Origin: a virus
Direction: 5' to 3' (one strand)
DNA: 64,000 bases
Virus record (IMG/VR): IMGVR_UViG_3300025646_000028
Coordinates: 1-64,000 of that record
Below, piece by piece: positions 1 to 64,000 of the stretch. The notes beneath the pieces were generated by a model, which had not been told where the DNA came from, made no database searches, and worked only from the letters and a program-made list of their open reading frames with translations. Numbering within the stretch: position 1 is the stretch's first letter; each line of letters opens with the position of its first letter. Position numbers and translations under genes: made by a program.

Positions 1-50
1 ATGTTAGATACTATATATATATAAGAAGCCTCTTTAATAATTTGTTGTAA

Positions 51-146
51 CATATACTACATATACTACATATACTACTTTGTCCGATAAACACGGTATG
101 TTTCCTTTGTGAGGTATACTACTTTGGTGGAAAGTTATACTACTTT
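51..146 (+). repeat. Tandem and helically phased TATACTAC repeats
   Basis: Three perfect tandem copies of the 9-bp unit CATATACTA occupy 51-77. The motif TATACTACTTT then recurs at 71, 115 and 136. The last two spacings are 44 and 21 bp, close to four and two helical turns, so a protein bound at each copy would sit on one face of the DNA. No copies were noticed elsewhere in the window. Iteron-like binding sites or promoter elements for the phage polymerase are both possible. Confidence 0.65.
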
Positions 147-191
147 TTGCATTGGGAAATTGGTCACTAATATATATTTATATATATTATA

Positions 192-240
192 CCCCCACCG
201 CACATTTCATTTTAAGAACCACCCCCACCCCTATACCCCC
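192..240 (-). other. G-run cluster, possible G-quadruplex
   Basis: The + strand shows C-runs of 5, 5, 4 and 5 bases (192-196, 222-226, 228-231, 236-240), with ACCCCCACC repeated exactly at 191 and 221. The - strand therefore carries four G-runs, three of them close together. In an AT-rich genome this is conspicuous. The long loop (about 25 bases) to the fourth run makes a classical four-run quadruplex uncertain. Confidence 0.4.
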
Positions 241-311
241 TATAGGTACCGAAACAATAGGTACACCGTAAAAACGTCATACCTTTAGGTATCTCCCCTT
301 CTGCGCGCCAC

Positions 312-364
312 AGCCGATAACCTGCATTAAGCAGGCGTATCACGCACTTTGTGTATACTCGGCT
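312..364 (+). ncRNA. Three-way-junction fold in early leader
   Basis: Outer stem AGCCGA (312-317) pairs with TCGGCT (359-364). Inside it are hairpin CCTGC-ATTAA-GCAGG (321-335) and a second hairpin, GTATCAC (337-343) with GTG(T)ATAC (351-358, one bulged T). Only 3, 1 and 0 bases link the three helices, so nearly every base is accounted for. It could act as RNA in the first leader or as a DNA cruciform. It does not carry hammerhead core residues. The strand is not determined, because both strands fold equally. Confidence 0.45.
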
Positions 365-597
365 GACCCTCGCGTTACCCTTACCTTGATTCATAAGTTT
401 CTTCGAGTACCTCTATTTGTAAATACCTTAGACCTACATGACCATACCCATCCCACATACCAAATAATCACCGCCCCGCTCGCTCACACTCCCAGTGCGA
501 CTACCTAACTTGCTTGAAGCCTGTCGCTTCGCTCCTTAACGGCCACATCATTAATTCTAGCCCATACCCTCACAAGAAAGGAGGAATTGCTTCACCT

Positions 598-828
598 ATG
601 AAAAAGGTAATTGCACGTACTGTCGTTGATGTGAATACGGTTCACGCGCGTGAAGGATACAATTCGAAAACCGGTAAGTCTACCGGTCGAATTGATTCAC
701 TTGTCTCGTCCCGAGGCTTCCCCGTAACCGCCTTGTTTGCAACGTCGGATTTAGGTAAGAAAATAAGCGATGCTACACCCATCGCATATTTGGAATCCGA
801 AATCGCCGACGTTCCGGATTCGAAATAA
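598..828 (+). CDS. Small unknown early protein (76 aa)
   Basis: Start chosen at the ATG at 598 behind AAAGGAGG (577-584). The 13-base spacing is long but no better start is present; an in-frame ATG at 514 lies far upstream of the ribosome binding site. The protein begins MKKVIARTVVDVNTVHA, is mixed alpha/beta in appearance, and has no membrane segment or motif I recognise. It is the first gene after the control region and is closed by its own terminator at 831, so it forms a single-gene transcript, as is usual for an immediate-early host-takeover protein. That function is only inferred. Confidence 0.7.
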   Translation: MKKVIARTVVDVNTVHAREGYNSKTGKSTGRIDSLVSSRGFPVTALFATSDLGKKISDATPIAYLESEIADVPDSK

Positions 829-830
829 AT

Positions 831-856
831 GAAGGCCTTCGGGCCTTCTTTATTTC
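831..856 (+). terminator. Intrinsic terminator after first early gene
   Basis: Perfect 7-bp stem GAAGGCC (831-837) and GGCCTTC (842-848) closed by a UUCG tetraloop and followed by TTTATTTC. It lies two bases after the stop codon of the 76-aa gene. Confidence 0.85.
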
Positions 857-918
857 ATTCAATTTCGCAAGCGAACCCACCGTACATAGTATGATAACCT
901 CATACGCTTAAAGCATAT

Positions 919-970
919 ACTGGGATGTACCCAGTTCTGGTTTCACTAGTTTCATTGCCTTAAAACTAGT
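919..970 (+). promoter_or_regulatory. Two-hairpin leader of the 67-aa gene
   Basis: Hairpin 1 is ACTGGG-ATGTA-CCCAGT (919-935). Hairpin 2 is ACTAGTTT (945-952) pairing with AAACTAGT (963-970). Together they fill the 146-base gap between the terminator at 831 and the gene at 1002. No U-run follows, so they are not terminators. They may be 5' stabilisers or a regulatory leader. Confidence 0.5.
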
Positions 971-1001
971 ATTCATATTTATTGGAGGGAAAGAATTAAA
1001 T

Positions 1002-1205
1002 ATGTATAAATTATTCGTTATCGCTCCAGTCGACAGGCCTAATCTATTTGTTAATATATTCTACACTAAACGTAGTTATATTAAAGGACGCTCATATACT
1101 TTATATGAAATTGGTCCTGAAGCCCATTTGTTTACCGAATATGAAAAGAAGAAATTCTTTAGTATTCATAGTAAAAAAGACTTTAAAATAGTTCAAAAAT
1201 TTTAA
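1002..1205 (+). CDS. Small basic unknown protein (67 aa)
   Basis: ATG at 1002 behind GGAGGG. The protein is rich in Lys, Tyr and Phe (starts MYKLFVIAPVDRP, ends KDFKIVQKF) and strongly basic, with no recognised motif. It heads a run of closely spaced tiny genes (1002-1919) likely to share one transcript. Function unknown. Confidence 0.65.
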   Translation: MYKLFVIAPVDRPNLFVNIFYTKRSYIKGRSYTLYEIGPEAHLFTEYEKKKFFSIHSKKDFKIVQKF

Positions 1206-1229
1206 TCATAATAAAAGGAGGAAATTATT

Positions 1230-1334
1230 ATGCGTAAAAAAGCTAAAGTTTATTCTAAAAAGTCTGTACTTGTTCAACCACTTCATAATGGTAAATTAAT
1301 AGGGATGGAACAACGTCCACCCTTTAAAGGTTAA
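1230..1334 (+). CDS. 34-aa basic peptide
   Basis: ATG at 1230 preceded by AAAAGGAGG, an optimal ribosome binding site. It encodes a 34-residue Lys/Arg-rich peptide starting MRKKAKVYSKKSV. The stop at 1334 is one base before the next ATG (1336), which indicates translational coupling. Too short for family assignment; the ribosome site and tight packing are the support. Confidence 0.55.
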   Translation: MRKKAKVYSKKSVLVQPLHNGKLIGMEQRPPFKG

Positions 1335-1335
1335 T

Positions 1336-1482
1336 ATGAATTGGTTTGCTGTTGGTCGAAAGACCAAAAAATGGGTTACCTATGAATACTTTGATAATTG
1401 GCGCAAAGCCTTAAACTATTCAAAGTATTTAAAACGTATCCATCAATTTGCTAATCGTTATAAGGTTCCCGGTCAACCATAA
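1336..1482 (+). CDS. 48-aa basic aromatic peptide
   Basis: ATG at 1336 directly after the previous stop. The product is basic and aromatic-rich (MNWFAVGRKTKKWVTYEYF at the start). No ribosome binding site of its own is visible apart from sequence inside the upstream gene, so it is probably coupled. A CCCGGT/ACCGGG hairpin overlaps its stop codon (about 1468-1488). Function unknown. Confidence 0.5.
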   Translation: MNWFAVGRKTKKWVTYEYFDNWRKALNYSKYLKRIHQFANRYKVPGQP

Positions 1483-1513
1483 ACCGGGACATATCCATAA
1501 GGAGGATAAAAAC

Positions 1514-1801
1514 ATGCCTACAATTAAATTGTACCAAATCATGGTACGCCACGAAGGTGGTAAAGAACATTATGTTCGTTTAGAACGTAATGAAGTTGAA
1601 CAAAGTGTTGGTGTTATGCATGTTGAACATGACATTGATGCTACATTATTTAATGGTGATGACATTGAAAACCATGTTACACGATTAAATAAATTCGCTC
1701 AAGATGAAAAAGATGGTGACATTTACTTTCATGTAAATACACCGTACGTTTACAATGACGAAACTGGAGAAATAGAACATGGACCCAGAAAAGTTCATTA
1801 A
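1514..1801 (+). CDS. Unknown acidic protein (95 aa)
   Basis: Start placed at the ATG at 1514 (MPTIKLYQIMVRHEGGKEH) behind GGAGG, rather than the upstream ATG at 1448 that lies inside the previous gene. The sequence is rich in Asp, Glu and His and reads like a small beta-rich cytosolic protein. No known motif. It overlaps the next gene by 23 bases. Confidence 0.65.
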   Translation: MPTIKLYQIMVRHEGGKEHYVRLERNEVEQSVGVMHVEHDIDATLFNGDDIENHVTRLNKFAQDEKDGDIYFHVNTPYVYNDETGEIEHGPRKVH

Positions 1802-1919
1802 ACGTGCCGAAGCTTCTGATCGTGTGTGGGACATATACGATGAAGTATATGAACTACTCAACGAAGGCTTCGATCATGAATATGCCATGGCAAAAGCATT
1901 AGCCAAATATAATGCTTAG
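1779..1919 (+). CDS. 46-aa helical peptide
   Basis: Begins inside the end of the 95-aa gene, with GGAG nine bases upstream of the ATG. The product starts MDPEKFIKRAEASDRVWD and is predicted helical and acidic, with a pattern like a small UBA- or HTH-like bundle. It ends just before the large RNA fold at 1935. Function unknown. Confidence 0.5.
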   Translation: MDPEKFIKRAEASDRVWDIYDEVYELLNEGFDHEYAMAKALAKYNA

Positions 1920-1934
1920 GGTTTGACTGTCTAT

Positions 1935-2100
1935 AAAAATATACTGAGTGTGAGGCCTCCCAAAAAGGTTGAGGGTACAGTATATTTTTCCCGCTGTGAA
2001 CAATCTTATACTCGACGGAGTATATAAGAAACCCGCAAATACATTCGCCCCCCGATTTGTATTGGCCGGAATACCTCAGTGATCCTGAGTAATTCACAGT
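1935..2100 (+). ncRNA. Large structured RNA: long hairpin plus four-way junction
   Basis: A perfect 12-bp helix, AAAAATATACTG (1935-1946) with CAGTATATTTTT (1978-1989), encloses a smaller CCTC/GAGG hairpin. It is followed by a 7-bp closing helix CTGTGAA (1994-2000) with TTCACAG (2093-2099). That helix contains three hairpins: CTTATACTC with GAGTATA(T)AAG (2005-2028), AATAC with GTATT (2038-2063), and CTCAG-TGATC-CTGAG (2075-2089). The cloverleaf outline recalls a tRNA, but the arm order, loop sequences and 3' end do not fit one. It fills the gap before the 58-aa gene and could be a leader/riboregulator or a free small RNA. Confidence 0.6.
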
Positions 2101-2121
2101 TCTTAAAATGAAAGGAACTTA

Positions 2122-2298
2122 ATGAAAAAGTTACAAGTTAAATACGCAGAACGTCCTGAACCAGATTATGTTCTGTTTGAAATTCTTCAAGCATTAACTT
2201 CAGCACGAAATAAAATTCGTGATCTCAAAGTTATACGCTATGAAGAACCGGTTCAAAAAATTATCGATCAGCTTTATGCTGAACTAAGGAGCATGTAA
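2122..2298 (+). CDS. 58-aa helical unknown protein
   Basis: ATG at 2122 behind AAAGGAAC. The product (MKKLQVKYAERPEPDY start) is mostly predicted helix and basic. Its stop at 2298 lies one base before the start of the DprA-like gene, and the AAGGAG used by that gene is inside this one, so the two are coupled. Confidence 0.55.
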   Translation: MKKLQVKYAERPEPDYVLFEILQALTSARNKIRDLKVIRYEEPVQKIIDQLYAELRSM

Positions 2299-2299
2299 C

Positions 2300-2998
2300 A
2301 TGGAACTTAAAGGCCGTGATATCATGATCTATTTAGCCACCAAATATAATGGTGACTGGAATCGTATTTATGAAGCGATTAAAAACAAAGAAGCTATCGA
2401 TAAAGATAAAGTTCTTGATACAGTTAAATCTGTAGAAGAACATGTCAAGTGCGTCACCATTATTGATTCAGGTTACCCTGATGAATATAAACAAGTGTAT
2501 AAACCACCATTTGTTTTATTCTACAAAGGTAATCTTGGTTTATTAACTAATAATTACATATTAGGCATTACTGGTAACAATTTGAAATTACCTTTTAATG
2601 TTGAAAATATGCCATATTCAACGGCACATCTTTCGTTTGATAATTATGATGGTAAACAAATCGTCATTTATAATGATGGTATCAAAGACTGCAAATTAGA
2701 TTCTCAATTAATGTTATCTGAATACTATGACAAAGTTAGCAATGTAATGGATTCTCAAGCATGGGCATCCCGATTATTAGTTGGGGTGTCCAAAGGTATC
2801 ATCATTGATGATATTAAAGAAGACTATACATCCATTGCATTAGGCTATGCACTTGCCATAAACAAACCAGTTGGGTTACTCAAAGTTAATCAAAATTTCG
2901 AATTAGATCATATCGAAAATGAAAATGATGTACGCAAATTAATGCGTCACTATCAAGAAAATTTTGACTTTGATAAAATGCCTGATGTATTAAATTAA
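2300..2998 (+). CDS. DprA/Smf-like Rossmann-fold protein
   Basis: Residues 1-50 form a small helical domain. Residues 56-92 follow the DprA pattern: a GYPDEY element, then PPFVLFYKGNLGLL, then a strand ending in GITGNN where true DprA has the phosphate-binding GSR. Near residues 165-195 a stretch with SKGIII and ALGYALAINKPVGLL resembles the second half of the DprA fold. DprA loads RecA on single-stranded DNA and related proteins bind nucleotides. The altered GSR motif means the ligand may differ. At 232 aa it is shorter than bacterial DprA (about 300-380) and lacks the C-terminal winged helix. Phages often carry such trimmed forms; the role here is unknown. Confidence 0.6.
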   Translation: MELKGRDIMIYLATKYNGDWNRIYEAIKNKEAIDKDKVLDTVKSVEEHVKCVTIIDSGYPDEYKQVYKPPFVLFYKGNLGLLTNNYILGITGNNLKLPFNVENMPYSTAHLSFDNYDGKQIVIYNDGIKDCKLDSQLMLSEYYDKVSNVMDSQAWASRLLVGVSKGIIIDDIKEDYTSIALGYALAINKPVGLLKVNQNFELDHIENENDVRKLMRHYQENFDFDKMPDVLN

Positions 2999-3002
2999 AT
3001 AA

Positions 3003-3062
3003 TGTGGTTGCGAGAGCGTAAAACCCTTCCCTTTCCCCCTAGAAAAACATGGGTCATCCACA
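3003..3062 (+). promoter_or_regulatory. Structured leader of the 73-aa gene
   Basis: Outer helix TGTGG (3003-3007) with CCACA (3058-3062) and inner helix ACCC (3023-3026) with GGGT (3051-3054), plus a GC-GAGA-GC mini-hairpin between. The apical loop contains CCCCCTAGA (3035-3043), which is the exact complement of the 9-base loop of the hairpin at 15435-15459. Confidence 0.4.
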
Positions 3063-3077
3063 CTTAAAAGGAAAATT

Positions 3078-3299
3078 ATGGATAAAATTTTTGACGTTGT
3101 CGTAAGTATGAACGTTACTGTCCGTGTTCATGCAGATACTAAAAAAGAAGCATCAGCTTGGATTAGTCAACGTTTTGTAGATGGATTAACAATCGAAGAC
3201 ACAAGTTCAGAATTTATTCCTTTAGAACTTATGCCTAAGATTCAAAATGTTCTTATTAAAAAAATTAAACGACCTGTCCGTTTAATAGAAGGAGAATAA
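3078..3299 (+). CDS. Unknown small protein (73 aa)
   Basis: ATG at 3078 behind AAAAGGAAAA. It starts MDKIFDVVVSMNVTVRVHAD and shows a beta-beta-helix pattern reminiscent of small phage proteins with an ACT/ferredoxin-like layout, but no family is assigned. It is followed at once by the conserved 150-aa gene. Confidence 0.6.
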   Translation: MDKIFDVVVSMNVTVRVHADTKKEASAWISQRFVDGLTIEDTSSEFIPLELMPKIQNVLIKKIKRPVRLIEGE

Positions 3300-3300
3300 A

Positions 3301-3753
3301 ATGGGACTTGATATGTATTTGTTTTCAAACAAACGCAAAGAATTAGGGTATTGGCGTAAGGCTAATCATATCCACGGATTCTTTGAACGTGAACTTAAAA
3401 CCTGTGACAATGCTCACAATAACCCAGTACCACTTAAAGTGTTGGAAAAGTTATTTGATTACTGTGTCATGGTGAAAGATTCACTGATCGCCTTTGGTAC
3501 CACCCAAAAAGAAATAATCGTTGGAAGAGGTATTCGTAACGGAGAACTATTCGAAGAAAAGGAATACGTTCCTGTCTTTCTAAATACTACTGTTGCAGAA
3601 AGATTTCTACCAACCCAAGAAGGTTTCTTCTTTGGGAGTACAGAATACACTGAAAATTATCTTCATGATATTAATGATACGTTAGAAATTTTAACCGAAG
3701 CTTTGTCAAACAAAGTTAAAGGTGAACGATTTTACTATCATCCATGGTGGTAA
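3301..3753 (+). CDS. Conserved phage hypothetical protein, MGLDMYL family
   Basis: Starts MGLDMYLF, then YWRKANHIHGFF, and later LPTQEGFFFGSTEY. This set of motifs marks a hypothetical protein family found widely in phages and prophages of many bacteria. The conserved His, Asp and Trp residues suggest a small enzyme or metal-binding protein, but no activity is known to me. Full length at 150 aa, with GGAG upstream of the ATG. It overlaps nothing and is followed by a coupled 69-aa gene. Confidence 0.75.
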   Translation: MGLDMYLFSNKRKELGYWRKANHIHGFFERELKTCDNAHNNPVPLKVLEKLFDYCVMVKDSLIAFGTTQKEIIVGRGIRNGELFEEKEYVPVFLNTTVAERFLPTQEGFFFGSTEYTENYLHDINDTLEILTEALSNKVKGERFYYHPWW

Positions 3754-3754
3754 T

Positions 3755-3964
3755 ATGACAATAAAAGAAATGGCTGAAAAACACGGTGTTATAAAACGTG
3801 AATTTCATGAAGGAGCAGTTGTAGTACAGCTGCCTAATAATTTAGAAGTTTATCTAGAAAGAACTAGCTTTGGATTTATAATTCAAAGTTACATACATCC
3901 AGGTAACACTTTTATGTTTAACACCATCGAAGAACTGGAATCAGAATTAGTTCTAATGAAATAA
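3755..3964 (+). CDS. Unknown small protein (69 aa)
   Basis: ATG at 3755, two bases after the stop of the MGLDMYL-family gene; the in-frame ATG at 3722 lies inside that gene and is less likely. It starts MTIKEMAEKHGVIKREFHEG and shows a helix followed by strands. No motif recognised. Confidence 0.55.
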   Translation: MTIKEMAEKHGVIKREFHEGAVVVQLPNNLEVYLERTSFGFIIQSYIHPGNTFMFNTIEELESELVLMK

Positions 3965-3996
3965 TTTTTCACCAGCTACCTATAGTCCTTCAGGTT

Positions 3997-4030
3997 ATTG
4001 TGCTCCTTTTTTCAACCGGAGTGTCACAAT
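3997..4030 (+). promoter_or_regulatory. Leader hairpin before the 54-aa gene
   Basis: ATTGTG-CTCC (3997-4006) pairs with GGAG and CACAAT (4018-4021 and 4025-4030) with a three-base bulge. It sits in the 119-base gap 3965-4083. The rest of the gap has a small GGGG...CCCC element just before the ribosome binding site at about 4073. There is no terminator-type U-run after the stem. Confidence 0.45.
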
Positions 4031-4083
4031 GTAATCCCTACTACAGCGACAGAATGATGGGGTGCAACTCCCCTAGGAGAATT

Positions 4084-4248
4084 ATGGAACTAAGAATGAT
4101 GTACAAAATTCTGAAGAGCTATGTCAAACGATATAGCTCTCAGAAAACACATGATAAACAAGTACTACGTGTACTTGAAATACTTTTAGCTGATATTGAA
4201 TCAGCAATTATTACAAAGGAGAAACATGAAACACCATCTAATAGGTAA
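4084..4248 (+). CDS. 54-aa basic helical protein
   Basis: ATG at 4084 behind AGGAG; an upstream in-frame start at 4000 would read through the leader hairpin and lacks a ribosome site. It starts MELRMMYKILKSYVKRYSS and is mostly helix. It overlaps the DUF4314 gene by 23 bases. Function unknown. Confidence 0.55.
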   Translation: MELRMMYKILKSYVKRYSSQKTHDKQVLRVLEILLADIESAIITKEKHETPSNR

Positions 4249-4420
4249 ACTAATTCAAATAGTTTACATGAAAGACGAACCTCATTATACAGGTCGCCAA
4301 GGTATAGTTACTATAGTAGATGATGCTGGTCAACTCCATGGTACATGGGGTGGTTTAGCAGTATTACCAGATGTTGATCGCTTCATTGTAATCAACGAAC
4401 ATGGGCCTAAAGTGGACTGA
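4226..4420 (+). CDS. DUF4314-family protein
   Basis: Start at ATG 4226 behind AAAGGAG. The 64-aa product carries the DUF4314 pattern: a KLIQIVYMKDEP strand pair, then GRQGIVTIVDDAGQLHGTW, then VLPDVDRFIVI. These are small SH3-like beta barrels common in phages and mobile elements of Firmicutes; the biochemical role is not known. The match covers the whole protein. It overlaps the following gene by 20 bases. Confidence 0.75.
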   Translation: MKHHLIGKLIQIVYMKDEPHYTGRQGIVTIVDDAGQLHGTWGGLAVLPDVDRFIVINEHGPKVD

Positions 4421-4631
4421 TTATTACTTTATTCTTAACGGACATAAAGTATATAATCGAACATACGTAAAAGAATTAGAACGTATGTATTTGTTTGATA
4501 AAAACAATAAGCAAATTTGTTATATAAAAATGTCACGACCCAAGCATTACACTTGGCGTGAACTAGAAAGGGATATTAACAATGGCACAATTAGCAGACA
4601 AAATATTGTCTTTAAGAAATACGATTCTTAA
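4401..4631 (+). CDS. Unknown protein (76 aa)
   Basis: ATG at 4401 inside the end of the DUF4314 gene. It starts MGLKWTDYYFILNGHKVY and is rich in Tyr and Lys. No recognised motif. It overlaps the next gene by 50 bases, which is unusually long; the downstream start at 4582 has its own GGGA ribosome site, so both frames appear coding. Confidence 0.5.
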   Translation: MGLKWTDYYFILNGHKVYNRTYVKELERMYLFDKNNKQICYIKMSRPKHYTWRELERDINNGTISRQNIVFKKYDS

Positions 4632-4806
4632 TTTAGTTACTGATGAACTTACAGAGTTTCGTATGTTGTCTATGCCAATGCAACAAGCACTCCATAATAA
4701 AGTGCTTCGCATTTTAGAACTCAGTAATAATTTAACTGAGTTAGCAATTATGATAGAACAAGACGCACAAGATCAATTAGATCTAAACATAGGATTAAGC
4801 GAATGA
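4582..4806 (+). CDS. Helical unknown protein (74 aa)
   Basis: Starts MAQLADKILSLRNTILNLV and is predicted all helix, possibly a coiled-coil dimer. Its stop overlaps the start of the AAA+ gene (ATGA-type overlap), which suggests it is made with that ATPase and may be an adaptor for it. Confidence 0.55.
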   Translation: MAQLADKILSLRNTILNLVTDELTEFRMLSMPMQQALHNKVLRILELSNNLTELAIMIEQDAQDQLDLNIGLSE

Positions 4807-5702
4807 CAATTCAAGAAATCGTAGCGCGCATGCGCCAAGACATTAACAATAAAATTGTTAAAGTTGTATCTTCAGATGGCTATCGTTATTATACCGATAC
4901 GCTTACTGAAAAAATTGTAGTGCCAATTACTACGCCAGACGAAACAGCATTGGCCTATGAAAAACTTATCATCAATGCAGAACAAGCGAAAGCAGTTGAA
5001 GCTAATGATATGTTCTCTACATTACCACGAGCTATGATGTTCGTAGGTCAACCAGACACCGGTAAGACATACCTTGCCGAAGACATTGCTAAACAATGTG
5101 GCATTGTCCCACTGTTTAAAATGTGTCGTGATAATCTTAACCTTGAAACTTTGTTAGAAGATTTCAAACTCAACGACGGTAAACCTGTCTTCGAAGAATC
5201 ATTAGCTATTAAAGCAATGTCTGATCCTGAAAAGAATCGTTACATTATTATCTTCGATGAGTTCAACACACTCATGACAGGTGTCATGAAGACGTTCCAA
5301 CCAATTCTTGACGACACATCAACGACATTTGAATACCGCGGTAAAGTCTATCAAAAGAATATGAATTGCAAATTCATTCTTACATTGAATGACAAAGACA
5401 AAGGTATCTCTGTCGTTCCAGATGCAATCTTGTCGCGTGTTGAGTTACGTTGGTTCGATCCAACACCTATAACGACAATCGCACAATGGACTAATGTCGA
5501 TGTTGAATGGATTAATAAACTGTTTAATGTCTATAAGATTATTGGTTTAACTAATATCTTTGGCACACGACAAATTAAAATCCTTCATGGTAAAACATTA
5601 GAACGTGTTAAAAATCATTTATATGGTTTATGCATGATGACAAGGACTGACCCTGCCATCTTGGACACGCTGCAAATGCAAGATGTTTTAACAAAACTAT
5701 AG
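4803..5702 (+). CDS. MoxR-type AAA+ ATPase
   Basis: Walker A is GQPDTGKT (Gly82 to Thr89), Walker B is IIIFDEFN (Asp152, Glu153), and an ILSRVELRWF segment follows at the arginine-finger/sensor region. The length (299 aa) and order fit single-domain MoxR-type ATPases, which remodel proteins together with a VWA partner. The partner is encoded two genes downstream (5961). Phage N4 also has an AAA+/VWA pair (gp24/gp25, from memory), supporting an N4-like ancestry for this block. The substrate is unknown. Confidence 0.85.
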   Translation: MTIQEIVARMRQDINNKIVKVVSSDGYRYYTDTLTEKIVVPITTPDETALAYEKLIINAEQAKAVEANDMFSTLPRAMMFVGQPDTGKTYLAEDIAKQCGIVPLFKMCRDNLNLETLLEDFKLNDGKPVFEESLAIKAMSDPEKNRYIIIFDEFNTLMTGVMKTFQPILDDTSTTFEYRGKVYQKNMNCKFILTLNDKDKGISVVPDAILSRVELRWFDPTPITTIAQWTNVDVEWINKLFNVYKIIGLTNIFGTRQIKILHGKTLERVKNHLYGLCMMTRTDPAILDTLQMQDVLTKL

Positions 5703-5712
5703 GAGAAAAATT

Positions 5713-5961
5713 ATGGATGAAGAATTATTTTATCCGATTACTCGTGATGAGTATTTGTTTTTGAAAACAAACCGTCACGACGTACGTAAGTTTGCTAACA
5801 ATCCTGTTGAACGTAAAGATCTAACAGGATTAAAGAAAGTTATATTCGTAGTCGGTATTGATGATACACCACGTCACATTGGTTACATTGATATATGGGA
5901 CATCTGGGAATCTGACCAAGGATTATTCCTTCGTCACTATTCTCATGACAGTACAGACTAA
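5713..5961 (+). CDS. Unknown protein (82 aa) between AAA+ and VWA genes
   Basis: ATG at 5713 behind AGGAG. It is acidic, starts MDEELFYPITRDEYLF and has no recognised motif. Its stop overlaps the ATG of the zincin-VWA gene by one base. The position inside the MoxR/VWA cassette suggests a linker or substrate adaptor. Confidence 0.6.
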   Translation: MDEELFYPITRDEYLFLKTNRHDVRKFANNPVERKDLTGLKKVIFVVGIDDTPRHIGYIDIWDIWESDQGLFLRHYSHDSTD

Positions 5962-7550
5962 TGACAGATATAACAAAGCAAGCTTACGCTCAAGTCTTAA
6001 CATTTATTACCAACAGTTTTTATTCTAAAGACAGACTAATTAATGTTGAAATAAATGAAGAAGATAAAGGTACTAACTATTATGATGGTGATAAAATCAC
6101 CTTAAGCTCTGCGTTGTTAGATGCATTTGGTAATCTTGGTTTGCCCCGGTTCTTGGTTTATTACCATGAACTAGGGCACCACCTCTATAGTAAATACTTA
6201 TTTACTTTTATGGATTCGTGGGAAAAGATTAAGTCAGGACCATTAACATGGAATCCTGCGTATCATCACCTCATTAACTGGATCGAAGATTTTTATATCG
6301 AAGATCGTATTGTTAAAGAACATTCGTATCTTACGGATGTAATTAACTGTATTAAAAAGTTACCTCCTGAATATGACATAACTAAAATTGAATACGCATT
6401 TAATTATTACTATGTCAATGGAGCACCGACACCAGGATTAATGTATAACGATCAACTTGTGTTCTTAAATTTTATTAAAGAATTATTAAAGTTACGTGAT
6501 ACAGATAGAACACGTTTCGGTAATGGTGTGATATCCACACTTACTATTACACCAACAAATGAAACAAAATTTGCTACTAAAATTATTGAGTTCTTTAATT
6601 GGTGTGTTAACAAAGGTATATTACCTAAGCATGCACAACCACCGCTTAAAAATCCTAATCAACATCTTGAAGAATCAAATAAAAAAGATGTAGATAAAGT
6701 AACTGAAAAGTTTATGAAAGCTGTAACCAAAATGTTAGGTGACAAAAATACTTTACGAGAACCAGGTGGTACATATGATGACCACTCACGTGTAGTAGCT
6801 AACGTAAAGATAGATAGTCACGTACCTGTATTACACATTGATAGTAAAACAGAATTACTTAAAGAAGAACTTGTTTATGAAAATAAAATGATTGATAAGC
6901 AAATCGAAATGATGCAAGTCAATACACAAGCTTCAACCATTTCTGGTTTATTTAATGGACGCTACAGTGATTCGTCTATTATACAACCACGTCCTCAAGT
7001 TGTTAACTTCTTTAATCCTCATCGTCTTATTGATCAAAATTTATTCTTAAAGAAAGATCATACGTATATGAATGTTAATATCTTTAGAGATATATCAGGA
7101 AGTACGCAAGGTGATGTGCATGAACTTATGCATTATGTAACAGAGAATTTATTAAAAGAAATTCCTGTTGAAGTTGATTACTATTTGTATTCTAGTGGTG
7201 AAATAAGCATTGTCAAAATAGATTATCTACCCTGGAAAGATAGTGATGAAGCACCTGATGAGTATCAAAAGAATGAAATCTTCCAACAATTTGGAGGCGG
7301 TACTAACAGTGACGCTATTGCCGATGTCATAACACAACAACTATCTGATAAATGGTTGAACATCATCATCACTGATGGTGACTTGAACAGTCTTATGCAT
7401 CGTGAAAACATTTTTGCTTTACTTAAAAATGTATTTGTCATAGCTGTCAAAGGTGATTTCGATCAACGATTACACGGTATAAATATCAATGATATTAAAG
7501 ACATCCATAACATAAATAATGTGTTGGCTTCGATTAATTTAGATAGATAA
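5961..7550 (+). CDS. Zincin-like and VWA domain protein, MoxR partner
   Basis: The N-terminal part has a metallopeptidase motif HELGH (His69, Glu70, His73) followed by a downstream acidic helix NWIEDFYIED (Glu109/Glu114 as a possible third ligand). Residues 240-360 are a Lys/Asn-rich linker. The C-terminal VWA domain has all MIDAS elements: DISGS (Asp377), GGGTN (Thr448) and ITDGD (Asp472). The zincin-plus-VWA arrangement resembles the DUF2201 type that pairs with MoxR ATPases, here encoded at 4803. The complex probably unfolds or cleaves a host or phage protein; the target is unknown. The HExxH motif is intact, so activity is possible. Confidence 0.8.
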   Translation: MTDITKQAYAQVLTFITNSFYSKDRLINVEINEEDKGTNYYDGDKITLSSALLDAFGNLGLPRFLVYYHELGHHLYSKYLFTFMDSWEKIKSGPLTWNPAYHHLINWIEDFYIEDRIVKEHSYLTDVINCIKKLPPEYDITKIEYAFNYYYVNGAPTPGLMYNDQLVFLNFIKELLKLRDTDRTRFGNGVISTLTITPTNETKFATKIIEFFNWCVNKGILPKHAQPPLKNPNQHLEESNKKDVDKVTEKFMKAVTKMLGDKNTLREPGGTYDDHSRVVANVKIDSHVPVLHIDSKTELLKEELVYENKMIDKQIEMMQVNTQASTISGLFNGRYSDSSIIQPRPQVVNFFNPHRLIDQNLFLKKDHTYMNVNIFRDISGSTQGDVHELMHYVTENLLKEIPVEVDYYLYSSGEISIVKIDYLPWKDSDEAPDEYQKNEIFQQFGGGTNSDAIADVITQQLSDKWLNIIITDGDLNSLMHRENIFALLKNVFVIAVKGDFDQRLHGININDIKDIHNINNVLASINLDR

Positions 7551-7579
7551 ACGTGTAAGAAAGGAGTATAATATACTTA

Positions 7580-8512
7580 ATGAATATCTATCAATTAGTA
7601 TTTGGAACTGACTCCGGTCAAGTTCAATGTGTTTTTCATGATGATAGTCGCGCCTCTGCAGGTATTGGTCCTGAACTTCAGTACCATTGTCTTGCATGTG
7701 GTGTATCTGCTCATGATGAAAAAGGTTTTATTGCTAAGTATTTTGGTGTCAGTATTAAACATGCTGAACGTATACGTAATGCTTTAGAAAAAGCAGAGAC
7801 ATATACCTACCAAAAGAATCCATTGACAGATGAACAACGTAAGTATTTAACAAGCATCGGTTTATCAGAGGAAGTTATTAACACTAACTTCTTCTGTGCC
7901 GGTACAGGTAAATTAATTTACGGTCATCAATGGAACGGTGTACAAATTGGTGCGACTTGGTTTAACCATCCAAGCTTATCTAACCACAATGCAAGCGCTG
8001 ATAAATATAAATATCAAGGCGGTGTCATTGCAGGTATGGTAACACCAATGGACACACTTCATAACTTCGATACGATTGTCGTATGTGAAGGTGAAAAAGA
8101 TATGTTAACTGCCCAGTCTATGGGTATTAAACATGCAGTTGCAAAACTAGGTGGTGCACGATCTTATATCATGGGTGGAATACCTATGCAAAATAAGAAG
8201 GTCGTACTTATCTACGATTGTGACGATCCAGGTAGAGAAGGTGCAATACAAGATGCACAAAATCTAACTGAACGTTATGGTTGTACAGTAAAGGTTGTTG
8301 ATCTTGGTCTTGAAGACAAAGGAGATCTCAACGATTACTTTATGAAACATAACAAAACAGTAAAGGATCTTTATCAATTGATTAAAGATACACCTGTGTT
8401 TGTGCCGACACCAGCGATGAAAAAATCTAAGCTGGTCAAAATCATTGAAGGACTTACACCTGACGAACTCAATGAACTTAAACAATTGCTCGATGATGGG
8501 AAAGGAGAATAA
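7580..8512 (+). CDS. DnaG-type primase (zinc finger and TOPRIM)
   Basis: An N-terminal CHC2-type zinc finger uses Cys17, His20, Cys37 and Cys40. The TOPRIM core follows with CEGEKD (Glu170) and the DxD motif YDCDDPGREG (Asp213, Asp215), then a DLNDYF element. At 310 aa it is shorter than bacterial DnaG and lacks a helicase-binding or helicase domain, so unlike T7 gp4 it is a stand-alone primase. Start at ATG 7580 behind AAAGGAG. It opens the replication block that continues to 14166. Confidence 0.85.
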   Translation: MNIYQLVFGTDSGQVQCVFHDDSRASAGIGPELQYHCLACGVSAHDEKGFIAKYFGVSIKHAERIRNALEKAETYTYQKNPLTDEQRKYLTSIGLSEEVINTNFFCAGTGKLIYGHQWNGVQIGATWFNHPSLSNHNASADKYKYQGGVIAGMVTPMDTLHNFDTIVVCEGEKDMLTAQSMGIKHAVAKLGGARSYIMGGIPMQNKKVVLIYDCDDPGREGAIQDAQNLTERYGCTVKVVDLGLEDKGDLNDYFMKHNKTVKDLYQLIKDTPVFVPTPAMKKSKLVKIIEGLTPDELNELKQLLDDGKGE

Positions 8513-8513
8513 A

Positions 8514-8966
8514 ATGAACAAACCCTCATTAAAAGACATTCTAAGTAAAGACGCAGCTACTGCTAAAGTAGCAACCAGTATTATTAACGAAGTTTTAGCA
8601 CCTGGTACTTACCTTGCTAAAGTTCTTGGCTTTACCGAAGAAGAAACTTATCAATACATTTCGTTAGAAATTAATAAGAAAAAGTTTAACTTCTTTTACA
8701 ACTACTACTTACGTGGCACAACTGAACTTGATGGTAATCTTGTTAACTGGATTAAAGCACTTGCTACTATCCCTGTTAAAGATGACACCACCTTATTAGA
8801 AATTGCCAATAGTGCTATCGGTTCTACCTTCAAAGTTACTATCTATAACTATGTTTCTAAGACTGGTAAGAACGCTGGTAAAACTCAACACGGATTATCC
8901 TTTAAAGATAAACCTGTGTTAGAAACAACTACGATTGAATCTGAAGAAGTAGAATTACCATTCTAA
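8514..8966 (+). CDS. Single-stranded DNA-binding protein
   Basis: Start at ATG 8514 behind AAAGGAG (the upstream in-frame ATG is inside the primase gene). The 150-aa product has a beta-rich core with many aromatic residues (TYQYISLEI, NFFYNYYLRG) and an acidic C-terminal tail ending EVELPF, the usual tip by which SSB proteins recruit partners. No close family is assigned. The location between primase and helicase supports the role, which is inferred from tail and context. Confidence 0.65.
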   Translation: MNKPSLKDILSKDAATAKVATSIINEVLAPGTYLAKVLGFTEEETYQYISLEINKKKFNFFYNYYLRGTTELDGNLVNWIKALATIPVKDDTTLLEIANSAIGSTFKVTIYNYVSKTGKNAGKTQHGLSFKDKPVLETTTIESEEVELPF

Positions 8967-8976
8967 ATAACACATT

Positions 8977-10299
8977 ATGAAACACGCTTACCTGTTGTAC
9001 ACAGGTTATGGCAAAACAAAAATGTGTCTTGATAAAATAATGGCTGCTCCTACCAAGCCAAGAACATTACTTATTAGTACTAAGAATGTTATTGAATCTT
9101 CATGGGGTAGTGAGATTGAGAAATGGTATCCAGGACAAATAAGTTATGGGTACATTACAGGTAAAATCAAAGAACAAGATAGACTAGATATTGTGAATAA
9201 AGATTACGACATCCTAGGTATGAATACCGAAATGTTGGACTGGTACATCAGTCATACAACAAACGTCAAGCGTAAATCTTACACAAAGCATGGCATTAAA
9301 CTTCACTATGATGAACAAGATCTTATCAAACGATTTGATCTACTTATCATAGATGAAGTAAGCTTGTTCAAAAATTATCGTTCGCAAAGATTTAAACTCA
9401 TTAAAAAATGGGCACATCAAATGAAGAACGTTATGATTTTATCCGCAACTCCTACACCAAAAAACATTGAAGACATCTGGGCTCCTATCTATTTATTAGA
9501 TGGGGGCCAACGGTTAGGTAAAAACATTACAGAGTTTCGCAATAACTATGCGATAGCTGTTCCATTATTTAACGGACAAAACCGTTATCAGTATTCTGTT
9601 GAAGCAACTAATCATGTGCTAAGTCTTATCAAAGACGTATCAACAAGTATACCTGAACCTGATCAAGCACTGTTTCCAGAACCTATTATTAAAAAGATTT
9701 TGATTAAGCCTGACCAAGCTACTCAAGAATTGTTACAACAATTTAAGAATGATTTCATTGTTCAATTGAATAACGGTAATAACTTAATTGCTTTTAGCAA
9801 GACACAGTTAATTGGTAAGATTAATCAGATCGCTAGTGGCAATGTTTATAATCAAGATCAAGTTGTTCATATTAATAACTTGAAGATGATGGTATTACAA
9901 CAACGCTTAGCTACAATACAAACACCAGTACTTGTTACATACACGTACTTGTTTGATAAAGAAGAGTTGTTAAAAATACCTGGAGCAAGATTGCTATCTG
10001 ACAAACAAGACTTCGAAGATTGGAATGCTAACAAAATTAAAGTTGGTATTCTTAGTCCATTCAGTGCAGCACACGGACTCAATCTACAGTATAGTGATTG
10101 TCAAGATATCTTTTGGTTCAGTCCTATATGGGATACAGAAAAGTGGATTCAAACAAATGCACGCGTCTGTAGAAGAGGACAAACAAGACAAGTAACAATC
10201 AATGTATTGTTGCTTAAAGAAAGCTATGACGATTATGCTTTTGAATTATGCCAAGAAAAATTCAGAATGCAATATAGTAACTTGGTAAAATTAAAATGA
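8977..10299 (+). CDS. SNF2-like superfamily 2 helicase
   Basis: Motif I is TGYGKT (Lys13), motif II is IIDEVS (Asp126, Glu127), motif III is SATPTPKN, and motif VI is RVCRRGQTR (Arg396 to Arg404). This is the SNF2 layout. The protein is compact (440 aa) and starts straight at the ATPase core, without accessory domains. Phage SNF2-like proteins translocate on double-stranded DNA and help replication or transcription. No replicative DnaB-type helicase is seen in the window, so this enzyme may have to serve that need. Confidence 0.85.
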   Translation: MKHAYLLYTGYGKTKMCLDKIMAAPTKPRTLLISTKNVIESSWGSEIEKWYPGQISYGYITGKIKEQDRLDIVNKDYDILGMNTEMLDWYISHTTNVKRKSYTKHGIKLHYDEQDLIKRFDLLIIDEVSLFKNYRSQRFKLIKKWAHQMKNVMILSATPTPKNIEDIWAPIYLLDGGQRLGKNITEFRNNYAIAVPLFNGQNRYQYSVEATNHVLSLIKDVSTSIPEPDQALFPEPIIKKILIKPDQATQELLQQFKNDFIVQLNNGNNLIAFSKTQLIGKINQIASGNVYNQDQVVHINNLKMMVLQQRLATIQTPVLVTYTYLFDKEELLKIPGARLLSDKQDFEDWNANKIKVGILSPFSAAHGLNLQYSDCQDIFWFSPIWDTEKWIQTNARVCRRGQTRQVTINVLLLKESYDDYAFELCQEKFRMQYSNLVKLK

Positions 10300-10311
10300 A
10301 GGGAGACCTGC

Positions 10312-12300
10312 ATGGTCAAATATCTTATCTTCGATACTGAAACCACAGGTCTCAATATCGTTAAAGACAAACCATTTATGTTTCAATATGGGTTAGTAGA
10401 TGAACATCTTCAACTTATAGAATCTAAATGGTTTCATGTTACTGATAAAGTAAGCCGTGATGTATTTCATCAACACTTAAAAAATGTTCCTACAATTGTT
10501 GGACACAACATTAAGTTTGATATTCACATGGCAATCAATGATGGATTTGATATTGAATTATTTCATAACAAAAACTACATTGATACTGCCGTGATGGCAC
10601 GTCTTGTCGTAGATCATGATACACAAACTGATAAAACATTTTCAGTAGCACTAAAACAATTGAGTGTTCGTTACTTAGGTATCGATGCAAACAAAGAAGA
10701 ACGTGCTTTAAAAATGGAACTCAGTGGACTTGTATCTAAACACAAACAACAAATGAAAGATTACTTTATTAGTCAAGGACTTTGGGATAATAAACAAAAC
10801 CAAACAACACAAACAAGAATTCTTAATGAAGTCTATTTGAATTGGAATAAAGTATTTCACTTGTATCCACAACTTACTCAAGCTCGTAAGACATTCTTAA
10901 AAAATAATCCTGAACCAACTTATGAACAATGTTCTAACGTTGTAACATATGGTCTAACAGATATTAAACTTACACACGGCTTACTTAGATTGTGGTATGC
11001 ACGTTTAGTTAAACTAGATCAAGTCGATACACTTCGTAGAATTAGCCAAGCAATTATGCCGCTTGTTGTAATGGAACGTCACGGTCTTACTGTTGATGTT
11101 AAACAAGTACTACAAGATCGTGCCAAGATTGTATCTGAATTAGATAAAACAAAGATCATTGATCCTCGTACTAACACAGAACTATCTATTGGTCAACACG
11201 CAAAGCTTAAAGAATTGTACGAATACGAATCAGGTATGGAACTCAATAGCTCTGATAAAGAAACTCGTAGTGAAATAGAATTACTATCTCCTGCTGCTAA
11301 AGCTGCAAACTATATTGCTAAGTTAGACAAGTATCTCAATACATATGTAAGATCTATCCTTGATAAACTTACAGAAGTTAATGGAGAATACCGTGTCTTT
11401 ACACAATATAATTTAGCAGGTACTGTAACAGGTAGATTGTCATCTGACTTTCAACAGTTTCCTAAAGAAGCAATTGCACTAGCTGATGGATATGAAGTTA
11501 ATATTCGTAGCTGGTTTGTTGTACCTAAACAAGATAAGTACATGTTCTACTTTGACTATAGTCAAATGGAACTACGACTTCAATGTGAATGGACTAGCAT
11601 TGTCAATGGTGAACCAGACATTAATATGGCTCGTGCTTTTACACCGTACAAATGCATACAACGAGATGGTAATTATTATCTCGAAGAAAGTCCAGATGTA
11701 CAATGGAAGCCAACTGACTTACATGCACTGACTGCTAAGAACGCATTTCCAACTGTAGATGAAAGACATCCTGATTGGAGTAACTATCGTCAACTTGGTA
11801 AGCGTACTAACTTTGCAGTTAACTATGGCGCAGCTGCACCTAAAATACAACAAGCATTGAAGGTAGATTTTCCTACTGCACAAGCACTTGTCAATGGTTA
11901 TAAGAAAGCTTTCGCAGGTGTTGTAGCTTTTGGTAATTGGATTAAACGACGTGTGTATATTACTGACAATGTTCCTAACTTATTGTTACGTAGATACTAT
12001 AGTCGTAATAAACATCAGTTGCAAAACTGGTTAGTCCAAGGCAGTGGTGCTGACATACTGTTACTTAAGCTTAGAGAAATTTTTAACTACATTAAAGATA
12101 AACCTCATTGGAAGTTTATGATTACTGTTCATGATGAAATTGGTTTTGTTTGCGGTAATGTAAATGAAACCCAGTTGCATCAAGAAGTAAAAGACATCCA
12201 AAAGATTATGACACATAGTATGAGTGCTATAGATATTATCAGTGACGTAGAATATACAACGACCAAATGGTCAGAAAAGGATGAATGGCATGGAATTTAA
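10312..12300 (+). CDS. Family A DNA polymerase with 3'-5' exonuclease
   Basis: The exonuclease domain begins at residue 4 with IFDTETTG (Asp8, Glu10) and GHNIKFD. The polymerase has motif A FDYSQMELR (Asp415), motif B KRTNFAVNYG (Lys497) and motif C VHDE (Asp608, Glu609). At 662 aa it is a typical phage PolA without a 5' nuclease. All catalytic residues are present, so it should be the replicative enzyme. Ribosome site GGGAG precedes ATG 10312. Its end overlaps the start of the nuclease gene by 11 bases. Confidence 0.93.
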   Translation: MVKYLIFDTETTGLNIVKDKPFMFQYGLVDEHLQLIESKWFHVTDKVSRDVFHQHLKNVPTIVGHNIKFDIHMAINDGFDIELFHNKNYIDTAVMARLVVDHDTQTDKTFSVALKQLSVRYLGIDANKEERALKMELSGLVSKHKQQMKDYFISQGLWDNKQNQTTQTRILNEVYLNWNKVFHLYPQLTQARKTFLKNNPEPTYEQCSNVVTYGLTDIKLTHGLLRLWYARLVKLDQVDTLRRISQAIMPLVVMERHGLTVDVKQVLQDRAKIVSELDKTKIIDPRTNTELSIGQHAKLKELYEYESGMELNSSDKETRSEIELLSPAAKAANYIAKLDKYLNTYVRSILDKLTEVNGEYRVFTQYNLAGTVTGRLSSDFQQFPKEAIALADGYEVNIRSWFVVPKQDKYMFYFDYSQMELRLQCEWTSIVNGEPDINMARAFTPYKCIQRDGNYYLEESPDVQWKPTDLHALTAKNAFPTVDERHPDWSNYRQLGKRTNFAVNYGAAAPKIQQALKVDFPTAQALVNGYKKAFAGVVAFGNWIKRRVYITDNVPNLLLRRYYSRNKHQLQNWLVQGSGADILLLKLREIFNYIKDKPHWKFMITVHDEIGFVCGNVNETQLHQEVKDIQKIMTHSMSAIDIISDVEYTTTKWSEKDEWHGI

Positions 12301-13204
12301 TGCAGACACACATGAGTATACTCATAACAATGAAAAGTATACAAGCGTAACTCAGCTGCTTAAAAAGTACAACCTATCGGTAGACTATGATGGGATACCA
12401 AAAGATGTATTAACTAAAGCAGCTAACCGTGGTAAAGCAACCCACGCAAGTTTAGAATCATATGTTAAAGGAGATCGAAGTGAGCTTAATATAACTAGCG
12501 AAGTAGATCTTTTACATAACTATGTAACTACACGTGGTATTGATTTAGCCACAGCACAATCCGAACAACTTGTCTTTAATGATAAGTATAAGATAGCAGG
12601 TACTGTTGACTTTCAATATGTTGATGGTATTGATAAAGTTATTGCTGACTTCAAGACTACATCTACTTTACATTTAGATGCAGTATCATGGCAGCTAAGT
12701 ATCTATAACTATATCTTATCTGGTGGTGACGTAATGAACTATTACTTTAATAAACTTAAAGTGTTCCATTATACAACCAGTAAGTTATATGTTAAAGATA
12801 TCTATCTTGTAGAGTTCGATCAAGTCGAAGCATTGCTTGAAGCAAATCTAAAAGATGAACCAACATTTAATTATGTTAAACCTAATAAAATTGTTGCTGG
12901 TTCAGATGAACAATTGATTGGTCAAGTGCTTGCAGAAATTGCATCACATAAAGAAATTGTTAGCCGTCTTCAAGATGAATTAGATTTGTTATTAGAAAAA
13001 GCTAAAGAACGTATGGTTCAATCAAATGATTATACATTTGCTAATGATGATTATCGATTGATATATGTACATCCTCAACAACGTACTACTTTAGATAGTA
13101 ATAAAGTTAAAGAATATCTTGAACAACAAGGTCAAGATATTAAAGACTTTATGAAAGAATCTACCACTAAAGATGGTATTAAAGCTGAACTTCGACGACG
13201 TTAA
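12290..13204 (+). CDS. PD-(D/E)XK exonuclease, RecB/Cas4-like
   Basis: The nuclease core reads GTVDFQ (Asp107), then IADFKTT (Asp120, Lys122), then QLSIYNY (Gln135), with an earlier GKATH (His52). This is the RecB/Cas4-type order. Start chosen at ATG 12290, nine bases after AAAAGG; the ATG at 12281 touches that site and cannot use it. The C-terminal third (residues 210-300) is a helical, partly coiled-coil segment. A DNA-end resection role with the Sak4-like ATPase downstream is likely. Confidence 0.8.
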   Translation: MEFNADTHEYTHNNEKYTSVTQLLKKYNLSVDYDGIPKDVLTKAANRGKATHASLESYVKGDRSELNITSEVDLLHNYVTTRGIDLATAQSEQLVFNDKYKIAGTVDFQYVDGIDKVIADFKTTSTLHLDAVSWQLSIYNYILSGGDVMNYYFNKLKVFHYTTSKLYVKDIYLVEFDQVEALLEANLKDEPTFNYVKPNKIVAGSDEQLIGQVLAEIASHKEIVSRLQDELDLLLEKAKERMVQSNDYTFANDDYRLIYVHPQQRTTLDSNKVKEYLEQQGQDIKDFMKESTTKDGIKAELRRR

Positions 13205-13216
13205 AATAACAGCGCT

Positions 13217-13241
13217 GGCATACCGCTATAAATAGTATGCC
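13217..13241 (+). promoter_or_regulatory. Hairpin between nuclease and Sak4 genes
   Basis: GGCATAC (13217-13223) pairs with GTATGCC (13235-13241) across an 11-base loop. No U-run follows and the next ribosome site AAAGGAG begins a few bases later, so it may tune translation or protect a processed mRNA end. Confidence 0.45.
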
Positions 13242-13257
13242 TTAAAGGAGAACTAAC

Positions 13258-14166
13258 ATGGCCTTAATATTACAAGCCGCAACTAAAGTATTAAAACCAC
13301 TTAAAGTTTTATCTTATGGTCCAACGTATAGTGGTAAAACATTATCTTCATTGTACTTAGCTGTAGGTTTAGTTATGAAAATTCGTAACTGCAGTGAAGC
13401 TGATGCATACAAACACATTGTTATGATTGACACTGAGTTTGGTCGTGGTGCTTTATACAATAAGATTGGTTTATATAATTATCTTCGTATTGATCCACCG
13501 TATTATACAGAAAAATTAGTAGATATGATTTCTCAACTTAATGAAATGGACCAAGTTGATGTTATTATTATTGACTCACTCACACATTTCTGGGTTAAAG
13601 AAGGTGGTATCTTAGATCAAAAAGCTGCCAAAGATAAACTTGGTGGTAACTCTTATACTAACTGGCAAGACTTTACTGCTAAGTTTAATAAGATGATTGA
13701 TAGTATTCTTACTTCACCAAAGCATATCTTTACTACAGCACGTGCTAAAACTGATACCGCATTAGTAACAGGTGACAATGGTAAAGCTACACCAAAATCT
13801 TATGGTCTTAAACCTGAGTTGCGTGATAACGTAGAATATGATTTCGATATTGTATTTAACATTGATAAGCAATCTCACAACCTTATCGTAGATAAAGGTG
13901 TACCAGGTCTAAAACCTGTGTATGAGATTGCAACCGTAGATACTGGTAAAGAAATCTATAGTCTATTTAGCGCAGATGCTGTCATCCCTGCTCGTACTAA
14001 ATCGGATATTGCTGATAGTATTCGTGCTGTAGCTAAAGCTAATAGTATGATTCCATTTGTTCAACTAGAATTACGTGGTCGTAAACTGGAAGACTTAGAA
14101 GAATCTGATATGCTTAGTTTAGAAAAAGCTTTACTTGATAACGTCAAGAAAATGCAATCTAAATAA
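13258..14166 (+). CDS. Sak4-like RecA-fold ATPase
   Basis: Walker A is GPTYSGKT (Lys27, Thr28) and Walker B is VIIIDSLTHFW (Asp106), with a KHIFTTARAKTDT segment at the position of a RecA-type sensor. The length (302 aa) and pattern fit the phage Sak4/AAA_24 group, which assists single-strand annealing or recombination. It follows the exonuclease and lies near the SSB, consistent with a phage recombination module. Full length, with all ATPase residues present. Confidence 0.75.
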   Translation: MALILQAATKVLKPLKVLSYGPTYSGKTLSSLYLAVGLVMKIRNCSEADAYKHIVMIDTEFGRGALYNKIGLYNYLRIDPPYYTEKLVDMISQLNEMDQVDVIIIDSLTHFWVKEGGILDQKAAKDKLGGNSYTNWQDFTAKFNKMIDSILTSPKHIFTTARAKTDTALVTGDNGKATPKSYGLKPELRDNVEYDFDIVFNIDKQSHNLIVDKGVPGLKPVYEIATVDTGKEIYSLFSADAVIPARTKSDIADSIRAVAKANSMIPFVQLELRGRKLEDLEESDMLSLEKALLDNVKKMQSK

Positions 14167-14168
14167 TT

Positions 14169-14936
14169 ATGGCTAATATCAGTGATGCTTCTGGTGTCAT
14201 TGATATCAAAGGTGCATGGACTGAAGATCAAATTAAATCACTTTCTTATGTTTTATTCTTTCAAAACAATTTTGGTGATTATGGTTTTCAGTTCATAAAC
14301 TTTGATGCGGTGTACCAATCGCTTATTAAAGAACGTTCCGTACCTTTTAGTGGCACAGGTCGTTGGTCATTCACTACTAATTTATCTTCGTTTACTGAAT
14401 GGACAGATCTAACAAAAGATAGTTTTGAATTAGTTGATAAAACTATACCATTACAACAACAGATAAGTTATGCTCAATATTGCAAACATCGAATAAATAC
14501 AATGACAGCTTTAACATCTAAAGATCGTAGTTTAGATATTGTGTTTGCTGATTATGAACCTGGTGTTAGTATGGCATATCAAGCAACAGGTAGTATTGTA
14601 GGTGTTATATCTTATGATAGTATAACTAAAGAAACTGATGCTAGATTTGAATACATAGAAAAAAGTGTAAAAGAATATGAATGTAATTTAAAATTTTTAA
14701 CAGAATTTGTATTAGGTAATGACTTAGATAAATTGTGGAATGTTTGTTATTCTATTATTAGTAGACATTACGGAGACCTTATAAAAATACATAAAGAAAA
14801 TTCAATAGATATTTTAATAGAGTTTGTAATGAAGGATCCTGAATGGTATAACTTAAGGGATTCTGAATATGAAGAAGTACAATCTGTCCCGGAAGAAATC
14901 CAAAACTTCCTATCAAATATGGTGAAGGGAGGATAG
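14169..14936 (+). CDS. Unknown protein (255 aa)
   Basis: Starts two bases after the Sak4-like gene stop. The N-terminal half has strands with SGVIDIKGAWTEDQ and a GTGRWSFTTNL element. The C-terminal half is helical and acidic. I do not recognise a catalytic motif. The arrangement suggests a cytosolic protein made with the recombination genes. Confidence 0.65.
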   Translation: MANISDASGVIDIKGAWTEDQIKSLSYVLFFQNNFGDYGFQFINFDAVYQSLIKERSVPFSGTGRWSFTTNLSSFTEWTDLTKDSFELVDKTIPLQQQISYAQYCKHRINTMTALTSKDRSLDIVFADYEPGVSMAYQATGSIVGVISYDSITKETDARFEYIEKSVKEYECNLKFLTEFVLGNDLDKLWNVCYSIISRHYGDLIKIHKENSIDILIEFVMKDPEWYNLRDSEYEEVQSVPEEIQNFLSNMVKGG

Positions 14937-15200
14937 ATGAATGTCAAAGATTTAGTATCTAAGTTTTATTACGACGCTAGTAAACCTGTTGTATTTATTA
15001 TTAATGATAAAAGCTACACTTATTATGAAGTAGTAGATAATCCTGTATTATTGAAAATGGAAATTAATAAAATAGAAATACAAGGTAAAGTTTATGAATT
15101 AACAAGTGATGATGTTTTACAATATAACTCTCATGTTATACATGATTTTGTTATACCTGATAACGCTCATTACTTTTTAATTAAAATTATTATTAAATGA
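14937..15200 (+). CDS. Unknown protein (87 aa)
   Basis: ATG directly abuts the previous stop, and its ribosome site GGAGG lies inside the previous gene. It starts MNVKDLVSKFYYDASKP and appears beta-rich with many Ile, Tyr and Lys. No motif recognised. Confidence 0.6.
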   Translation: MNVKDLVSKFYYDASKPVVFIINDKSYTYYEVVDNPVLLKMEINKIEIQGKVYELTSDDVLQYNSHVIHDFVIPDNAHYFLIKIIIK

Positions 15201-15214
15201 AAGGAGGAATAAGT

Positions 15215-15433
15215 ATGTATTCATATACATTTAATGGTATTACTTATACAGCTAACACAGTTCTTGAACTTCAAATGAAGTTAGAACAAGTTGGATGTAC
15301 TGATGATATTATTGCATTCTTTAATCAAGAAGCTTTAGCATCTTTACAAGATGATGAAGATCTTGCTAATGCAGATATGCAAGAAGAAGTTGTAACAGAC
15401 TTTGAAGATGATGGTTTAAATCAACTAAACTAA
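15215..15433 (+). CDS. Unknown acidic protein (72 aa), last + strand gene
   Basis: Start at ATG 15215 behind AAAGGAGG rather than the ATG at 15197 that precedes it. It starts MYSYTFNGITYTANTVLEL and has a strongly acidic second half (Asp/Glu-rich from about residue 45). It ends immediately before the junction structures, so it closes the early/middle transcript. Confidence 0.6.
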   Translation: MYSYTFNGITYTANTVLELQMKLEQVGCTDDIIAFFNQEALASLQDDEDLANADMQEEVVTDFEDDGLNQLN

Positions 15434-15434
15434 C

Positions 15435-15459
15435 TAAACAATTCTAGGGGGATTGTTTA
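15435..15459 (+). promoter_or_regulatory. First hairpin of the convergent junction
   Basis: TAAACAAT (15435-15442) pairs with ATTGTTTA (15452-15459) around the nine-base loop TCTAGGGGG. The G-rich loop is unusual for this genome and is exactly complementary to CCCCCTAGA at 3035-3043. Confidence 0.5.
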
Positions 15460-15466
15460 CTTAGGT

Positions 15467-15527
15467 CAACTATAATGCCCGTCTTATAGTTGGTGTATCC
15501 GAGGTATGGCTACCTGACGGGCTTTTA
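15467..15527 (+). terminator. Pseudoknot-type terminator at convergent junction
   Basis: Stem 1 is CAACTATAA (15467-15475) with TTATAGTTG (15484-15492). Its eight-base loop contains GCCCGTC (15477-15483), which pairs perfectly with GACGGGC (15516-15522), giving an H-type pseudoknot. A third hairpin AGGTA-TGGC-TACCT (15502-15515) sits in the long connecting loop. A TTTTAT run follows on the + strand and overlaps the stop codon of the converging 7903-aa gene. The GCCCGTC/GACGGGC pairing plus U-run would end + strand transcripts; the full pseudoknot may block polymerase or 3' exonucleases. Confidence 0.65.
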
Positions 15528-18500
15528 TCCTATTACGTTTCTTGACTGTCTCCAACGAACATATTGTCTCCATTGAATATCTTTAACTAATGAATAAGGA
15601 TTTATTTTTGGTTTACGCATACGTCCATACTTATTAAACCAATCACGATAAATATTTTCGTACTTCGCGTATCTACCATTTCTACCGTATCTATATTGCC
15701 GTGGAGTATACTTACCATAATTGTTTATATCATAAGCAAAACCACGGAATGTTGTACCGATAGAAGCTGGACGTGTTTCTAATAACTCTCTAGCTACAGG
15801 AACTTGTGCTGCTTGTTGACGTAAGTTAGTTTGTAACGCCATGTCACTTACACCTGTAACGGTATTAGCTAAACGTCCAACTAATCCTAATGAAGCTAAC
15901 TGATTTAATGCTTCAAATACACTTCGTTTTTCTACTAATGTTTTAACACCACGAAGTATAGGAGACATGCGACCTTCAAATGCTTCTTGTGTATTGTATA
16001 GAATATTCATTACATCAAGTGCACCGTTACCTAAACGTATACCAAAAGTAGGACTTAAAGGAATCCAACCATTACGCATTTGATATTTAATATAATCATT
16101 ATATTCTTTTTCTTCTTCATCAATATATTGACCGTACCAACCGTCAAGGAAGTCAGACATAAATCTCCACCAACGAGGACTGTTTAAACGATGTATCCAG
16201 TTAGTTATTGAACGCACAGGAAAAGAGATAAATGGAATGTCAGCCATTAAACGTTGTTCTAATGGAGATCTTAGACCGTAATTAAACCAGCTTCGTAAAG
16301 ATGCTAATACAGATTCATCAAATGATTTATTGTAAATCATTAAGTTGTATAAAAAGTTTGTAACACGCGCACCGTTTTCAATAAAGGTATTAATACGGTC
16401 ATAACCATCAATTAATGATGCTGTTAAACCTCTGAACGGTCCGCCAAAACCTTTAGCTAACTTACGGTCTTTACGCGCATCTGCAATCATCTTTTTAATT
16501 TCTTCATATGATTTTGAAGACAAATCATTTTCGTCATAACCTTTATAGTTTGCAAATACTTCTGGTAACAATTCAAAATTATCTTTACGCAAGTAGTCAG
16601 ACGTAGCAGCAGTATTCATGAAAGCACTTAATTGTTTTAGTAATGTTTTCTTCCATTTGTTTTTATCATCAAAAATAGCTTTGCCTAATTTAGTAAGTCC
16701 TTTACGAACTTTACCATTTTCATCTCTTGCATCTACGCGTAAACCTGCAACCCACTTGCCGTTAATTTCTTGGTTGTCGTATAGTTCAATGAATTCACCG
16801 AAACGAATGTTACTAACAAACTTAGCTGCGTCATAAAGCACATTTGTATATTTATCAATATTCTTTATTGTTATTAAATTCATTTGTTTTAATAAACGTT
16901 TTACTATAGGTAAATAATATTTAATACGCGGGCTTTCATTTTCTTTAGTTGCCCCAATAGCAACATAACTTTCTAAAACTTCTTTCATTAAACCTAAACG
17001 AGATTCAATTAACTTTGGATTACGTACTTTACTTTTTAGTTCTTTAATAATATCTTCGTAGTGCAAACCAATATTAATAATACTTGCGGTGTGTTCGTCA
17101 CTATACTTTTCATAGTAACTCATAAGTTCTAAAGAAGTCATCGTCATATGGATAAAGTCATTTGACTCTACTGTTTTAGGAAGTATTTGTGCATTGCTAA
17201 ACAACTGATACACTGTATCATTTAAGTTTCTAAATAAGAATGCCGCACTAAACTTAGAAATATTCTTAGATAACAACTGTAATTTATAAGCAAAGAGTTC
17301 GATACCTGCAGGTTTTCTACGGCTAGTGTAAGTAGTTTCCATTGCTTGTATCCATGTATTAAGATCAACAAACCCTACAATAGGTACAGCACCAGTGCCA
17401 TCATCTTTAACTGCGTTATAAAGAGTTCTTAATTCATCTATGCTATTAATCTTAATCTCTTTATAAGTCGGAGTTAAAGCTCTGTTGTCTTTTAATACAA
17501 CAGTCGGATCAATTTGATCATAGACTTTACCGTTGTATACAACCTTGCCACCTTCTTTTTGGTATGCTTCTAATTCTTCTAACGTTTTAAACTTTAACGC
17601 TTTGATTTCTTTTTCAGTAAACTGTGTATACAATTGATCTTTACTGTCTTTTTTAGGATCAAAACGTCTAATGTTGTCTACAATAGATTTATAAGCGCCT
17701 TCATCTTTATAAGGATCTTTAACAATTACTAAACGATAATCTTGTTGACGTGTGCGTAAAAACTCATACACAATTTTTAAACTTACGTCCAGGTTATTAG
17801 GGTTAATCATGTTTGTTAATAACGTAACATCATTAGCCATAGCTAATCTAGCTCTAACTTTAGAACTATCAAGATCTTCTTGTGTTAAATAACGTGGTTT
17901 ACCTACATTGCTGTCGCCTAAACCGTAGCCATCTACTGTACGCAACAGTAAAATTCCGCCACCTAAATTATTAATCAACGCATTTTCTAATGCTTTAGAT
18001 CTTAACTCTTGTTTAGCTTCTTCAATTTGTCTATTTTCTTCTTCTAGTTTAGCGATAGGATCTTCATTATTTTCGTACCATTCTTTAATACGTTCTGTAT
18101 TTAATAACGATTTTTCTTCAGCACTAAGTTTGACTTCTTCAGCTTTGACTGCTTTTTCTAAATCTTTTATTTCTAATTCAATAGCACGTTTACGATTTTG
18201 AAGTGCGTTAAGTTCACCTATACCATTCTTAATTTTATTTTGTAGACGTGCATTTTTTACACGTGGGTTTTGTAGCTTTAATTGCGCACTAGATTTAAGA
18301 TTTAAATCTGCTTGTAGTTTCTTTATTTCTTTAATTCTAGCTATGACTTCTTCTTTTTGAATCAATAATAATTCAATATCTGTTTTTAAATTACCAATAA
18401 ACTCATTGACTTTTGTTGTCTCTGAATCGAATGTTGCGTATTGCAACTTGCTTGTTAAAGCGTTTGTAACTTTATTGTAGGTATCTTTACTTAACTCTTC

Positions 18501-21500
18501 TTGTGTTTTTGAAATAACTTCGTTGTTATTAGTACCAGCTGCACTTACAGCAATTTGTACTTCTTCCATAGATAAACCTTCATCACGAATTTCTTGTGAA
18601 GCATCATCTTCTGGAGAAATAAACACACGGTTACCTTCTTCATCTACAATAAACCAACCTTCATCCATAGCATTAACGTTATTAAAGAAGTTAAAAAATA
18701 AATTGTTAGACTTGTAACGTTTATCAAAAGCTTGTTTAAAGTCAGGATTACGTAGAGCGTAAAACAGTCGTAAAATATTACTCGCATTTTTTACGCTATC
18801 AATACTATTAAAGTTAATATTCTTTGCACCACTGTAACGTTCATTAACTACTTGCACAATAGAAAGACTGCTACGCATAAAACCTATTAGTTTATAGAAA
18901 GGTATGTTAAAGCCATTAAAGAAATTAATACTTTCTTCTAAGTCTTTTTTATTAATAGCATAGTCATTTGGGTTACTTAATGCTTTATTTAATTGACTGA
19001 GACGTTTGTAAAACAGAGTAGTTATTTCATCTGGCATGTATAAGTTTCCAAACACGTACAACTTCAAACGTTCTTTAATTAAGTTCTTAATCGCTGTTTT
19101 TGCACTTGCTTCATCATCATAACTTTCTTGCAAACGTATACGTGATCCAGGGTTTTCTTCATAGTATTCTTTATTTAAACTGGCAGATGTAATACGTTCT
19201 TCTTTTATATCAAGTCTTTCAGTAAAGTCTCGATCAGCGTTAATAGCTCTACCAAGTATAGCTTCTGTAGTGTCACTACCTAAAATAATATTACGCACAC
19301 TTTTACGGGTTGTAATGTTATCTACTTTTCTAGTAAATCGAATATATCTTTCGTTAGAATTTGAATCAATACCATCATGCTTAGCCATGCTAATTGTTTC
19401 TTGTATTAAATTAGACATGTTGTTATTTGCTACACGTTCAATAAAGTATTGATCTAAATAACCTTTTGTTAATTTCTGTAAATCAACCCTTCTTAAAAAT
19501 TCTTCAGCGGCTTTACTACCTCGGAAATAATAAAACAATAATTCCTTTTTAAAGCTAGCACCTAATTCTTCTCCAAGTGATTTGCTATTTCTAAAATTCT
19601 CTATGTAGTTTTTAATAACAGGTTCATTTTTTATTGAAGAGTTTTCTACAAATTCTAAATAGTCTTTAACGGTTATAGTTTCTCTATCCATAAAATTAGA
19701 TAAATTTTCTAATTCAGATTCAGCATCCATCATTGTTTTAACAAGTCTTCTTAAGTCTTTTAAAACATGTTCTGTATCACGTAAAAAATATTTAATATCA
19801 ATTGCAGATTGTTCAGTCCAAATACGTTTAACTTCTTCAACAGTTAGCCCGTTTAAAATATTATAAAGTTCTTCGTAGTTTACATTTTCTGCTTTTGCTT
19901 CGTCTGCTAGTGTCGCTAACAAACTACGTACAGTTACTTCACCTTCAGTATTAGTAGCTCCTATAGCTTTCCAGAATATACCTTGTTTAGATTTATTAAT
20001 GTGTTTGTATTCTGCAATAATTGAAGATGTAAATTGATCTTTACGTTTATTACCTGCGTAATTAACACCGTTTTTAGATGCGCGAATACGGCCTGTTGTA
20101 GATTGTTCTAGTTTTTTAGACAACACTAACAACACTAAACGTTTATAGTATTTACGATAAGCTTGTTTATCTTCTTCAGTAACTCTATTAGTATTATTAA
20201 GAATGTCTTGTTCTTCTTGAGTAAAGTTATTAAGATATTCTTTCTTTAATTTTTCTGAAATAATAATGTCTTCACCGTATTCAAAGCTGTTAAAGTTCTT
20301 TTCAATTGTATAAATTGTATCAATCTCATCTTTAAAAGTGTCGTAATAATCTTTAAGTTTATCAACATTAAAGTAGTCTGATACTTTTTGAATGCTTGTA
20401 TCTTCAACACTAGATACATCATTACCTTCATTGTTTATACGTACATGTGCGTTGACATATAACCTTAATGTATCAACATCATTAGTGTCTAATGGTTCTA
20501 AATTATTTTCTACACTTTTTGCTAGTTGGTTATATGTGTCTCCACTGATTAATCGGTACATTTCTACATTTAAATATTCACCTTCTTCTCCACGAATATC
20601 TTTATTTAAAGTATTTTTACCACGTTGATTACGTCCTACACTATAGCTAATTAATTTTGCGCCACTCATAAAGTGTTGATCGTTTTCTACTTTATCTTTA
20701 GCAAAAAGTTCTCGATTAGCTTTTTCTAAGTACGATATTAAATTACCTTTTTTATCAATTTCTTCATCAATAGAGTAGTAGTTTAAATCGGTAGCTAATA
20801 GTTCTCGTAAAGGAGCATTATCTCCTTCAACATCAGAAAATTTTAATAAACCCATACCCATAGTATCACCGTCGTTATCAGCACCCATCATGTTGTATGC
20901 GTATACGTTAACGTTAACTGCATATGACGTGCTAAAACCTATAGCTTTTAACACAGGGGTAGCTGCGTAATCTTGAACAGGTGAACGGACTGCTAAAACG
21001 TACGTGTATGTTTGGTTAAGTTGGTACCCATCTAATTTATTAGTACCACTTTCTACTGCTAAATGTAACGCACCGTTTTCTTCAGCTAAAATACCACGCG
21101 AGTTTAAAAACTCTATACGTTGTTCTATGTTTTCAAAACCTAAAATAGTGTCAATATATTCTTTAGATTTTTTAGCATTTAAAGGTTCAGTTTTAATTAA
21201 AGTATTACCTTCTTTGCTATCTTTAACTACAATAGCGTCCCAAGCATCTTTAGGTAAAGTTATTTCTCCAGCATCAAGTGTAACGTCCACAAGATATTGA
21301 GCACGCACACCGTCTATACGTTTAAATCTTGATTGGTAGTAAGCACTATTCTTACCACTATACATTTTCTTTAATGCATTGCTTTCAGTATTTTTTACAA
21401 TACGATCAATGTTTTTATTGTAACCTTCCTTAGGACCACTTGTAGTGTTTCTCAAGTACAAGTAGTTTAAATATTGCATACCTTGTTCTCTTACATATTC

Positions 21501-24500
21501 ATGTATTTCTTTCTTTTGGTATGCTTCAGTTAATTTAATTTGTAATTCTTCTAAACGTTCTACTGTGTTTACTTCTTCTTCGTCTTCTAATCCTGTTGCG
21601 TTTTTAATTACAGTCTTAAAACCTAAAGAACGTATATTAGATAACAGATTTAAGTTATCATTGTTAGGACCAAAAACTTTATTAAAGTTATCTAACCCAA
21701 TTTTATTTATTATAGGTATAGAAACAGTAGGCGAAACATAAGTACCTTTAATTGGATTGTTATTACTGTCAACAACGTTACGAATAAGTTTACCTGCTGT
21801 GTTAAATTTAGTTTGTGTAGCCATAGCTTGCGCACTATTTTCATGATCAGCGTAAACGTATGCCAAACCACGAACATATGTAGTTGCAGTTAAATCAGTT
21901 TTAATTAGTCTACGTTCATGTACTTTATTCATGTCGTAGTCTTCTGTAATAAATTGATCTGATTTTGTTTTAATATACGCAGGCGTAATAATTGCCGGGA
22001 CATCTTTTTCTGCGTCTTCTTCTTTAAAGTCACGTAAAATTAAAACGTTATACAATTCAGTATCTTTTGTAGTGTCAGTAATCAAAGATTTAAATTCTTC
22101 ATCATTACTTAATTTATCTTTTATTTCTTTTGAAAGACCTTCTAACAATTCATAAGAATCAAAGCTACTATCCACAAGTAAAACATTGTCTTCTTTATTT
22201 AATAAAGGTCCAAATGTTTTTCTTAAGTAAGGATCTATTGCTTTAAAAAAGCGTAAGGTTCTTGCGGGGATTAATGAGCTTCCATCTTTTTTAGTTTCAT
22301 TAAGTAAATAAGCACGTATATAATTAAATAACATTTCACCGTAAATACCAGCTGTACCACGGCTATTAACTGAGTTAGCACTTGCTACAAATAATGCGCC
22401 ATATGTTTTATATAACCCTTGAATAGGTCTGACAGCTCCTTTAAACCCGGAGTGTAATCCTAACCATGTCTTATTACCATTACCATATTCAGTTGAATAG
22501 TAGAAATCTGCATCAACAGCAATTTCATCTAATGGTATACGTGGATCGTTTGCAAAAGCAATAGGTACAGTAAACCCAAATTGATGTACTTCTGTATCAT
22601 CTTTATAACTCTTATATAAAGATTTACTCATTACATTAGGCATAAAGATTTGTGTATTAGCACTCTTAGTTAATCGCACAAAGTTATTTATTACTTCTTT
22701 GTTTTTAATATACTTACCAGGATTACTTAAAAACGTCGTTAATAATTTTTTACCCGGAGCAACTTTATCAGGAATGTCTCCGTAAATATTATTTAAAAAT
22801 TTAAGGCTAGTATACTTAGCTAAAAGATGCTTAGCACTTAACATAGTACGGATTGCGTTTGTACTTAATAAGAACGGGAAGTTTAAAGCATAACGTGTTT
22901 TATATTTAAGTACTGCACCTGCACTACCTTCAGAGTTTAATTGAAGATCAATATTGTTTTCTTTTAAAAATGCATCATCAAAAGACTCAATGTTATAATC
23001 ATATGTATAATCTGCATTTATTTGATTAACAATAGAGCCCGGTTCAAGTGCTTTATAACGCGACGTTAAACGGTTATATATACCTATATAAATAGTTTTT
23101 AAATCACGTTCTGTTAGTTGTCTTTGCTTTTGATACAATGCAACTTCTGCAAAGAACTGATTACGAATCATTTCAGATATGTTTAGTACACGTAAGTATT
23201 TTGAGTTAGCTGCAAATTTTTCATGAGTTAAAGTTTTTTGATAGATTGCTTCGTTTGCTTCTTCTGCTTCGGTTATTTTTGAAGCTTCTGTTTTAGAATT
23301 AACACGTCTAAAGTTATCTTTATTTTTAATTAAAAATTTAATAAGTACATCAGAAGCGGCTTTACCACTATCAACACCTTTAGCATAGAACACTTCATCT
23401 CTTCTAACATTGGGTAAAATGCTGTATTTAGCCTTGCCATCTTTAGTCCAGTAAAATTTCTTTTCATCTAAAAGATTTTCTAATTCTTTAAATGTAAAGT
23501 CAGAGTCAAATTTAGCATCTTCAGAATTAAAATAAACATTTATATTTTTTTCTAATGTTTGAAAGCCTGCAGTAGAACCACCGTCATATTTTAAATGAGC
23601 AGGAATATATCCGTAGCGTAATTTAATTTCAATTCTATTTTTCTTTGCGTTAAAACTTGCAGTACTAACAAGATTATATTCGTCATCTGAGACACTATAT
23701 AAATAAGTGTTATCAATTGCATTGTCTTGTCGTATAGCTTTAGAAAGTACAGTATTGTGTACAGTTCGTATAGCTAAAATATCATTACCTTTTTCTGGAT
23801 CATCATAATGTACTTTAAGTCCTAAGCGTTTTAACGTGGCGCTTTCAAAAACTTCTTTAAGATCTAGTGTACTACTAGCTATGCTGTCAAACTGTTGATC
23901 ATTCATACGGTTTGAAGGTTTTTCTCCTGTAATTAAACTGTAAATAGTTTCATTACTTAGATTCTCTATTTTAGTTTCTAGTCCAGTAATACTTTCCATT
24001 ACGTTAGAGTACGTTAAAAGTAAAACATTGAGATCAGTTTTACCTGGTAAGTCTGACTCAACATAATTTTCCAACCAAGCTTTGGCTTGTAGTAAACCGT
24101 TTTTGCGATCATTAAGGTACTCATTAAACACAACAAGTTTTGTGCTTGTTGTTTCTTTAATAAGATCTTCAAAACTAATTTGACTTAGCGAAAGATTTTC
24201 TTCATAGTTTTCTAATAAGTTAAGTACTTTAGTAAATGCTGCTGTGTACTTTTGATAGTCTTCTTGGTTTTCAGAATCTGTAATTACACCATACATTTTA
24301 CGTAAGGATATTAAATCGATAGGTTTGTTTTCAAATAAGATATTGTTGTTTGCGATACTAATCCCTTTAAAGGTTTTAATCTTTAATAAGTTTGTAAGAG
24401 CTTCAACTAACTTAGTGTATGTTTGTTTTAAGTAGACTTTTAATTCATCTTGATAATCCTTCAGTATGTTTTTTAAGAATGTTTCAACAACAGCGTCTTC

Positions 24501-27500
24501 TAATTTGCCATCTTCTCTAAGTACTGTTTGCTTAGAAAGAGCTTTAAGTTCTTCATTGATAGCTTTTAAAGCGTCTTCTTTAGTTATAGATTTATTAAGC
24601 ACGTCTAATATACGTGTGTCTACACTTCCTTCTAAAAATACTTTATAGTCTGTAATTTCTTTACCACTACGTATAGCCGCAGCTAAACGAATAATATTGC
24701 TGAGTTTTAATTTTAAATCTCTATCAGCCATTTCTTTTTGAGTTTCTAATAAACCCAACTCTTTAGTAGCTGTAGTACTAGATCTTATTTCTTTAACAGA
24801 ATTTAATGCAATACTTACAGTTTGACCATAACCAGATGTAGTTAATTTATCTATTTTTTGTGCAGAAGAAATAATTTGTTTTACAATTTCATCATCACTT
24901 ATAACTTTTGCTGCAACTTCTTCTCGAAGTCTACTAATAGTTTCTTTGTGTTTTCTTATTGTTTCTTTTTTCTTTTCAATTTCTTTTTGCTTTTGTAGTA
25001 CAATTTCTTCAGAAGTTAATCCTGTTTTTAAAACTTCAGCTAGTGTACTATTAGCAGCTTGTAAAGCATCAAGTATTTCAATACTTTCTTTTATATTTAA
25101 CTCAACATCTTTGTCGTAGAGTTTAACACCGGCAAGCTTTATAGCACGTTCTTTAAGTTCGCTGCGTACACCTACACCTGATGTAGCTCCGTATTTAATT
25201 ACAGCCCCATTTAAAGTTTCATTGTAGTTTTTCTCTACACCTTTTATTAATTTATCTACATATTCAATAATAATTTTTTCAACAGCAGGTGTCTTATTTT
25301 CTAAAGTAATACCTTCCATAAACCGTAAAACTAAATCATTTTTAATTTCAGTTTTAATAGCGTCTGTTACTTTTTTATCAAAGTATTTGGTTAATTGATC
25401 TCTAAGATATTTAATTGCGCCTGTGCTAACATCAAAAATTTGGTTTTTAATATCATCGTTAAGAATATAACCTGTTTGTTCAGAAGCTTTTTTAATAGCT
25501 TGATTTATTTTAAGCGCAGTAATTTTGTTATTAATACGATCTAAATCTTCTTTAATTCTATCTAGTTCTTGCTTAGTAATAAATTCTTTTTTAGTTTCAA
25601 TTGTTTTAATAAGACGATCACTTGCTTCTTGAAGTTCTTTAATATACTCTGTAGTTATTTCATCCGCGTCTAGCTCAGTCTTATCTATTTTATTAAAAAT
25701 AGTTTCAAGACTATTTTCTTCAGATAAATTACGATAGTATTCGTTAACAATTAAATTATCACCGATACGACTAATAAAGTTTTTAATAATATTAAAATCA
25801 AAACGGAAACCGTTGTGTGCAACAATGTCTACATTTGCATCTCCAACTTTTTGTATAAAAGTATTAATAAAGTTGTCGTTATTTTTAACTTGTTTTACAC
25901 GCGCAATTAACTCGTCCATTTTTATTTTAGCTTTAACTTCAAATTCTTCAGGAGATAAGTCTTCTTTTTCCCATTGCTTTTTCCATATGCGTTTTTGTTG
26001 CTCATAAAACTTAAGCATGTTTTCTTTATAACTTCCGTCATCATTAACTCCGTCATAAAATAAACCACTATTAATGTATACATCATTAATAATTAACTGT
26101 TTATCTTTTACAGTAATCATTGTTATTTGATAAGGGGTGTCCTCACCGTTGTAACGGTACGTTTCTAAGTCAATAACAATAAAGTTTTTTGACGCAGGTT
26201 TTTGATGTATATAATTTAATAATGTAATTAAAGAGTCAACAACAGAGTTGTGTAATGCGTAGTCTCCCCTACTCTTTATAAATGTTTTTAAAAATTCAAT
26301 GTCTTGACCAGGAAATTTTTCTTGTACAATTTTTAAAACAATATTAATAACATCTATTTCAGCTGCATCTTTTTTAATTCTAGCTTTATAGTAATGTTTA
26401 AATAAGTCTAAGTTACTTAATTTATCTCCAGCCACTTCTAGTTCTTTATTATACGCAGCTTGACGATCAGCTTTTGTTTTTTCTAAAGCTTCTTTTTTAA
26501 TTTCTAAATCAGCTTTTAAAGTTTCAATGCCTTCTCTTCGTTTAGGTAAATCGTTTAAAGCTTGTTTAAAATCATTAACATTTTTAAGTTTATCTAAAAA
26601 TTGTTTTTTATAACGTTTATAGTTTTTTATTTCAAAGTTGTCTTTACTGTTTGTAACAAATCGGATTAATGAAGCCACTGTTTGATCATCCATATTATCA
26701 ATAGCTTCACCTTCAATGTCTTTGTAAAGGTTGCTAAATAGTTTTTTAGCGTGATCAAGATCAGAAACAGTAGGAACTTTCCCTTTACGATCTAATAAAG
26801 TTTTTTCTAAACCAATACTTCCTATAGTTTTTTCTGCTTTATTAATATACTCTACAAATTTGTTTGAAAAATATTCTACACTTATATTAAATTTATTAAC
26901 TAAAGCGTTGTTAACGTTTGCTAATAATGCTTGTGCAAAACGTAGTTTATCATCTGCTAAATCACTAAAATCAAGTTCAACTTGTTTACTACCAAAAGAT
27001 TTACTAATTGCGTCATAGTTATTAGGGTGTTTAATAAAATTAAAAATTAAATTAAATGCTGTAAGAGGTGTGATATCTTTAAACTGTTCTCTTGTTTCAT
27101 TCTCTATTCTTGCAGCTTCAGCATCTGTAAGCTCTCGTTTTAAGTCACTACTACGTTTATTAATTTTTAATTCGTTGAAAACAGTAAAGTATAAATTTAG
27201 TTTAAATTCTTCTTCACCTTCTAATTTAGGAAGATCAACAGCTTCAGGTATATCAACGATTCTGCGGTTTGCTAAAGTATTAGCGTGGTTTCTAAGTATA
27301 CTTATTTCATTTTGAACAGCTTTTGTTAATACATCTAAACTAATAAGTTTATCGTTTTTAACTACACCTAAATCTTTTTTACCGGCTATACCGAATTGAA
27401 CATTAAAGTCACGGATAAAACCGTATAAAACTTTTAAATATGAAAGTTGTTTGTTGTAAAGCGCTTTATGGCGTTTTGTAATTAACGCTTTTTCTGTATC

Positions 27501-30500
27501 ACTTAACTTAGTAAACGTACCTTTATCGTCTATTGCTTTAAATGTTTTTGCTAAAACAGATTTACTTTCTTCTTTAAAATCTTTAATAATTTTTGATAAC
27601 GTTTCAAGCGCTGTGTCAACGTTTTCAAAATCATCAATTTGTAAAGAAGTAAGTTCTTCTTCGTAGTTTTGCAAGTTGCGTTCATGTATAGCACGTTTTG
27701 CAGCGTACGCTGTATATTTTTTAATTAACTTACCTTCACTATCTCTGCCACGTGCATCACGTCTATCACGTATTTTATTAAGATTTTCAAATACTTTTTC
27801 TTTAATAGTTTTATTATGTAATGTTATAAACTCTGCTTCTGTAGAAATTTTTAATTCTAAAAGTTCTTCTTTAAAAAAGCTATATATAGTTTTAAGTGCT
27901 TCAGTTGGCGGCACACCTTCTCTTCTAAGTTGTAAGTATGTATCCCAATAGAAACTGTTAACTTTGTATTCAACACTATCTTCTATTTTTTTAACATCTT
28001 CAACATCTTTTAAATAAGCATCATACTCTTTTAAATATTTATTATCTGTTTTACTATTTAATTTAAGCAATTCACCTTCTTCTTTTTCTATAAGCAACTT
28101 AATTTCTGCTTCTCTTTGATCCATGTAATAATTGCGAAGTCCTGGGTAGTTTGTAAACAGAGCTTTAATAAGTTCGAGTTTCTTTTCTTTAAAAGTTTTT
28201 TCTTCTTCAGCAATTAATTTATCCGCTTCTGTTATTTTTTCTTGTAAAATAAAGGAAGCTAAATCTGCTTGTTTATATAAATCATCTGTACCTACAATAC
28301 GTTGCTTATTATCATAGGTGTAATAATCAGGTGTTGCTAAACGTTCATTAACAGTTTCGTTACTCGTTTTAATTTTTGGAATAGTAAATAATTTTTCTTG
28401 ATTTTTAATATCATCAGCACGTGCAATAGTTTTGTTTAAACCACTTTGACGTTTTTTAATTTCGTCATTAAGTATTTTAATAGCTAATTCTTCAGCAGCT
28501 TCACGCTTACTAAGTATAGTTGTTTTAGCACCAACAGTTGCTTTGTTACCATAAGCAACATCAAAGGTGTCGTAGAATTGATTTGGATTATAAAAGTTTT
28601 CAGAGCTTTTAATAAATTTTTGAATTCTTAAACCCATGTTAATTGTTTGTTGTTGCTCTAACGTAAGCTCTTCAAAATCATTTTTACCTTGTAGCTTTGC
28701 TAATTCTTTTTTCTTTTGAAACTCAGTAAGACTTTCATCTTGTATAATACGTTTAATCACACTTGTAATTGTCTTGTACTTATATGATTTATATTTAATA
28801 TCATCTTCAAATTGTTTGCTAACATTTTCAACAATTCGATTTTGTATTTCAGGAATATCTGTATGATCAACAAAGCGTGCTAAATAAATATAGCCTAAAA
28901 TACCTTTAACAAATGTTTCATTAAATTCTACAATTTTATTATTAGTAGCAGACACTTCTATAATTTTGTCTGTTAGTGCTTTAATTTCAGCATCAAATAA
29001 TTCTGATAATTCTTCTGGAGATTTTTTAGTTCCTGCATTATCTAAAATATATTTTTCTTTTGCATCACGTAACAGCATGTTGTAGTAATCAATAAATGTA
29101 TTAAGACTAGATGTATCTTTTTTAAACAAACCTACAGCAGCTGTAATATCTCTTACACGAATAAACTGGCCAGGTTTAAAATCTTTCTTTAATTTTTCTA
29201 ACAAGTCAGTCCATGTAATACGTAAGCTATTATATAATTGATTAGCACTACCAACATTTTTATTAGTAGCCATGTTTTCTGCCATCATATCGTTGATAAA
29301 TTCTTTACGCATTAACATTAATTCATATATACGAGAACCAACAAAACCAGCATCACCTTCTTTAAAGATAGGTTCATATAAAGTTCTTTGTGTATCTGCA
29401 GCTACAAGTTTAATATTATTTTGTTTATAAATAATTCCATTAAAATCACCGGAGTATTCTTCATTATCTCTAAGATTAGTATCGTCCAAAATAATACGAC
29501 CAAGTCTATCGTTATAGTATGTTGTTTGACGATCAATTTCTCTTAGTATAGAGAACCCGCGATTAAAATGAAAGTTAACACTATTAGTAATAGCATTACC
29601 TTCTCCTAGTAAATTGTTAATACTAATTGTTTGTAAGCGTAAGTTGTTATCTTTTTCACGGATTAATTCAAAATCACGTACAGCTTTTATGTCTTCTAAA
29701 CTAACAGTATAATTAGGTCTCTTTAGTACGTTGCGTATGTATTGGTCTTTATGGTAATTAATAAACCATATTAACAAATTAGCTTTAGTAAAGTCATCAC
29801 CTTCTGCGCTAGGATCATTTGTTTTAATATGTGCGTTTATAAAATGCTGAATTGTTTTGTATTCACCTTCTAATATTGAAAACACTTCATCACGACTAAT
29901 ACCAAACTCTTTTAGCATTCTTACAATTTCTTCTGAGTCTAAATTAAAGTCATTGTTTCTAATAACATTTTTAAAGTAATCAAAAAATCTTGTACTTGTT
30001 TCTAAAAGATCTATCTGATTAACTTTAAAAATTTCTTTGTAAGTTAATTTAGTCTTTTTAATTTTGTAACGCAACGATTTAATTCTTTGCAGTTCATTAA
30101 TATACGTGTTAACTTTTCCTGGTACTTTGCCTTCTTCTCCAAATATAGCTTTATCTTTTAAAGCATCTTCTCCTGTAAGATAAACACCTTCATTTTTCTT
30201 TGTAGTAGCAAGCGCAATCATTGTTTGAAGTTGATCTTGCGTAAACCCTTCACTTAAAATTTGTTCTTTAAGAGCTTCTGTTTGTTTAATAACACGATCA
30301 AGCGTAACTACTTTAGGTACATATTGATTAGAAGTGCTTGTAGTTTTCGCATATAAATGATCTGTAGCAGTTTCAATAACGTCTCCTGCAAACACAGTCA
30401 AAAGTAAACGATCACTTTGATCAAGCTCAATATTAAATTTTTTACTTATATGTTCACTTATATACTCATCGATTTTAACATCTTGTATTTCTTCTAATGT

Positions 30501-33500
30501 ACCTTCTTTTATTTGTTTTTCTACTTCAGCTTTTGATGGGAAGTCATAGAAAAACATAAGACTTAATTTATCACCACGGAAAATTAAATGTTCCATATTA
30601 AAACCGTAACGGTCTTTTTTATTTGTAATTTGCTGCGAAAGTCTTAAACGCTTTTCTACGTTTGCTAACAAAGCTGCTTCTGGTTTTGAAATAGTTTTGT
30701 TTCTTTTTTTAATTAATAATTCATCACGTGTAGTTTGTAATAAGTTTAAGTAATCAACAGCGTTAAATCCATCTAGTTGATCAGCTACTCGCTTGTTCAT
30801 GTATTGATTAATTGAAATTAAATAAGACTTAAGTACGTATCCATAAACAATATGTTTTACAATATCATCCGGACTCTTAAAGTCTTTACGTGTAGGATCA
30901 CTATTATAAATTTTTTCTGCAAGACTGTATATACCTGAACCGTTTTTAGGCTTTAAGTCTAAATCAAAGTTTTTAAGAGGTATAATTTTTTCTAACTGTG
31001 CATACAGTTCATCTAATGTAATACGATCTTTATACCAATCTTTCCATGCGTTTTTTAAACTACTTAAATGAGAATAGTTAATTGTGTCTTTATTATGTTT
31101 AGCAATAAGTTTATAGTGACGTTTACGAGCTTCTTGTATAATGTCGTAAAAGTTTTTTAAATGATATTGTTGCGCATTTAAAAGACTTATACCTTCATCT
31201 GCGCTACCGTATCTGTTGTATGCAGAGGCTTTAAATAACTCAAGCATACTTTTCTTTCTTTTCTTATAAGGGTCTCTAAAGACTTTTTCAAGATCGGTTA
31301 CTATAGGACTTGTTAATTCTTTATTAATTTCTAAGAAAGATAAAACATTTTGTGAAGCGGTATCTTCGCTGAACTGTGTTTTAATGTGCTGTTGAATTAT
31401 AGGTATAATTTTTTTGTATGCGATTTTGTTTGTTTTTTCAATGTGTTTTACAATTCCATAAATAGAGTTCTTTAATCTAAGTATTTCTGAAGTTGTTTCA
31501 GGTTTTAAAACATTGTAGTAATTTATTTTATCTACTAAAGGATCATCACCATAAGTTTTTTGCATGTATGTTAATGCTTTTATAATCTTATCAAACAGTC
31601 CTCGTTGTACTAAGTTAGCTACTAAAACCGGGTCGTTTAAATCTTTTTTAAGCTTACTTAAATCGTAACCTTTCTTAATAAATTTTCCTTTAAAGAAGTT
31701 AACACCTATAGTTTCTAAATCGTAATCACCTTTGATGCGATCATAGAAATCAAAAAACATATTATTAAGTTTAGCTTCTTCTTGTATACGTCTAAACGTT
31801 TCGGTGTTAAATAAATTAGTACCTTCACCGTAGCTCTTTAAGATCGGCACAAAACCTTGTAAGTTCTTTTTTGTATAACGTTGTTGATAAAACAAACTTA
31901 ATTTATTTAATAACTCACTAGCTGTAACTTTGTTTGTAGTATCTAAACGTTCTTTGTAAATAAGGTTTAAATCTTTTAACCACAAATCTACAATAACTTT
32001 TTTACCTTGCACGTTTAATACTTCAGGTACAGGTTTAATTGTTTCATCTCTAACAGTGTAACGATCAACCATATCAAAGTCGTCTTTATTATTTTTTTGG
32101 ATATCTTCTATTTCATTATATTTAGTTTCAGATAAAATAAACACTTCACTAATGTTGTATTCTTCTCCGTTCATAACACGTTTATAAAGAGCTGCTAAAC
32201 TTTCGTTGCCACCAAAACTCCATTGTTCGTCAGGTACAACAAAAACAGCTGTACCATCTTCTGTTACAATTCGAAGATCAGCATTTTTTGTTTGCTCATT
32301 AGCTGTTAAGTTATCTTTAGCTTTATTAAATTCTTTTTTGTCATTTTTACCAAACACATGTCTTACAAAATAAAGATTTAGTTTAGGAATACCAGGCACA
32401 TCTGTTCTATCTTTAAACACTTCTCGTCTACGATAAAGACGATCTGCACCTGTAGGATCAATGCCAAGTACGTAATCTTTTAAATCTGTATCAACGGTAT
32501 TGTTAAAGTAGTCTTGTGCTAAATCATCGTCTGCTTGCATGCGAGTATAAATTGTGTCAAAGTCTGCAAATGCATCTAACTCAATGCGTTTATTAATTTC
32601 TGTGTAATGTTTTAAAACAGCTTGAAGATTACCAATCTTTGTTGTTACTCTATTTACGTAACGTTTATATCTTGGTGTATCTTTATCTTCAATATTTTGT
32701 TTTTTAAATGTAGCTAGATCTTCTTTAGCATCAGCTATTCTTTCTTCTATGCGAGTAAGATTACTGTCTTGCGCTAAACCTTTTACAGTTTTACGATCTT
32801 TGAAAAAGATGTCGCGTATAATTTGTTTAATATTACTGGGGCTAACAATGACACTTTGTTCATTACCTTCAGGACTTTTAATCGTGTAGCCTTCAAAGTC
32901 TTTTGGATTAATTTGACTTAATTTTAAAAGCGTTAAAAGTAATAAAGTATTATTATTACGCAACACACCTTTGTTATCTAATAAATCTACGGTAAATAAA
33001 TCTTTAACAGTGCCGTCTTTGTTAGTTGCTTTAAAAGTGTATGTTTTGGGTAAACGTGTATTACCTTTGTTTTCTTCTGCTGTATAACGTTGAGCCGCTC
33101 TAAAAATATAATCCGCAAACGTTCTAAATCTATTATCGTAAATAGCTCTGAAATCTATTTTATTTGTATCTAAGTCTGTTTCAAATATTTCATTGACTAA
33201 TAATAAACGTTGTCGTAACTCTATAACACCTGGATCTGAAAACAAGTTGTACAACTCTTCAGTAGCTCCTGGTTGCTTCATGAATATTTCTTTGTCAATA
33301 CTAAAAGAGTTGTATGTTAGTAATGTACCAAACTCTTGTATTAACATATCGTAGCTTGCAACAGCTGCGGCTTCTAAACTAGTTACTTTTGTAGCAGGAT
33401 CTAATGCTGCCATACGATTACCTATTGTAGTAACTAGATTTAAAACATCTCTTCTTGTAACACCATGAATAAAAATTAAATCAAACATAGTATATTCAAT

Positions 33501-36500
33501 AGCTTTATTCATTTTTTCTGTTTGGTATTTAAAAATTATTTCTCCGTCTCTTTGTTCGATACGGTTAAAATTATCAAAGCTTCTTAACGTAGTTTTATTT
33601 GCATAGTCTTCTTGATAATATTTAGACACCGCGTTTAAAAGCTTAAACATAATATGTCCATACTGATTAGAACGCGCACCTTCTTTAGCTGACGCAAGGT
33701 CTTTAAATATTTCTCTTATTTCTTGTGACTCTGCAATAGCTTTTTTACGTATAGAAGGATTTAAACTAGCGTTATAATCAGATATGCTTTTCTTTAAACT
33801 ACTTTCAAATCTTCGAAGATCAACAGTTAATTCGTTTAAAGTGTCTAAAAATAACGATCCGTATTTATTTTTATTTAAAATAGCATGTACTACTTTATTT
33901 GTTTCTCTTACAATATCGTTTAGTTCTGTAAACTTATTTTGATCTTCACTTATTTTAAGTAAATATTTTCTAGCATCAATATTAGTTGCATCTGCTCCTA
34001 AACGTTTCTTAGCAACATTTATTAATGCACTTTTAAACATTGCAGTATAACTACGTTGATCACCGATTCGTTTAGTCAAATTAACGCGTACATCAACTTT
34101 ACCATTTTTTAAATAAAGCTTACTAATTTCTTTAGCAATAGTTTGACGGCTGTCTTTGCTTTTAATTTTTAAATCAGCAATTGTAAGCAGCTCCGGATAT
34201 TTCTTTATTAACAACGCAATTTTAAAACTAAACACATTAACTTGTTCTTCGTACTCAGAAGTACTACGTGCATTATTCTTTAAAAGCTGTAAAATGTTAA
34301 CGTCTTTACTATTTTTAACATCATAAAAAAGTGACATGTTTAAACTGTATTGGATAAAAGGTGGTAGTAAAACAAAAGGTTGTTTTAATTTTAAAACTTT
34401 ACCACGTCCTTGTGCTTGATCTCCAGATAAACGTACAACACGATTTGGATCTAACAAGAATTGTACAATATTAACTAAAGCAAGTTCACGTCTTTGGTTT
34501 ACACTGCTAGGTAATTTTGAAATATCATAATCTAAAGCAGTACGAATAGTAATAGGTCCGTACTTTGCGTCTTTAATTCTAGTAATAACATTTTCACTAC
34601 GTTGATCTTCGGTTAATTTTTTATTAAACTCACTGTCGCTAGCAGATTCATCATATAAAGAAACAATGCGTTCTTTTTCTAAACGATGTTGTTCTCTTTC
34701 TGCTTCAGCTTTATTAAAACGTTCTTCTGTTTGAACACGAACACCTTCATCTTCAGGTGTAAGATCATCTTCCGCGTTCATTTTAAAACGTACAATAGAT
34801 GCGTCGCGTAAACCTTTAATGTCAGGTTCAGCAATATTAATTAATTCATCAACAAATTCTGACTCCATTAAGTCATTAACAATACTTGTAGCAATTGCTT
34901 TATTTTTTAAAGCCTGTTGTATATCGTATTTAGAAATATCGTCAGGTAATATTTCACTTATACTAGAGCGTTTAAATAAAGTAAGTTTGTTTTTATCGTG
35001 GTCAACGTAATCATATAAATATGTTTTAACATATCTATAGATAGGAGTATTTTTTAAATTAATTTCAAATCTATTTCTAATATCATCAAGTAATTCTTTT
35101 TGATAGTTAGTTAAGTCGTTTGTTGTTTTTGCAAAATCATCATCAAGTTCTTTTAATAACTCCGCTGCTTTTTTAAATGCCAAAACAATAGGATTAGTAC
35201 TGCTGTTTAAATCTGTTTTGTTTTTATACAACTTCATTTGTTCTTGCATAACATAACGATAAAGCATGCTTGTTGTTAAATTATCTGCAAGAATTGTTGT
35301 AGTGCTTGTAGTTTTTATTTGACTTACAGCTTCAATAGATGCGTATATCTTTCTAAGCGTATACGATTCAAGTAGTTTATCTTTATCTGCTTGATCTAAA
35401 TTAGATTCATTAATGTAGGCAACTAATGTTTTAACACGGTTAGCTTTAGATAATGCGGTCCATTGTTTTAAGTCAATATCAAAAAACTTGTGGTTAAAGT
35501 TTAATAAGTCTTCAAACACGTCTTTACCTAAATACTGATTTAAAAGTTTATTAACTTGTGTTTGAAAATTATCTTTTAATACAATACCAACATCGTTTAT
35601 TTCTTTAGCATTTTTATAGATATCAATAAAAAATTCTTTTGTAATGTTTTCATTAACATCAACGGTAACTTTTTTACCGTTTGCATCTGTATAATCAATT
35701 TGAAATTTAATTCCATTTAAAAAATTAACGCGTTGAATTTCATTCATTACTTCTAAAGCACGATCTAATTTATCGTTAACAAACCCAGCTATAAGTTTAG
35801 TAGGGTCTTTTTCTCCAGCACGAATACGTTTTTGCAGTGCTCGATAATCTTCTCGATTAATTTGAATCTTACCTTTAATACGTTTGTTACCTGAAGTATA
35901 ACCTTCTAATTCTTTTCTTGCAGTTTCAAGTTTATCAAGCTTTGCAATAACAGCATCAATATCTTTTTTAATAGTTTGATAACCAGCATCGTTGTTTAAA
36001 TATTCAATATCAAATTTACTTTCTAGTTCTTTTTGTTTTGTTTGAAGATCAGTAAGTTTTTTGTTTTCATCTTCAATGTCAGATTTAGTTTTAGTTAATT
36101 TGCCATCTAATTTTTTAAATTCTAGTTCTAAAGATTCGCTAGCCTTTTGTGGAATCAAATCATTGATATACGCTCTAAATGCATACAGCATACTTAATGT
36201 ATTGATTGCATAATCATCTGCACGTATGGTAGCTAGGTTTAAAATGTTTAATGCGCTTTCGTAATATGTAATATATTTTTCGTACACAAGATCATTTTTA
36301 ATCATCATTTCATAATCTAAAAATGCTGCGCTTAAAGCGTTACGACGCAATGTTTGATCTTTCGAAAGATTTGTTTCGCCACGTAATTTGTTTAATTCGT
36401 CAAGGTACTGATCTTTGTTAGCCTCCGTAATTGTTATAGCGGCTTGATTACCAATTTTTACATCAACTGCTCTCATTGTAAAACTACGTCTATGATTACG

Positions 36501-39236
36501 CAAAGACTCTATTTGTTTTTTAACGTTGTCAATTAAATCTTGATATAAACTTACACGGCTACCTGCTTCTTGATTAATCTTAGCAAACTCAGGATCGTTT
36601 TGTATTTTAGTCATAATGTTGCTAATTAACAATTCTTCTTGTCTTGTTAGCGCTCTATTAGGTGCTAAAATAAGTTTTAAACTTTCTTCGACATCAAGTT
36701 TATTTTCTTCCATTGCTTTTTTTAAAGCATCTACAGTGGGTACATCTTTTAAATTTTTAATAGTTTCATCTAAAGATTCAATAATACGCATTCTTTCTTT
36801 TTCAGTTGCCATTGTTTGACGCGTTTTGTCGTTAAAATTACGGAGTAATCTACCTTCACCTAATTGTATTAAACGACCAATAGGATTTAATGCAAAAATT
36901 AAACCAGCATTTAATTTATCTGTTAGTGTCATGTAGTTAGCAAACGCATCAGATGCTTCGTAATATTTTTTAGTATCAGCAAGATTTAATTTTAATTTTA
37001 AATCCTTAATTATTTTTGTACCAACAACGTCCATGTCAAAAGAACCGTAACGCATACCAACTAGTTGTATAAATTTATTCCAATTGTCAATTTCAGACTT
37101 TGTTACATTATCAGGAAGCTTTCCTGTTTTATCGTACTCAGTTAATATTGCTTGCTTTCTTTTAACTTCAGCTGCTAAACGTTGTACTTCTTTATTGTTT
37201 ACAGTTAAAGCACTTCTATAAGTACCACCTATAATATCTTTAATAGTTGCTTCTAGTATTTTAGCTGTGCCATCAACATCAAAAGAAAGGTTACCAATTT
37301 TAAAACCTTTATTTTGTTGTACACTTTGCTCCATTAAATATTTAGTTAAACCTTTATAACCTTCAGTAAGGTATGCATTAACTGCACCATAGATTAATCT
37401 TTGTGTAGTAGGTAAATTTGTTCGTGCAAACAAACCACGATTAGATTCACTTACTAATTTTTCTAAACCGTTTTTAATTTTTACACCAGGTACTCCAATT
37501 GATTCAGCAATTTCAACACGTTGAAGTTCTTTAGTAATAATTGTACCTATCATTTTAGTGCGGCTAGTTTTTAAATTACTTTGAACCATTTCATCAAAGT
37601 TTCGTGGATCTAAAACAATTTCACCTACAACACCCAATACTGATTTAACGATAGGTGGTGCATCTTTAAGAACATCTGTTTTTTCTATAATATCTGCAGC
37701 TGTTAAAACGTATGCAGGTTTATCACTATAACCCCACGCTCTTGCTAGTGCGTCACGTTTAGCATTAGGATCATTATCTGCTAGTCCTAACAGAATAGAT
37801 TTTGTTCTTGTTGCACCGTACAAGTTATCTTGAATATCACCAAATAACGAAATAGCAGATACAAAATCTGAACCTTCAGGATTATATGTAGGTAAAGCTT
37901 CATCTATTTGACGTGTCAATGGAGCAATACTTTGAGATACAAACATTGTTAAACCTGCACGTATTTGGTTACCAATAGCGTTTTCACCTAAAAATCTTGG
38001 TAGACCATAAAGTAATTTGTTACCTACTGTTGCACCTGTGTAACGACTGCCAGCTCTACCAATAAAATAAGGTATAGCAATTTGTGCGGTTAACGCTGCT
38101 ATAGTTGATACAGGTCTTGCAGCAATATTAGATGCTAAGTTTTGTGCAAATAACTCTTGTGCCTTTAAACCACTTGGTGATAATGATCTACCGATAGATT
38201 CACCTATAGCATATCCTACGCGCATCGCACTAACTGCTGTTGATATTAAACTACCAACTGCAGATATAATTGTACCAATAGGTGCTGCAGGAGTGTATTC
38301 AACTATGTCCCCTAGAACCGCTGTAAAGTCACCTAATGTTTCAATACTTGATAACACAGCGCTTCCAATATCACCTGCTCTAAGATCTTGTACAAGTCCT
38401 GCTGCTGACAATCCTAAAGATGCTACGTCAACACCAAGACCTAAAAGTGGAGTCAGCCCTGCAGCTCTACGACCAACAGCTTCTCCAGCTTCAATAGCTT
38501 CTTGAGCCACATCTACACCAACTCTAGCTAATTTTTCTGCGCTTTCTTTAGCACCTACTATAGTTGATTTACGAATACTGTTTAAATTATCTACAGTTTT
38601 ATTAATATCTTCAAACGCTTTTTTAGCATCATTTAAATCTTGAAGAGCTTTTAATTTTTTAGGATTTGTATTTTTGTAGTATTTAACTTTATCGTAGGTT
38701 TCTTGTGCAGCAGATAAAGTAGCTTCTATAGTTTTTTTATTTTCAAATGCAGTATTAAAATTTTTAACAGCATCAGCGACTTTAGCTGCTTGAGTATTAT
38801 ATTTGTTAATAGATTCTATTTGTGACGTAGTGTAACGTCTAAACCCTGCAGCAGCTTGCGCATTTCTACGACTACCTGCTAATGTATTATCAAGAGAAAT
38901 ACCACGTGATCCTAAAAATAAACCACCTTGTATTGCCGCAGTAGTGCCGGCACCAACGATACCCCCTATAGTGCCTAAAGTATTTTGTAATTGTTCATCA
39001 TTAAATCCATAGCGTTCACGGATCTTTTCCATGTACGTAGCACTGTTAACTGCAAAAGGAGTTGTAGCAAATTGACGAAGTGTTTCTTCAAACGTCTGAA
39101 CATTTGTTCTTTGTGCTTGACCAAAACCTCTAAGCCCACGATAGTATGGCCCAAGCGCAGGACGTGCATATATGTTAGCAGGGTATAACTGTCCTCTGTT
39201 AAATACCGCTGGCTTTAGTGGATATAGTAATGCCAT
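15525..39236 (-). CDS. 7903-aa virion megaprotein with two-barrel RNA polymerase core
   Basis: One uninterrupted frame (about 0.9 MDa). Residues 90-420 contain several Gly/Ala-rich hydrophobic segments suited to membrane contact on ejection. Long charged helical regions follow. A DEDD exonuclease signature sits at IDLET (Asp4356, Glu4358) and AHNGFRFDF (Asp4480). The RNA polymerase core has a beta-like GNKTWLGLHSGFKG (Lys5589, Lys5599), a beta'-like SGKNSAYYQSRFKRIDG (from Ser5960), RSPVQD (Arg6084) and GADNDGDTM (Asp6120, 6122, 6124). The C-terminal part has ENGARVTNF (about 7620) and PLEQRLMADIPF, as in large phage polyvalent proteins. It is the last late gene, as is the virion polymerase in N4. 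The start lacks a ribosome site and lies 12 bases from a promoter -10. Packaging and early transcription are inferred. Confidence 0.88.
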   Translation of the reverse strand: MALLYPLKPAVFNRGQLYPANIYARPALGPYYRGLRGFGQAQRTNVQTFEETLRQFATTPFAVNSATYMEKIRERYGFNDEQLQNTLGTIGGIVGAGTTAAIQGGLFLGSRGISLDNTLAGSRRNAQAAAGFRRYTTSQIESINKYNTQAAKVADAVKNFNTAFENKKTIEATLSAAQETYDKVKYYKNTNPKKLKALQDLNDAKKAFEDINKTVDNLNSIRKSTIVGAKESAEKLARVGVDVAQEAIEAGEAVGRRAAGLTPLLGLGVDVASLGLSAAGLVQDLRAGDIGSAVLSSIETLGDFTAVLGDIVEYTPAAPIGTIISAVGSLISTAVSAMRVGYAIGESIGRSLSPSGLKAQELFAQNLASNIAARPVSTIAALTAQIAIPYFIGRAGSRYTGATVGNKLLYGLPRFLGENAIGNQIRAGLTMFVSQSIAPLTRQIDEALPTYNPEGSDFVSAISLFGDIQDNLYGATRTKSILLGLADNDPNAKRDALARAWGYSDKPAYVLTAADIIEKTDVLKDAPPIVKSVLGVVGEIVLDPRNFDEMVQSNLKTSRTKMIGTIITKELQRVEIAESIGVPGVKIKNGLEKLVSESNRGLFARTNLPTTQRLIYGAVNAYLTEGYKGLTKYLMEQSVQQNKGFKIGNLSFDVDGTAKILEATIKDIIGGTYRSALTVNNKEVQRLAAEVKRKQAILTEYDKTGKLPDNVTKSEIDNWNKFIQLVGMRYGSFDMDVVGTKIIKDLKLKLNLADTKKYYEASDAFANYMTLTDKLNAGLIFALNPIGRLIQLGEGRLLRNFNDKTRQTMATEKERMRIIESLDETIKNLKDVPTVDALKKAMEENKLDVEESLKLILAPNRALTRQEELLISNIMTKIQNDPEFAKINQEAGSRVSLYQDLIDNVKKQIESLRNHRRSFTMRAVDVKIGNQAAITITEANKDQYLDELNKLRGETNLSKDQTLRRNALSAAFLDYEMMIKNDLVYEKYITYYESALNILNLATIRADDYAINTLSMLYAFRAYINDLIPQKASESLELEFKKLDGKLTKTKSDIEDENKKLTDLQTKQKELESKFDIEYLNNDAGYQTIKKDIDAVIAKLDKLETARKELEGYTSGNKRIKGKIQINREDYRALQKRIRAGEKDPTKLIAGFVNDKLDRALEVMNEIQRVNFLNGIKFQIDYTDANGKKVTVDVNENITKEFFIDIYKNAKEINDVGIVLKDNFQTQVNKLLNQYLGKDVFEDLLNFNHKFFDIDLKQWTALSKANRVKTLVAYINESNLDQADKDKLLESYTLRKIYASIEAVSQIKTTSTTTILADNLTTSMLYRYVMQEQMKLYKNKTDLNSSTNPIVLAFKKAAELLKELDDDFAKTTNDLTNYQKELLDDIRNRFEINLKNTPIYRYVKTYLYDYVDHDKNKLTLFKRSSISEILPDDISKYDIQQALKNKAIATSIVNDLMESEFVDELINIAEPDIKGLRDASIVRFKMNAEDDLTPEDEGVRVQTEERFNKAEAEREQHRLEKERIVSLYDESASDSEFNKKLTEDQRSENVITRIKDAKYGPITIRTALDYDISKLPSSVNQRRELALVNIVQFLLDPNRVVRLSGDQAQGRGKVLKLKQPFVLLPPFIQYSLNMSLFYDVKNSKDVNILQLLKNNARSTSEYEEQVNVFSFKIALLIKKYPELLTIADLKIKSKDSRQTIAKEISKLYLKNGKVDVRVNLTKRIGDQRSYTAMFKSALINVAKKRLGADATNIDARKYLLKISEDQNKFTELNDIVRETNKVVHAILNKNKYGSLFLDTLNELTVDLRRFESSLKKSISDYNASLNPSIRKKAIAESQEIREIFKDLASAKEGARSNQYGHIMFKLLNAVSKYYQEDYANKTTLRSFDNFNRIEQRDGEIIFKYQTEKMNKAIEYTMFDLIFIHGVTRRDVLNLVTTIGNRMAALDPATKVTSLEAAAVASYDMLIQEFGTLLTYNSFSIDKEIFMKQPGATEELYNLFSDPGVIELRQRLLLVNEIFETDLDTNKIDFRAIYDNRFRTFADYIFRAAQRYTAEENKGNTRLPKTYTFKATNKDGTVKDLFTVDLLDNKGVLRNNNTLLLLTLLKLSQINPKDFEGYTIKSPEGNEQSVIVSPSNIKQIIRDIFFKDRKTVKGLAQDSNLTRIEERIADAKEDLATFKKQNIEDKDTPRYKRYVNRVTTKIGNLQAVLKHYTEINKRIELDAFADFDTIYTRMQADDDLAQDYFNNTVDTDLKDYVLGIDPTGADRLYRRREVFKDRTDVPGIPKLNLYFVRHVFGKNDKKEFNKAKDNLTANEQTKNADLRIVTEDGTAVFVVPDEQWSFGGNESLAALYKRVMNGEEYNISEVFILSETKYNEIEDIQKNNKDDFDMVDRYTVRDETIKPVPEVLNVQGKKVIVDLWLKDLNLIYKERLDTTNKVTASELLNKLSLFYQQRYTKKNLQGFVPILKSYGEGTNLFNTETFRRIQEEAKLNNMFFDFYDRIKGDYDLETIGVNFFKGKFIKKGYDLSKLKKDLNDPVLVANLVQRGLFDKIIKALTYMQKTYGDDPLVDKINYYNVLKPETTSEILRLKNSIYGIVKHIEKTNKIAYKKIIPIIQQHIKTQFSEDTASQNVLSFLEINKELTSPIVTDLEKVFRDPYKKRKKSMLELFKASAYNRYGSADEGISLLNAQQYHLKNFYDIIQEARKRHYKLIAKHNKDTINYSHLSSLKNAWKDWYKDRITLDELYAQLEKIIPLKNFDLDLKPKNGSGIYSLAEKIYNSDPTRKDFKSPDDIVKHIVYGYVLKSYLISINQYMNKRVADQLDGFNAVDYLNLLQTTRDELLIKKRNKTISKPEAALLANVEKRLRLSQQITNKKDRYGFNMEHLIFRGDKLSLMFFYDFPSKAEVEKQIKEGTLEEIQDVKIDEYISEHISKKFNIELDQSDRLLLTVFAGDVIETATDHLYAKTTSTSNQYVPKVVTLDRVIKQTEALKEQILSEGFTQDQLQTMIALATTKKNEGVYLTGEDALKDKAIFGEEGKVPGKVNTYINELQRIKSLRYKIKKTKLTYKEIFKVNQIDLLETSTRFFDYFKNVIRNNDFNLDSEEIVRMLKEFGISRDEVFSILEGEYKTIQHFINAHIKTNDPSAEGDDFTKANLLIWFINYHKDQYIRNVLKRPNYTVSLEDIKAVRDFELIREKDNNLRLQTISINNLLGEGNAITNSVNFHFNRGFSILREIDRQTTYYNDRLGRIILDDTNLRDNEEYSGDFNGIIYKQNNIKLVAADTQRTLYEPIFKEGDAGFVGSRIYELMLMRKEFINDMMAENMATNKNVGSANQLYNSLRITWTDLLEKLKKDFKPGQFIRVRDITAAVGLFKKDTSSLNTFIDYYNMLLRDAKEKYILDNAGTKKSPEELSELFDAEIKALTDKIIEVSATNNKIVEFNETFVKGILGYIYLARFVDHTDIPEIQNRIVENVSKQFEDDIKYKSYKYKTITSVIKRIIQDESLTEFQKKKELAKLQGKNDFEELTLEQQQTINMGLRIQKFIKSSENFYNPNQFYDTFDVAYGNKATVGAKTTILSKREAAEELAIKILNDEIKKRQSGLNKTIARADDIKNQEKLFTIPKIKTSNETVNERLATPDYYTYDNKQRIVGTDDLYKQADLASFILQEKITEADKLIAEEEKTFKEKKLELIKALFTNYPGLRNYYMDQREAEIKLLIEKEEGELLKLNSKTDNKYLKEYDAYLKDVEDVKKIEDSVEYKVNSFYWDTYLQLRREGVPPTEALKTIYSFFKEELLELKISTEAEFITLHNKTIKEKVFENLNKIRDRRDARGRDSEGKLIKKYTAYAAKRAIHERNLQNYEEELTSLQIDDFENVDTALETLSKIIKDFKEESKSVLAKTFKAIDDKGTFTKLSDTEKALITKRHKALYNKQLSYLKVLYGFIRDFNVQFGIAGKKDLGVVKNDKLISLDVLTKAVQNEISILRNHANTLANRRIVDIPEAVDLPKLEGEEEFKLNLYFTVFNELKINKRSSDLKRELTDAEAARIENETREQFKDITPLTAFNLIFNFIKHPNNYDAISKSFGSKQVELDFSDLADDKLRFAQALLANVNNALVNKFNISVEYFSNKFVEYINKAEKTIGSIGLEKTLLDRKGKVPTVSDLDHAKKLFSNLYKDIEGEAIDNMDDQTVASLIRFVTNSKDNFEIKNYKRYKKQFLDKLKNVNDFKQALNDLPKRREGIETLKADLEIKKEALEKTKADRQAAYNKELEVAGDKLSNLDLFKHYYKARIKKDAAEIDVINIVLKIVQEKFPGQDIEFLKTFIKSRGDYALHNSVVDSLITLLNYIHQKPASKNFIVIDLETYRYNGEDTPYQITMITVKDKQLIINDVYINSGLFYDGVNDDGSYKENMLKFYEQQKRIWKKQWEKEDLSPEEFEVKAKIKMDELIARVKQVKNNDNFINTFIQKVGDANVDIVAHNGFRFDFNIIKNFISRIGDNLIVNEYYRNLSEENSLETIFNKIDKTELDADEITTEYIKELQEASDRLIKTIETKKEFITKQELDRIKEDLDRINNKITALKINQAIKKASEQTGYILNDDIKNQIFDVSTGAIKYLRDQLTKYFDKKVTDAIKTEIKNDLVLRFMEGITLENKTPAVEKIIIEYVDKLIKGVEKNYNETLNGAVIKYGATSGVGVRSELKERAIKLAGVKLYDKDVELNIKESIEILDALQAANSTLAEVLKTGLTSEEIVLQKQKEIEKKKETIRKHKETISRLREEVAAKVISDDEIVKQIISSAQKIDKLTTSGYGQTVSIALNSVKEIRSSTTATKELGLLETQKEMADRDLKLKLSNIIRLAAAIRSGKEITDYKVFLEGSVDTRILDVLNKSITKEDALKAINEELKALSKQTVLREDGKLEDAVVETFLKNILKDYQDELKVYLKQTYTKLVEALTNLLKIKTFKGISIANNNILFENKPIDLISLRKMYGVITDSENQEDYQKYTAAFTKVLNLLENYEENLSLSQISFEDLIKETTSTKLVVFNEYLNDRKNGLLQAKAWLENYVESDLPGKTDLNVLLLTYSNVMESITGLETKIENLSNETIYSLITGEKPSNRMNDQQFDSIASSTLDLKEVFESATLKRLGLKVHYDDPEKGNDILAIRTVHNTVLSKAIRQDNAIDNTYLYSVSDDEYNLVSTASFNAKKNRIEIKLRYGYIPAHLKYDGGSTAGFQTLEKNINVYFNSEDAKFDSDFTFKELENLLDEKKFYWTKDGKAKYSILPNVRRDEVFYAKGVDSGKAASDVLIKFLIKNKDNFRRVNSKTEASKITEAEEANEAIYQKTLTHEKFAANSKYLRVLNISEMIRNQFFAEVALYQKQRQLTERDLKTIYIGIYNRLTSRYKALEPGSIVNQINADYTYDYNIESFDDAFLKENNIDLQLNSEGSAGAVLKYKTRYALNFPFLLSTNAIRTMLSAKHLLAKYTSLKFLNNIYGDIPDKVAPGKKLLTTFLSNPGKYIKNKEVINNFVRLTKSANTQIFMPNVMSKSLYKSYKDDTEVHQFGFTVPIAFANDPRIPLDEIAVDADFYYSTEYGNGNKTWLGLHSGFKGAVRPIQGLYKTYGALFVASANSVNSRGTAGIYGEMLFNYIRAYLLNETKKDGSSLIPARTLRFFKAIDPYLRKTFGPLLNKEDNVLLVDSSFDSYELLEGLSKEIKDKLSNDEEFKSLITDTTKDTELYNVLILRDFKEEDAEKDVPAIITPAYIKTKSDQFITEDYDMNKVHERRLIKTDLTATTYVRGLAYVYADHENSAQAMATQTKFNTAGKLIRNVVDSNNNPIKGTYVSPTVSIPIINKIGLDNFNKVFGPNNDNLNLLSNIRSLGFKTVIKNATGLEDEEEVNTVERLEELQIKLTEAYQKKEIHEYVREQGMQYLNYLYLRNTTSGPKEGYNKNIDRIVKNTESNALKKMYSGKNSAYYQSRFKRIDGVRAQYLVDVTLDAGEITLPKDAWDAIVVKDSKEGNTLIKTEPLNAKKSKEYIDTILGFENIEQRIEFLNSRGILAEENGALHLAVESGTNKLDGYQLNQTYTYVLAVRSPVQDYAATPVLKAIGFSTSYAVNVNVYAYNMMGADNDGDTMGMGLLKFSDVEGDNAPLRELLATDLNYYSIDEEIDKKGNLISYLEKANRELFAKDKVENDQHFMSGAKLISYSVGRNQRGKNTLNKDIRGEEGEYLNVEMYRLISGDTYNQLAKSVENNLEPLDTNDVDTLRLYVNAHVRINNEGNDVSSVEDTSIQKVSDYFNVDKLKDYYDTFKDEIDTIYTIEKNFNSFEYGEDIIISEKLKKEYLNNFTQEEQDILNNTNRVTEEDKQAYRKYYKRLVLLVLSKKLEQSTTGRIRASKNGVNYAGNKRKDQFTSSIIAEYKHINKSKQGIFWKAIGATNTEGEVTVRSLLATLADEAKAENVNYEELYNILNGLTVEEVKRIWTEQSAIDIKYFLRDTEHVLKDLRRLVKTMMDAESELENLSNFMDRETITVKDYLEFVENSSIKNEPVIKNYIENFRNSKSLGEELGASFKKELLFYYFRGSKAAEEFLRRVDLQKLTKGYLDQYFIERVANNNMSNLIQETISMAKHDGIDSNSNERYIRFTRKVDNITTRKSVRNIILGSDTTEAILGRAINADRDFTERLDIKEERITSASLNKEYYEENPGSRIRLQESYDDEASAKTAIKNLIKERLKLYVFGNLYMPDEITTLFYKRLSQLNKALSNPNDYAINKKDLEESINFFNGFNIPFYKLIGFMRSSLSIVQVVNERYSGAKNINFNSIDSVKNASNILRLFYALRNPDFKQAFDKRYKSNNLFFNFFNNVNAMDEGWFIVDEEGNRVFISPEDDASQEIRDEGLSMEEVQIAVSAAGTNNNEVISKTQEELSKDTYNKVTNALTSKLQYATFDSETTKVNEFIGNLKTDIELLLIQKEEVIARIKEIKKLQADLNLKSSAQLKLQNPRVKNARLQNKIKNGIGELNALQNRKRAIELEIKDLEKAVKAEEVKLSAEEKSLLNTERIKEWYENNEDPIAKLEEENRQIEEAKQELRSKALENALINNLGGGILLLRTVDGYGLGDSNVGKPRYLTQEDLDSSKVRARLAMANDVTLLTNMINPNNLDVSLKIVYEFLRTRQQDYRLVIVKDPYKDEGAYKSIVDNIRRFDPKKDSKDQLYTQFTEKEIKALKFKTLEELEAYQKEGGKVVYNGKVYDQIDPTVVLKDNRALTPTYKEIKINSIDELRTLYNAVKDDGTGAVPIVGFVDLNTWIQAMETTYTSRRKPAGIELFAYKLQLLSKNISKFSAAFLFRNLNDTVYQLFSNAQILPKTVESNDFIHMTMTSLELMSYYEKYSDEHTASIINIGLHYEDIIKELKSKVRNPKLIESRLGLMKEVLESYVAIGATKENESPRIKYYLPIVKRLLKQMNLITIKNIDKYTNVLYDAAKFVSNIRFGEFIELYDNQEINGKWVAGLRVDARDENGKVRKGLTKLGKAIFDDKNKWKKTLLKQLSAFMNTAATSDYLRKDNFELLPEVFANYKGYDENDLSSKSYEEIKKMIADARKDRKLAKGFGGPFRGLTASLIDGYDRINTFIENGARVTNFLYNLMIYNKSFDESVLASLRSWFNYGLRSPLEQRLMADIPFISFPVRSITNWIHRLNSPRWWRFMSDFLDGWYGQYIDEEEKEYNDYIKYQMRNGWIPLSPTFGIRLGNGALDVMNILYNTQEAFEGRMSPILRGVKTLVEKRSVFEALNQLASLGLVGRLANTVTGVSDMALQTNLRQQAAQVPVARELLETRPASIGTTFRGFAYDINNYGKYTPRQYRYGRNGRYAKYENIYRDWFNKYGRMRKPKINPYSLVKDIQWRQYVRWRQSRNVIG

Positions 39237-39248
39237 AGTTCTTAAACT

Positions 39249-39277
39249 ATTATAGCATAAAAAAAACTATCGTAAAC
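39249..39277 (-). promoter_or_regulatory. Extended -10 promoter of the megaprotein gene
   Basis: TGC-TATAAT on the - strand, with the -10 at 39249-39254. A weak GTTTAC lies 17 bases upstream (39272-39277) inside the preceding terminator stem. The predicted start point is about 39242, only five or six bases before the ATG at 39236, so the mRNA would be nearly leaderless. Confidence 0.6.
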
Positions 39278-39292
39278 ATCACGATAGTTTTC
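39259..39292 (-). terminator. Intrinsic terminator after the 112-aa gene
   Basis: On the - strand, AAACTATCGT and ACGATAGTTT form a 10-bp perfect stem with a seven-base loop, followed by eight T residues. It separates the capsid transcript from the megaprotein gene. Confidence 0.85.
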
Positions 39293-39301
39293 TTTTTTAA
39301 C

Positions 39302-39640
39302 TTACATCTTTTTAAAATCGCCTGCTGCTTGGGTGTCCATAAACTTCGCGGTGGTTTTTGCAATTTTAATTTGACGATCAATGTGATGAAGATACTTCAT
39401 CAAAGCATTGTAATGTCCACGTGTTAACGTGAATTCCGAACCATCAACTGGATACTTTTTAAAGTTACCGTTGAACGCGATAGTTACAGAGTCACCAATG
39501 TAACGAGCGTATAAAGGGGAGATTGAGAACTTCATGTTCGCTTCGCGATATAACTTCATATCGTTTTGGCGTGCTTTTGTTTCACGATCTTGAACACCTT
39601 TAATAAGACTGGATGTTAGTTCAAATGTGTCTTGTGCCAT
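39302..39640 (-). CDS. Virion-associated unknown protein (112 aa)
   Basis: Lies directly downstream of the major capsid gene in the same transcription unit, with AAAGGAGG upstream of its ATG. It starts MAQDTFELTSSLIKGVQD and is a mixed helical/beta protein with many basic residues. The position suggests a capsid accessory, decoration or head-completion protein; no motif confirms this. Confidence 0.6.
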   Translation of the reverse strand: MAQDTFELTSSLIKGVQDRETKARQNDMKLYREANMKFSISPLYARYIGDSVTIAFNGNFKKYPVDGSEFTLTRGHYNALMKYLHHIDRQIKIAKTTAKFMDTQAAGDFKKM

Positions 39641-39707
39641 TTGAGTGCTGCCTCCTTTCGTTTAATTACGGTTTAACCTGTCCCACCGTTAAAGGTTAGC
39701 GAGTCAA

Positions 39708-41504
39708 CTACTTAACGTTAGAACCGGAGTCGTTGCCTTCACCGTCATCGCCGAGAACATCACGTTCAAGGGTGTCGATGTAGCGTTCGACATGGGTACG
39801 ATTCCACGCACCTGCACTGTGTGCAACTTTGAAGATAAAGACTTCTTTGTTATAGATAACAATATCGCCTTTAGCATAAGCAACACTTGCAGAGAACTTC
39901 GGATAGTCTTCAAAACCTGCGACATTAGGCGAACCAGCAACACCACCTAAGTTAACACCATCGACACGAAGGGCTTGCGCACCACTCGCTTCAATGTGGT
40001 TTTCGAAGGAGTCATTTTCAGGATCAGCTAAGAAGCTTGGTTCATACGGTGCAAACACAACTTTTTCAGTGAGAGCAGCGAGTTCCGCGTAACGTGGGAT
40101 ACCAAACGTAACGACAACAGCTTCAGGACGTTTAATTGCTAAACCGAAGCCGTCAACTTTAAACCCGATGGATTGACGTTGATCAATAGGATCAGCAACA
40201 CCCGAAGAGCCTAAGGCTTTAATAATGATACGTGGAGCATCAGAAACACCTTCCGTAGAAAGTTTGACTAACGCTTCAGCACCGAAGAGAATACCACGGT
40301 GAACTGGTAATTGCATAAATGCACCAGCAGCTAATAAAGCATTGACCGTAGCGATGTCACCAGTGACACCAGCAGCAAGCGCACCATATTCAACTTGTTT
40401 AGAAGTAGCATTGATTGAACGGGTTTGTTTACGTAACAACGCTTTGGTTGATGTAGGAGCAGCAGTACCTTGAACATTCGTATCCCAGGTTAAGGTTAAC
40501 GAAGTAGGAACTTCCCATTGAATTAATTCTTCGATAGCAGAACCATCTTTAAGATAGCTTGTACCAGCGACATTAACTTTAGCTTTAGTCGTGCTTGGTC
40601 CAACTTGCATTTCTTGATGCACATCTAAGTAGAAAATAGTTGCAGCATCAGCACTTAATGCATATAAACGAATAACTTCGTTACCGTCTGCTAATTCATA
40701 GACACCAGGGAATTCGATATCAGGATACGCGAATTCATCTAACATCGTTGGGATAAAGGATAATTCGAACATGTCGAATTGTTGTCCAGTGGTCCAGAGT
40801 TTACCAGTGGTTTGTTCGATTTCCATGTATTGTTTAACACGTGGATCATCGATAAGTCCGTTAATAAATTCAGGTGAGCACACGTAATTAAACTTGCCGG
40901 CAACAGGTTTAACCATCATGCGTTTCATACGAGAAACTAAGAAACGGAGGTCGTCTAAACGGATTTCATCACCGAACACTAAGTCTTGGAAACCAGATTT
41001 AAAGTTTGCAAAGAATTCGTTAGGTGTGGATAACCAGGTCTTACGAGCATAAAGTTCTTTGGTTTGGTTAGCAACTTCACCATATTGAACTGAACGTTCG
41101 GCTAAGACTTCGTTAACAATGCTTAAGTCCAATTTGTCAGTATATTCTGACCAACGTCCAAACGAGAACACGTTACCAACTTCAATAGTTTCGTAAGCAT
41201 GCTTGTCAGGAGAAGGTGGAATACCTTCCTTTAATGGAGTCAACGTTGGGGTTAAGCCAGCCCAACGACGGAAACGAGCAGTCGTTTCTCCGCGGCGAAT
41301 CGTTAAAGTTTCTGCCGCAGCTAAGTGAACATAATTTTCTTCACCATATTTTAATGAGTCGAGAAGAATCGTGTTATAAAAAACGTCGGGATCAAACCCA
41401 GCGCGATACACACCATTTTCATCGTACAACATTCCGATCACGGTATTAACGTTTTTTAGATCGTGTAACGGTAATAATTTACCGCCAGCATTTGTTTGTG
41501 CCAT
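39708..41504 (-). CDS. Major capsid protein, N4 gp56 type
   Basis: Residues 65-145 show the N4 gp56-family pattern: TIRRGETTARFRRWAGL, TPLKEGIPP, and SRWSEY/TDKLDLS-like strands (here FGRWSEYTDKLDLS), then an AERSVQYGEVANQTKELYA helix. This is the HK97-fold E-loop and spine region. At 598 aa it is longer than N4 gp56 (about 400). The extra C-terminal part includes a small domain with AYAKGDIVIYNKEVFIF and HSAGAWN, resembling carbohydrate-binding modules of the 5/12 type, which may decorate the capsid surface. It is expressed from its own promoter with AAGGAGG before the ATG. Confidence 0.85.
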   Translation of the reverse strand: MAQTNAGGKLLPLHDLKNVNTVIGMLYDENGVYRAGFDPDVFYNTILLDSLKYGEENYVHLAAAETLTIRRGETTARFRRWAGLTPTLTPLKEGIPPSPDKHAYETIEVGNVFSFGRWSEYTDKLDLSIVNEVLAERSVQYGEVANQTKELYARKTWLSTPNEFFANFKSGFQDLVFGDEIRLDDLRFLVSRMKRMMVKPVAGKFNYVCSPEFINGLIDDPRVKQYMEIEQTTGKLWTTGQQFDMFELSFIPTMLDEFAYPDIEFPGVYELADGNEVIRLYALSADAATIFYLDVHQEMQVGPSTTKAKVNVAGTSYLKDGSAIEELIQWEVPTSLTLTWDTNVQGTAAPTSTKALLRKQTRSINATSKQVEYGALAAGVTGDIATVNALLAAGAFMQLPVHRGILFGAEALVKLSTEGVSDAPRIIIKALGSSGVADPIDQRQSIGFKVDGFGLAIKRPEAVVVTFGIPRYAELAALTEKVVFAPYEPSFLADPENDSFENHIEASGAQALRVDGVNLGGVAGSPNVAGFEDYPKFSASVAYAKGDIVIYNKEVFIFKVAHSAGAWNRTHVERYIDTLERDVLGDDGEGNDSGSNVK

Positions 41505-41563
41505 GTGTGGCCTCCTTTTTATTGTTAGACATCACGTCACTCTTTTTTGTTAGATCCACCTAA

Positions 41564-41631
41564 TAAAAAAGCCAGAGAGATATACGAAATAATATAACGG
41601 TTAAGTCACATCATTAAGAATCTTTCTGGCT
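41564..41631 (-). terminator. Terminator inside the capsid gene leader
   Basis: On the - strand, AGCCAGAAAGAT (41631-41620) pairs with ATCTCTCTGGCT (41581-41570), 11 of 12 positions, across a 38-base loop, followed by TTTTTT. It lies between the promoter at 41713 and the capsid ATG at 41504, so it could attenuate capsid transcription or end a short leader RNA of about 140 bases. Confidence 0.65.
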
Positions 41632-41712
41632 ATAGGCATCCATACATGAACTGCCGAGGTTACATATACTTCGATCTGAACACTAAAGTAGTTCGCTACT
41701 ATCTACACATAT

Positions 41713-41739
41713 AATATACCACAAACACACTGTGTGTTT
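41713..41739 (-). promoter_or_regulatory. Capsid promoter with overlapping palindrome
   Basis: TGG-TATATT (-10 at 41713-41718) matches the extended -10 form seen elsewhere on this strand. Just upstream is the 17-bp palindrome AAACACAC-T-GTGTGTTT (41723-41739, + strand), exactly where a repressor or activator would overlap the core promoter. Confidence 0.5.
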
Positions 41740-41774
41740 TTGGTGTAAAGCAAGGATCTTAACACTTGATAAAT

Positions 41775-41799
41775 AAAAAAGCACGGTATTACCGTACTT
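41775..41799 (-). terminator. Intrinsic terminator after small-gene cluster
   Basis: On the - strand, AAGTACGGT and ACCGTGCTT form a 9-bp stem with one G-U pair and a three-base loop, followed by TTTTTT. It ends the long unit containing the fibre and small basic genes. The bases 41505-41822 otherwise hold no gene, only the two terminators, the promoter and a small AGTAG-CGAA-CTACT hairpin. Confidence 0.8.
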
Positions 41800-41822
41800 T
41801 TCTAGTTTAAACTTTTACAGTT

Positions 41823-42002
41823 TTATTTCTTAAATCCACGCAGGGTTATAGCAAATCTAGCACGTTGACCAAGTTTACCTGGCTTTTTAGCAGCGGCGCG
41901 TAGCTTAGACATGGGAATTTTTTCATCTTTACCTACACCTAAAGAACGTTTAAGTGATCCGGGTTTCTTGATAGCTTTTTGAATCCAATTCTTTTTAGCC
42001 AT
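41823..42002 (-). CDS. Small basic protein (59 aa), AKKPGKLGQRAR type
   Basis: Start at ATG 42002 (MAKKNWIQKAIKKPGSLKRS), overlapping the previous stop; the longer frame has no ribosome site. The KKPGSLKRSLGV and KKPGKLGQRARFA repeats mark a small Lys/Arg-rich protein type that I recall in many phage genomes near structural genes. Its strong positive charge suggests DNA or capsid-interior binding. Function not established. Confidence 0.7.
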   Translation of the reverse strand: MAKKNWIQKAIKKPGSLKRSLGVGKDEKIPMSKLRAAAKKPGKLGQRARFAITLRGFKK

Positions 42003-42237
42003 TGCGATACTTTCTAACTTTCTTAGCAATGCTACTTGGCTGACGTACAAACTGTTTGCCTGCACGCGTACCTTTTGCTTTTGCTCTATTTGTTGCAGCT
42101 CGTTCAGCCGAACTTAAAGCAGCCCACGCTTTATCAGGTAGATATCTTTTCTTACCTTTTGATGGAGATCCATCAGATGTGCGCCACTTTTGTTTAGTCC
42201 AGCGATCAAGCGACTTTTGACTTTCTCTTTTTGCCAT
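41995..42237 (-). CDS. Small basic protein (80 aa), DUF5872-like
   Basis: Starts MAKRESQKSLDRWTKQKWRT. Motifs KKRYLPDKAWAALSSAERAA and KGTRAGKQFVRQP resemble DUF5872, a short basic domain shared by phages and large viruses. It overlaps both neighbours, so the cluster is translated in a coupled manner. A virion or nucleoprotein role is plausible but unproven. Confidence 0.65.
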   Translation of the reverse strand: MAKRESQKSLDRWTKQKWRTSDGSPSKGKKRYLPDKAWAALSSAERAATNRAKAKGTRAGKQFVRQPSSIAKKVRKYRNG

Positions 42238-42301
42238 ACTTCTTTGGTGTCCATGTGCCTGATAACGCTGTACCCTTACGCATTAAAGGTACACGTTTCA
42301 T
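42206..42301 (-). CDS. 31-aa basic peptide
   Basis: The ATG overlaps the stop of the 33-aa gene (TAATG). It encodes MKRVPLMRKGTALSGTWTP at the start and a Lys/Arg-rich tail. It overlaps the next gene by 32 bases. Support is the tight stop/start coupling and basic composition shared with its neighbours. Confidence 0.45.
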   Translation of the reverse strand: MKRVPLMRKGTALSGTWTPKKYGKKRKSKVA

Positions 42302-42402
42302 TAGTACATGCGTCCTTTAGCCATTTTGCCTTTAGCCATTTTCTTGCCTTTGGCCATTTTACCCATAGCTTTTTTAGCCATGCCTTTTTTCTTCATCATC
42401 AT
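42301..42402 (-). CDS. 33-aa Met/Lys/Gly repeat peptide
   Basis: Preceded by an excellent ribosome site AGGAGGAGGT with eight-base spacing, then three consecutive ATG codons. The product is built almost only of Met, Lys, Gly and Ala in a repeated KMAKGK-type pattern and ends GRMY. Such composition is extreme. The strong ribosome site argues that it is translated. A highly charged condensing peptide is one possibility. Confidence 0.6.
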   Translation of the reverse strand: MMMKKKGMAKKAMGKMAKGKKMAKGKMAKGRMY

Positions 42403-42539
42403 CGTTTACCACCTCCTCCTGGTTTCTTTGTTGTAACGATCTTGCTTGCACTACTGTGCTTAGCGCCTGTATGAATTTGTCCGTTCATACGGTGGACTTT
42501 GCCGGTATACTTCTTACCGCTTTTTAAATAGTACGTCAT
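42399..42539 (-). CDS. 46-aa basic protein, YTGKVH/HTGAKH motif
   Basis: Starts MTYYLKSGKKYTGKVHRMN behind AAAGGAGG. The paired elements YTGKVH and HTGAKH with SSASK form a short beta-hairpin-like motif that I recall from small phage proteins. The stop overlaps the start of the 33-aa gene (ATGA). Confidence 0.6.
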   Translation of the reverse strand: MTYYLKSGKKYTGKVHRMNGQIHTGAKHSSASKIVTTKKPGGGGKR

Positions 42540-42712
42540 CGGTATCCGCCTCCTTTAGCTTTGTATTCTCTCGCTAGCAATTGTGCTTTGCGAGCCGACC
42601 ACTGATTAGGATTACCACCTTTACCACCACGTTTTATTTTATCAAATAAATTTTTACGTAGTGTAGGTTTTGTATAATTTGCTGCTTTATTTACAGTTGA
42701 CTTCTTTTTCAT
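42536..42712 (-). CDS. 58-aa basic protein, QWSARKAQLLAREYKAKGGGY motif
   Basis: Start at ATG 42712, overlapping the TGA of the previous gene; two GTG codons upstream are less likely. The TKPTLRKNLFDKIKRGGKGG and QWSARKAQLLAREY segments define a family I recall in phages and large viruses as a hypothetical protein. It is very basic and short, with conserved glycine-rich end GGGYR. Confidence 0.65.
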   Translation of the reverse strand: MKKKSTVNKAANYTKPTLRKNLFDKIKRGGKGGNPNQWSARKAQLLAREYKAKGGGYR

Positions 42713-42990
42713 CACCACTTAACCTTGTCTGCCCAGTAAGCTGCGGACATCTTACCTTTCGCAATATTCTTTGCATGACGCGCTTTAAAGGACTCACGTC
42801 GTTTACGATAGCTAGCAGACTCACCTGATTTTTTAGGTGAACCTTTTACACCTTGTTGTCCAAAGCGTATCGTTTTTACTTGATCACCAGACTTTGCAAC
42901 AACCACGTGTGACTTTGTAGGATGGTTAGGTGTACGTTTGGGTTTGTTATAACCTGACACACCGATTCGTTTTAATGTAGCTTTACTCAT
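42712..42990 (-). CDS. 92-aa basic protein, ESFKARHAKNIAKGKMSAAYW motif
   Basis: Starts MSKATLKRIGVSGYNKPKR. It contains TPNHPTKSHVVVAKSGD, IRFGQQGVKGSPKK and a C-terminal FKARHAKNIAKG...AAYWADKVKW. This pattern is widespread in phage genomes as a conserved hypothetical near structural genes. Basic, probably nucleic-acid or capsid binding. It overlaps its neighbours by four and one bases. Confidence 0.65.
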   Translation of the reverse strand: MSKATLKRIGVSGYNKPKRTPNHPTKSHVVVAKSGDQVKTIRFGQQGVKGSPKKSGESASYRKRRESFKARHAKNIAKGKMSAAYWADKVKW

Positions 42991-43178
42991 TGATAATACC
43001 TCTCTTCTTCTTCTTCAAAATGTTCGATAAACATTTCATGGTTCATGTAATATTTTCTACCATCTAAAAGAAATATAGTGTATAAATTATCCCCGGTTTC
43101 TTCAACAGAAACAATCGCATCGGGATTTAATAACACCATGCGTTTACTACTACCATTAAGAATTTCAATCTTGATCAT
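42987..43178 (-). CDS. Unknown small protein (63 aa)
   Basis: Starts MIKIEILNGSSKRMVLLNPD with a beta-rich pattern like a small SH3 or PH-type barrel and an acidic C-terminal end (EEEEERYYQ-like). No ribosome site is present. The ATG overlaps the previous stop and lies six bases after a TGGTATAAT sequence, so it could be read by coupling or as a leaderless message. Confidence 0.55.
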   Translation of the reverse strand: MIKIEILNGSSKRMVLLNPDAIVSVEETGDNLYTIFLLDGRKYYMNHEMFIEHFEEEEERYYQ

Positions 43179-43450
43179 AAATTTATTATACCACGTTTTC
43201 TTTTAAGCAAAACATTCTTGACAAATACTGCAATGATTACGTTTAAGATCCAGAACGGTGTAACAGGTAGCATCATAAAAGTCCAAATGCTGCCAGCAAC
43301 AATATAACCACGATTATCTTTAAGAATAAAGCCATAAATTAATGGCACCGCCCATGGGAGCGACGTTAGTACATTGGCTACAATCCACCCAATCCATCCT
43401 TCTGCAGTCAAAAATAATTCTTTGAGCTGCTGTTTTAGTTTGTTGATCAT
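43175..43450 (-). CDS. Small membrane protein (91 aa), holin-like
   Basis: Two strongly hydrophobic segments (about residues 17-42 and 50-80) and a Lys/Arg-rich C-terminus (LLKRKRGIINL). This size and topology fit class II holins or small phage membrane proteins. No lysin gene was seen nearby, so the lytic role is uncertain. The ATG overlaps the previous stop. Confidence 0.5.
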   Translation of the reverse strand: MINKLKQQLKELFLTAEGWIGWIVANVLTSLPWAVPLIYGFILKDNRGYIVAGSIWTFMMLPVTPFWILNVIIAVFVKNVLLKRKRGIINL

Positions 43451-43650
43451 ATTTTATTGCCATCATCATCATATTCAGGAGGAGGTACTTCTTTTATTTT
43501 TCCATTTTCATATACAAAAATATCTACACCCATACTAAACTTTTCTTTAGTCACTTCTTTTTCAATGGTTTCGCAACCTTCTTCTTCTTCGTAAGGATAA
43601 CGACTCATTCCAGTTATCTCATTGTTTTTAATTCTAAAATATGCAATCAT
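43447..43650 (-). CDS. Unknown small acidic protein (67 aa)
   Basis: ATG at 43650 behind AGGAG, directly after the long fibre gene. It starts MIAYFRIKNNEITGMSRYPY and ends PPEYDDDGNKI. This composition resembles small fibre-associated or fibre-assembly proteins that follow tail-fibre genes in Firmicutes phages. Not assigned. Confidence 0.55.
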   Translation of the reverse strand: MIAYFRIKNNEITGMSRYPYEEEEGCETIEKEVTKEKFSMGVDIFVYENGKIKEVPPPEYDDDGNKI

Positions 43651-43659
43651 ATATTACTC

Positions 43660-46600
43660 CTATTTTAAGTTATACAAACGGTATCCAATCGTTACCGTTG
43701 GTCCGGTGTGTCGTATATAAAAAGTAGTACCGCTATAATAATATTGGAAAGTAATTGTCAATGCAGACGAACCGTTGAACCAGGTGGCGCGGTAATATCT
43801 AGCAGACGTGCTTAAACTATAACTATTTTCCATAGTAACCATAAACTTTGCTATTTGATAAACACCTGTAGTTCCATCTTGTTGTGCTTCAATATAAAAG
43901 TTTCTCATGCCACTTGTAAATGCAATACTTCCATAGTTATTTACAGATTGTGATGTAGACCCTACTTCTTCTAGTGGTTCAACCCATACAGGTGCGCCGG
44001 ATCCAGAACTTCTTAAGGTTTGGTAAGCACTACCAGCACTTGTAGGTGCATAGATTGTAGTAGCTCTTGATTGTGAAGATCCATTAACAGCAACAAGACC
44101 ATAATAAATATCTCGTTCAGTAGGCAAGCTAGTGCCAGTACCAATCGCTGCGTTGCTTGTGCTATCAATAACACCATAAGCAGCCGCTGCACCGCTGTCT
44201 GTAATGTTTGCTAATGTATGCGTGTGAGATGAAGCTGCAAATGCAGAGGCATGTTGTCCGTCTAATAAATCAGCGTCTAAACCAGAAGATGCGCCGTCAT
44301 TACCTGCGTCCCAAATTTTATATGTAGAAGTAAAATACCCACGGTAAAGATCTTGTACTTGACCTCTTAAATAAGGCCCATTATAAGTTTGAGCTGTATT
44401 AAAAGTAAGATTTCCACTGGTCGTTCCAGAAGATAAAGCAATTGAGTTTGACGTAGATAAACTAACATTACCTGTTAATGTTGGATTTGTAAACATGGTT
44501 GCTTTAGACTCATTTGTTACATTACCAAGACCTACCATGGATGCAGTTACACCTGATACAGTACCTGTAAATGTAGGATTACTAAACATTGTAGCTTTAG
44601 ATTCGTTCGTTACATTACCAAGACCTACCATGGATGCAGTTACACCGGAAACAGTTCCTGTAAAGGTAGGACTAGTAAACATAGTTGCTTTGGATTCGTT
44701 TGTAACATTGCCTAGTCCTACATCAGTAGCAGTTGGTTTATTACCTGTGTGATAAATTGGATAATATGTATCAGTAATATAATCTCTAACAGCACTTAAC
44801 TTATCATCATAGTCAGCAATACCCCAAGCACCGGAAGTATCATTACCACCACTAGAAGGATTCGCAATAAATCTTGGCGCATATATATCACTACTAAATG
44901 TTTTAACACCAGCAACGGTTTGGTTACCTGTAAGTTTAACCACAGCATTATCATTTGCTTTTGCATTTAAAGCATTTGTAACAGTAGAAGCAAAGTTTGC
45001 ATCATCGCCTAACGCAGCAGCAAGTTCATCAAGCGTATCTAATGCACCAGGTGCAGCGTTGATTAAGTTTGCAACAGCCGTTGATACAAATGCAGTCGTT
45101 GCAATCTGTGTTGTATTTGTTCCAGCTGTAGCAGTAGGTGCGGTAGGAGTACCTGTTAATGCTGGACTTGCAATAGGTGCATAGTATGATCCATGTTGAC
45201 CATCAAGCAAATCTGCATCTAATCCTGAACCACTACCATCGCTCCCACTATGCCACACTTCTTGAAGACTACTCCAAGTGTTATTGGCGCCATGTGAGTT
45301 TTTAAAAAACAGTCTATTATCTTCTCCTGTGCTGGAATAACCTATAAGTTGCCATACAGCGTAACCATCTGCCCAACCTTTCATTGTTAAAGCAGACCAC
45401 CAAGCACCATTTATGTCATCAGTAAATTCTGCACTAACTCTACCGTCATCATAATCGTTTGGCAGTTTTAAAGCGGCTCGAGTATCTTCAATATCTAAAT
45501 GATATGCTTCAGCCGCAGTTCCACTTGTTGAAAGTTTACCATCAAGACTTGTTTGTAAGTTTGTTACATCACTAATCGCGTGCGTGTGACCTGCTACAGA
45601 AACACGATTGTTTAATTCGTAAATATAACCTGTGGTATTGTCAATACGAGTTGTAGGATTGCTGTAACTTTCAATATCACCTGCTACTGCAAGTGATTTA
45701 TTCATATAGAACGAAGCCCTATCCGTTTCCATATGGAACCACGCTCCGTTTTTTGGTCCTAAATCACCATACCCATTAGATGTAGTAATACGAACACTAT
45801 CATTTCCACCTTCTGAAATTTTGGTTGAACTATCGTTAATATGGATTTCTCCATCAACTTCTACGTTACCTGCAACGTGTAGTTTTTGTGATGGTGTTGT
45901 TTCTCCAATCCCAACTTTTCCGTCTTCGGTAATACGCATTCTTTCTGCCGGTGTCGGTGCTGTAGTTACATCTGTTGTGGAAAATCTTAATTCACTACTA
46001 CCATCATTAGAAGCTGTTCTTATACCTTCAATTTTTGCATTATAATTTGTTTCTGTTGCCGAAGCCGATGTTCCAAATATAATACCTGCACCACCACCAA
46101 GAGTGCTTGTTCCTGTTGTGTCCATAAAAATATGGTAAGGTGATGATGTCATTGATTGTGAAAGAGTTAAAAACGAACTCGGTGTCGTAGTTCCAATACC
46201 AACTCGATTGTCAGCATCAATAACCATTTGTGTTCCGTCTTTGTTTCTAAATTGTAAACCGTCATCTCCAAATGCACCAATGCCACCAATAGTTCCATTG
46301 TTATTTTCAAATTGAACGATTGAACCAGAGCCTGTTGTTCCTCTATCTAATATAAAAGAAGAAAATGAACTACTTTCAATGCGTAAGTCACCAGTCATCG
46401 TCCCGCCACTTAAAGGTAAGTAATTAGCAAAGCGTGCGTCACTATTATTAATGATTGTAAATTCCCAAGTATGAACTGAAGAAGGATAGCTATAACCTGT
46501 TAGTAATAACATATCACCCGCTTCTAAATTAATTGGAACTGTATTATCTCCTTCATCTCCAGGTGCTTTAATTGTAAAAGCATGTCCAGACAAAGTATTT

Positions 46601-47619
46601 CCCGCGACAAGCGTCATGTCTTCTGAAGCAACCCAACCTCTTCCTATTTCTTCTTCGGGTTCGCTTGAAGAAATACCAGCACTACCTCCATAAAGCCACC
46701 CTTGCGTAATGCCATACATGATATTGAACATGTTATTAAGAGTAGAATTATTTAAAGTTCCACTAATTCTAATACCACCGCGAATCCACGATCCTAATTG
46801 TGAAGAAGGAATAAAACCTGCAGCATCAAGCGTAGCTACACCGTTTGCTGCACCTTTTTGTGTTAAAGGAATTTTAGCATCAAGTGTTGTTTGTAAGTTT
46901 GTTACGTCACTGATTGCGTGATCATGAGACGCTGCAGCGTAACTTCCAGCTGCTTGTGCACCAATTTCTGCCAAACTCCAAGACACATTACCCGAACCAT
47001 TAACTGATTTACCAGTGCTTCCAATTGTAATTGTTCTTGCTGTTGTCCAAGTATCTGCGTTAGGGTGATAGTTATCTGTAAATACCCTAACCCAACCACT
47101 CCAAGATGTATAGTAAGTTCTTACATACACTTTTGGATCCGTGCTATAAGTTGTATATGTTTGTGTTACAAGTCCTGCTGACTTTTGAACAAGCAAACTA
47201 CCCGCTTCTCCACTTGGATAGTTGTTACCTGTTGTATCTGCGTTTGCTGTTTGATAGTAAAACCCTGCTGTTGTAATGTCATTTAAGTTTTGTGCTGATG
47301 TCAGTTCAATAGCAGTGTTGGGTGAGTAAGCAGATGCAATAGCAACAGTTGTTGCTCCAACAGAAATACCTGTGCCACCACCTACAGTAAGTGTAACATC
47401 GCCAGAAGTGCCACCACCTGTTAAACCATTTCCCGCTGTTACACCTGTGATGTCACCTGTCGCAGAACTTGGTACAGCCCATGTCCCATCTCCACGAAGA
47501 AAAGTGGTACCGCTAGGAGTACCTGTAGCAACAATGCTTGATACATTTACTTCAGGATAGTCTTGTACCCACGCACCATTACCGCTATTAGCAGTCGGAT
47601 CCCATTTTTTAACTTTCAT
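43660..47619 (-). CDS. Tail fibre protein (1319 aa)
   Basis: The N-terminal anchor MKVKKWDPTANSGNG is shared with the preceding fibre gene. It is followed by GGGTGISVG repeats, a pyocin-knob-like segment (NDITTAGFYYQTAN, WSGWVRVF), a KVGIGETTPSQKLHVAG element typical of intramolecular fibre shafts, and three 31-residue VGLGNVTNESKATMF repeats (44475-44735). No S74 chaperone peptidase is evident; the C-terminal about 130 residues form a separate beta-rich tip that should bind the host. It acts as a trimer on the virion tail. Confidence 0.85.
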   Translation of the reverse strand: MKVKKWDPTANSGNGAWVQDYPEVNVSSIVATGTPSGTTFLRGDGTWAVPSSATGDITGVTAGNGLTGGGTSGDVTLTVGGGTGISVGATTVAIASAYSPNTAIELTSAQNLNDITTAGFYYQTANADTTGNNYPSGEAGSLLVQKSAGLVTQTYTTYSTDPKVYVRTYYTSWSGWVRVFTDNYHPNADTWTTARTITIGSTGKSVNGSGNVSWSLAEIGAQAAGSYAAASHDHAISDVTNLQTTLDAKIPLTQKGAANGVATLDAAGFIPSSQLGSWIRGGIRISGTLNNSTLNNMFNIMYGITQGWLYGGSAGISSSEPEEEIGRGWVASEDMTLVAGNTLSGHAFTIKAPGDEGDNTVPINLEAGDMLLLTGYSYPSSVHTWEFTIINNSDARFANYLPLSGGTMTGDLRIESSSFSSFILDRGTTGSGSIVQFENNNGTIGGIGAFGDDGLQFRNKDGTQMVIDADNRVGIGTTTPSSFLTLSQSMTSSPYHIFMDTTGTSTLGGGAGIIFGTSASATETNYNAKIEGIRTASNDGSSELRFSTTDVTTAPTPAERMRITEDGKVGIGETTPSQKLHVAGNVEVDGEIHINDSSTKISEGGNDSVRITTSNGYGDLGPKNGAWFHMETDRASFYMNKSLAVAGDIESYSNPTTRIDNTTGYIYELNNRVSVAGHTHAISDVTNLQTSLDGKLSTSGTAAEAYHLDIEDTRAALKLPNDYDDGRVSAEFTDDINGAWWSALTMKGWADGYAVWQLIGYSSTGEDNRLFFKNSHGANNTWSSLQEVWHSGSDGSGSGLDADLLDGQHGSYYAPIASPALTGTPTAPTATAGTNTTQIATTAFVSTAVANLINAAPGALDTLDELAAALGDDANFASTVTNALNAKANDNAVVKLTGNQTVAGVKTFSSDIYAPRFIANPSSGGNDTSGAWGIADYDDKLSAVRDYITDTYYPIYHTGNKPTATDVGLGNVTNESKATMFTSPTFTGTVSGVTASMVGLGNVTNESKATMFSNPTFTGTVSGVTASMVGLGNVTNESKATMFTNPTLTGNVSLSTSNSIALSSGTTSGNLTFNTAQTYNGPYLRGQVQDLYRGYFTSTYKIWDAGNDGASSGLDADLLDGQHASAFAASSHTHTLANITDSGAAAAYGVIDSTSNAAIGTGTSLPTERDIYYGLVAVNGSSQSRATTIYAPTSAGSAYQTLRSSGSGAPVWVEPLEEVGSTSQSVNNYGSIAFTSGMRNFYIEAQQDGTTGVYQIAKFMVTMENSYSLSTSARYYRATWFNGSSALTITFQYYYSGTTFYIRHTGPTVTIGYRLYNLK
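44475..44735 (-). repeat. Three 93-bp in-frame repeats in the fibre gene
   Basis: Copies start at about 44491, 44584 and 44677 with a period of exactly 93 bp (31 residues, core VGLGNVTNESKATMF). The first two are nearly identical in DNA, so they are recent duplications and candidates for length variation by recombination. Confidence 0.8.
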
Positions 47620-47639
47620 AGGGTATCACCTACCCTACA

Positions 47640-48791
47640 TTAATTAAGATCAAACCAAATGTTGTTTGCGACTTGATAAGACGTTGAAGGAGTAGTTGTA
47701 CCAGAAATAAATGGTTGTGTCATTTTTAAACCATCTGCTTCTTGTGTTAAACCAACACCAGCAGCAACACTAAAAGTTGTTCCTGATAAACCAATACCAT
47801 TCCCGTCTGTGTAGGTTGTATCTGTAACTGTTTCAGTACCAGATGAAATAGCAGTAATGTGTCCAAATTCATCTAATGTAATACCTTGAATGTATGTACG
47901 ACCACTGTTAGAAACAGAGGCTTGTGAAGATGTATCAGCGTGTTTAAACGTAATAACATCACTTGCTTGTTGAATTGTTAAACCAGCTGTATTACTAGTT
48001 CCGGTTGTACCAACAGCTAACGTAATATCGTCTGTACCACTGCCAGATCCTCCAGCAGTTAAACGAATAAACGCTTCATCAGATTCTTGGCTAGCTTCTG
48101 TACTGATTGAATACGTAACAGGAAGCGCCCATGTAGCATCTCCGCGTAAAAAATAACTTTGTTGACCAGCTGCTGCGCCAGGAACAATACCCGCTGTACC
48201 TGCTGCATTACTTGTAGCACCTGTAAACACTTCAAATGAGTTGTTAATAACAGAAGCTGTAAACAACCAAGGAGTACTCTCAGTTCCATTACCTTCAACT
48301 TTTTCAATTACGAACCAATCCCCTACTTCAAGTGTACCTGAAGAAGCATTGGCAGTTGTATTTGTACCACCGTCTTGAGGTTTAAATTGTAATGTAGCGT
48401 ATTCGCCATCGCCTGGATCACCTTCAGCAATAAAGTTTTCTGGAATACCAGTTAAAGCACTAATGGTTCCCGCAGAAGTTATAACCCAGTAATACCCAAC
48501 AACACTTCTTCCTGCAGCATCGGCTTCATATAATTTTGTAATTAAGTCTGAAGCAAGAACACCTCTTGATTGGGCTGAACCAATAGTACCAATTGTACTA
48601 CCTGCAAAAAATAGACTGTCAAATACACTGTCAGGTAAATATGCAGGTAAAATTTTAGGTGAACTTGTTCCACCACCAAAAATACTGACAAGAGTTCCAG
48701 CTCCTACATTAACTACAATGTCTGCAGCGTTTACTTTAGGGCTTTGTGCAACCCATTGGCTAGTACCGCCATCCCATTTTTTAATAATCAT
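47640..48791 (-). CDS. Second tail fibre protein (383 aa)
   Basis: Starts MIIKKWDGGTSQWVAQSPKV, paralogous to the N-terminus of the 1319-aa fibre, implying the same attachment partner. The middle has Gly/Thr/Ser-rich fibre repeats, and residues 300-360 have TYTDGNGIGLSGTTFSVAAG. It ends ANNIWFDLN, a short tip similar to the C-terminus of the 275-aa protein upstream. The start overlaps the end of the upstream coiled-coil gene by four bases. Confidence 0.75.
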   Translation of the reverse strand: MIIKKWDGGTSQWVAQSPKVNAADIVVNVGAGTLVSIFGGGTSSPKILPAYLPDSVFDSLFFAGSTIGTIGSAQSRGVLASDLITKLYEADAAGRSVVGYYWVITSAGTISALTGIPENFIAEGDPGDGEYATLQFKPQDGGTNTTANASSGTLEVGDWFVIEKVEGNGTESTPWLFTASVINNSFEVFTGATSNAAGTAGIVPGAAAGQQSYFLRGDATWALPVTYSISTEASQESDEAFIRLTAGGSGSGTDDITLAVGTTGTSNTAGLTIQQASDVITFKHADTSSQASVSNSGRTYIQGITLDEFGHITAISSGTETVTDTTYTDGNGIGLSGTTFSVAAGVGLTQEADGLKMTQPFISGTTTPSTSYQVANNIWFDLN

Positions 48792-49195
48792 TCTTTGTTT
48801 TCTCCTTCGCCGTTAAAGGCTTTTATTTTAATTTGCATTAATTCTTGTGTTCGCAAATTATTTCTTAATAACATCTGATGTAATGATACCATATCTTCTG
48901 AACTTTTAATATATTCATCAAAAAGTTTAGCAAGATCATTAAACTTAGAACTAAGTAATTCATATTGTTTAATTTTTGTATCTAATGCCATTTGAACATC
49001 TTTTAACTTTACTTCATGTTCTTTTTGAATTCTAATAATTTCTTTATCTTTATCAAAGATAGTCTGTGTTTTTTCGTCACGTTCTTTAATAATTTGTTTT
49101 AGATTACTTTCACAAGTAGCGCAATTACTACATACATTATCTGTAAGTAATACACCTTGATCTAATGTTTCTACTGTTTGTTTTTTATTTGCCAT
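48788..49195 (-). CDS. Coiled-coil protein with Cys cluster (135 aa)
   Basis: Starts MANKKQTVETLDQGVLLTD, has a C-x2-C-x2-C cluster (NVCSNCATCES) near residue 24, then a long amphipathic coiled coil (residues 30-115). It could be a fibre-adaptor or assembly protein. It has its own upstream extended -10 at 49213 and ribosome site AAAGGAAAA. Confidence 0.6.
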   Translation of the reverse strand: MANKKQTVETLDQGVLLTDNVCSNCATCESNLKQIIKERDEKTQTIFDKDKEIIRIQKEHEVKLKDVQMALDTKIKQYELLSSKFNDLAKLFDEYIKSSEDMVSLHQMLLRNNLRTQELMQIKIKAFNGEGENKE

Positions 49196-49212
49196 ATTGT
49201 TTTCCTTTTTTT

Positions 49213-49218
49213 ATTATA
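49213..49218 (-). promoter_or_regulatory. Extended -10 promoter before fibre genes
   Basis: TGT-TATAAT on the - strand in the 32-base gap between the 275-aa and 135-aa genes. A TTGACA occurs 14 bases upstream, too close for a standard -35. No terminator precedes it, so it would boost rather than isolate fibre expression. Confidence 0.45.
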
Positions 49219-49227
49219 ACATAAGTT

Positions 49228-50055
49228 TTAAATGTCAAACCACAAATCATTTGATTCATTATTAGTTGGTTCAGTTTCTGAAACAACAACTTTATTAGCC
49301 GTAATATTTTTAAAATGTTTACTAGTACTATCATAACGTAAGAAATCACCATCTTGTGCGTTAACAATATTAAAGTCATGTGAGTTACCAATCGTAGGAC
49401 GCACTAACATAACGCCGTTAGCAGCATTACCTGTACTAGCTTTTTCAATAACAGCCATTAATATACGAGAACCAACAGCAGGTTCAGTTGTTGTATAAGT
49501 ACCAGGAGTTTGACCGACCCAAAGTAACTTACCTTCTTCAATATTTTCATCGTTTTCTTTTAATTCAAGATCTTGAACAGTACCAAACCAACGTACATAG
49601 CCAAAGTCTCCTTGTGCCATAGTCGATTCAGCGACACCCATAATATATTCAGGAATAAATCCTTCACTATTAACGTCAGCTTTTTTAAATAAAATGTGAT
49701 CACCTTGCGCACCACCGAACATAATAAAGTCACCTTTAGTAATGGCTTCATCAGCTTTACCGTAAAAGTTTGTCTTAAGTGTAGCACCGTCTTTAATTTC
49801 TTCGATTTGTGCAAGGATATCGTAAATAATGCCTTCGTCTACAAACTCTTGAAGATCAGAAGTATTAGCTTCCCATATACCAAACAAAGCACGATGAAGT
49901 TTTTCTAAGTATTCTACGGTTAAATTAGTTTGTGTTTTTAAAGTATTAACAACATTGTTCCATTCTTGGATCGTCAAACTATTAGCAGCTTGTTTAAGTT
50001 GCTGCACAATACCGTTGCGTACTAGTAAAGGTTTCTTTTCTAAGAATACTGCCAT
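49228..50055 (-). CDS. Tail/fibre-associated structural protein (275 aa)
   Basis: Starts MAVFLEKKPLLVRNGIVQQL with a helical N-terminal half. The middle has FYGKADEAITKGDFIMFGGA and a beta-rich region of the kind found in phage baseplate or fibre-base proteins. It ends with SETEPTNNESNDLWFDI, a common fibre-tip pattern. Position before the fibre genes supports a fibre-attachment role. The stop overlaps the ATG of the next gene upstream by one base. Confidence 0.6.
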   Translation of the reverse strand: MAVFLEKKPLLVRNGIVQQLKQAANSLTIQEWNNVVNTLKTQTNLTVEYLEKLHRALFGIWEANTSDLQEFVDEGIIYDILAQIEEIKDGATLKTNFYGKADEAITKGDFIMFGGAQGDHILFKKADVNSEGFIPEYIMGVAESTMAQGDFGYVRWFGTVQDLELKENDENIEEGKLLWVGQTPGTYTTTEPAVGSRILMAVIEKASTGNAANGVMLVRPTIGNSHDFNIVNAQDGDFLRYDSTSKHFKNITANKVVVSETEPTNNESNDLWFDI

Positions 50056-50528
50056 TATTTATTCACAACTCCTAACACGTAACCTTTAGAAATAAGATAC
50101 AATTCTTTGTACTTAAGGTGGAACGCTTCAAAGATACTGGCGATAGACATACTTCCAAACAATACTAATACTGTTTCAAAGTACGCAGCAAATTTAACTT
50201 CGATTGATTGTTCAATTACATACTTTAGGCTAAGCCCTAATGTAATTAACACAATAAACAAAATTAATTTAGGGACTGCTTTCATAAGTCCTTTATAAAA
50301 ACTAGGTTCCCATGTACTGACCCATCGAGGTAAGTCCGAAGATAACTTAAGTACACCTAAGATACCTACAATTAATACTGGCATTACAATTTTGCTAGAC
50401 ATAGAGTCTTGCGTAAAGCCTAACTTAATTGCAAAGTAAGTAAAAGGAAAAGCATACCCGATCGCAAATGCAATCCAGTAATACATGTTCTTTAACTTTC
50501 GGTAATCTTGATTAACTTTTCGTTTCAT
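50055..50528 (-). CDS. Membrane protein (157 aa), holin candidate
   Basis: Four hydrophobic segments: about residues 14-34, 45-62, 88-108 and 115-135, with a basic N-terminus (MKRKVNQDYRKLKN). The size and topology fit a phage holin, and it lies next to a one-helix/coiled-coil protein. No lysin has been identified in the window to confirm a lysis cassette. Confidence 0.6.
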   Translation of the reverse strand: MKRKVNQDYRKLKNMYYWIAFAIGYAFPFTYFAIKLGFTQDSMSSKIVMPVLIVGILGVLKLSSDLPRWVSTWEPSFYKGLMKAVPKLILFIVLITLGLSLKYVIEQSIEVKFAAYFETVLVLFGSMSIASIFEAFHLKYKELYLISKGYVLGVVNK

Positions 50529-50530
50529 TT

Positions 50531-51007
50531 TTATTTCTCGATATATTTCGTTAATAAACTACTAGCAGCTTCAACAACTGTTTGAACAGTTTCTGCAACT
50601 ACATCTTTAGTTTCTGCAGGTGCTAACTTTTCTAACGGTAACGGTTCAGCCGGCTTTGGTGCAAACGTTGTAAGTTTAGCAAACTCTGTTTGCAAAGCGA
50701 TCTTATCTTCTGAAGGGAGCTTAGAAGCCACCACAATAAAAGACAAAGCTTTGAATGTCGCAAGATTAACTTGTTCTAAATACTGATGCTTTTCTTCTAA
50801 AGCAATGTAGCGTTGTTCAAGTTGGTTATACTTTTCAGTTAACTGATTGAACGTTTTAATAGCTTGGCTTAGTTCAGCGTTCTTGGCGTTGTTTAAAATA
50901 ATGGACTTAACTTGGACTACGATAAACGTAACCAGTGTACCAACTGTTAAACCTCCAGCGACTGAGACTCCCCAGTATTCTTCTAAGAATTGAATAATTT
51001 GTTCCAT
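50531..51007 (-). CDS. Membrane-anchored coiled-coil protein (158 aa)
   Basis: One N-terminal membrane helix (residues 14-38, VSVAGGLTVGTLVTFIVVQV) followed by a coiled coil (about 45-85, repeated QLEQRYIALEEKH pattern) and a Pro/Ala-rich segment with a final amphipathic helix. This resembles Firmicutes phage holin/antiholin-type proteins. A tail-chaperone function cannot be excluded. Confidence 0.55.
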   Translation of the reverse strand: MEQIIQFLEEYWGVSVAGGLTVGTLVTFIVVQVKSIILNNAKNAELSQAIKTFNQLTEKYNQLEQRYIALEEKHQYLEQVNLATFKALSFIVVASKLPSEDKIALQTEFAKLTTFAPKPAEPLPLEKLAPAETKDVVAETVQTVVEAASSLLTKYIEK

Positions 51008-51024
51008 GTATTATTCCTCCTTTC

Positions 51025-51930
51025 TTATTTGTTATTTGCGCCAGTCACTTGTTGTGTGACTTGTTGCCATTGTGTAGATGTCCACTTCGATGGGTCATTA
51101 CCATATAATGTAGACATTTGACGAATCGTTTGTTGATATACATCACCAGCGTCTGATGCAGCCATTGCTGATGCGACTTGACCACGTTGTGCTGACTGTG
51201 CTAAGAAGTCTTGATAAGCTTGATCCTGTGCAGTGTTAATACCTGCTTGAGCTTCTAACCTCGCTTGGTTTAACATCTGTGCATTTTGATTCAAAGTATT
51301 AACATTTGTTAATAACATTTGCATATCTTGATTAGCAATCTGAGATTCGCTCATGCCCGCTCGTAATCGCGCCATACGTTCTGATCTAACTTGATCTGTA
51401 ATTTGTTTTACAGTTTGCGCTTGTTGCAGCGCGGCTTGTTGAAACCCGACATCTGCTAGCATAGCTTGTTGTTGGGCTTGGTTTTGATAAGACTGTTCTA
51501 GTCTTTGTAACATTTCAGCACCACCAGTTCCCGGTTCTAATGAATAAAGATCTCGATAGTATTCATTGAATGCACTAGCTTGATCACCACCTGGAACCTG
51601 TAAACCTTCATTTTGAGAAATCGTACCATCAGAATTTATACTAAATCCAAACTTATCTTTGTTGTTGTTAATAATTAAAGCTTGTGCATTACGCAAAGTT
51701 GCTGTATCTAAGCCTGTATTAAGTGCTGCTAATTCGGTCTCAGTTAAAGGACGTCCTTCTTGTAAAATTTTGTCAATTAATCTAGACGCTTCGGCAGTTT
51801 CTAAATTCCAATTAGCATTAGTACCTCGTACATCTACATTCCAGCGTTGTCCATTTTTTACAATACTTAAATCACGTAATCCTAAAAAGCCTTGACCACC
51901 AAATTGTTGTAAGTTTAATTTAAATCTCAT
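51025..51930 (-). CDS. Gln/Ala-rich internal-virion-like protein (301 aa)
   Basis: Begins MRFKLNLQQFGGQG, matching the LNLQxF start often seen on structural proteins of Firmicutes phages. Residues 130-270 are Gln/Ala-rich helices suited to long coiled coils. Such proteins are commonly ejected with DNA (internal virion or ejection proteins). No enzymatic motif. AAGGAG-type sites flank the gene, and it overlaps its upstream neighbour by four bases. Confidence 0.6.
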   Translation of the reverse strand: MRFKLNLQQFGGQGFLGLRDLSIVKNGQRWNVDVRGTNANWNLETAEASRLIDKILQEGRPLTETELAALNTGLDTATLRNAQALIINNNKDKFGFSINSDGTISQNEGLQVPGGDQASAFNEYYRDLYSLEPGTGGAEMLQRLEQSYQNQAQQQAMLADVGFQQAALQQAQTVKQITDQVRSERMARLRAGMSESQIANQDMQMLLTNVNTLNQNAQMLNQARLEAQAGINTAQDQAYQDFLAQSAQRGQVASAMAASDAGDVYQQTIRQMSTLYGNDPSKWTSTQWQQVTQQVTGANNK

Positions 51931-52334
51931 ACGACTTCTCCTTTGTTTTCAAGTTCTAATAACTTAAGTTCATACTCATTAATAAGATCACGTATACGTT
52001 TTTCAAGTGAAAAAATGTATTCTTCAATATCTGGACGAATTGGTTTTGTACCAGTTATCTGATATTTATTATACGCTAAATTAGATTGATAAACATGAAT
52101 AGGTGTATTATTGTCATCAAATAATTCCACTTTAATATTTACAGTAGGTGTATTAATGTCAGGCATTTCAATAAAAGTACTTTGTTCCTTAAACTGTTTA
52201 CCATTAATAGTAAGTGTAGGATGTAAGTGCGAAGTGTTAGTTTCAAATTCATACTCTAAATAAGTATGATTAATTAATTCAGACACTTTCATCTGAACTA
52301 TTTCAACTTTACCGTTAGTTAATTTTAACTTCAT
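51927..52334 (-). CDS. Unknown structural-type protein (135 aa)
   Basis: A beta-rich N-terminal domain (MKLKLTNGKVEIVQMKVSE start) and a C-terminal coiled coil (residues 105-133). The position after the 1333-aa tail gene, with four-base overlaps on both sides, indicates a tail or assembly component. Not recognised. Confidence 0.55.
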   Translation of the reverse strand: MKLKLTNGKVEIVQMKVSELINHTYLEYEFETNTSHLHPTLTINGKQFKEQSTFIEMPDINTPTVNIKVELFDDNNTPIHVYQSNLAYNKYQITGTKPIRPDIEEYIFSLEKRIRDLINEYELKLLELENKGEVV

Positions 52335-55300
52335 ACTCTACGCTCCTTATATATAATACCAAAATGTTGCAGTTTATATAAACCTTTTGAAATAAATTGT
52401 AATTTAAATCTAAATACTTTACCTAAACCTAAAATCGAAGTACGGTGTGTAAGTAACTTACTAGAATTAAATGAACTAAAATCCATTAATATATTATTAT
52501 TTTCAAATAAATTATTTGTTAATGAGTACTTAAGTACATCTGTTGCAGTTTCTGATATTTGATTTACATCGACTAACTCGATTAAAGAATTGTCTAATTT
52601 AGGAACACTAACAAAATAACTTACTCCATTAATGTCTTGTACTTCAAGTTGTTCATTATAAAATGGTTTAGCAATAATATCATCGATATGTGTTTCAAGA
52701 TTAAATAATAAATTACTCGAGTTAAGATTCTTAAACACGACATGTAGATCACGGAATCGTTTGTTTAAATGGTTATTAAGATTCAAGTTACCTGTATCAA
52801 TTAAACAATTAATACCTTCTTTTTTAAAGTTGTTTGTAAAAGTAATGTCGACATGGTTATCACGAACATTAGGTTCAACGTAATGCATAGTAAAATAAAT
52901 TTTATTATTTTGTTCAGTAATGTACAAGTCTCCACTTTCAACAAAAAATTTATCATAAATGTTTGTAAATGTCAGCGTATCATAAACCGTATAACGATTA
53001 TTAATAACGTCATAAATAACTATATAAGTCATGACACCTGGTACATAGTAAAACATTTTAATAAAGTTAATTGACACTAAGGCCTTAATCTTAACTTGAT
53101 CTTTAGTGACACGAGTATCTTTAGCATACATAGCTAAACGTTCATTCATATATACGTCATAGTTTTGTAACACATCATTAACAGCTTTATTAAAAAATTG
53201 AATAGTAAAACGTGTTTGATCATCAATATTTGTACTTGGGCGGATCATGTATAATTGTCCATCTGCTGAGTAAAATAAAACCATCTGATTAAATACTTGA
53301 ATAACATCGGCGTATTCTTTGCTAACTAAAAGATTATAAAGAACAATTTGTTTTAACCAAGCTACACCAGTCACGTTTTGTTCTAGTTGATTTGTGGCCG
53401 GATTAATTGTAGTAACAGTTGTCTCAACTCGGTAAACTGCGTAAAGATGTTGAGTAGTAAATACAAGTATAATTGTTTTATACTGTAGTACTTTAACAAT
53501 ATCTTCACCAAACTCAATTTTGTTTTTAGCTTTAAACCAATAGTAACGTCCTTCTTCAGAAATGTACAAAACATTTTTGTTCCACACTAAAAGTCTACTG
53601 TCTTCAAAAACTAATTGGTTTAAAGAACTTAATATTTGTTCAGGTTCTTTTGTAATTGTTTTTTCAATATAAGTTACGTCATCATCATTATACCCATATT
53701 GAATGTTAAAAGATTGTACTAATGCTGTGTTGTTCCAAGCAAGCTTAATTGTTTCATCATTTGAAAAATAACTATTTGTAAGTTCACTTGTTTGATACGG
53801 CCTCATATAAAATATACCAGATAATCCTTTATCAAAAAAACCATTTTCAACTAAGTCTGGCTTAACGCTTCCAACAAAAGTCATACGTCCTTCTATACCT
53901 GTTGGGTTATCCCAGCGATATATTTTATTATCACGGGTGTCTTTATATAAAGCACCTTGTGACTTTATAGTTGGATATGCTCCACCATAAATTGGGGTCC
54001 ACGAACTTCCGCTAGGTGAAACTGTTTGTCTATAATATCCACCATTGCTTGATTGCACAACGGTATTATAAGTTGCTGTAAAAGAAGGTGCAACACCGTT
54101 AGCAGTCACAACATACCAAGGAGGTTGATCACTATAATCATTAAAATTACTTCCGCTTGTAAAACTAATTGGACTAGTTGTTGTATAATTTTTAAGTTCA
54201 GTTAAATCTGTTTGAATATCATACTTAAGCGTGTCCCAATTAAATTTAACAAATGGAAAATCATTTCTATAAAATAAATTGTAAGCATTATGATACATTG
54301 TGTACACATTAGGTGCTCCACTATTTAATCCATCTTCATTCCAATAATTTAAAGCAGCAAATGCCCAACGATACGTTATTTTTTGTGTACTAGCTGTAGT
54401 TACTTCTGTTAAAGGACCTTCATCATTGTTTACATTTTCCCATATGTATTTTTTATTTGTACGAGAGTCTATATAATAAACTCCTTGTATTCTATCTCCT
54501 ACAGAACCATAAGCACTTCCTTGTGCATACCACTGTGGAGTACCAAGCCCAACAATAGTAAGTTTATAAACTTGACCTGTACTTCTTACTTGTACTATTT
54601 GACCAAAAGAATATCCCGATGTACTTACTGGTGTTGAATTAACATAATAAGGTTGTTGATCGCCAAACTCAATAGGACTTGCAAAAGTTACACTGGCAGT
54701 AGTTTCTACATGAGTATTATTAGAACCGAATGGAAGTAATTTAAATACAATATCATTATTGTTATTAAACATTCCATCACTATTAATACGATCAATTAAT
54801 TCTGTACCTGTTAAAAAAAGATTGTATTCATCATTAATAGAACCTTTTTCTATAACAAACGATTCCGTTAAAGACTTTGCAGTGCTCTGCATACTTTCAT
54901 CAAAAATAGAATATTGATCACCGCCAGGAATTGTATTTAAATTGTAAACATAAAAAAAGGCTGAACTTGAAAGCGTGTCAATAACATCTATTAAACTTTT
55001 TTTATCTTTAATTTTTTCAAGTTCAGCTAACCAAGTATCTTGTATATTTTTAATTGTACTAAAAAATAAAAAATAAGGAGCAGTAGCATAGTTAACAAAG
55101 TTACCTAATGAATCTTTACCAAAAAAAGTTTCAGTAAAATCTTGAGTTGAGCTATTAAAACTTTTAGAACTTACGGATGGGTATAAAGTTTTAGGAAAAA
55201 TAAATATAACATGCCTTGCACCTTTATAATGATTTTCAGATCGATCAGCACTATCTAAACTTATTGAATTATCAAAGTTTGCTTTAGGAAAAATTTCTAC

Positions 55301-56332
55301 AGGTGCATTACCATTTCCATAAGTAAACCAAGGTGTAGTAAAACTAGCGTCTTTGGTTTGATCTCCTACTGTTGTTGATGTATTAAATAACTCCAAACGA
55401 TAAGCCCATTTGTCACTAGTGTTTACATCATTATTTAAATCATAGTATGCAGGGTTTAATGAAAAGTAAGGTTTAATATTATAATTAATATTACGGTACA
55501 TAAAGTTATTAATGTAATTATTACTACTATCATAAATATAAACAAAGTTTCCTAAGTTACTATTATGTCCAGTTGGTTTTGATGCATAAAGTATTTGCAT
55601 TGGGTCTGGAATAATAGATTTACTGACAGACAAATTACGTTCACTAGAAACTAATGTCGGATGTTTAAAGTTATCAACACATTCAAATATTAATACATTT
55701 CCATTAGCATATTCAACGCCGTTAATAGTTACAGCATCGCTGCGATAGTACATTTGAATAGTTAATGTAATTGTTGGATTATCAGGAATCGCTAGGTAAG
55801 CTTTAACTAATGTTTTTCGTATACCATTTTCATCATAAATAAATTCAACTTTAGTTTCAGGAATAATAGTCAAATAACTTTGTATATAAGTTAAAGTATT
55901 ATCATAACCTGCACCTACATAATAAGTGTGCACAGCTGGTACAGTTTCATCTAAGTAAGTAAAAAAACTACTCCAATCAAATTCAGCTATAGTAGCCTCA
56001 ATAGGTAAGTATTGATTCGTTAAATTATATGCAGATAAATCAGCACGGTAACCTTTTTTCTGCGTAAAATCATAGATAATATACGCAGAATCGTCTGCAC
56101 TTTTAAAAATAATTGTTTTATTACTTAATGAAGTATCACCTGGATTTGTAAAAGCTGTCGTAATAAAACCATCACGTGGTTGTACAGATTGACCAGTATC
56201 AGATATATCAAAGTTTACGATATGTTTAAAGAATCCTTCTTGCAAAGGATCCGTTGTTGCAATCATTCCTAGATAACGTGTGTTATCGTAAAATGATTTT
56301 TCAGGATAACCCTGTACTGCTTTACGCGCCAT
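52331..56332 (-). CDS. Large tail protein, stabilisation/tail-tube-B type (1333 aa)
   Basis: Starts MARKAVQGYPEKSFYDNTR, then LGMIATTDPLQEGFFKHIVNFD and VQPRDGFIT. This opening resembles proteins annotated as stabilisation or tail-tubular proteins (T7 gp12-like nozzle) in podophages and crAss-like phages. The remainder is a long beta-rich protein with no enzyme motif, containing two ExPYYVNSTP/QPPWYVV-type inserted domains (about residues 570-640 and 760-830). It follows the adaptor gene with an 11-base overlap, as connector and nozzle genes usually do. Confidence 0.7.
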   Translation of the reverse strand: MARKAVQGYPEKSFYDNTRYLGMIATTDPLQEGFFKHIVNFDISDTGQSVQPRDGFITTAFTNPGDTSLSNKTIIFKSADDSAYIIYDFTQKKGYRADLSAYNLTNQYLPIEATIAEFDWSSFFTYLDETVPAVHTYYVGAGYDNTLTYIQSYLTIIPETKVEFIYDENGIRKTLVKAYLAIPDNPTITLTIQMYYRSDAVTINGVEYANGNVLIFECVDNFKHPTLVSSERNLSVSKSIIPDPMQILYASKPTGHNSNLGNFVYIYDSSNNYINNFMYRNINYNIKPYFSLNPAYYDLNNDVNTSDKWAYRLELFNTSTTVGDQTKDASFTTPWFTYGNGNAPVEIFPKANFDNSISLDSADRSENHYKGARHVIFIFPKTLYPSVSSKSFNSSTQDFTETFFGKDSLGNFVNYATAPYFLFFSTIKNIQDTWLAELEKIKDKKSLIDVIDTLSSSAFFYVYNLNTIPGGDQYSIFDESMQSTAKSLTESFVIEKGSINDEYNLFLTGTELIDRINSDGMFNNNNDIVFKLLPFGSNNTHVETTASVTFASPIEFGDQQPYYVNSTPVSTSGYSFGQIVQVRSTGQVYKLTIVGLGTPQWYAQGSAYGSVGDRIQGVYYIDSRTNKKYIWENVNNDEGPLTEVTTASTQKITYRWAFAALNYWNEDGLNSGAPNVYTMYHNAYNLFYRNDFPFVKFNWDTLKYDIQTDLTELKNYTTTSPISFTSGSNFNDYSDQPPWYVVTANGVAPSFTATYNTVVQSSNGGYYRQTVSPSGSSWTPIYGGAYPTIKSQGALYKDTRDNKIYRWDNPTGIEGRMTFVGSVKPDLVENGFFDKGLSGIFYMRPYQTSELTNSYFSNDETIKLAWNNTALVQSFNIQYGYNDDDVTYIEKTITKEPEQILSSLNQLVFEDSRLLVWNKNVLYISEEGRYYWFKAKNKIEFGEDIVKVLQYKTIILVFTTQHLYAVYRVETTVTTINPATNQLEQNVTGVAWLKQIVLYNLLVSKEYADVIQVFNQMVLFYSADGQLYMIRPSTNIDDQTRFTIQFFNKAVNDVLQNYDVYMNERLAMYAKDTRVTKDQVKIKALVSINFIKMFYYVPGVMTYIVIYDVINNRYTVYDTLTFTNIYDKFFVESGDLYITEQNNKIYFTMHYVEPNVRDNHVDITFTNNFKKEGINCLIDTGNLNLNNHLNKRFRDLHVVFKNLNSSNLLFNLETHIDDIIAKPFYNEQLEVQDINGVSYFVSVPKLDNSLIELVDVNQISETATDVLKYSLTNNLFENNNILMDFSSFNSSKLLTHRTSILGLGKVFRFKLQFISKGLYKLQHFGIIYKERRV

Positions 56333-57581
56333 TATAACCCCAAATAATTTCTACACTATAATCGTTGCTTGGATTACTAGGAGCGTACCAATCAGCAGCC
56401 CATCCTGCAGGTTTGTTCGCTTCTAAACGACGGCATTTAATAACAAGATGTTTACCTGCTACTTCAGGGAACGCTAACGATGAAATTGTTGTAACACTTG
56501 TAGGAATAATAATTTCTTTTAAATTAGGTGTAGACGAAAATGCGCTTGCTCCAATAGATTCAAGACCTTCATTAAGTTCAATACGATCACCTTTAAATCC
56601 TGCAAACCCGCCAAGACTAACTGTATTAACAGAGCTAGGTAAGTAGATACCGCCTAGTACATCTAACGTAGGAGCATTAGCAGATACAAAGCTAGTAGGT
56701 ATTGTAATAACTTGAATACCTCCGACATATTCTGGAATAACTAAGTTAACAAGGTTAGCGCGATGTGTCGAACTAATAGTTACAATACCGCTCGAAGTAA
56801 TATTAAGTACAGAGCTTGGTGTCCAGTAAGCATAAAGATTTAAATCAGCACGCATTTTAATAACAGTAGGAACTCCAGGTACTTCTACGTAACTAGATCC
56901 TACAACTAAACCATTGATACGATCACGTCCCCATCCAGCGAATGTAAATACTGTAGCTCCATCAATACTGTAAAAAGTATTGTTAGGTGATGCTGGAAAT
57001 AAAACAGTAGCTTCTTCGTCATAGACATAAGACTTAGGGTCTACAGGAAATGTAGAAGTCAAAGCTAGTTCGTTGTTATTAGGAAAATATTTAATTTGAA
57101 ATTTAAATGTAGGAATGTTTAAGTTGCGATCATTGTGTTGTGTAATACCAAGTGCTGTATCTTCTCCAAAGAAAACACCTTCACCAGGGTTTTGTCTGAA
57201 TTCAAACGGTACGCTATTAAATTCGCGTTGGAACATGTCAAACAAACCTTCTTGCATTTCGTTAGTATACTTAGTAAACACTGTTGTAAACTCTTCATCA
57301 CGAGCAAGAATTTCTGTAGCTATGTAAGGAATAATAACACTGTGAAAATATTCTTCTTTAATAATTTCGTATTCAGTTGTTACTTCATCTACTGTGTTAG
57401 TAATACTATATGTGTCTTCAGGCGCTTTTAAATAATCCGAAAGCTTAGGATATTTTGTACCCATAAAACCGTTGATTTTATTGATAGCTTTATCTGCATC
57501 ATACTTAACATCAAACCACGTTAAGTTGTAACGTAAGGTTAGTTGGTTCAGTCTATCAATCAGTTCTTGTTGTGTTAACAT
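56322..57581 (-). CDS. Head-tail adaptor with InlB/Flg_new and BspA-LRR insert (419 aa)
   Basis: Residues 1-170 are helical (MLTQQELIDRLNQLTLRYNL start) and resemble an adaptor/tail-tube-A protein. Residues about 180-255 contain TFAGWGRDRING and LNLYAYWTP, the end of an InlB B-repeat (Flg_new) domain. Residues about 260-400 form BspA-type leucine-rich repeats (NEGLESIGASAFSSTPNLK, IPTSVTTISSLAF). The last two domains normally occur on bacterial surface proteins and probably bind host or mucosal surfaces. The fusion is unusual. The start is behind GAGGAA. Confidence 0.7.
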   Translation of the reverse strand: MLTQQELIDRLNQLTLRYNLTWFDVKYDADKAINKINGFMGTKYPKLSDYLKAPEDTYSITNTVDEVTTEYEIIKEEYFHSVIIPYIATEILARDEEFTTVFTKYTNEMQEGLFDMFQREFNSVPFEFRQNPGEGVFFGEDTALGITQHNDRNLNIPTFKFQIKYFPNNNELALTSTFPVDPKSYVYDEEATVLFPASPNNTFYSIDGATVFTFAGWGRDRINGLVVGSSYVEVPGVPTVIKMRADLNLYAYWTPSSVLNITSSGIVTISSTHRANLVNLVIPEYVGGIQVITIPTSFVSANAPTLDVLGGIYLPSSVNTVSLGGFAGFKGDRIELNEGLESIGASAFSSTPNLKEIIIPTSVTTISSLAFPEVAGKHLVIKCRRLEANKPAGWAADWYAPSNPSNDYSVEIIWGYNGA

Positions 57582-57608
57582 TGCAAAAATTCCTCATTAT
57601 CTATTTTG

Positions 57609-57614
57609 ATTATA
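57609..57614 (-). promoter_or_regulatory. Extended -10 promoter of the adaptor/tail unit
   Basis: TGA-TATAAT on the - strand, about 20 bases of leader before the ribosome site of the adaptor gene, and directly downstream of a terminator. No clear -35. Confidence 0.55.
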
Positions 57615-57645
57615 TCACAAAACAAAATAAACAATAGTGTGTAAA

Positions 57646-57670
57646 TAAAAAACACACCCGAAGGTGTGTC
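57646..57670 (-). terminator. Intrinsic terminator after scaffold gene
   Basis: On the - strand, ACACACC-TTCG-GGTGTGT forms a perfect 7-bp stem with a UUCG tetraloop followed by TTTTTT. It ends the portal-distal/scaffold unit. Confidence 0.88.
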
Positions 57671-57678
57671 TTTTACTT

Positions 57679-58530
57679 TTATTTCTTAGCAGCTTGTGCT
57701 AGTAAATCTTGTAAGGACGGCCCAGTAGTATTTGTAGTTTTAGGCTGAGAAGGTTTAGCAGGATTTGCGGCAGGCACTTTAGCTTGTCGTGTGCTTTCTT
57801 CTTGAAATTTAACTTTTGCTTGTTCAACTGCGTTATCAATTTCACGTTTAAGTAATTGATCACGGTAGACTAAGATATAAAGATCTTGAAGATCGCCACC
57901 TTGTGCTAACCATTGATATGGATTTTTCTTTTGTGACATTGCGTCTTTAAAGAAGTTATTGATTTCTCCACCTTTAAGATTCATGTTTAGTTGCAAGTTA
58001 GTTAATGCACGATCCATAGAAACTTGTAAGCGTTGTTTGTTAAGTTCAATTTTTTCTTTTTCAATGCGATCAATTTCAGCTTGGACTTCAGGAGTAATCC
58101 CACGTGATTCAGCTTTAACTTTTGTATCAGCTTCATCCATTGCTTTAGTCAACGCATCATAGTCGACTTTGCCATCAACATTAAAGTCTTTAATCTTAAA
58201 GCCGTAGTCACCGTTAGTAAAACGAGTAATAGCTCCTTCGATTTTTTCCCGCATTTGTTTTTCCGTGGTGTACTTTTCACGGACTTCTTTCATCGGGTTA
58301 GGTTTCTTTTCACTTTCTTCTGCAGGTTTTGCAGGTTTTGTTTCAACAGTTTTTCCAGTACTTCCTTCACTTTCAACAGGCGCTTCTTCAGCTTCTTCAG
58401 GTTCAGTTCCTTCTACAGGAGCCGCAACCACTTCTTCTTCAGGAGCTTCTGGAGCTTCTTGAGGTTCTGGTGCAGGACCACCAGCTGCTTGAGTTAAGGC
58501 TTCTTCTAAACTAATTTTTTTGTCTGCCAT
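57679..58530 (-). CDS. Scaffolding-like protein (283 aa)
   Basis: Residues 1-80 are highly acidic and rich in Pro, Glu and Ala (disordered). Residues 85-230 are charged helices with coiled-coil character and a KQMREKIEGAITRF element. The C-terminal tail is Ala/Pro/Thr-rich with a short basic/helical tip (LQDLLAQAAKK). This composition fits phage scaffolding proteins. It is far from the capsid gene (16 kb), which is unusual. Confidence 0.65.
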   Translation of the reverse strand: MADKKISLEEALTQAAGGPAPEPQEAPEAPEEEVVAAPVEGTEPEEAEEAPVESEGSTGKTVETKPAKPAEESEKKPNPMKEVREKYTTEKQMREKIEGAITRFTNGDYGFKIKDFNVDGKVDYDALTKAMDEADTKVKAESRGITPEVQAEIDRIEKEKIELNKQRLQVSMDRALTNLQLNMNLKGGEINNFFKDAMSQKKNPYQWLAQGGDLQDLYILVYRDQLLKREIDNAVEQAKVKFQEESTRQAKVPAANPAKPSQPKTTNTTGPSLQDLLAQAAKK

Positions 58531-58532
58531 AA

Positions 58533-58694
58533 TTATTTATCTCCTTTTTCTTCTTTATCAGCAGCAGCGTTGGTTTCGTTAACGACAGCAACAATGTTTT
58601 CAATAAACTTGCTGACTTGTTCGTAAGGTAACTTAGACAACCCTGATAAGATAACATTAAGTTCGGCTAACGTAAATTCGAATTGGTACTTCAT
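58533..58694 (-). CDS. 53-aa helical protein
   Basis: Start at ATG 58694 (MKYQFEFTLAELNVILSG) behind AAAGGAG; the earlier in-frame ATG is inside the previous gene. Helical, amphipathic, ending in a charged AADKEEKGDK tail. It sits directly before the scaffold gene. Small assembly partner is possible; function unknown. Confidence 0.6.
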   Translation of the reverse strand: MKYQFEFTLAELNVILSGLSKLPYEQVSKFIENIVAVVNETNAAADKEEKGDK

Positions 58695-58695
58695 A

Positions 58696-59046
58696 TTAAT
58701 CTCCTTTAAATTTTTTGAGTACTTCAATGTACAGTTTTGCGTCTATTAAGGCGTTTTTAATTCTGTCCTTAAGAATTTTAATGTATTCATCTTCACTTGC
58801 AAGTACTTGATTCTCATCAATGACTCGCTGTAGCTCATCTAATGTCGCTTGATGCACATTAATTTGTCGGACACTGAACTGAATAGGATTCGGGATATGT
58901 ATGTCCGGTACTTTTTTCCCTAAAGATAATTTAGAAATGTAAGATGGAGACACATTGTATTTAGCTGCGACATCTTTGTTTAACATTCCTAAGCCAATAT
59001 CTGCCAGGATTTGCATATCCTTTTCGGCGCTAATTCGTTTTGGCAT
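58696..59046 (-). CDS. HTH DNA-binding protein (116 aa)
   Basis: Start at ATG 59046 behind AAAGGAG with six-base spacing (the upstream TTG is less likely). Residues 8-45 form a helix-turn-helix: ILADIGLGMLNKDVAAKYN then VSPSYISKLSLGK. This resembles small-terminase or resolvase-type HTHs. A long C-terminal helix (residues 60-110) could mediate oligomerisation. In view of the position near the portal, a small terminase subunit is one candidate and a regulator the other. Confidence 0.6.
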   Translation of the reverse strand: MPKRISAEKDMQILADIGLGMLNKDVAAKYNVSPSYISKLSLGKKVPDIHIPNPIQFSVRQINVHQATLDELQRVIDENQVLASEDEYIKILKDRIKNALIDAKLYIEVLKKFKGD

Positions 59047-60232
59047 AATCAACTCCTTTCTTTATATCAGCAAGATATTGTAACCCAATTGATCGACGGC
59101 TGATTAGGTTAGTCATTAACTGACCATCCATAAACGTGTTGCTATAATCAATAGCCAGTGGTACTTGTAATATTAGTGGAGCGATCTTAGAAACTGCATT
59201 GATCACAATCCAGAAAGGATCTTGTTGATACGAAGACACAGCCGTTACTGTGATAAGTATTGCGAATAAAAACGTAGTTGCAATTGTCCAGAATATTTTA
59301 CTAGTAGCATCTTTAGCAAGACGGCGTTCATTACTATTAAGCAATGAGTAGCTATCCACACTAACGCCTTCATTTTCAGTACCGTTGTAAACAAACATCG
59401 GACTGATGTATTTAAAGTGTTTTACAAAACCATCAATAACATATTCTTTAATATAATCTTCTTCGAGTAATTGTAAGTAACGTTCTTTCTTTTTAAGATA
59501 GTATATTTCTTTACGTGTAAGTTCACCTAAACTTTCAAGTATAAGTTTAGCGTCTTCACCTTTACGCAACGCATTAAAGTATGGTTTAAACTTTTTACGA
59601 ATTGCATAGTTAGCTTTACGTTCTAGTAAGTCAATGTTGTACTTAACGTTAGATCGATGTTGTTGTATTTTACGTTGACGATTAAACACATCATGTATCC
59701 ACGGTTCAAATGTAACAGGATCTAAATGTTTTTCCGTCATCTCATCGACTTCGTTAGAAATATCAACGTAGCGTTTATATCTTTCTCTAGCTAAAGTAAT
59801 TAAGTAATTAAACAAGCTATAGAACAACATAATTGCTGATCCAAGAGATATTGCTGTTGATATATACCAGAACGGGTATTCAAAAAAGAATTTTGTATTA
59901 ACTTGTATTTTAAAGTTGTCAGGAATTTCTACTTCAAATGGATTTGTACCAGGATTTTGTAACACATAGTTAGCAATGTATAAATTAATTGCTTGCTCTG
60001 AGTACCATGTAATACGGTAGTTATTATTTTCCGCTTTAAGAACTTCATACTCTCCGTATGTCATATCGACTGCGCCAACTGTGTACTGAGCTTGTCCTTC
60101 AATAACAGGAAGCACACCGTTAATTCCTAGTACAACAAGTAAAGAAAGTAGTAAGAAAATAACACTACGAGATTTTTTATTCGTAATAATTTGTGTTGCT
60201 TTCTCTACTGCTTGTTCTACTTTGTCAGACAT
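59030..60232 (-). CDS. Four-helix membrane protein (400 aa)
   Basis: Hydrophobic segments at about residues 22-42, 119-145, 316-338 and 343-362. Between the second and third is a large basic cytosolic helical domain (150-310), and between the first and second an extracellular-type domain. No known motif. A large membrane protein in a virion operon is unusual; superinfection exclusion or a virion-membrane role during ejection are candidates. It overlaps the HTH gene by 17 bases. Confidence 0.6.
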   Translation of the reverse strand: MSDKVEQAVEKATQIITNKKSRSVIFLLLSLLVVLGINGVLPVIEGQAQYTVGAVDMTYGEYEVLKAENNNYRITWYSEQAINLYIANYVLQNPGTNPFEVEIPDNFKIQVNTKFFFEYPFWYISTAISLGSAIMLFYSLFNYLITLARERYKRYVDISNEVDEMTEKHLDPVTFEPWIHDVFNRQRKIQQHRSNVKYNIDLLERKANYAIRKKFKPYFNALRKGEDAKLILESLGELTRKEIYYLKKKERYLQLLEEDYIKEYVIDGFVKHFKYISPMFVYNGTENEGVSVDSYSLLNSNERRLAKDATSKIFWTIATTFLFAILITVTAVSSYQQDPFWIVINAVSKIAPLILQVPLAIDYSNTFMDGQLMTNLISRRSIGLQYLADIKKGVDYAKTN

Positions 60233-60233
60233 T

Positions 60234-60464
60234 TTATAACGCTTCTCTTAAAGCTTCTACTGCCGTTTTAATTAATACAAGTTGTTGGTTACGTTCTTCT
60301 TTATCTTCATACGTAATAACAATGGGTTCCCGTACATCAGCAATCCATACAGTAATTCCATACATTTCTGGTGTTTGCATTGTTTGTGGGATTGTCATTT
60401 TACCGTATCCCAAAATAAAACGCGGGTCTAAACTTACATCTTTTAATTCTACAAATGTTGCCAT
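60234..60464 (-). CDS. Unknown protein (76 aa)
   Basis: ATG at 60464 behind AAGGAGG. It starts MATFVELKDVSLDPRFILGY and shows a beta-rich pattern (ITVWIADVREPIVITYED) with a C-terminal helix. Resembles a small PH- or SH3-like fold, not assigned. One base separates it from the membrane-protein gene. Confidence 0.6.
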   Translation of the reverse strand: MATFVELKDVSLDPRFILGYGKMTIPQTMQTPEMYGITVWIADVREPIVITYEDKEERNQQLVLIKTAVEALREAL

Positions 60465-60473
60465 AAGGCCTCC

Positions 60474-60911
60474 TTAATTTTTGACAAGGTATTCTAACTT
60501 GTCATTATTTGCGCCTACAACTTCTGCTTTAATAAACTTAGCCAGGCGATGCATACGTTTATTGTCTTCATGTACTACAAACTTTATAGGTCTGAGATAA
60601 AACTTTTTTAAATGAGTAAACATTTCTAGTAATAATGGGAGTGAACCAACTCTTTTATTAGGAACTAAATATAGTTCTTTTATAAACAATATTTCAGTTT
60701 GATCAAGACTTATTGATACAAACCCTATTGTTTCACCTGAGTTGTCTACAATCATTAGACAACTGCCTTTGATAATATTGTGGTGTAGTTCTGTAAGCTT
60801 GATATAGAAGTATGAGTTATCAAAGAATAAATACTTTTTATCTTCATCACTCATAGTTGTGAACATATCAATGACTTTATATAAGTCAGGATAAGAACTA
60901 TAGTATATCAT
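60474..60911 (-). CDS. GNAT-type acetyltransferase (145 aa)
   Basis: Residues about 52-130 follow the GNAT fold: MIVDNSGETIGFVSISL, then FIKELYLVPNKRVGSLPLLLEMF at the acetyl-CoA loop (the usual R/Q-x2-G-x-G/A is degenerate, RVGSLP), then VHEDNKRMHRLAKFI near the end. Location among virion genes is unusual; it could modify a structural protein or a host target. It overlaps the zinc-ribbon gene by four bases. Confidence 0.65.
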   Translation of the reverse strand: MIYYSSYPDLYKVIDMFTTMSDEDKKYLFFDNSYFYIKLTELHHNIIKGSCLMIVDNSGETIGFVSISLDQTEILFIKELYLVPNKRVGSLPLLLEMFTHLKKFYLRPIKFVVHEDNKRMHRLAKFIKAEVVGANNDKLEYLVKN

Positions 60912-61177
60912 CCGATACTAGGATCCCAACCACCATCATCATCTTCGTAAGGATCTTCTTCAAAAAGTTCTACGTCTTCAAACTCTGGATCAGGTACGTC
61001 TACTTCGTCATCTAAAACTTTAAAAAAGTCAGGATTTGTTTCTTTAATAGTAGAGACTTCTAAACTGTAATGACACTTACGGCAAATATAGATATCAATA
61101 ACTTTATCCATACCTGCAATTTTACTAGCCAATAAATTAAAATCTGTACCACCGCAGTTTTTACAAACCTTACTCAT
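60908..61177 (-). CDS. Zinc-ribbon protein with acidic tail (89 aa)
   Basis: Start at ATG 61177 (MSKVCKNCGGTDFNLLAS), with AAGGAGG nine bases upstream. Two knuckles, CKNCGG and CRKCHY, form a zinc ribbon (four Cys). The second half is extremely acidic (Asp/Glu run ending DDGGWDPSIG). This resembles small regulators that mimic nucleic acid or bind a polymerase. The ATG overlaps the upstream stop. Confidence 0.65.
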   Translation of the reverse strand: MSKVCKNCGGTDFNLLASKIAGMDKVIDIYICRKCHYSLEVSTIKETNPDFFKVLDDEVDVPDPEFEDVELFEEDPYEDDDGGWDPSIG

Positions 61178-61625
61178 CTTCACGAACCTCCTTAGCAAGA
61201 TCTTCAATAAAGCGTTTATGATCTTCGGCTTCGGCTTCTGTCATTTCTGTGACAGTATATTGTTGATGCTGAATTGATTCTTGAATAAATCGAATGTCAG
61301 GAAACAAATTTTTAAGTGTATCATCGAACACTTTAGCAACCGCATCATGAATTGCTTTACGGCTTTGGTACAATGCGTTGTCTTTTTCTTCTTTAAAGAT
61401 ATAGACTTTGGCACTGATCTCTGCTTCTGTTGCAGGACGTAGGACAGGAATGTCAGCTAGTACTGCCGTAAGTCCTAAGTTAATAGAACTTAATACTGCG
61501 CTAAGGTATGGTTTGATATCTTCAGAGTTTCCACGCTTGATGCGCGGCAAGATCTTACTTTCAATCGTACCTTTTGTTGCGTCAGCTACGTATGAAATAC
61601 GTATAACGTCGGTTTTGTTTGGCAC
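61170..61625 (-). CDS. Unknown protein (151 aa), GTG start
   Basis: Start chosen at GTG 61625, seven bases after GGAGG; the longer frame from 61691 would run back through the promoter and terminator. It begins (M)PNKTDVIRISYVADATKG and is mostly helical, ending in an acidic EVREDE. It follows the portal transcription unit. Head-completion or connector roles are possible. Not recognised. Confidence 0.6.
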   Translation of the reverse strand: MPNKTDVIRISYVADATKGTIESKILPRIKRGNSEDIKPYLSAVLSSINLGLTAVLADIPVLRPATEAEISAKVYIFKEEKDNALYQSRKAIHDAVAKVFDDTLKNLFPDIRFIQESIQHQQYTVTEMTEAEAEDHKRFIEDLAKEVREDE

Positions 61626-61649
61626 AATAATGCCTCCTTTACTATCTTT

Positions 61650-61678
61650 ATTATAGCACAAAAAAACACAATGTGTAA
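61650..61678 (-). promoter_or_regulatory. Promoter: -35 TTACAC, 17-bp spacer, extended -10 TATAAT
   Basis: On the - strand, TTACAC (61673-61678), 17 bases, then TGC-TATAAT (-10 at 61650-61655). The -35 overlaps the downstream arm of the portal terminator. It gives a leader of about 18 bases before the GTG start at 61625. Confidence 0.7.
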
Positions 61679-61688
61679 AAACATTGTG
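61660..61688 (-). terminator. Intrinsic terminator after portal gene
   Basis: On the - strand, CACAATGT and ACATTGTG form a perfect 8-bp stem with a six-base loop, followed by seven T residues. It closes the portal unit and is interlocked with the next promoter. Confidence 0.85.
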
Positions 61689-61703
61689 CATTTTGTGTAA
61701 AGT

Positions 61704-63443
61704 TTACTTAAAGCCTTGACCCATTGAAGGATTTTGTTCCATTGCGTTCTTTTCTTCGATAAGAATGGTAATGGCTTGTTGTGCGGCTTGTTCTTCAGAT
61801 AATCCTTGAGACAGCAATCGACTAAAGATAGACGCAAAGTTTGTAAGATCTGCCACCAAAGTTTCAGCAATATTATCTTGGCTTTCTTTTTCAAGACGTT
61901 GTAAGAACAAATCTTTTTGTGGAAAGTCAGAGAATCGTACAAGATCTTGTGGTGTAATAATTTGTGGGTTGATTTGATACTGTGCTTGCATTTCATACAG
62001 TGCTTTAGCAGAATCAAACAAGTTAGCTTGGTTCATTGGTAGCAGTGTGGATGCAGCAATGTGATAATCAAAACGTAAACCTTGTTCACGCATTTCATTA
62101 AAACGTAATTCGTTTTGATCAACAACACGATTAGTACCTGTCGCAGAAAGTTTAGGCACTGTATATGTACGGTCACCTCCGTACGCAAAATAATAATCAA
62201 TAACTAACTTTGTAAGATCTTCACAAAATTCTTCTAACAACGTAATACGCGAGTTATCTGTAAGCATTGTGACACGCGCTTGGAATGCCTGCGTCGCACC
62301 GGTTGTTTGAATACTGTTTGTCATACGTCCTTTATAGTAAGGGTCAACACCGGTTACTTGAAAGATAGAATTTTCTAAACGTTGTTTAATTGGACTTAAG
62401 TCAGGAATCACAGGCACGTCTACATAGTTGACAATGTTACGCGGATCACCCTTTGTTTCAAAAGATGCACCAGGCGTGTTACCGTAGTCTGCAAACGAGC
62501 GCATATTAATACGGCCATCTGTGTTAACAAATCGTACGCGATTAAGTACGCGATAAGGTTGAGTTGCTTCCATTGAGTCAAGCATGTTAAGTGCAATGAC
62601 GGTGTTAAGAATCTTTGTTAACTTAGAATTACCGTACGGATTACCATCAGGACGTTGTGGCGTGTAGCACACAATAGGGAAACGTTTCAAAGGAAGATCT
62701 AAGTTTTCATAAATGATTTGATCTTCGTTAATAATAAAGACTTGGTCGATGTTGCCTTCTTCGTTACGAATAAAACATTCAATAAGCGATACAGTTTTGT
62801 TACCTGTCGTTGTATTGTTTTCATAACCAGCAAGACGGTTGTTTTGCGTCTTGTCACTCAGTACATTACGATGTGCTTTTTCATAAGCTGTTACAGCGTC
62901 TTTAAACTTTTCGTACTTCTTAAGCGAATCAATATTAACTGCACGTTCAATAAAAATAGCTTCACCATCTTTATACGAATCAACACTTGGATCAAAGTAA
63001 AGTTCTTCTGGTGATAATGCTTTAAGTTTGATGTGTCCTTTTTGAGCATCCCAGTCAACACGCATAGCACCTAAGTTATAAAGCTCTGCGTTTTCACCAA
63101 CATGTAAAAATTTATTCTTCATACCCCAGTGATTCCAATGGTATGCGATAAAAGCATTTAAAGCTTCTACTTGTTTTTCATCTTTTGCAAAACGAGGAGT
63201 GACAGTACCAATAAACGCACCGCTATAAATAGAGTTTAAATATCCTTGCACCACGTATTCAAAGTAGTTCCAGTCAGGAGTAATCGTATATTCTTTTAGA
63301 TTCTTTTTAAAGTAAGCCCAAAACTCGCCTTTATAAAGCGAGCGAATAATACGCCACTCCCGCAATGTACCTTGCTTGAATGCACGATACTCATCAAACA
63401 TTGTTTTTAAAGTAAACAAATCATACTTAAATTTTTCTGCCAT
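61704..63443 (-). CDS. Portal protein (579 aa)
   Basis: A podovirus-type portal. It begins MAEKFKYDLFTLKTMFDEYR, has a helical wing with WNYFEYVVQGYLNSIYSG, a GAMRVDWDAQKGHIKL beta segment, YFDPSV, PIVCYTPQRPDGNPYGNSK, and a long C-terminal helical part with TGATQAFQARVTMLTDN. These elements match the N4-like/podophage portal layout. The length is typical. It forms the dodecameric ring at the capsid vertex. Its ATG shares a base with the stop of the upstream gene. Confidence 0.85.
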   Translation of the reverse strand: MAEKFKYDLFTLKTMFDEYRAFKQGTLREWRIIRSLYKGEFWAYFKKNLKEYTITPDWNYFEYVVQGYLNSIYSGAFIGTVTPRFAKDEKQVEALNAFIAYHWNHWGMKNKFLHVGENAELYNLGAMRVDWDAQKGHIKLKALSPEELYFDPSVDSYKDGEAIFIERAVNIDSLKKYEKFKDAVTAYEKAHRNVLSDKTQNNRLAGYENNTTTGNKTVSLIECFIRNEEGNIDQVFIINEDQIIYENLDLPLKRFPIVCYTPQRPDGNPYGNSKLTKILNTVIALNMLDSMEATQPYRVLNRVRFVNTDGRINMRSFADYGNTPGASFETKGDPRNIVNYVDVPVIPDLSPIKQRLENSIFQVTGVDPYYKGRMTNSIQTTGATQAFQARVTMLTDNSRITLLEEFCEDLTKLVIDYYFAYGGDRTYTVPKLSATGTNRVVDQNELRFNEMREQGLRFDYHIAASTLLPMNQANLFDSAKALYEMQAQYQINPQIITPQDLVRFSDFPQKDLFLQRLEKESQDNIAETLVADLTNFASIFSRLLSQGLSEEQAAQQAITILIEEKNAMEQNPSMGQGFK

Positions 63444-63871
63444 TATTTATTACCTTCTTTCTTTTCAGGTAAAGGACCGTACATAATTTCTTGTAAGGTT
63501 TTATTAATAGCATCTGCTTGGCGTTGAGTGCTATTGATAATTGCTTCTTCAATTTCTTGTTGACGAAGCTTTTCTTTTTTGACAGCTTCTTCTGCTGCTT
63601 GCTCTGCTAAGATTTTTTGAGCAACATCTTCGTCTTCCCCTAGTGTGTTACCATGTTGAGCAGTTTCAATAGCTTCCTGAACTTCTTTTAAAGAATAAGT
63701 AATGTCTCCATCATTGTCGGGTTCTTTACTTCGGGATCCACGCACCGAGCGGTTTGTTGAAGTTTTCTTCTTCGTCTTCATTAGCTTCGTCATAAACACT
63801 ACTTGCATGGATAACACTACTGTTACCAGTATAAGTGATATTGTTAGCAAAGCCATTACGATCATTTCCAC
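63443..63871 (-). CDS. Membrane-anchored coiled-coil protein (142 aa), GTG start
   Basis: Start at GTG 63871, ten bases after AAGGAG; the earlier ATG lies upstream of that site. One N-terminal membrane helix (about residues 2-24, IVMALLTISLILVTVVLSM) is followed by a basic linker and a Glu/Lys/Ala-rich coiled coil (about 75-125). It begins the portal unit. Type and order resemble small spanin-like or portal-associated proteins; function unknown. Confidence 0.6.
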   Translation of the reverse strand: MEMIVMALLTISLILVTVVLSMQVVFMTKLMKTKKKTSTNRSVRGSRSKEPDNDGDITYSLKEVQEAIETAQHGNTLGEDEDVAQKILAEQAAEEAVKKEKLRQQEIEEAIINSTQRQADAINKTLQEIMYGPLPEKKEGNK

Positions 63872-63918
63872 GATTGTTATTCTCCTTAAGCGGGTCAAAA
63901 TATGTCCCTGTATTTTTT

Positions 63919-63947
63919 ATTATAGCACTCTTTTGTTTATCGTGTAT
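63919..63947 (-). promoter_or_regulatory. Extended -10 promoter of the portal unit
   Basis: On the - strand, ATACAC (63942-63947), 17 bases, TGC-TATAAT (-10 at 63919-63924), in the same form as the promoter at 61650. Leader about 40 bases. The remaining bases to 64000 hold no gene that I can support. Confidence 0.6.
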
Positions 63948-64000
63948 GAAACTTTTTCCACTAGGTAAGTATACATTAAGTTTTAATTCTTGTAAATTAT

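What the first reader, a model, noticed from the sequence alone, without database searches (positions are those of the whole stretch)
15525..64000. N4-like late gene order with the virion polymerase slot filled by an unrelated polymerase
As in phage N4, late genes run on one strand toward a convergent junction, the capsid protein is N4 gp56-type, the early strand has an AAA+/VWA pair, PolA, primase and SSB, and the last late gene is a giant polymerase. In N4 this is gp50, a 3500-residue T7-like enzyme. Here no T7-type motif was seen and the slot has a two-barrel enzyme. This would be a non-orthologous replacement of a packaged transcription machine.
Basis: partly seen in the sequence, partly recalled or inferred. 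Interest (0 to 1): 0.82.

Follow-up and report, generated by a model that had tools for sequence, protein, structure and literature searches.

The report
Giant injected phage RNA polymerase carrier
A third of this uncultured phage's genome encodes one 906-kDa protein that very probably carries a cell-type (two-barrel) RNA polymerase into the host with the viral DNA; the phage is not a relative of N4 with its polymerase swapped, but belongs to a little-known group whose equivalent protein seems to carry different cargoes in different phages.

Summary
The observation largely holds. The 7,903-aa ORF (15525-39236, -) is the last late gene at a convergent junction, and seven other contigs carry an intact homologue of 7.6-8.4 kaa. 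No T7-type polymerase was found. Three lines together identify a two-barrel RNAP at aa ~5400-6660. (1) K-W-G...G-K-G and R-P-QD...G-D-DGD are invariant in a fast-evolving chain. (2) The homologous giant of a more distant relative, G008, passes Pfam's Rpb1 domain-2 cut-off exactly at this motif. (3) A Foldseek search with a low-confidence model ranks bacterial RNAP beta chains as its top five hits. The N4 interpretation fails. TerL, portal, scaffold, capsid, primase and PolA match Paenibacillus phage API480, not N4 or crAss phages, and the late-gene order is shared by all three groups. Nor was the slot emptied and refilled: the giant's C-terminus belongs to a carrier protein found in 48-54-kb relatives, where it is 2.8-4.8 kaa and has no RNAP; one such carrier instead holds sigma-70 region 2, NADAR and DUF4326 domains. 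Best reading: a virion-packaged, injected carrier with a two-barrel RNAP built in, working like crAss, P23-45 and N4 virion RNAPs but in an unrelated lineage. Packaging, activity and host are inferred, not shown.

The parts
15525..39236 (-). Giant carrier protein, 7,903 aa (906 kDa), last late gene; 32.6% of the record
   Evidence: single ORF; homologues of 7,596-8,437 aa in seven contigs; mass and share of record
37557..39236 (-). Conserved N-terminal region (aa 1-560), glycine-rich with hydrophobic windows at aa 264 and 317; candidate membrane/channel or packaging part
   Evidence: invariant columns in 7 giants; homologous to G008 giant N-terminus (profile E 2e-26; pairwise 1e-8); hydropathy
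25707..26249 (-). DEDD (DnaQ-like) 3'-5' exonuclease-like domain, aa 4330-4510: D-x-E-T (within VIDLET, aa 4354-4359) and AHNGxxFDF (aa 4473-4481)
   Evidence: alignment A1; only sub-threshold Pfam hits to 3'-5' exonuclease families; not detected in G008
19257..23039 (-). Two-barrel RNA polymerase module, aa 5400-6660
   Evidence: conserved island; Foldseek RNAP beta and DPBB hits; PF00623 over cut-off in the homologous giant of G008
22437..22472 (-). First-barrel (beta-type) lysine motif KTWLGLHSGFKG, K5589 and K5599
   Evidence: K, W, G, G, K, G invariant in all giants aligned; coordinates checked
20970..20987 (-). RSPVQD motif (aa 6084-6089) upstream of the catalytic aspartates; cf. R-x-P in crAss RNAP, P23-45 gp96 and G008
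   Evidence: R, P, Q, D invariant in the seven giants; RSPTQ in G008
20865..20879 (-). Catalytic aspartate triad D6120-N-D6122-G-D6124 (second, beta'-type barrel)
   Evidence: DxDGD invariant in seven giants and in G008 (NLDFDGDG)
15528..16469 (-). Conserved C-terminal region, aa 7590-7903; the carrier hallmark shared with RNAP-less relatives
   Evidence: 41-79% identity among giants; homologous to C-termini of G008, G009, G012 proteins
39302..39640 (-). 112-aa conserved protein between capsid gene and giant; homologue of API480 gp9
39708..41504 (-). Major capsid protein, diverged N4-gp56-superfamily, with an inserted region and a C-terminal CBM_5_12-like stretch
   Evidence: phrog_1357 48 bits, TIGR04387 42.6 bits, API480 MCP 9e-32, alignment A9
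43660..47619 (-). Tail fibre protein
   Evidence: phrog_2631 etc., PTR repeats
52331..56332 (-). Large tail protein (1,333 aa), weak homologue of API480 gp11
57679..58530 (-). Scaffold-like protein, homologue of API480 gp7 (between portal and capsid in API480)
61704..63443 (-). Portal protein
   Evidence: SU10_portal 46 bits; API480 portal 1e-44
4803..7550 (+). AAA+ ATPase and VWA-like (DISGST) gene pair
   Evidence: AAA_5 47 bits; VWA motif by eye, no Pfam hit
7580..14166 (+). Replication block: primase, SSB, SNF2 helicase, PolA, exonuclease, Sak4-type ATPase

Best explanation
The giant gene encodes a virion cargo ('carrier') protein that is packaged late and ejected into the host with the DNA. 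Its conserved N- and C-terminal regions mediate packaging and/or membrane passage (inferred). The middle holds a single-chain two-barrel RNA polymerase (two DPBB domains; lysines K5589/K5599 and aspartates D6120/D6122/D6124 at the active site) and a DEDD exonuclease-like domain. After partial unfolding through the short tail, the chain refolds in the cytoplasm and transcribes the phage's earliest genes before or instead of the host RNAP (inferred by analogy with N4, crAss and P23-45 virion RNAPs). The phage belongs to an API480-related, podovirus-type lineage, neither Schitoviridae nor Crassvirales; in RNAP-less relatives the same slot holds shorter versions of the carrier.
For: Shown here: intact 7.6-8.4-kaa homologues in seven contigs with conserved islands N-term / exonuclease / RNAP / C-term separated by poorly conserved sequence. 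K-W-G..G-K-G and R-P-QD...G-x-DxDGD are invariant. The giant of relative G008 (homologous N- and C-termini, pairwise 1e-8 and 2e-25) passes the PF00623 RNA_pol_Rpb1_2 cut-off (33.4 vs 25.3 bits) at its NLDFDGDG motif, and our beta' profile hits the same spot. The motif register matches crAss001 RNAP and P23-45 gp96. Position is as in N4, phi14:2 and API480. Relatives' last late gene shares the C-terminus. From papers: API480 gp16, the product in the same slot, was well covered in MS of (unpurified) phage particles (PMC6937236); crAss001 RNAP-associated proteins are virion cargo (PMC10172136); P23-45 gp96 is a virion RNAP in a 5,002-aa chain (PMC10770324); N4 gp50 is an ejected ~3,500-aa RNAP (PMC12633501).
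Against: No direct evidence of packaging, ejection or activity. Both AF2 models are weak (pLDDT 55 and 57) and no Foldseek hit reaches E<=0.001. The window's own giant gives no Pfam, PHROG or PDB sequence hit; its family membership by profile passes through G008. API480 gp16 has no detectable sequence homology to the giant. No repeated promoter-like k-mer was found in intergenic DNA.
Confidence: 0.77

Rival explanations
1. N4-like phage in which a two-barrel enzyme replaced the T7-like gp50.
For: Same slot and similar gene set: AAA/VWA pair, PolA, exonuclease, Sak4; weak N4-gp56 capsid hit; Sak4 profile hits N4 (3e-5).
Against: TerL, portal and capsid show no N4 similarity in hmmsearch or hhalign but strong API480 similarity; PolA tree puts the clade with API480-like phages, N4/LUZ7 on long branches; the slot product is homologous to RNAP-less proteins of API480-like relatives.
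Confidence: 0.05
2. [quoted passage not shown]
For: Same gene plan and same polymerase class; R-x-P...D.D.D register matches crAss001; SNF2 helicase and Sak4 also occur in phi14:2.
Against: No significant hit of TerL, portal, MCP or tail profiles to crAss001 or phi14:2.
Confidence: 0.04
3. A two-barrel RNAP fused to a giant late protein but not used at entry: it is expressed and acts late, or is a different nucleotidyltransferase activity.
For: No virion proteomics; G008 has a second, separate two-barrel RNAP on its early strand, so roles could be split differently.
Against: Last-late-gene position, carrier C-terminus conserved in RNAP-less relatives, and the studied giant virion-fused RNAPs act at entry (PMC10770324, PMC12633501, PMC10172136).
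Confidence: 0.11
4. Catalytically dead or decaying polymerase remnant kept as a structural filler.
For: RNAP module evolves fast (23-56% identity).
Against: The catalytic residues of both barrels are invariant in seven giants; the module is more conserved than its flanks.
Confidence: 0.03

Closest known systems
Thermus phage P23-45 gp96 (tail-tape-fused two-barrel virion RNAP, PMC10770324)
   Same: Single-chain two-barrel RNAP embedded in a giant virion-type protein; VDFDGDT motif in register; relative G008 adds a separate second RNAP, as P23-45 has gp64
   Different: gp96 is the N-terminal part of a siphovirus tape measure with a metallopeptidase; here no HExxH, and the RNAP lies two-thirds along a longer chain of a phage with a podovirus-type gene set
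crAss-like phage virion RNAP (phi14:2 gp66, crAss001 gp50)
   Same: Two-barrel RNAP, late strand ending in large cargo genes near a convergent junction, R-x-P...DxDxD register; cargo is virion-packaged (PMC10172136)
   Different: crAss cargo is split over several proteins (gp45, 46, 47, 49, 50); here one 906-kDa chain; capsid, portal, TerL not related to crAss at this sensitivity
N4 / Schitoviridae virion RNAP gp50
   Same: Slot (last late gene), giant size, presumed injection
   Different: T7-type fold (PF00940 rings in N4, not here); TerL, portal and capsid unrelated at this sensitivity
Paenibacillus phages API480 / SV21
   Same: TerL, portal, scaffold, capsid, gp9-like, primase and PolA homologous; same late order
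   Different: 45 kb; last large structural gene gp16 is 1,631 aa with no detectable RNAP or homology to the giant
Polyvalent proteins of phages and conjugative elements (Iyer et al. 2017, PMC5512222)
   Same: Very long multidomain proteins delivered at entry, with polymerase and effector modules
   Different: Their RNAP modules are N4-type and almost always fused to a metallopeptidase; here two-barrel, with no HExxH in any carrier

Membership tests
Two-barrel (DPBB) RNA polymerases | DxDxD aspartate triad in the beta'-type barrel | tested here: met
   D6120/D6122/D6124 invariant in seven giants plus G008
Two-barrel (DPBB) RNA polymerases | Sequence-profile match to Rpb1/beta' domain | tested here: inconclusive
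   Window giant: no Pfam hit. Homologous giant in G008: PF00623 33.4 bits, over cut-off 25.3
Two-barrel (DPBB) RNA polymerases | Beta-type barrel with two active-site lysines | tested here: met
   K5589 and K5599 invariant; RNAP beta chains are top five fold hits, E 0.016-0.05, from a low-confidence model
Two-barrel (DPBB) RNA polymerases | DNA-templated RNA synthesis | not testable with these tools
   Needs purified protein
[quoted passage not shown]
   Metagenomic contig; inferred from position and from MS of API480 gp16 in the same slot (PMC6937236)
Schitoviridae (N4-like) | T7-like virion RNAP gp50 | tested here: not met
   PF00940 not found in the record; rings in N4 control
Schitoviridae (N4-like) | N4-type TerL, portal and capsid | tested here: not met
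   No hmmsearch/hhalign similarity to N4 or LUZ7 proteins; MCP 42.6 bits, below cut-off
Crassvirales | crAss-type TerL, portal and capsid | tested here: not met
   No hit to crAss001 or phi14:2
API480-related phage group (no family name known to me) | Homologous TerL, portal, scaffold, MCP, primase, PolA and late order | tested here: met
Polyvalent proteins with RNAP (PMC5512222) | Metallopeptidase (HExxH) fused to the RNAP module | tested here: not met
   No HExxH in any giant or carrier

The most novel reading that the evidence does not exclude
The last-late-gene product of this phage group is a general injection carrier with exchangeable transcription cargo: a complete two-barrel RNAP (with an exonuclease in the window's clade) in the 70-86-kb phages, a sigma-70 region 2 with NADAR and DUF4326 domains in the 54-kb relative G019, and no recognised cargo in others. 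RNAP-carrying members would be the largest single-chain RNA polymerases I know of (about 0.9 MDa).
Probability: 0.5. Interest if true: 0.82.

Novelty: new variant of a known kind. Interest (0 to 1): 0.66.

Why it matters
Virion-delivered two-barrel RNAPs are known in crAss-like phages, jumbo phages and the Thermus phage P23-45; this adds another, unrelated lineage, with the polymerase in an even longer chain. Because relatives with and without the RNAP share the carrier's C-terminus, the group offers a natural comparison of how an entry machine gains or loses its own transcription, and of what the carrier ends do. The possible sigma-factor cargo in G019 would be a different solution to the same problem (redirecting host RNAP from the first moment).

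Tried and rejected
Direct family and PDB sequence searches with the giant: nothing. RNAP profile in host genome contigs: none. First AF2 model of aa 5470-6660: low confidence, only DPBB-level and gp96 hits; the compact G006 core was little better in pLDDT but gave specific RNAP beta hits. RNAP profile in 15 TerL relatives found nothing, although G008 does have the motif; it was recovered only after fetching whole contigs. A degenerate DNA pattern for the motif was too strict. hhalign of the beta' region with crAss001 and gp96 aligned in the right register but with low probabilities (2.6% and 32%), so kinship to a particular two-barrel clade is not claimed. Promoter k-mers in intergenic DNA: none. 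Host: TerL relatives sit in MAGs labelled Paludibacteraceae, Bacteroidia and Clostridium, so the host is left open.
Full report
WHAT IS THERE. The window is bases 1-64000 of a 72,764-base IMG/VR record. One strand carries replication-type genes up to 15433; everything larger from 15525 to the end of the record lies on the other strand. The last gene of that late strand, 15525-39236, is one open frame of 7,903 codons (906 kDa, a third of the record). It is real: searches with the capsid and with part of the giant brought in six further contigs of 56-82 kb, later a seventh, each with an intact frame of 7,596-8,437 aa in the same place. The giants of G004 and G005 have the same length and aligned identically in the stretches printed, so seven distinct giants, the window's included, were aligned.

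ANATOMY. The chain evolves fast but has four conserved islands: N-terminus (aa 1-560, 33-68% identity to relatives), a DEDD exonuclease-like domain (4330-4510, D-x-E-T and AHNGxxFDF), the polymerase module (5400-6660) and the C-terminus (7590-7903, 41-79%). The stretches between are at 17-23% in the distant members. The exonuclease assignment is by motif; Pfam gives only sub-threshold 3'-5' exonuclease hits in several members.

WHY A TWO-BARREL POLYMERASE. First, motifs: K5589-x-W-x-G...G-x-K5599-G, then about 500 residues later R6084-x-P-x-Q-D and G-x-D6120-x-D-G-D6124; all are invariant in the seven giants. Cellular beta carries paired lysines and beta' carries NADFDGD in this order (established knowledge). 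Second, a bridge: the TerL-related contig G008 has a 4,949-aa protein as the last gene of its late block whose N- and C-termini are homologous to the window giant (pairwise 1e-8 and 2e-25). It contains HRSPTQ...NLDFDGDG, and passes Pfam RNA_pol_Rpb1_2 (24.6 bits in hmmscan, 33.4 with its neighbour, cut-off 25.3). The window's beta' profile hits the same residues (weak, E 0.009). Third, fold: AF2 models are poor (pLDDT 55 and 57), yet Foldseek against 350,542 PDB chains ranks RNAP beta chains 1-5 and isolated DPBB domains at probability up to 0.99 (E 0.016 and worse), and with the other model DPBB domains and P23-45 gp96 RNAP first. No single line is conclusive; together they are convincing. 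No T7-type RNAP is found, with N4 as positive control.

WHAT THE PHAGE IS. Profiles from the seven genomes were run against proteins of N4, LUZ7, crAss001, phi14:2, SU10, P22 and API480 (parts of crAss001 and SU10 were not included). API480 (Paenibacillus larvae) is hit by TerL 3e-73, portal 1e-44, MCP 9e-32, PolA 2e-82, primase 5e-27, the 112-aa protein 1e-7 and scaffold 2e-6. N4 is hit only by Sak4 (3e-5) and PolA (1e-3); crAss phages by nothing significant. hhalign agrees (its AAA row used a wrongly chosen LUZ7 ORF and is disregarded). PolA and TerL trees place the clade beside API480-like contigs, with N4/LUZ7 on very long branches in PolA. The capsid is of the broad N4-gp56 superfamily (API480 181 bits, relatives 72-76, window 42.6, cut-off 60). 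The late order TerL-portal-scaffold-capsid-...-giant is shared with API480, N4 and phi14:2, so it cannot be used to claim N4 descent.

THE SLOT. In API480-like contigs of 48-54 kb the corresponding large gene at the end of the late block is 2,765-4,780 aa. Pairwise phmmer links the window giant's C-terminus to G009 (1e-10), and G009/G012 to G016, G017 and G019. These have no DxDGD and no PF00623 or PF00940 match. G019's 4,780-aa version carries sigma-70 region 2, NADAR and DUF4326 domains above their cut-offs. API480 gp16 is in the corresponding place but is not detectably homologous; it was well covered by MS of phage particles (71 peptides, 60.75%; PMC6937236; the particles were unpurified). 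So the slot holds a conserved carrier, and the RNAP is a module in some members, gained in their ancestor or lost elsewhere. G008 also has a separate 1,146-aa two-barrel RNAP candidate on its early strand, like the virion/non-virion pair of P23-45 (PMC10770324).

MECHANISM. Shown: gene position, conserved ends, intact active-site residues. Inferred: packaging in the head, ejection partly unfolded through a short tail (model published for crAss001 cargo, PMC10172136, and N4, PMC12633501), refolding, and transcription of the first genes. The hydrophobic windows, confined almost entirely to the N-terminal 500 residues, fit a membrane or channel role. Incidentally, the crAss001 cargo set (gp45, 46, 47, 49, 50) sums to about 845 kDa by the masses in PMC10172136, close to this single 906-kDa chain; this is suggestive only.

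VERDICT. Observation largely right; interpretation right about the enzyme class, wrong about N4 descent and replacement. New variant of a known kind. Searches of open-access papers showed no description of this group's giant, but subscription literature and preprints were not covered.

Noticed in passing
L201:2753-17092 (contig G019, 27750-42092 minus): The 4,780-aa last late gene of an RNAP-less relative contains sigma-70 region 2, NADAR and DUF4326 domains, all above Pfam cut-offs: a possible injected sigma factor. N4 gp12 is also a DUF4326 protein.
   Followed up: partly
L202:7443-10880 (contig G008, 77440-80880 minus): Second two-barrel RNAP candidate (1,146 aa, GGDFDGDQV) on the early strand of G008, besides the one in its giant; no homologue in the window's group.
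   Followed up: partly
L020, giant of G002 (contig IMGVR_UViG_3300032293_001294), aa ~6381-6600: A large insertion in the RNAP module resembling a SLOG/DprA-like nucleotide-binding domain by eye; crAss RNAP-region proteins are annotated DprA-like and DUF1768.
   Followed up: no
window 39708-41504: Capsid protein has an inserted region (about aa 280-395) and a C-terminal stretch resembling carbohydrate-binding module CBM_5_12 (22.4 bits, cut-off 26.2), both absent from API480's capsid.
   Followed up: partly
window 56322-57581: 419-aa tail-type protein with BspA-type leucine-rich repeats (LRR_5, 37 bits).
   Followed up: no
contig G008, both ends: Start and end of the contig share 3,138 identical bases: it is circular or terminally redundant, unit length about 82 kb, so probably complete.
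   Followed up: yes
L002:11471-12763 (record end): The window's record ends inside a D5-like (SF3) helicase/primase gene that is full length in relatives, so the record is slightly incomplete.
   Followed up: partly
L211-L213: TerL relatives lie in MAGs labelled Paludibacteraceae, Bacteroidia and Clostridium: the wider phage group may span Bacteroidota and Bacillota hosts, or be misbinned.
   Followed up: no
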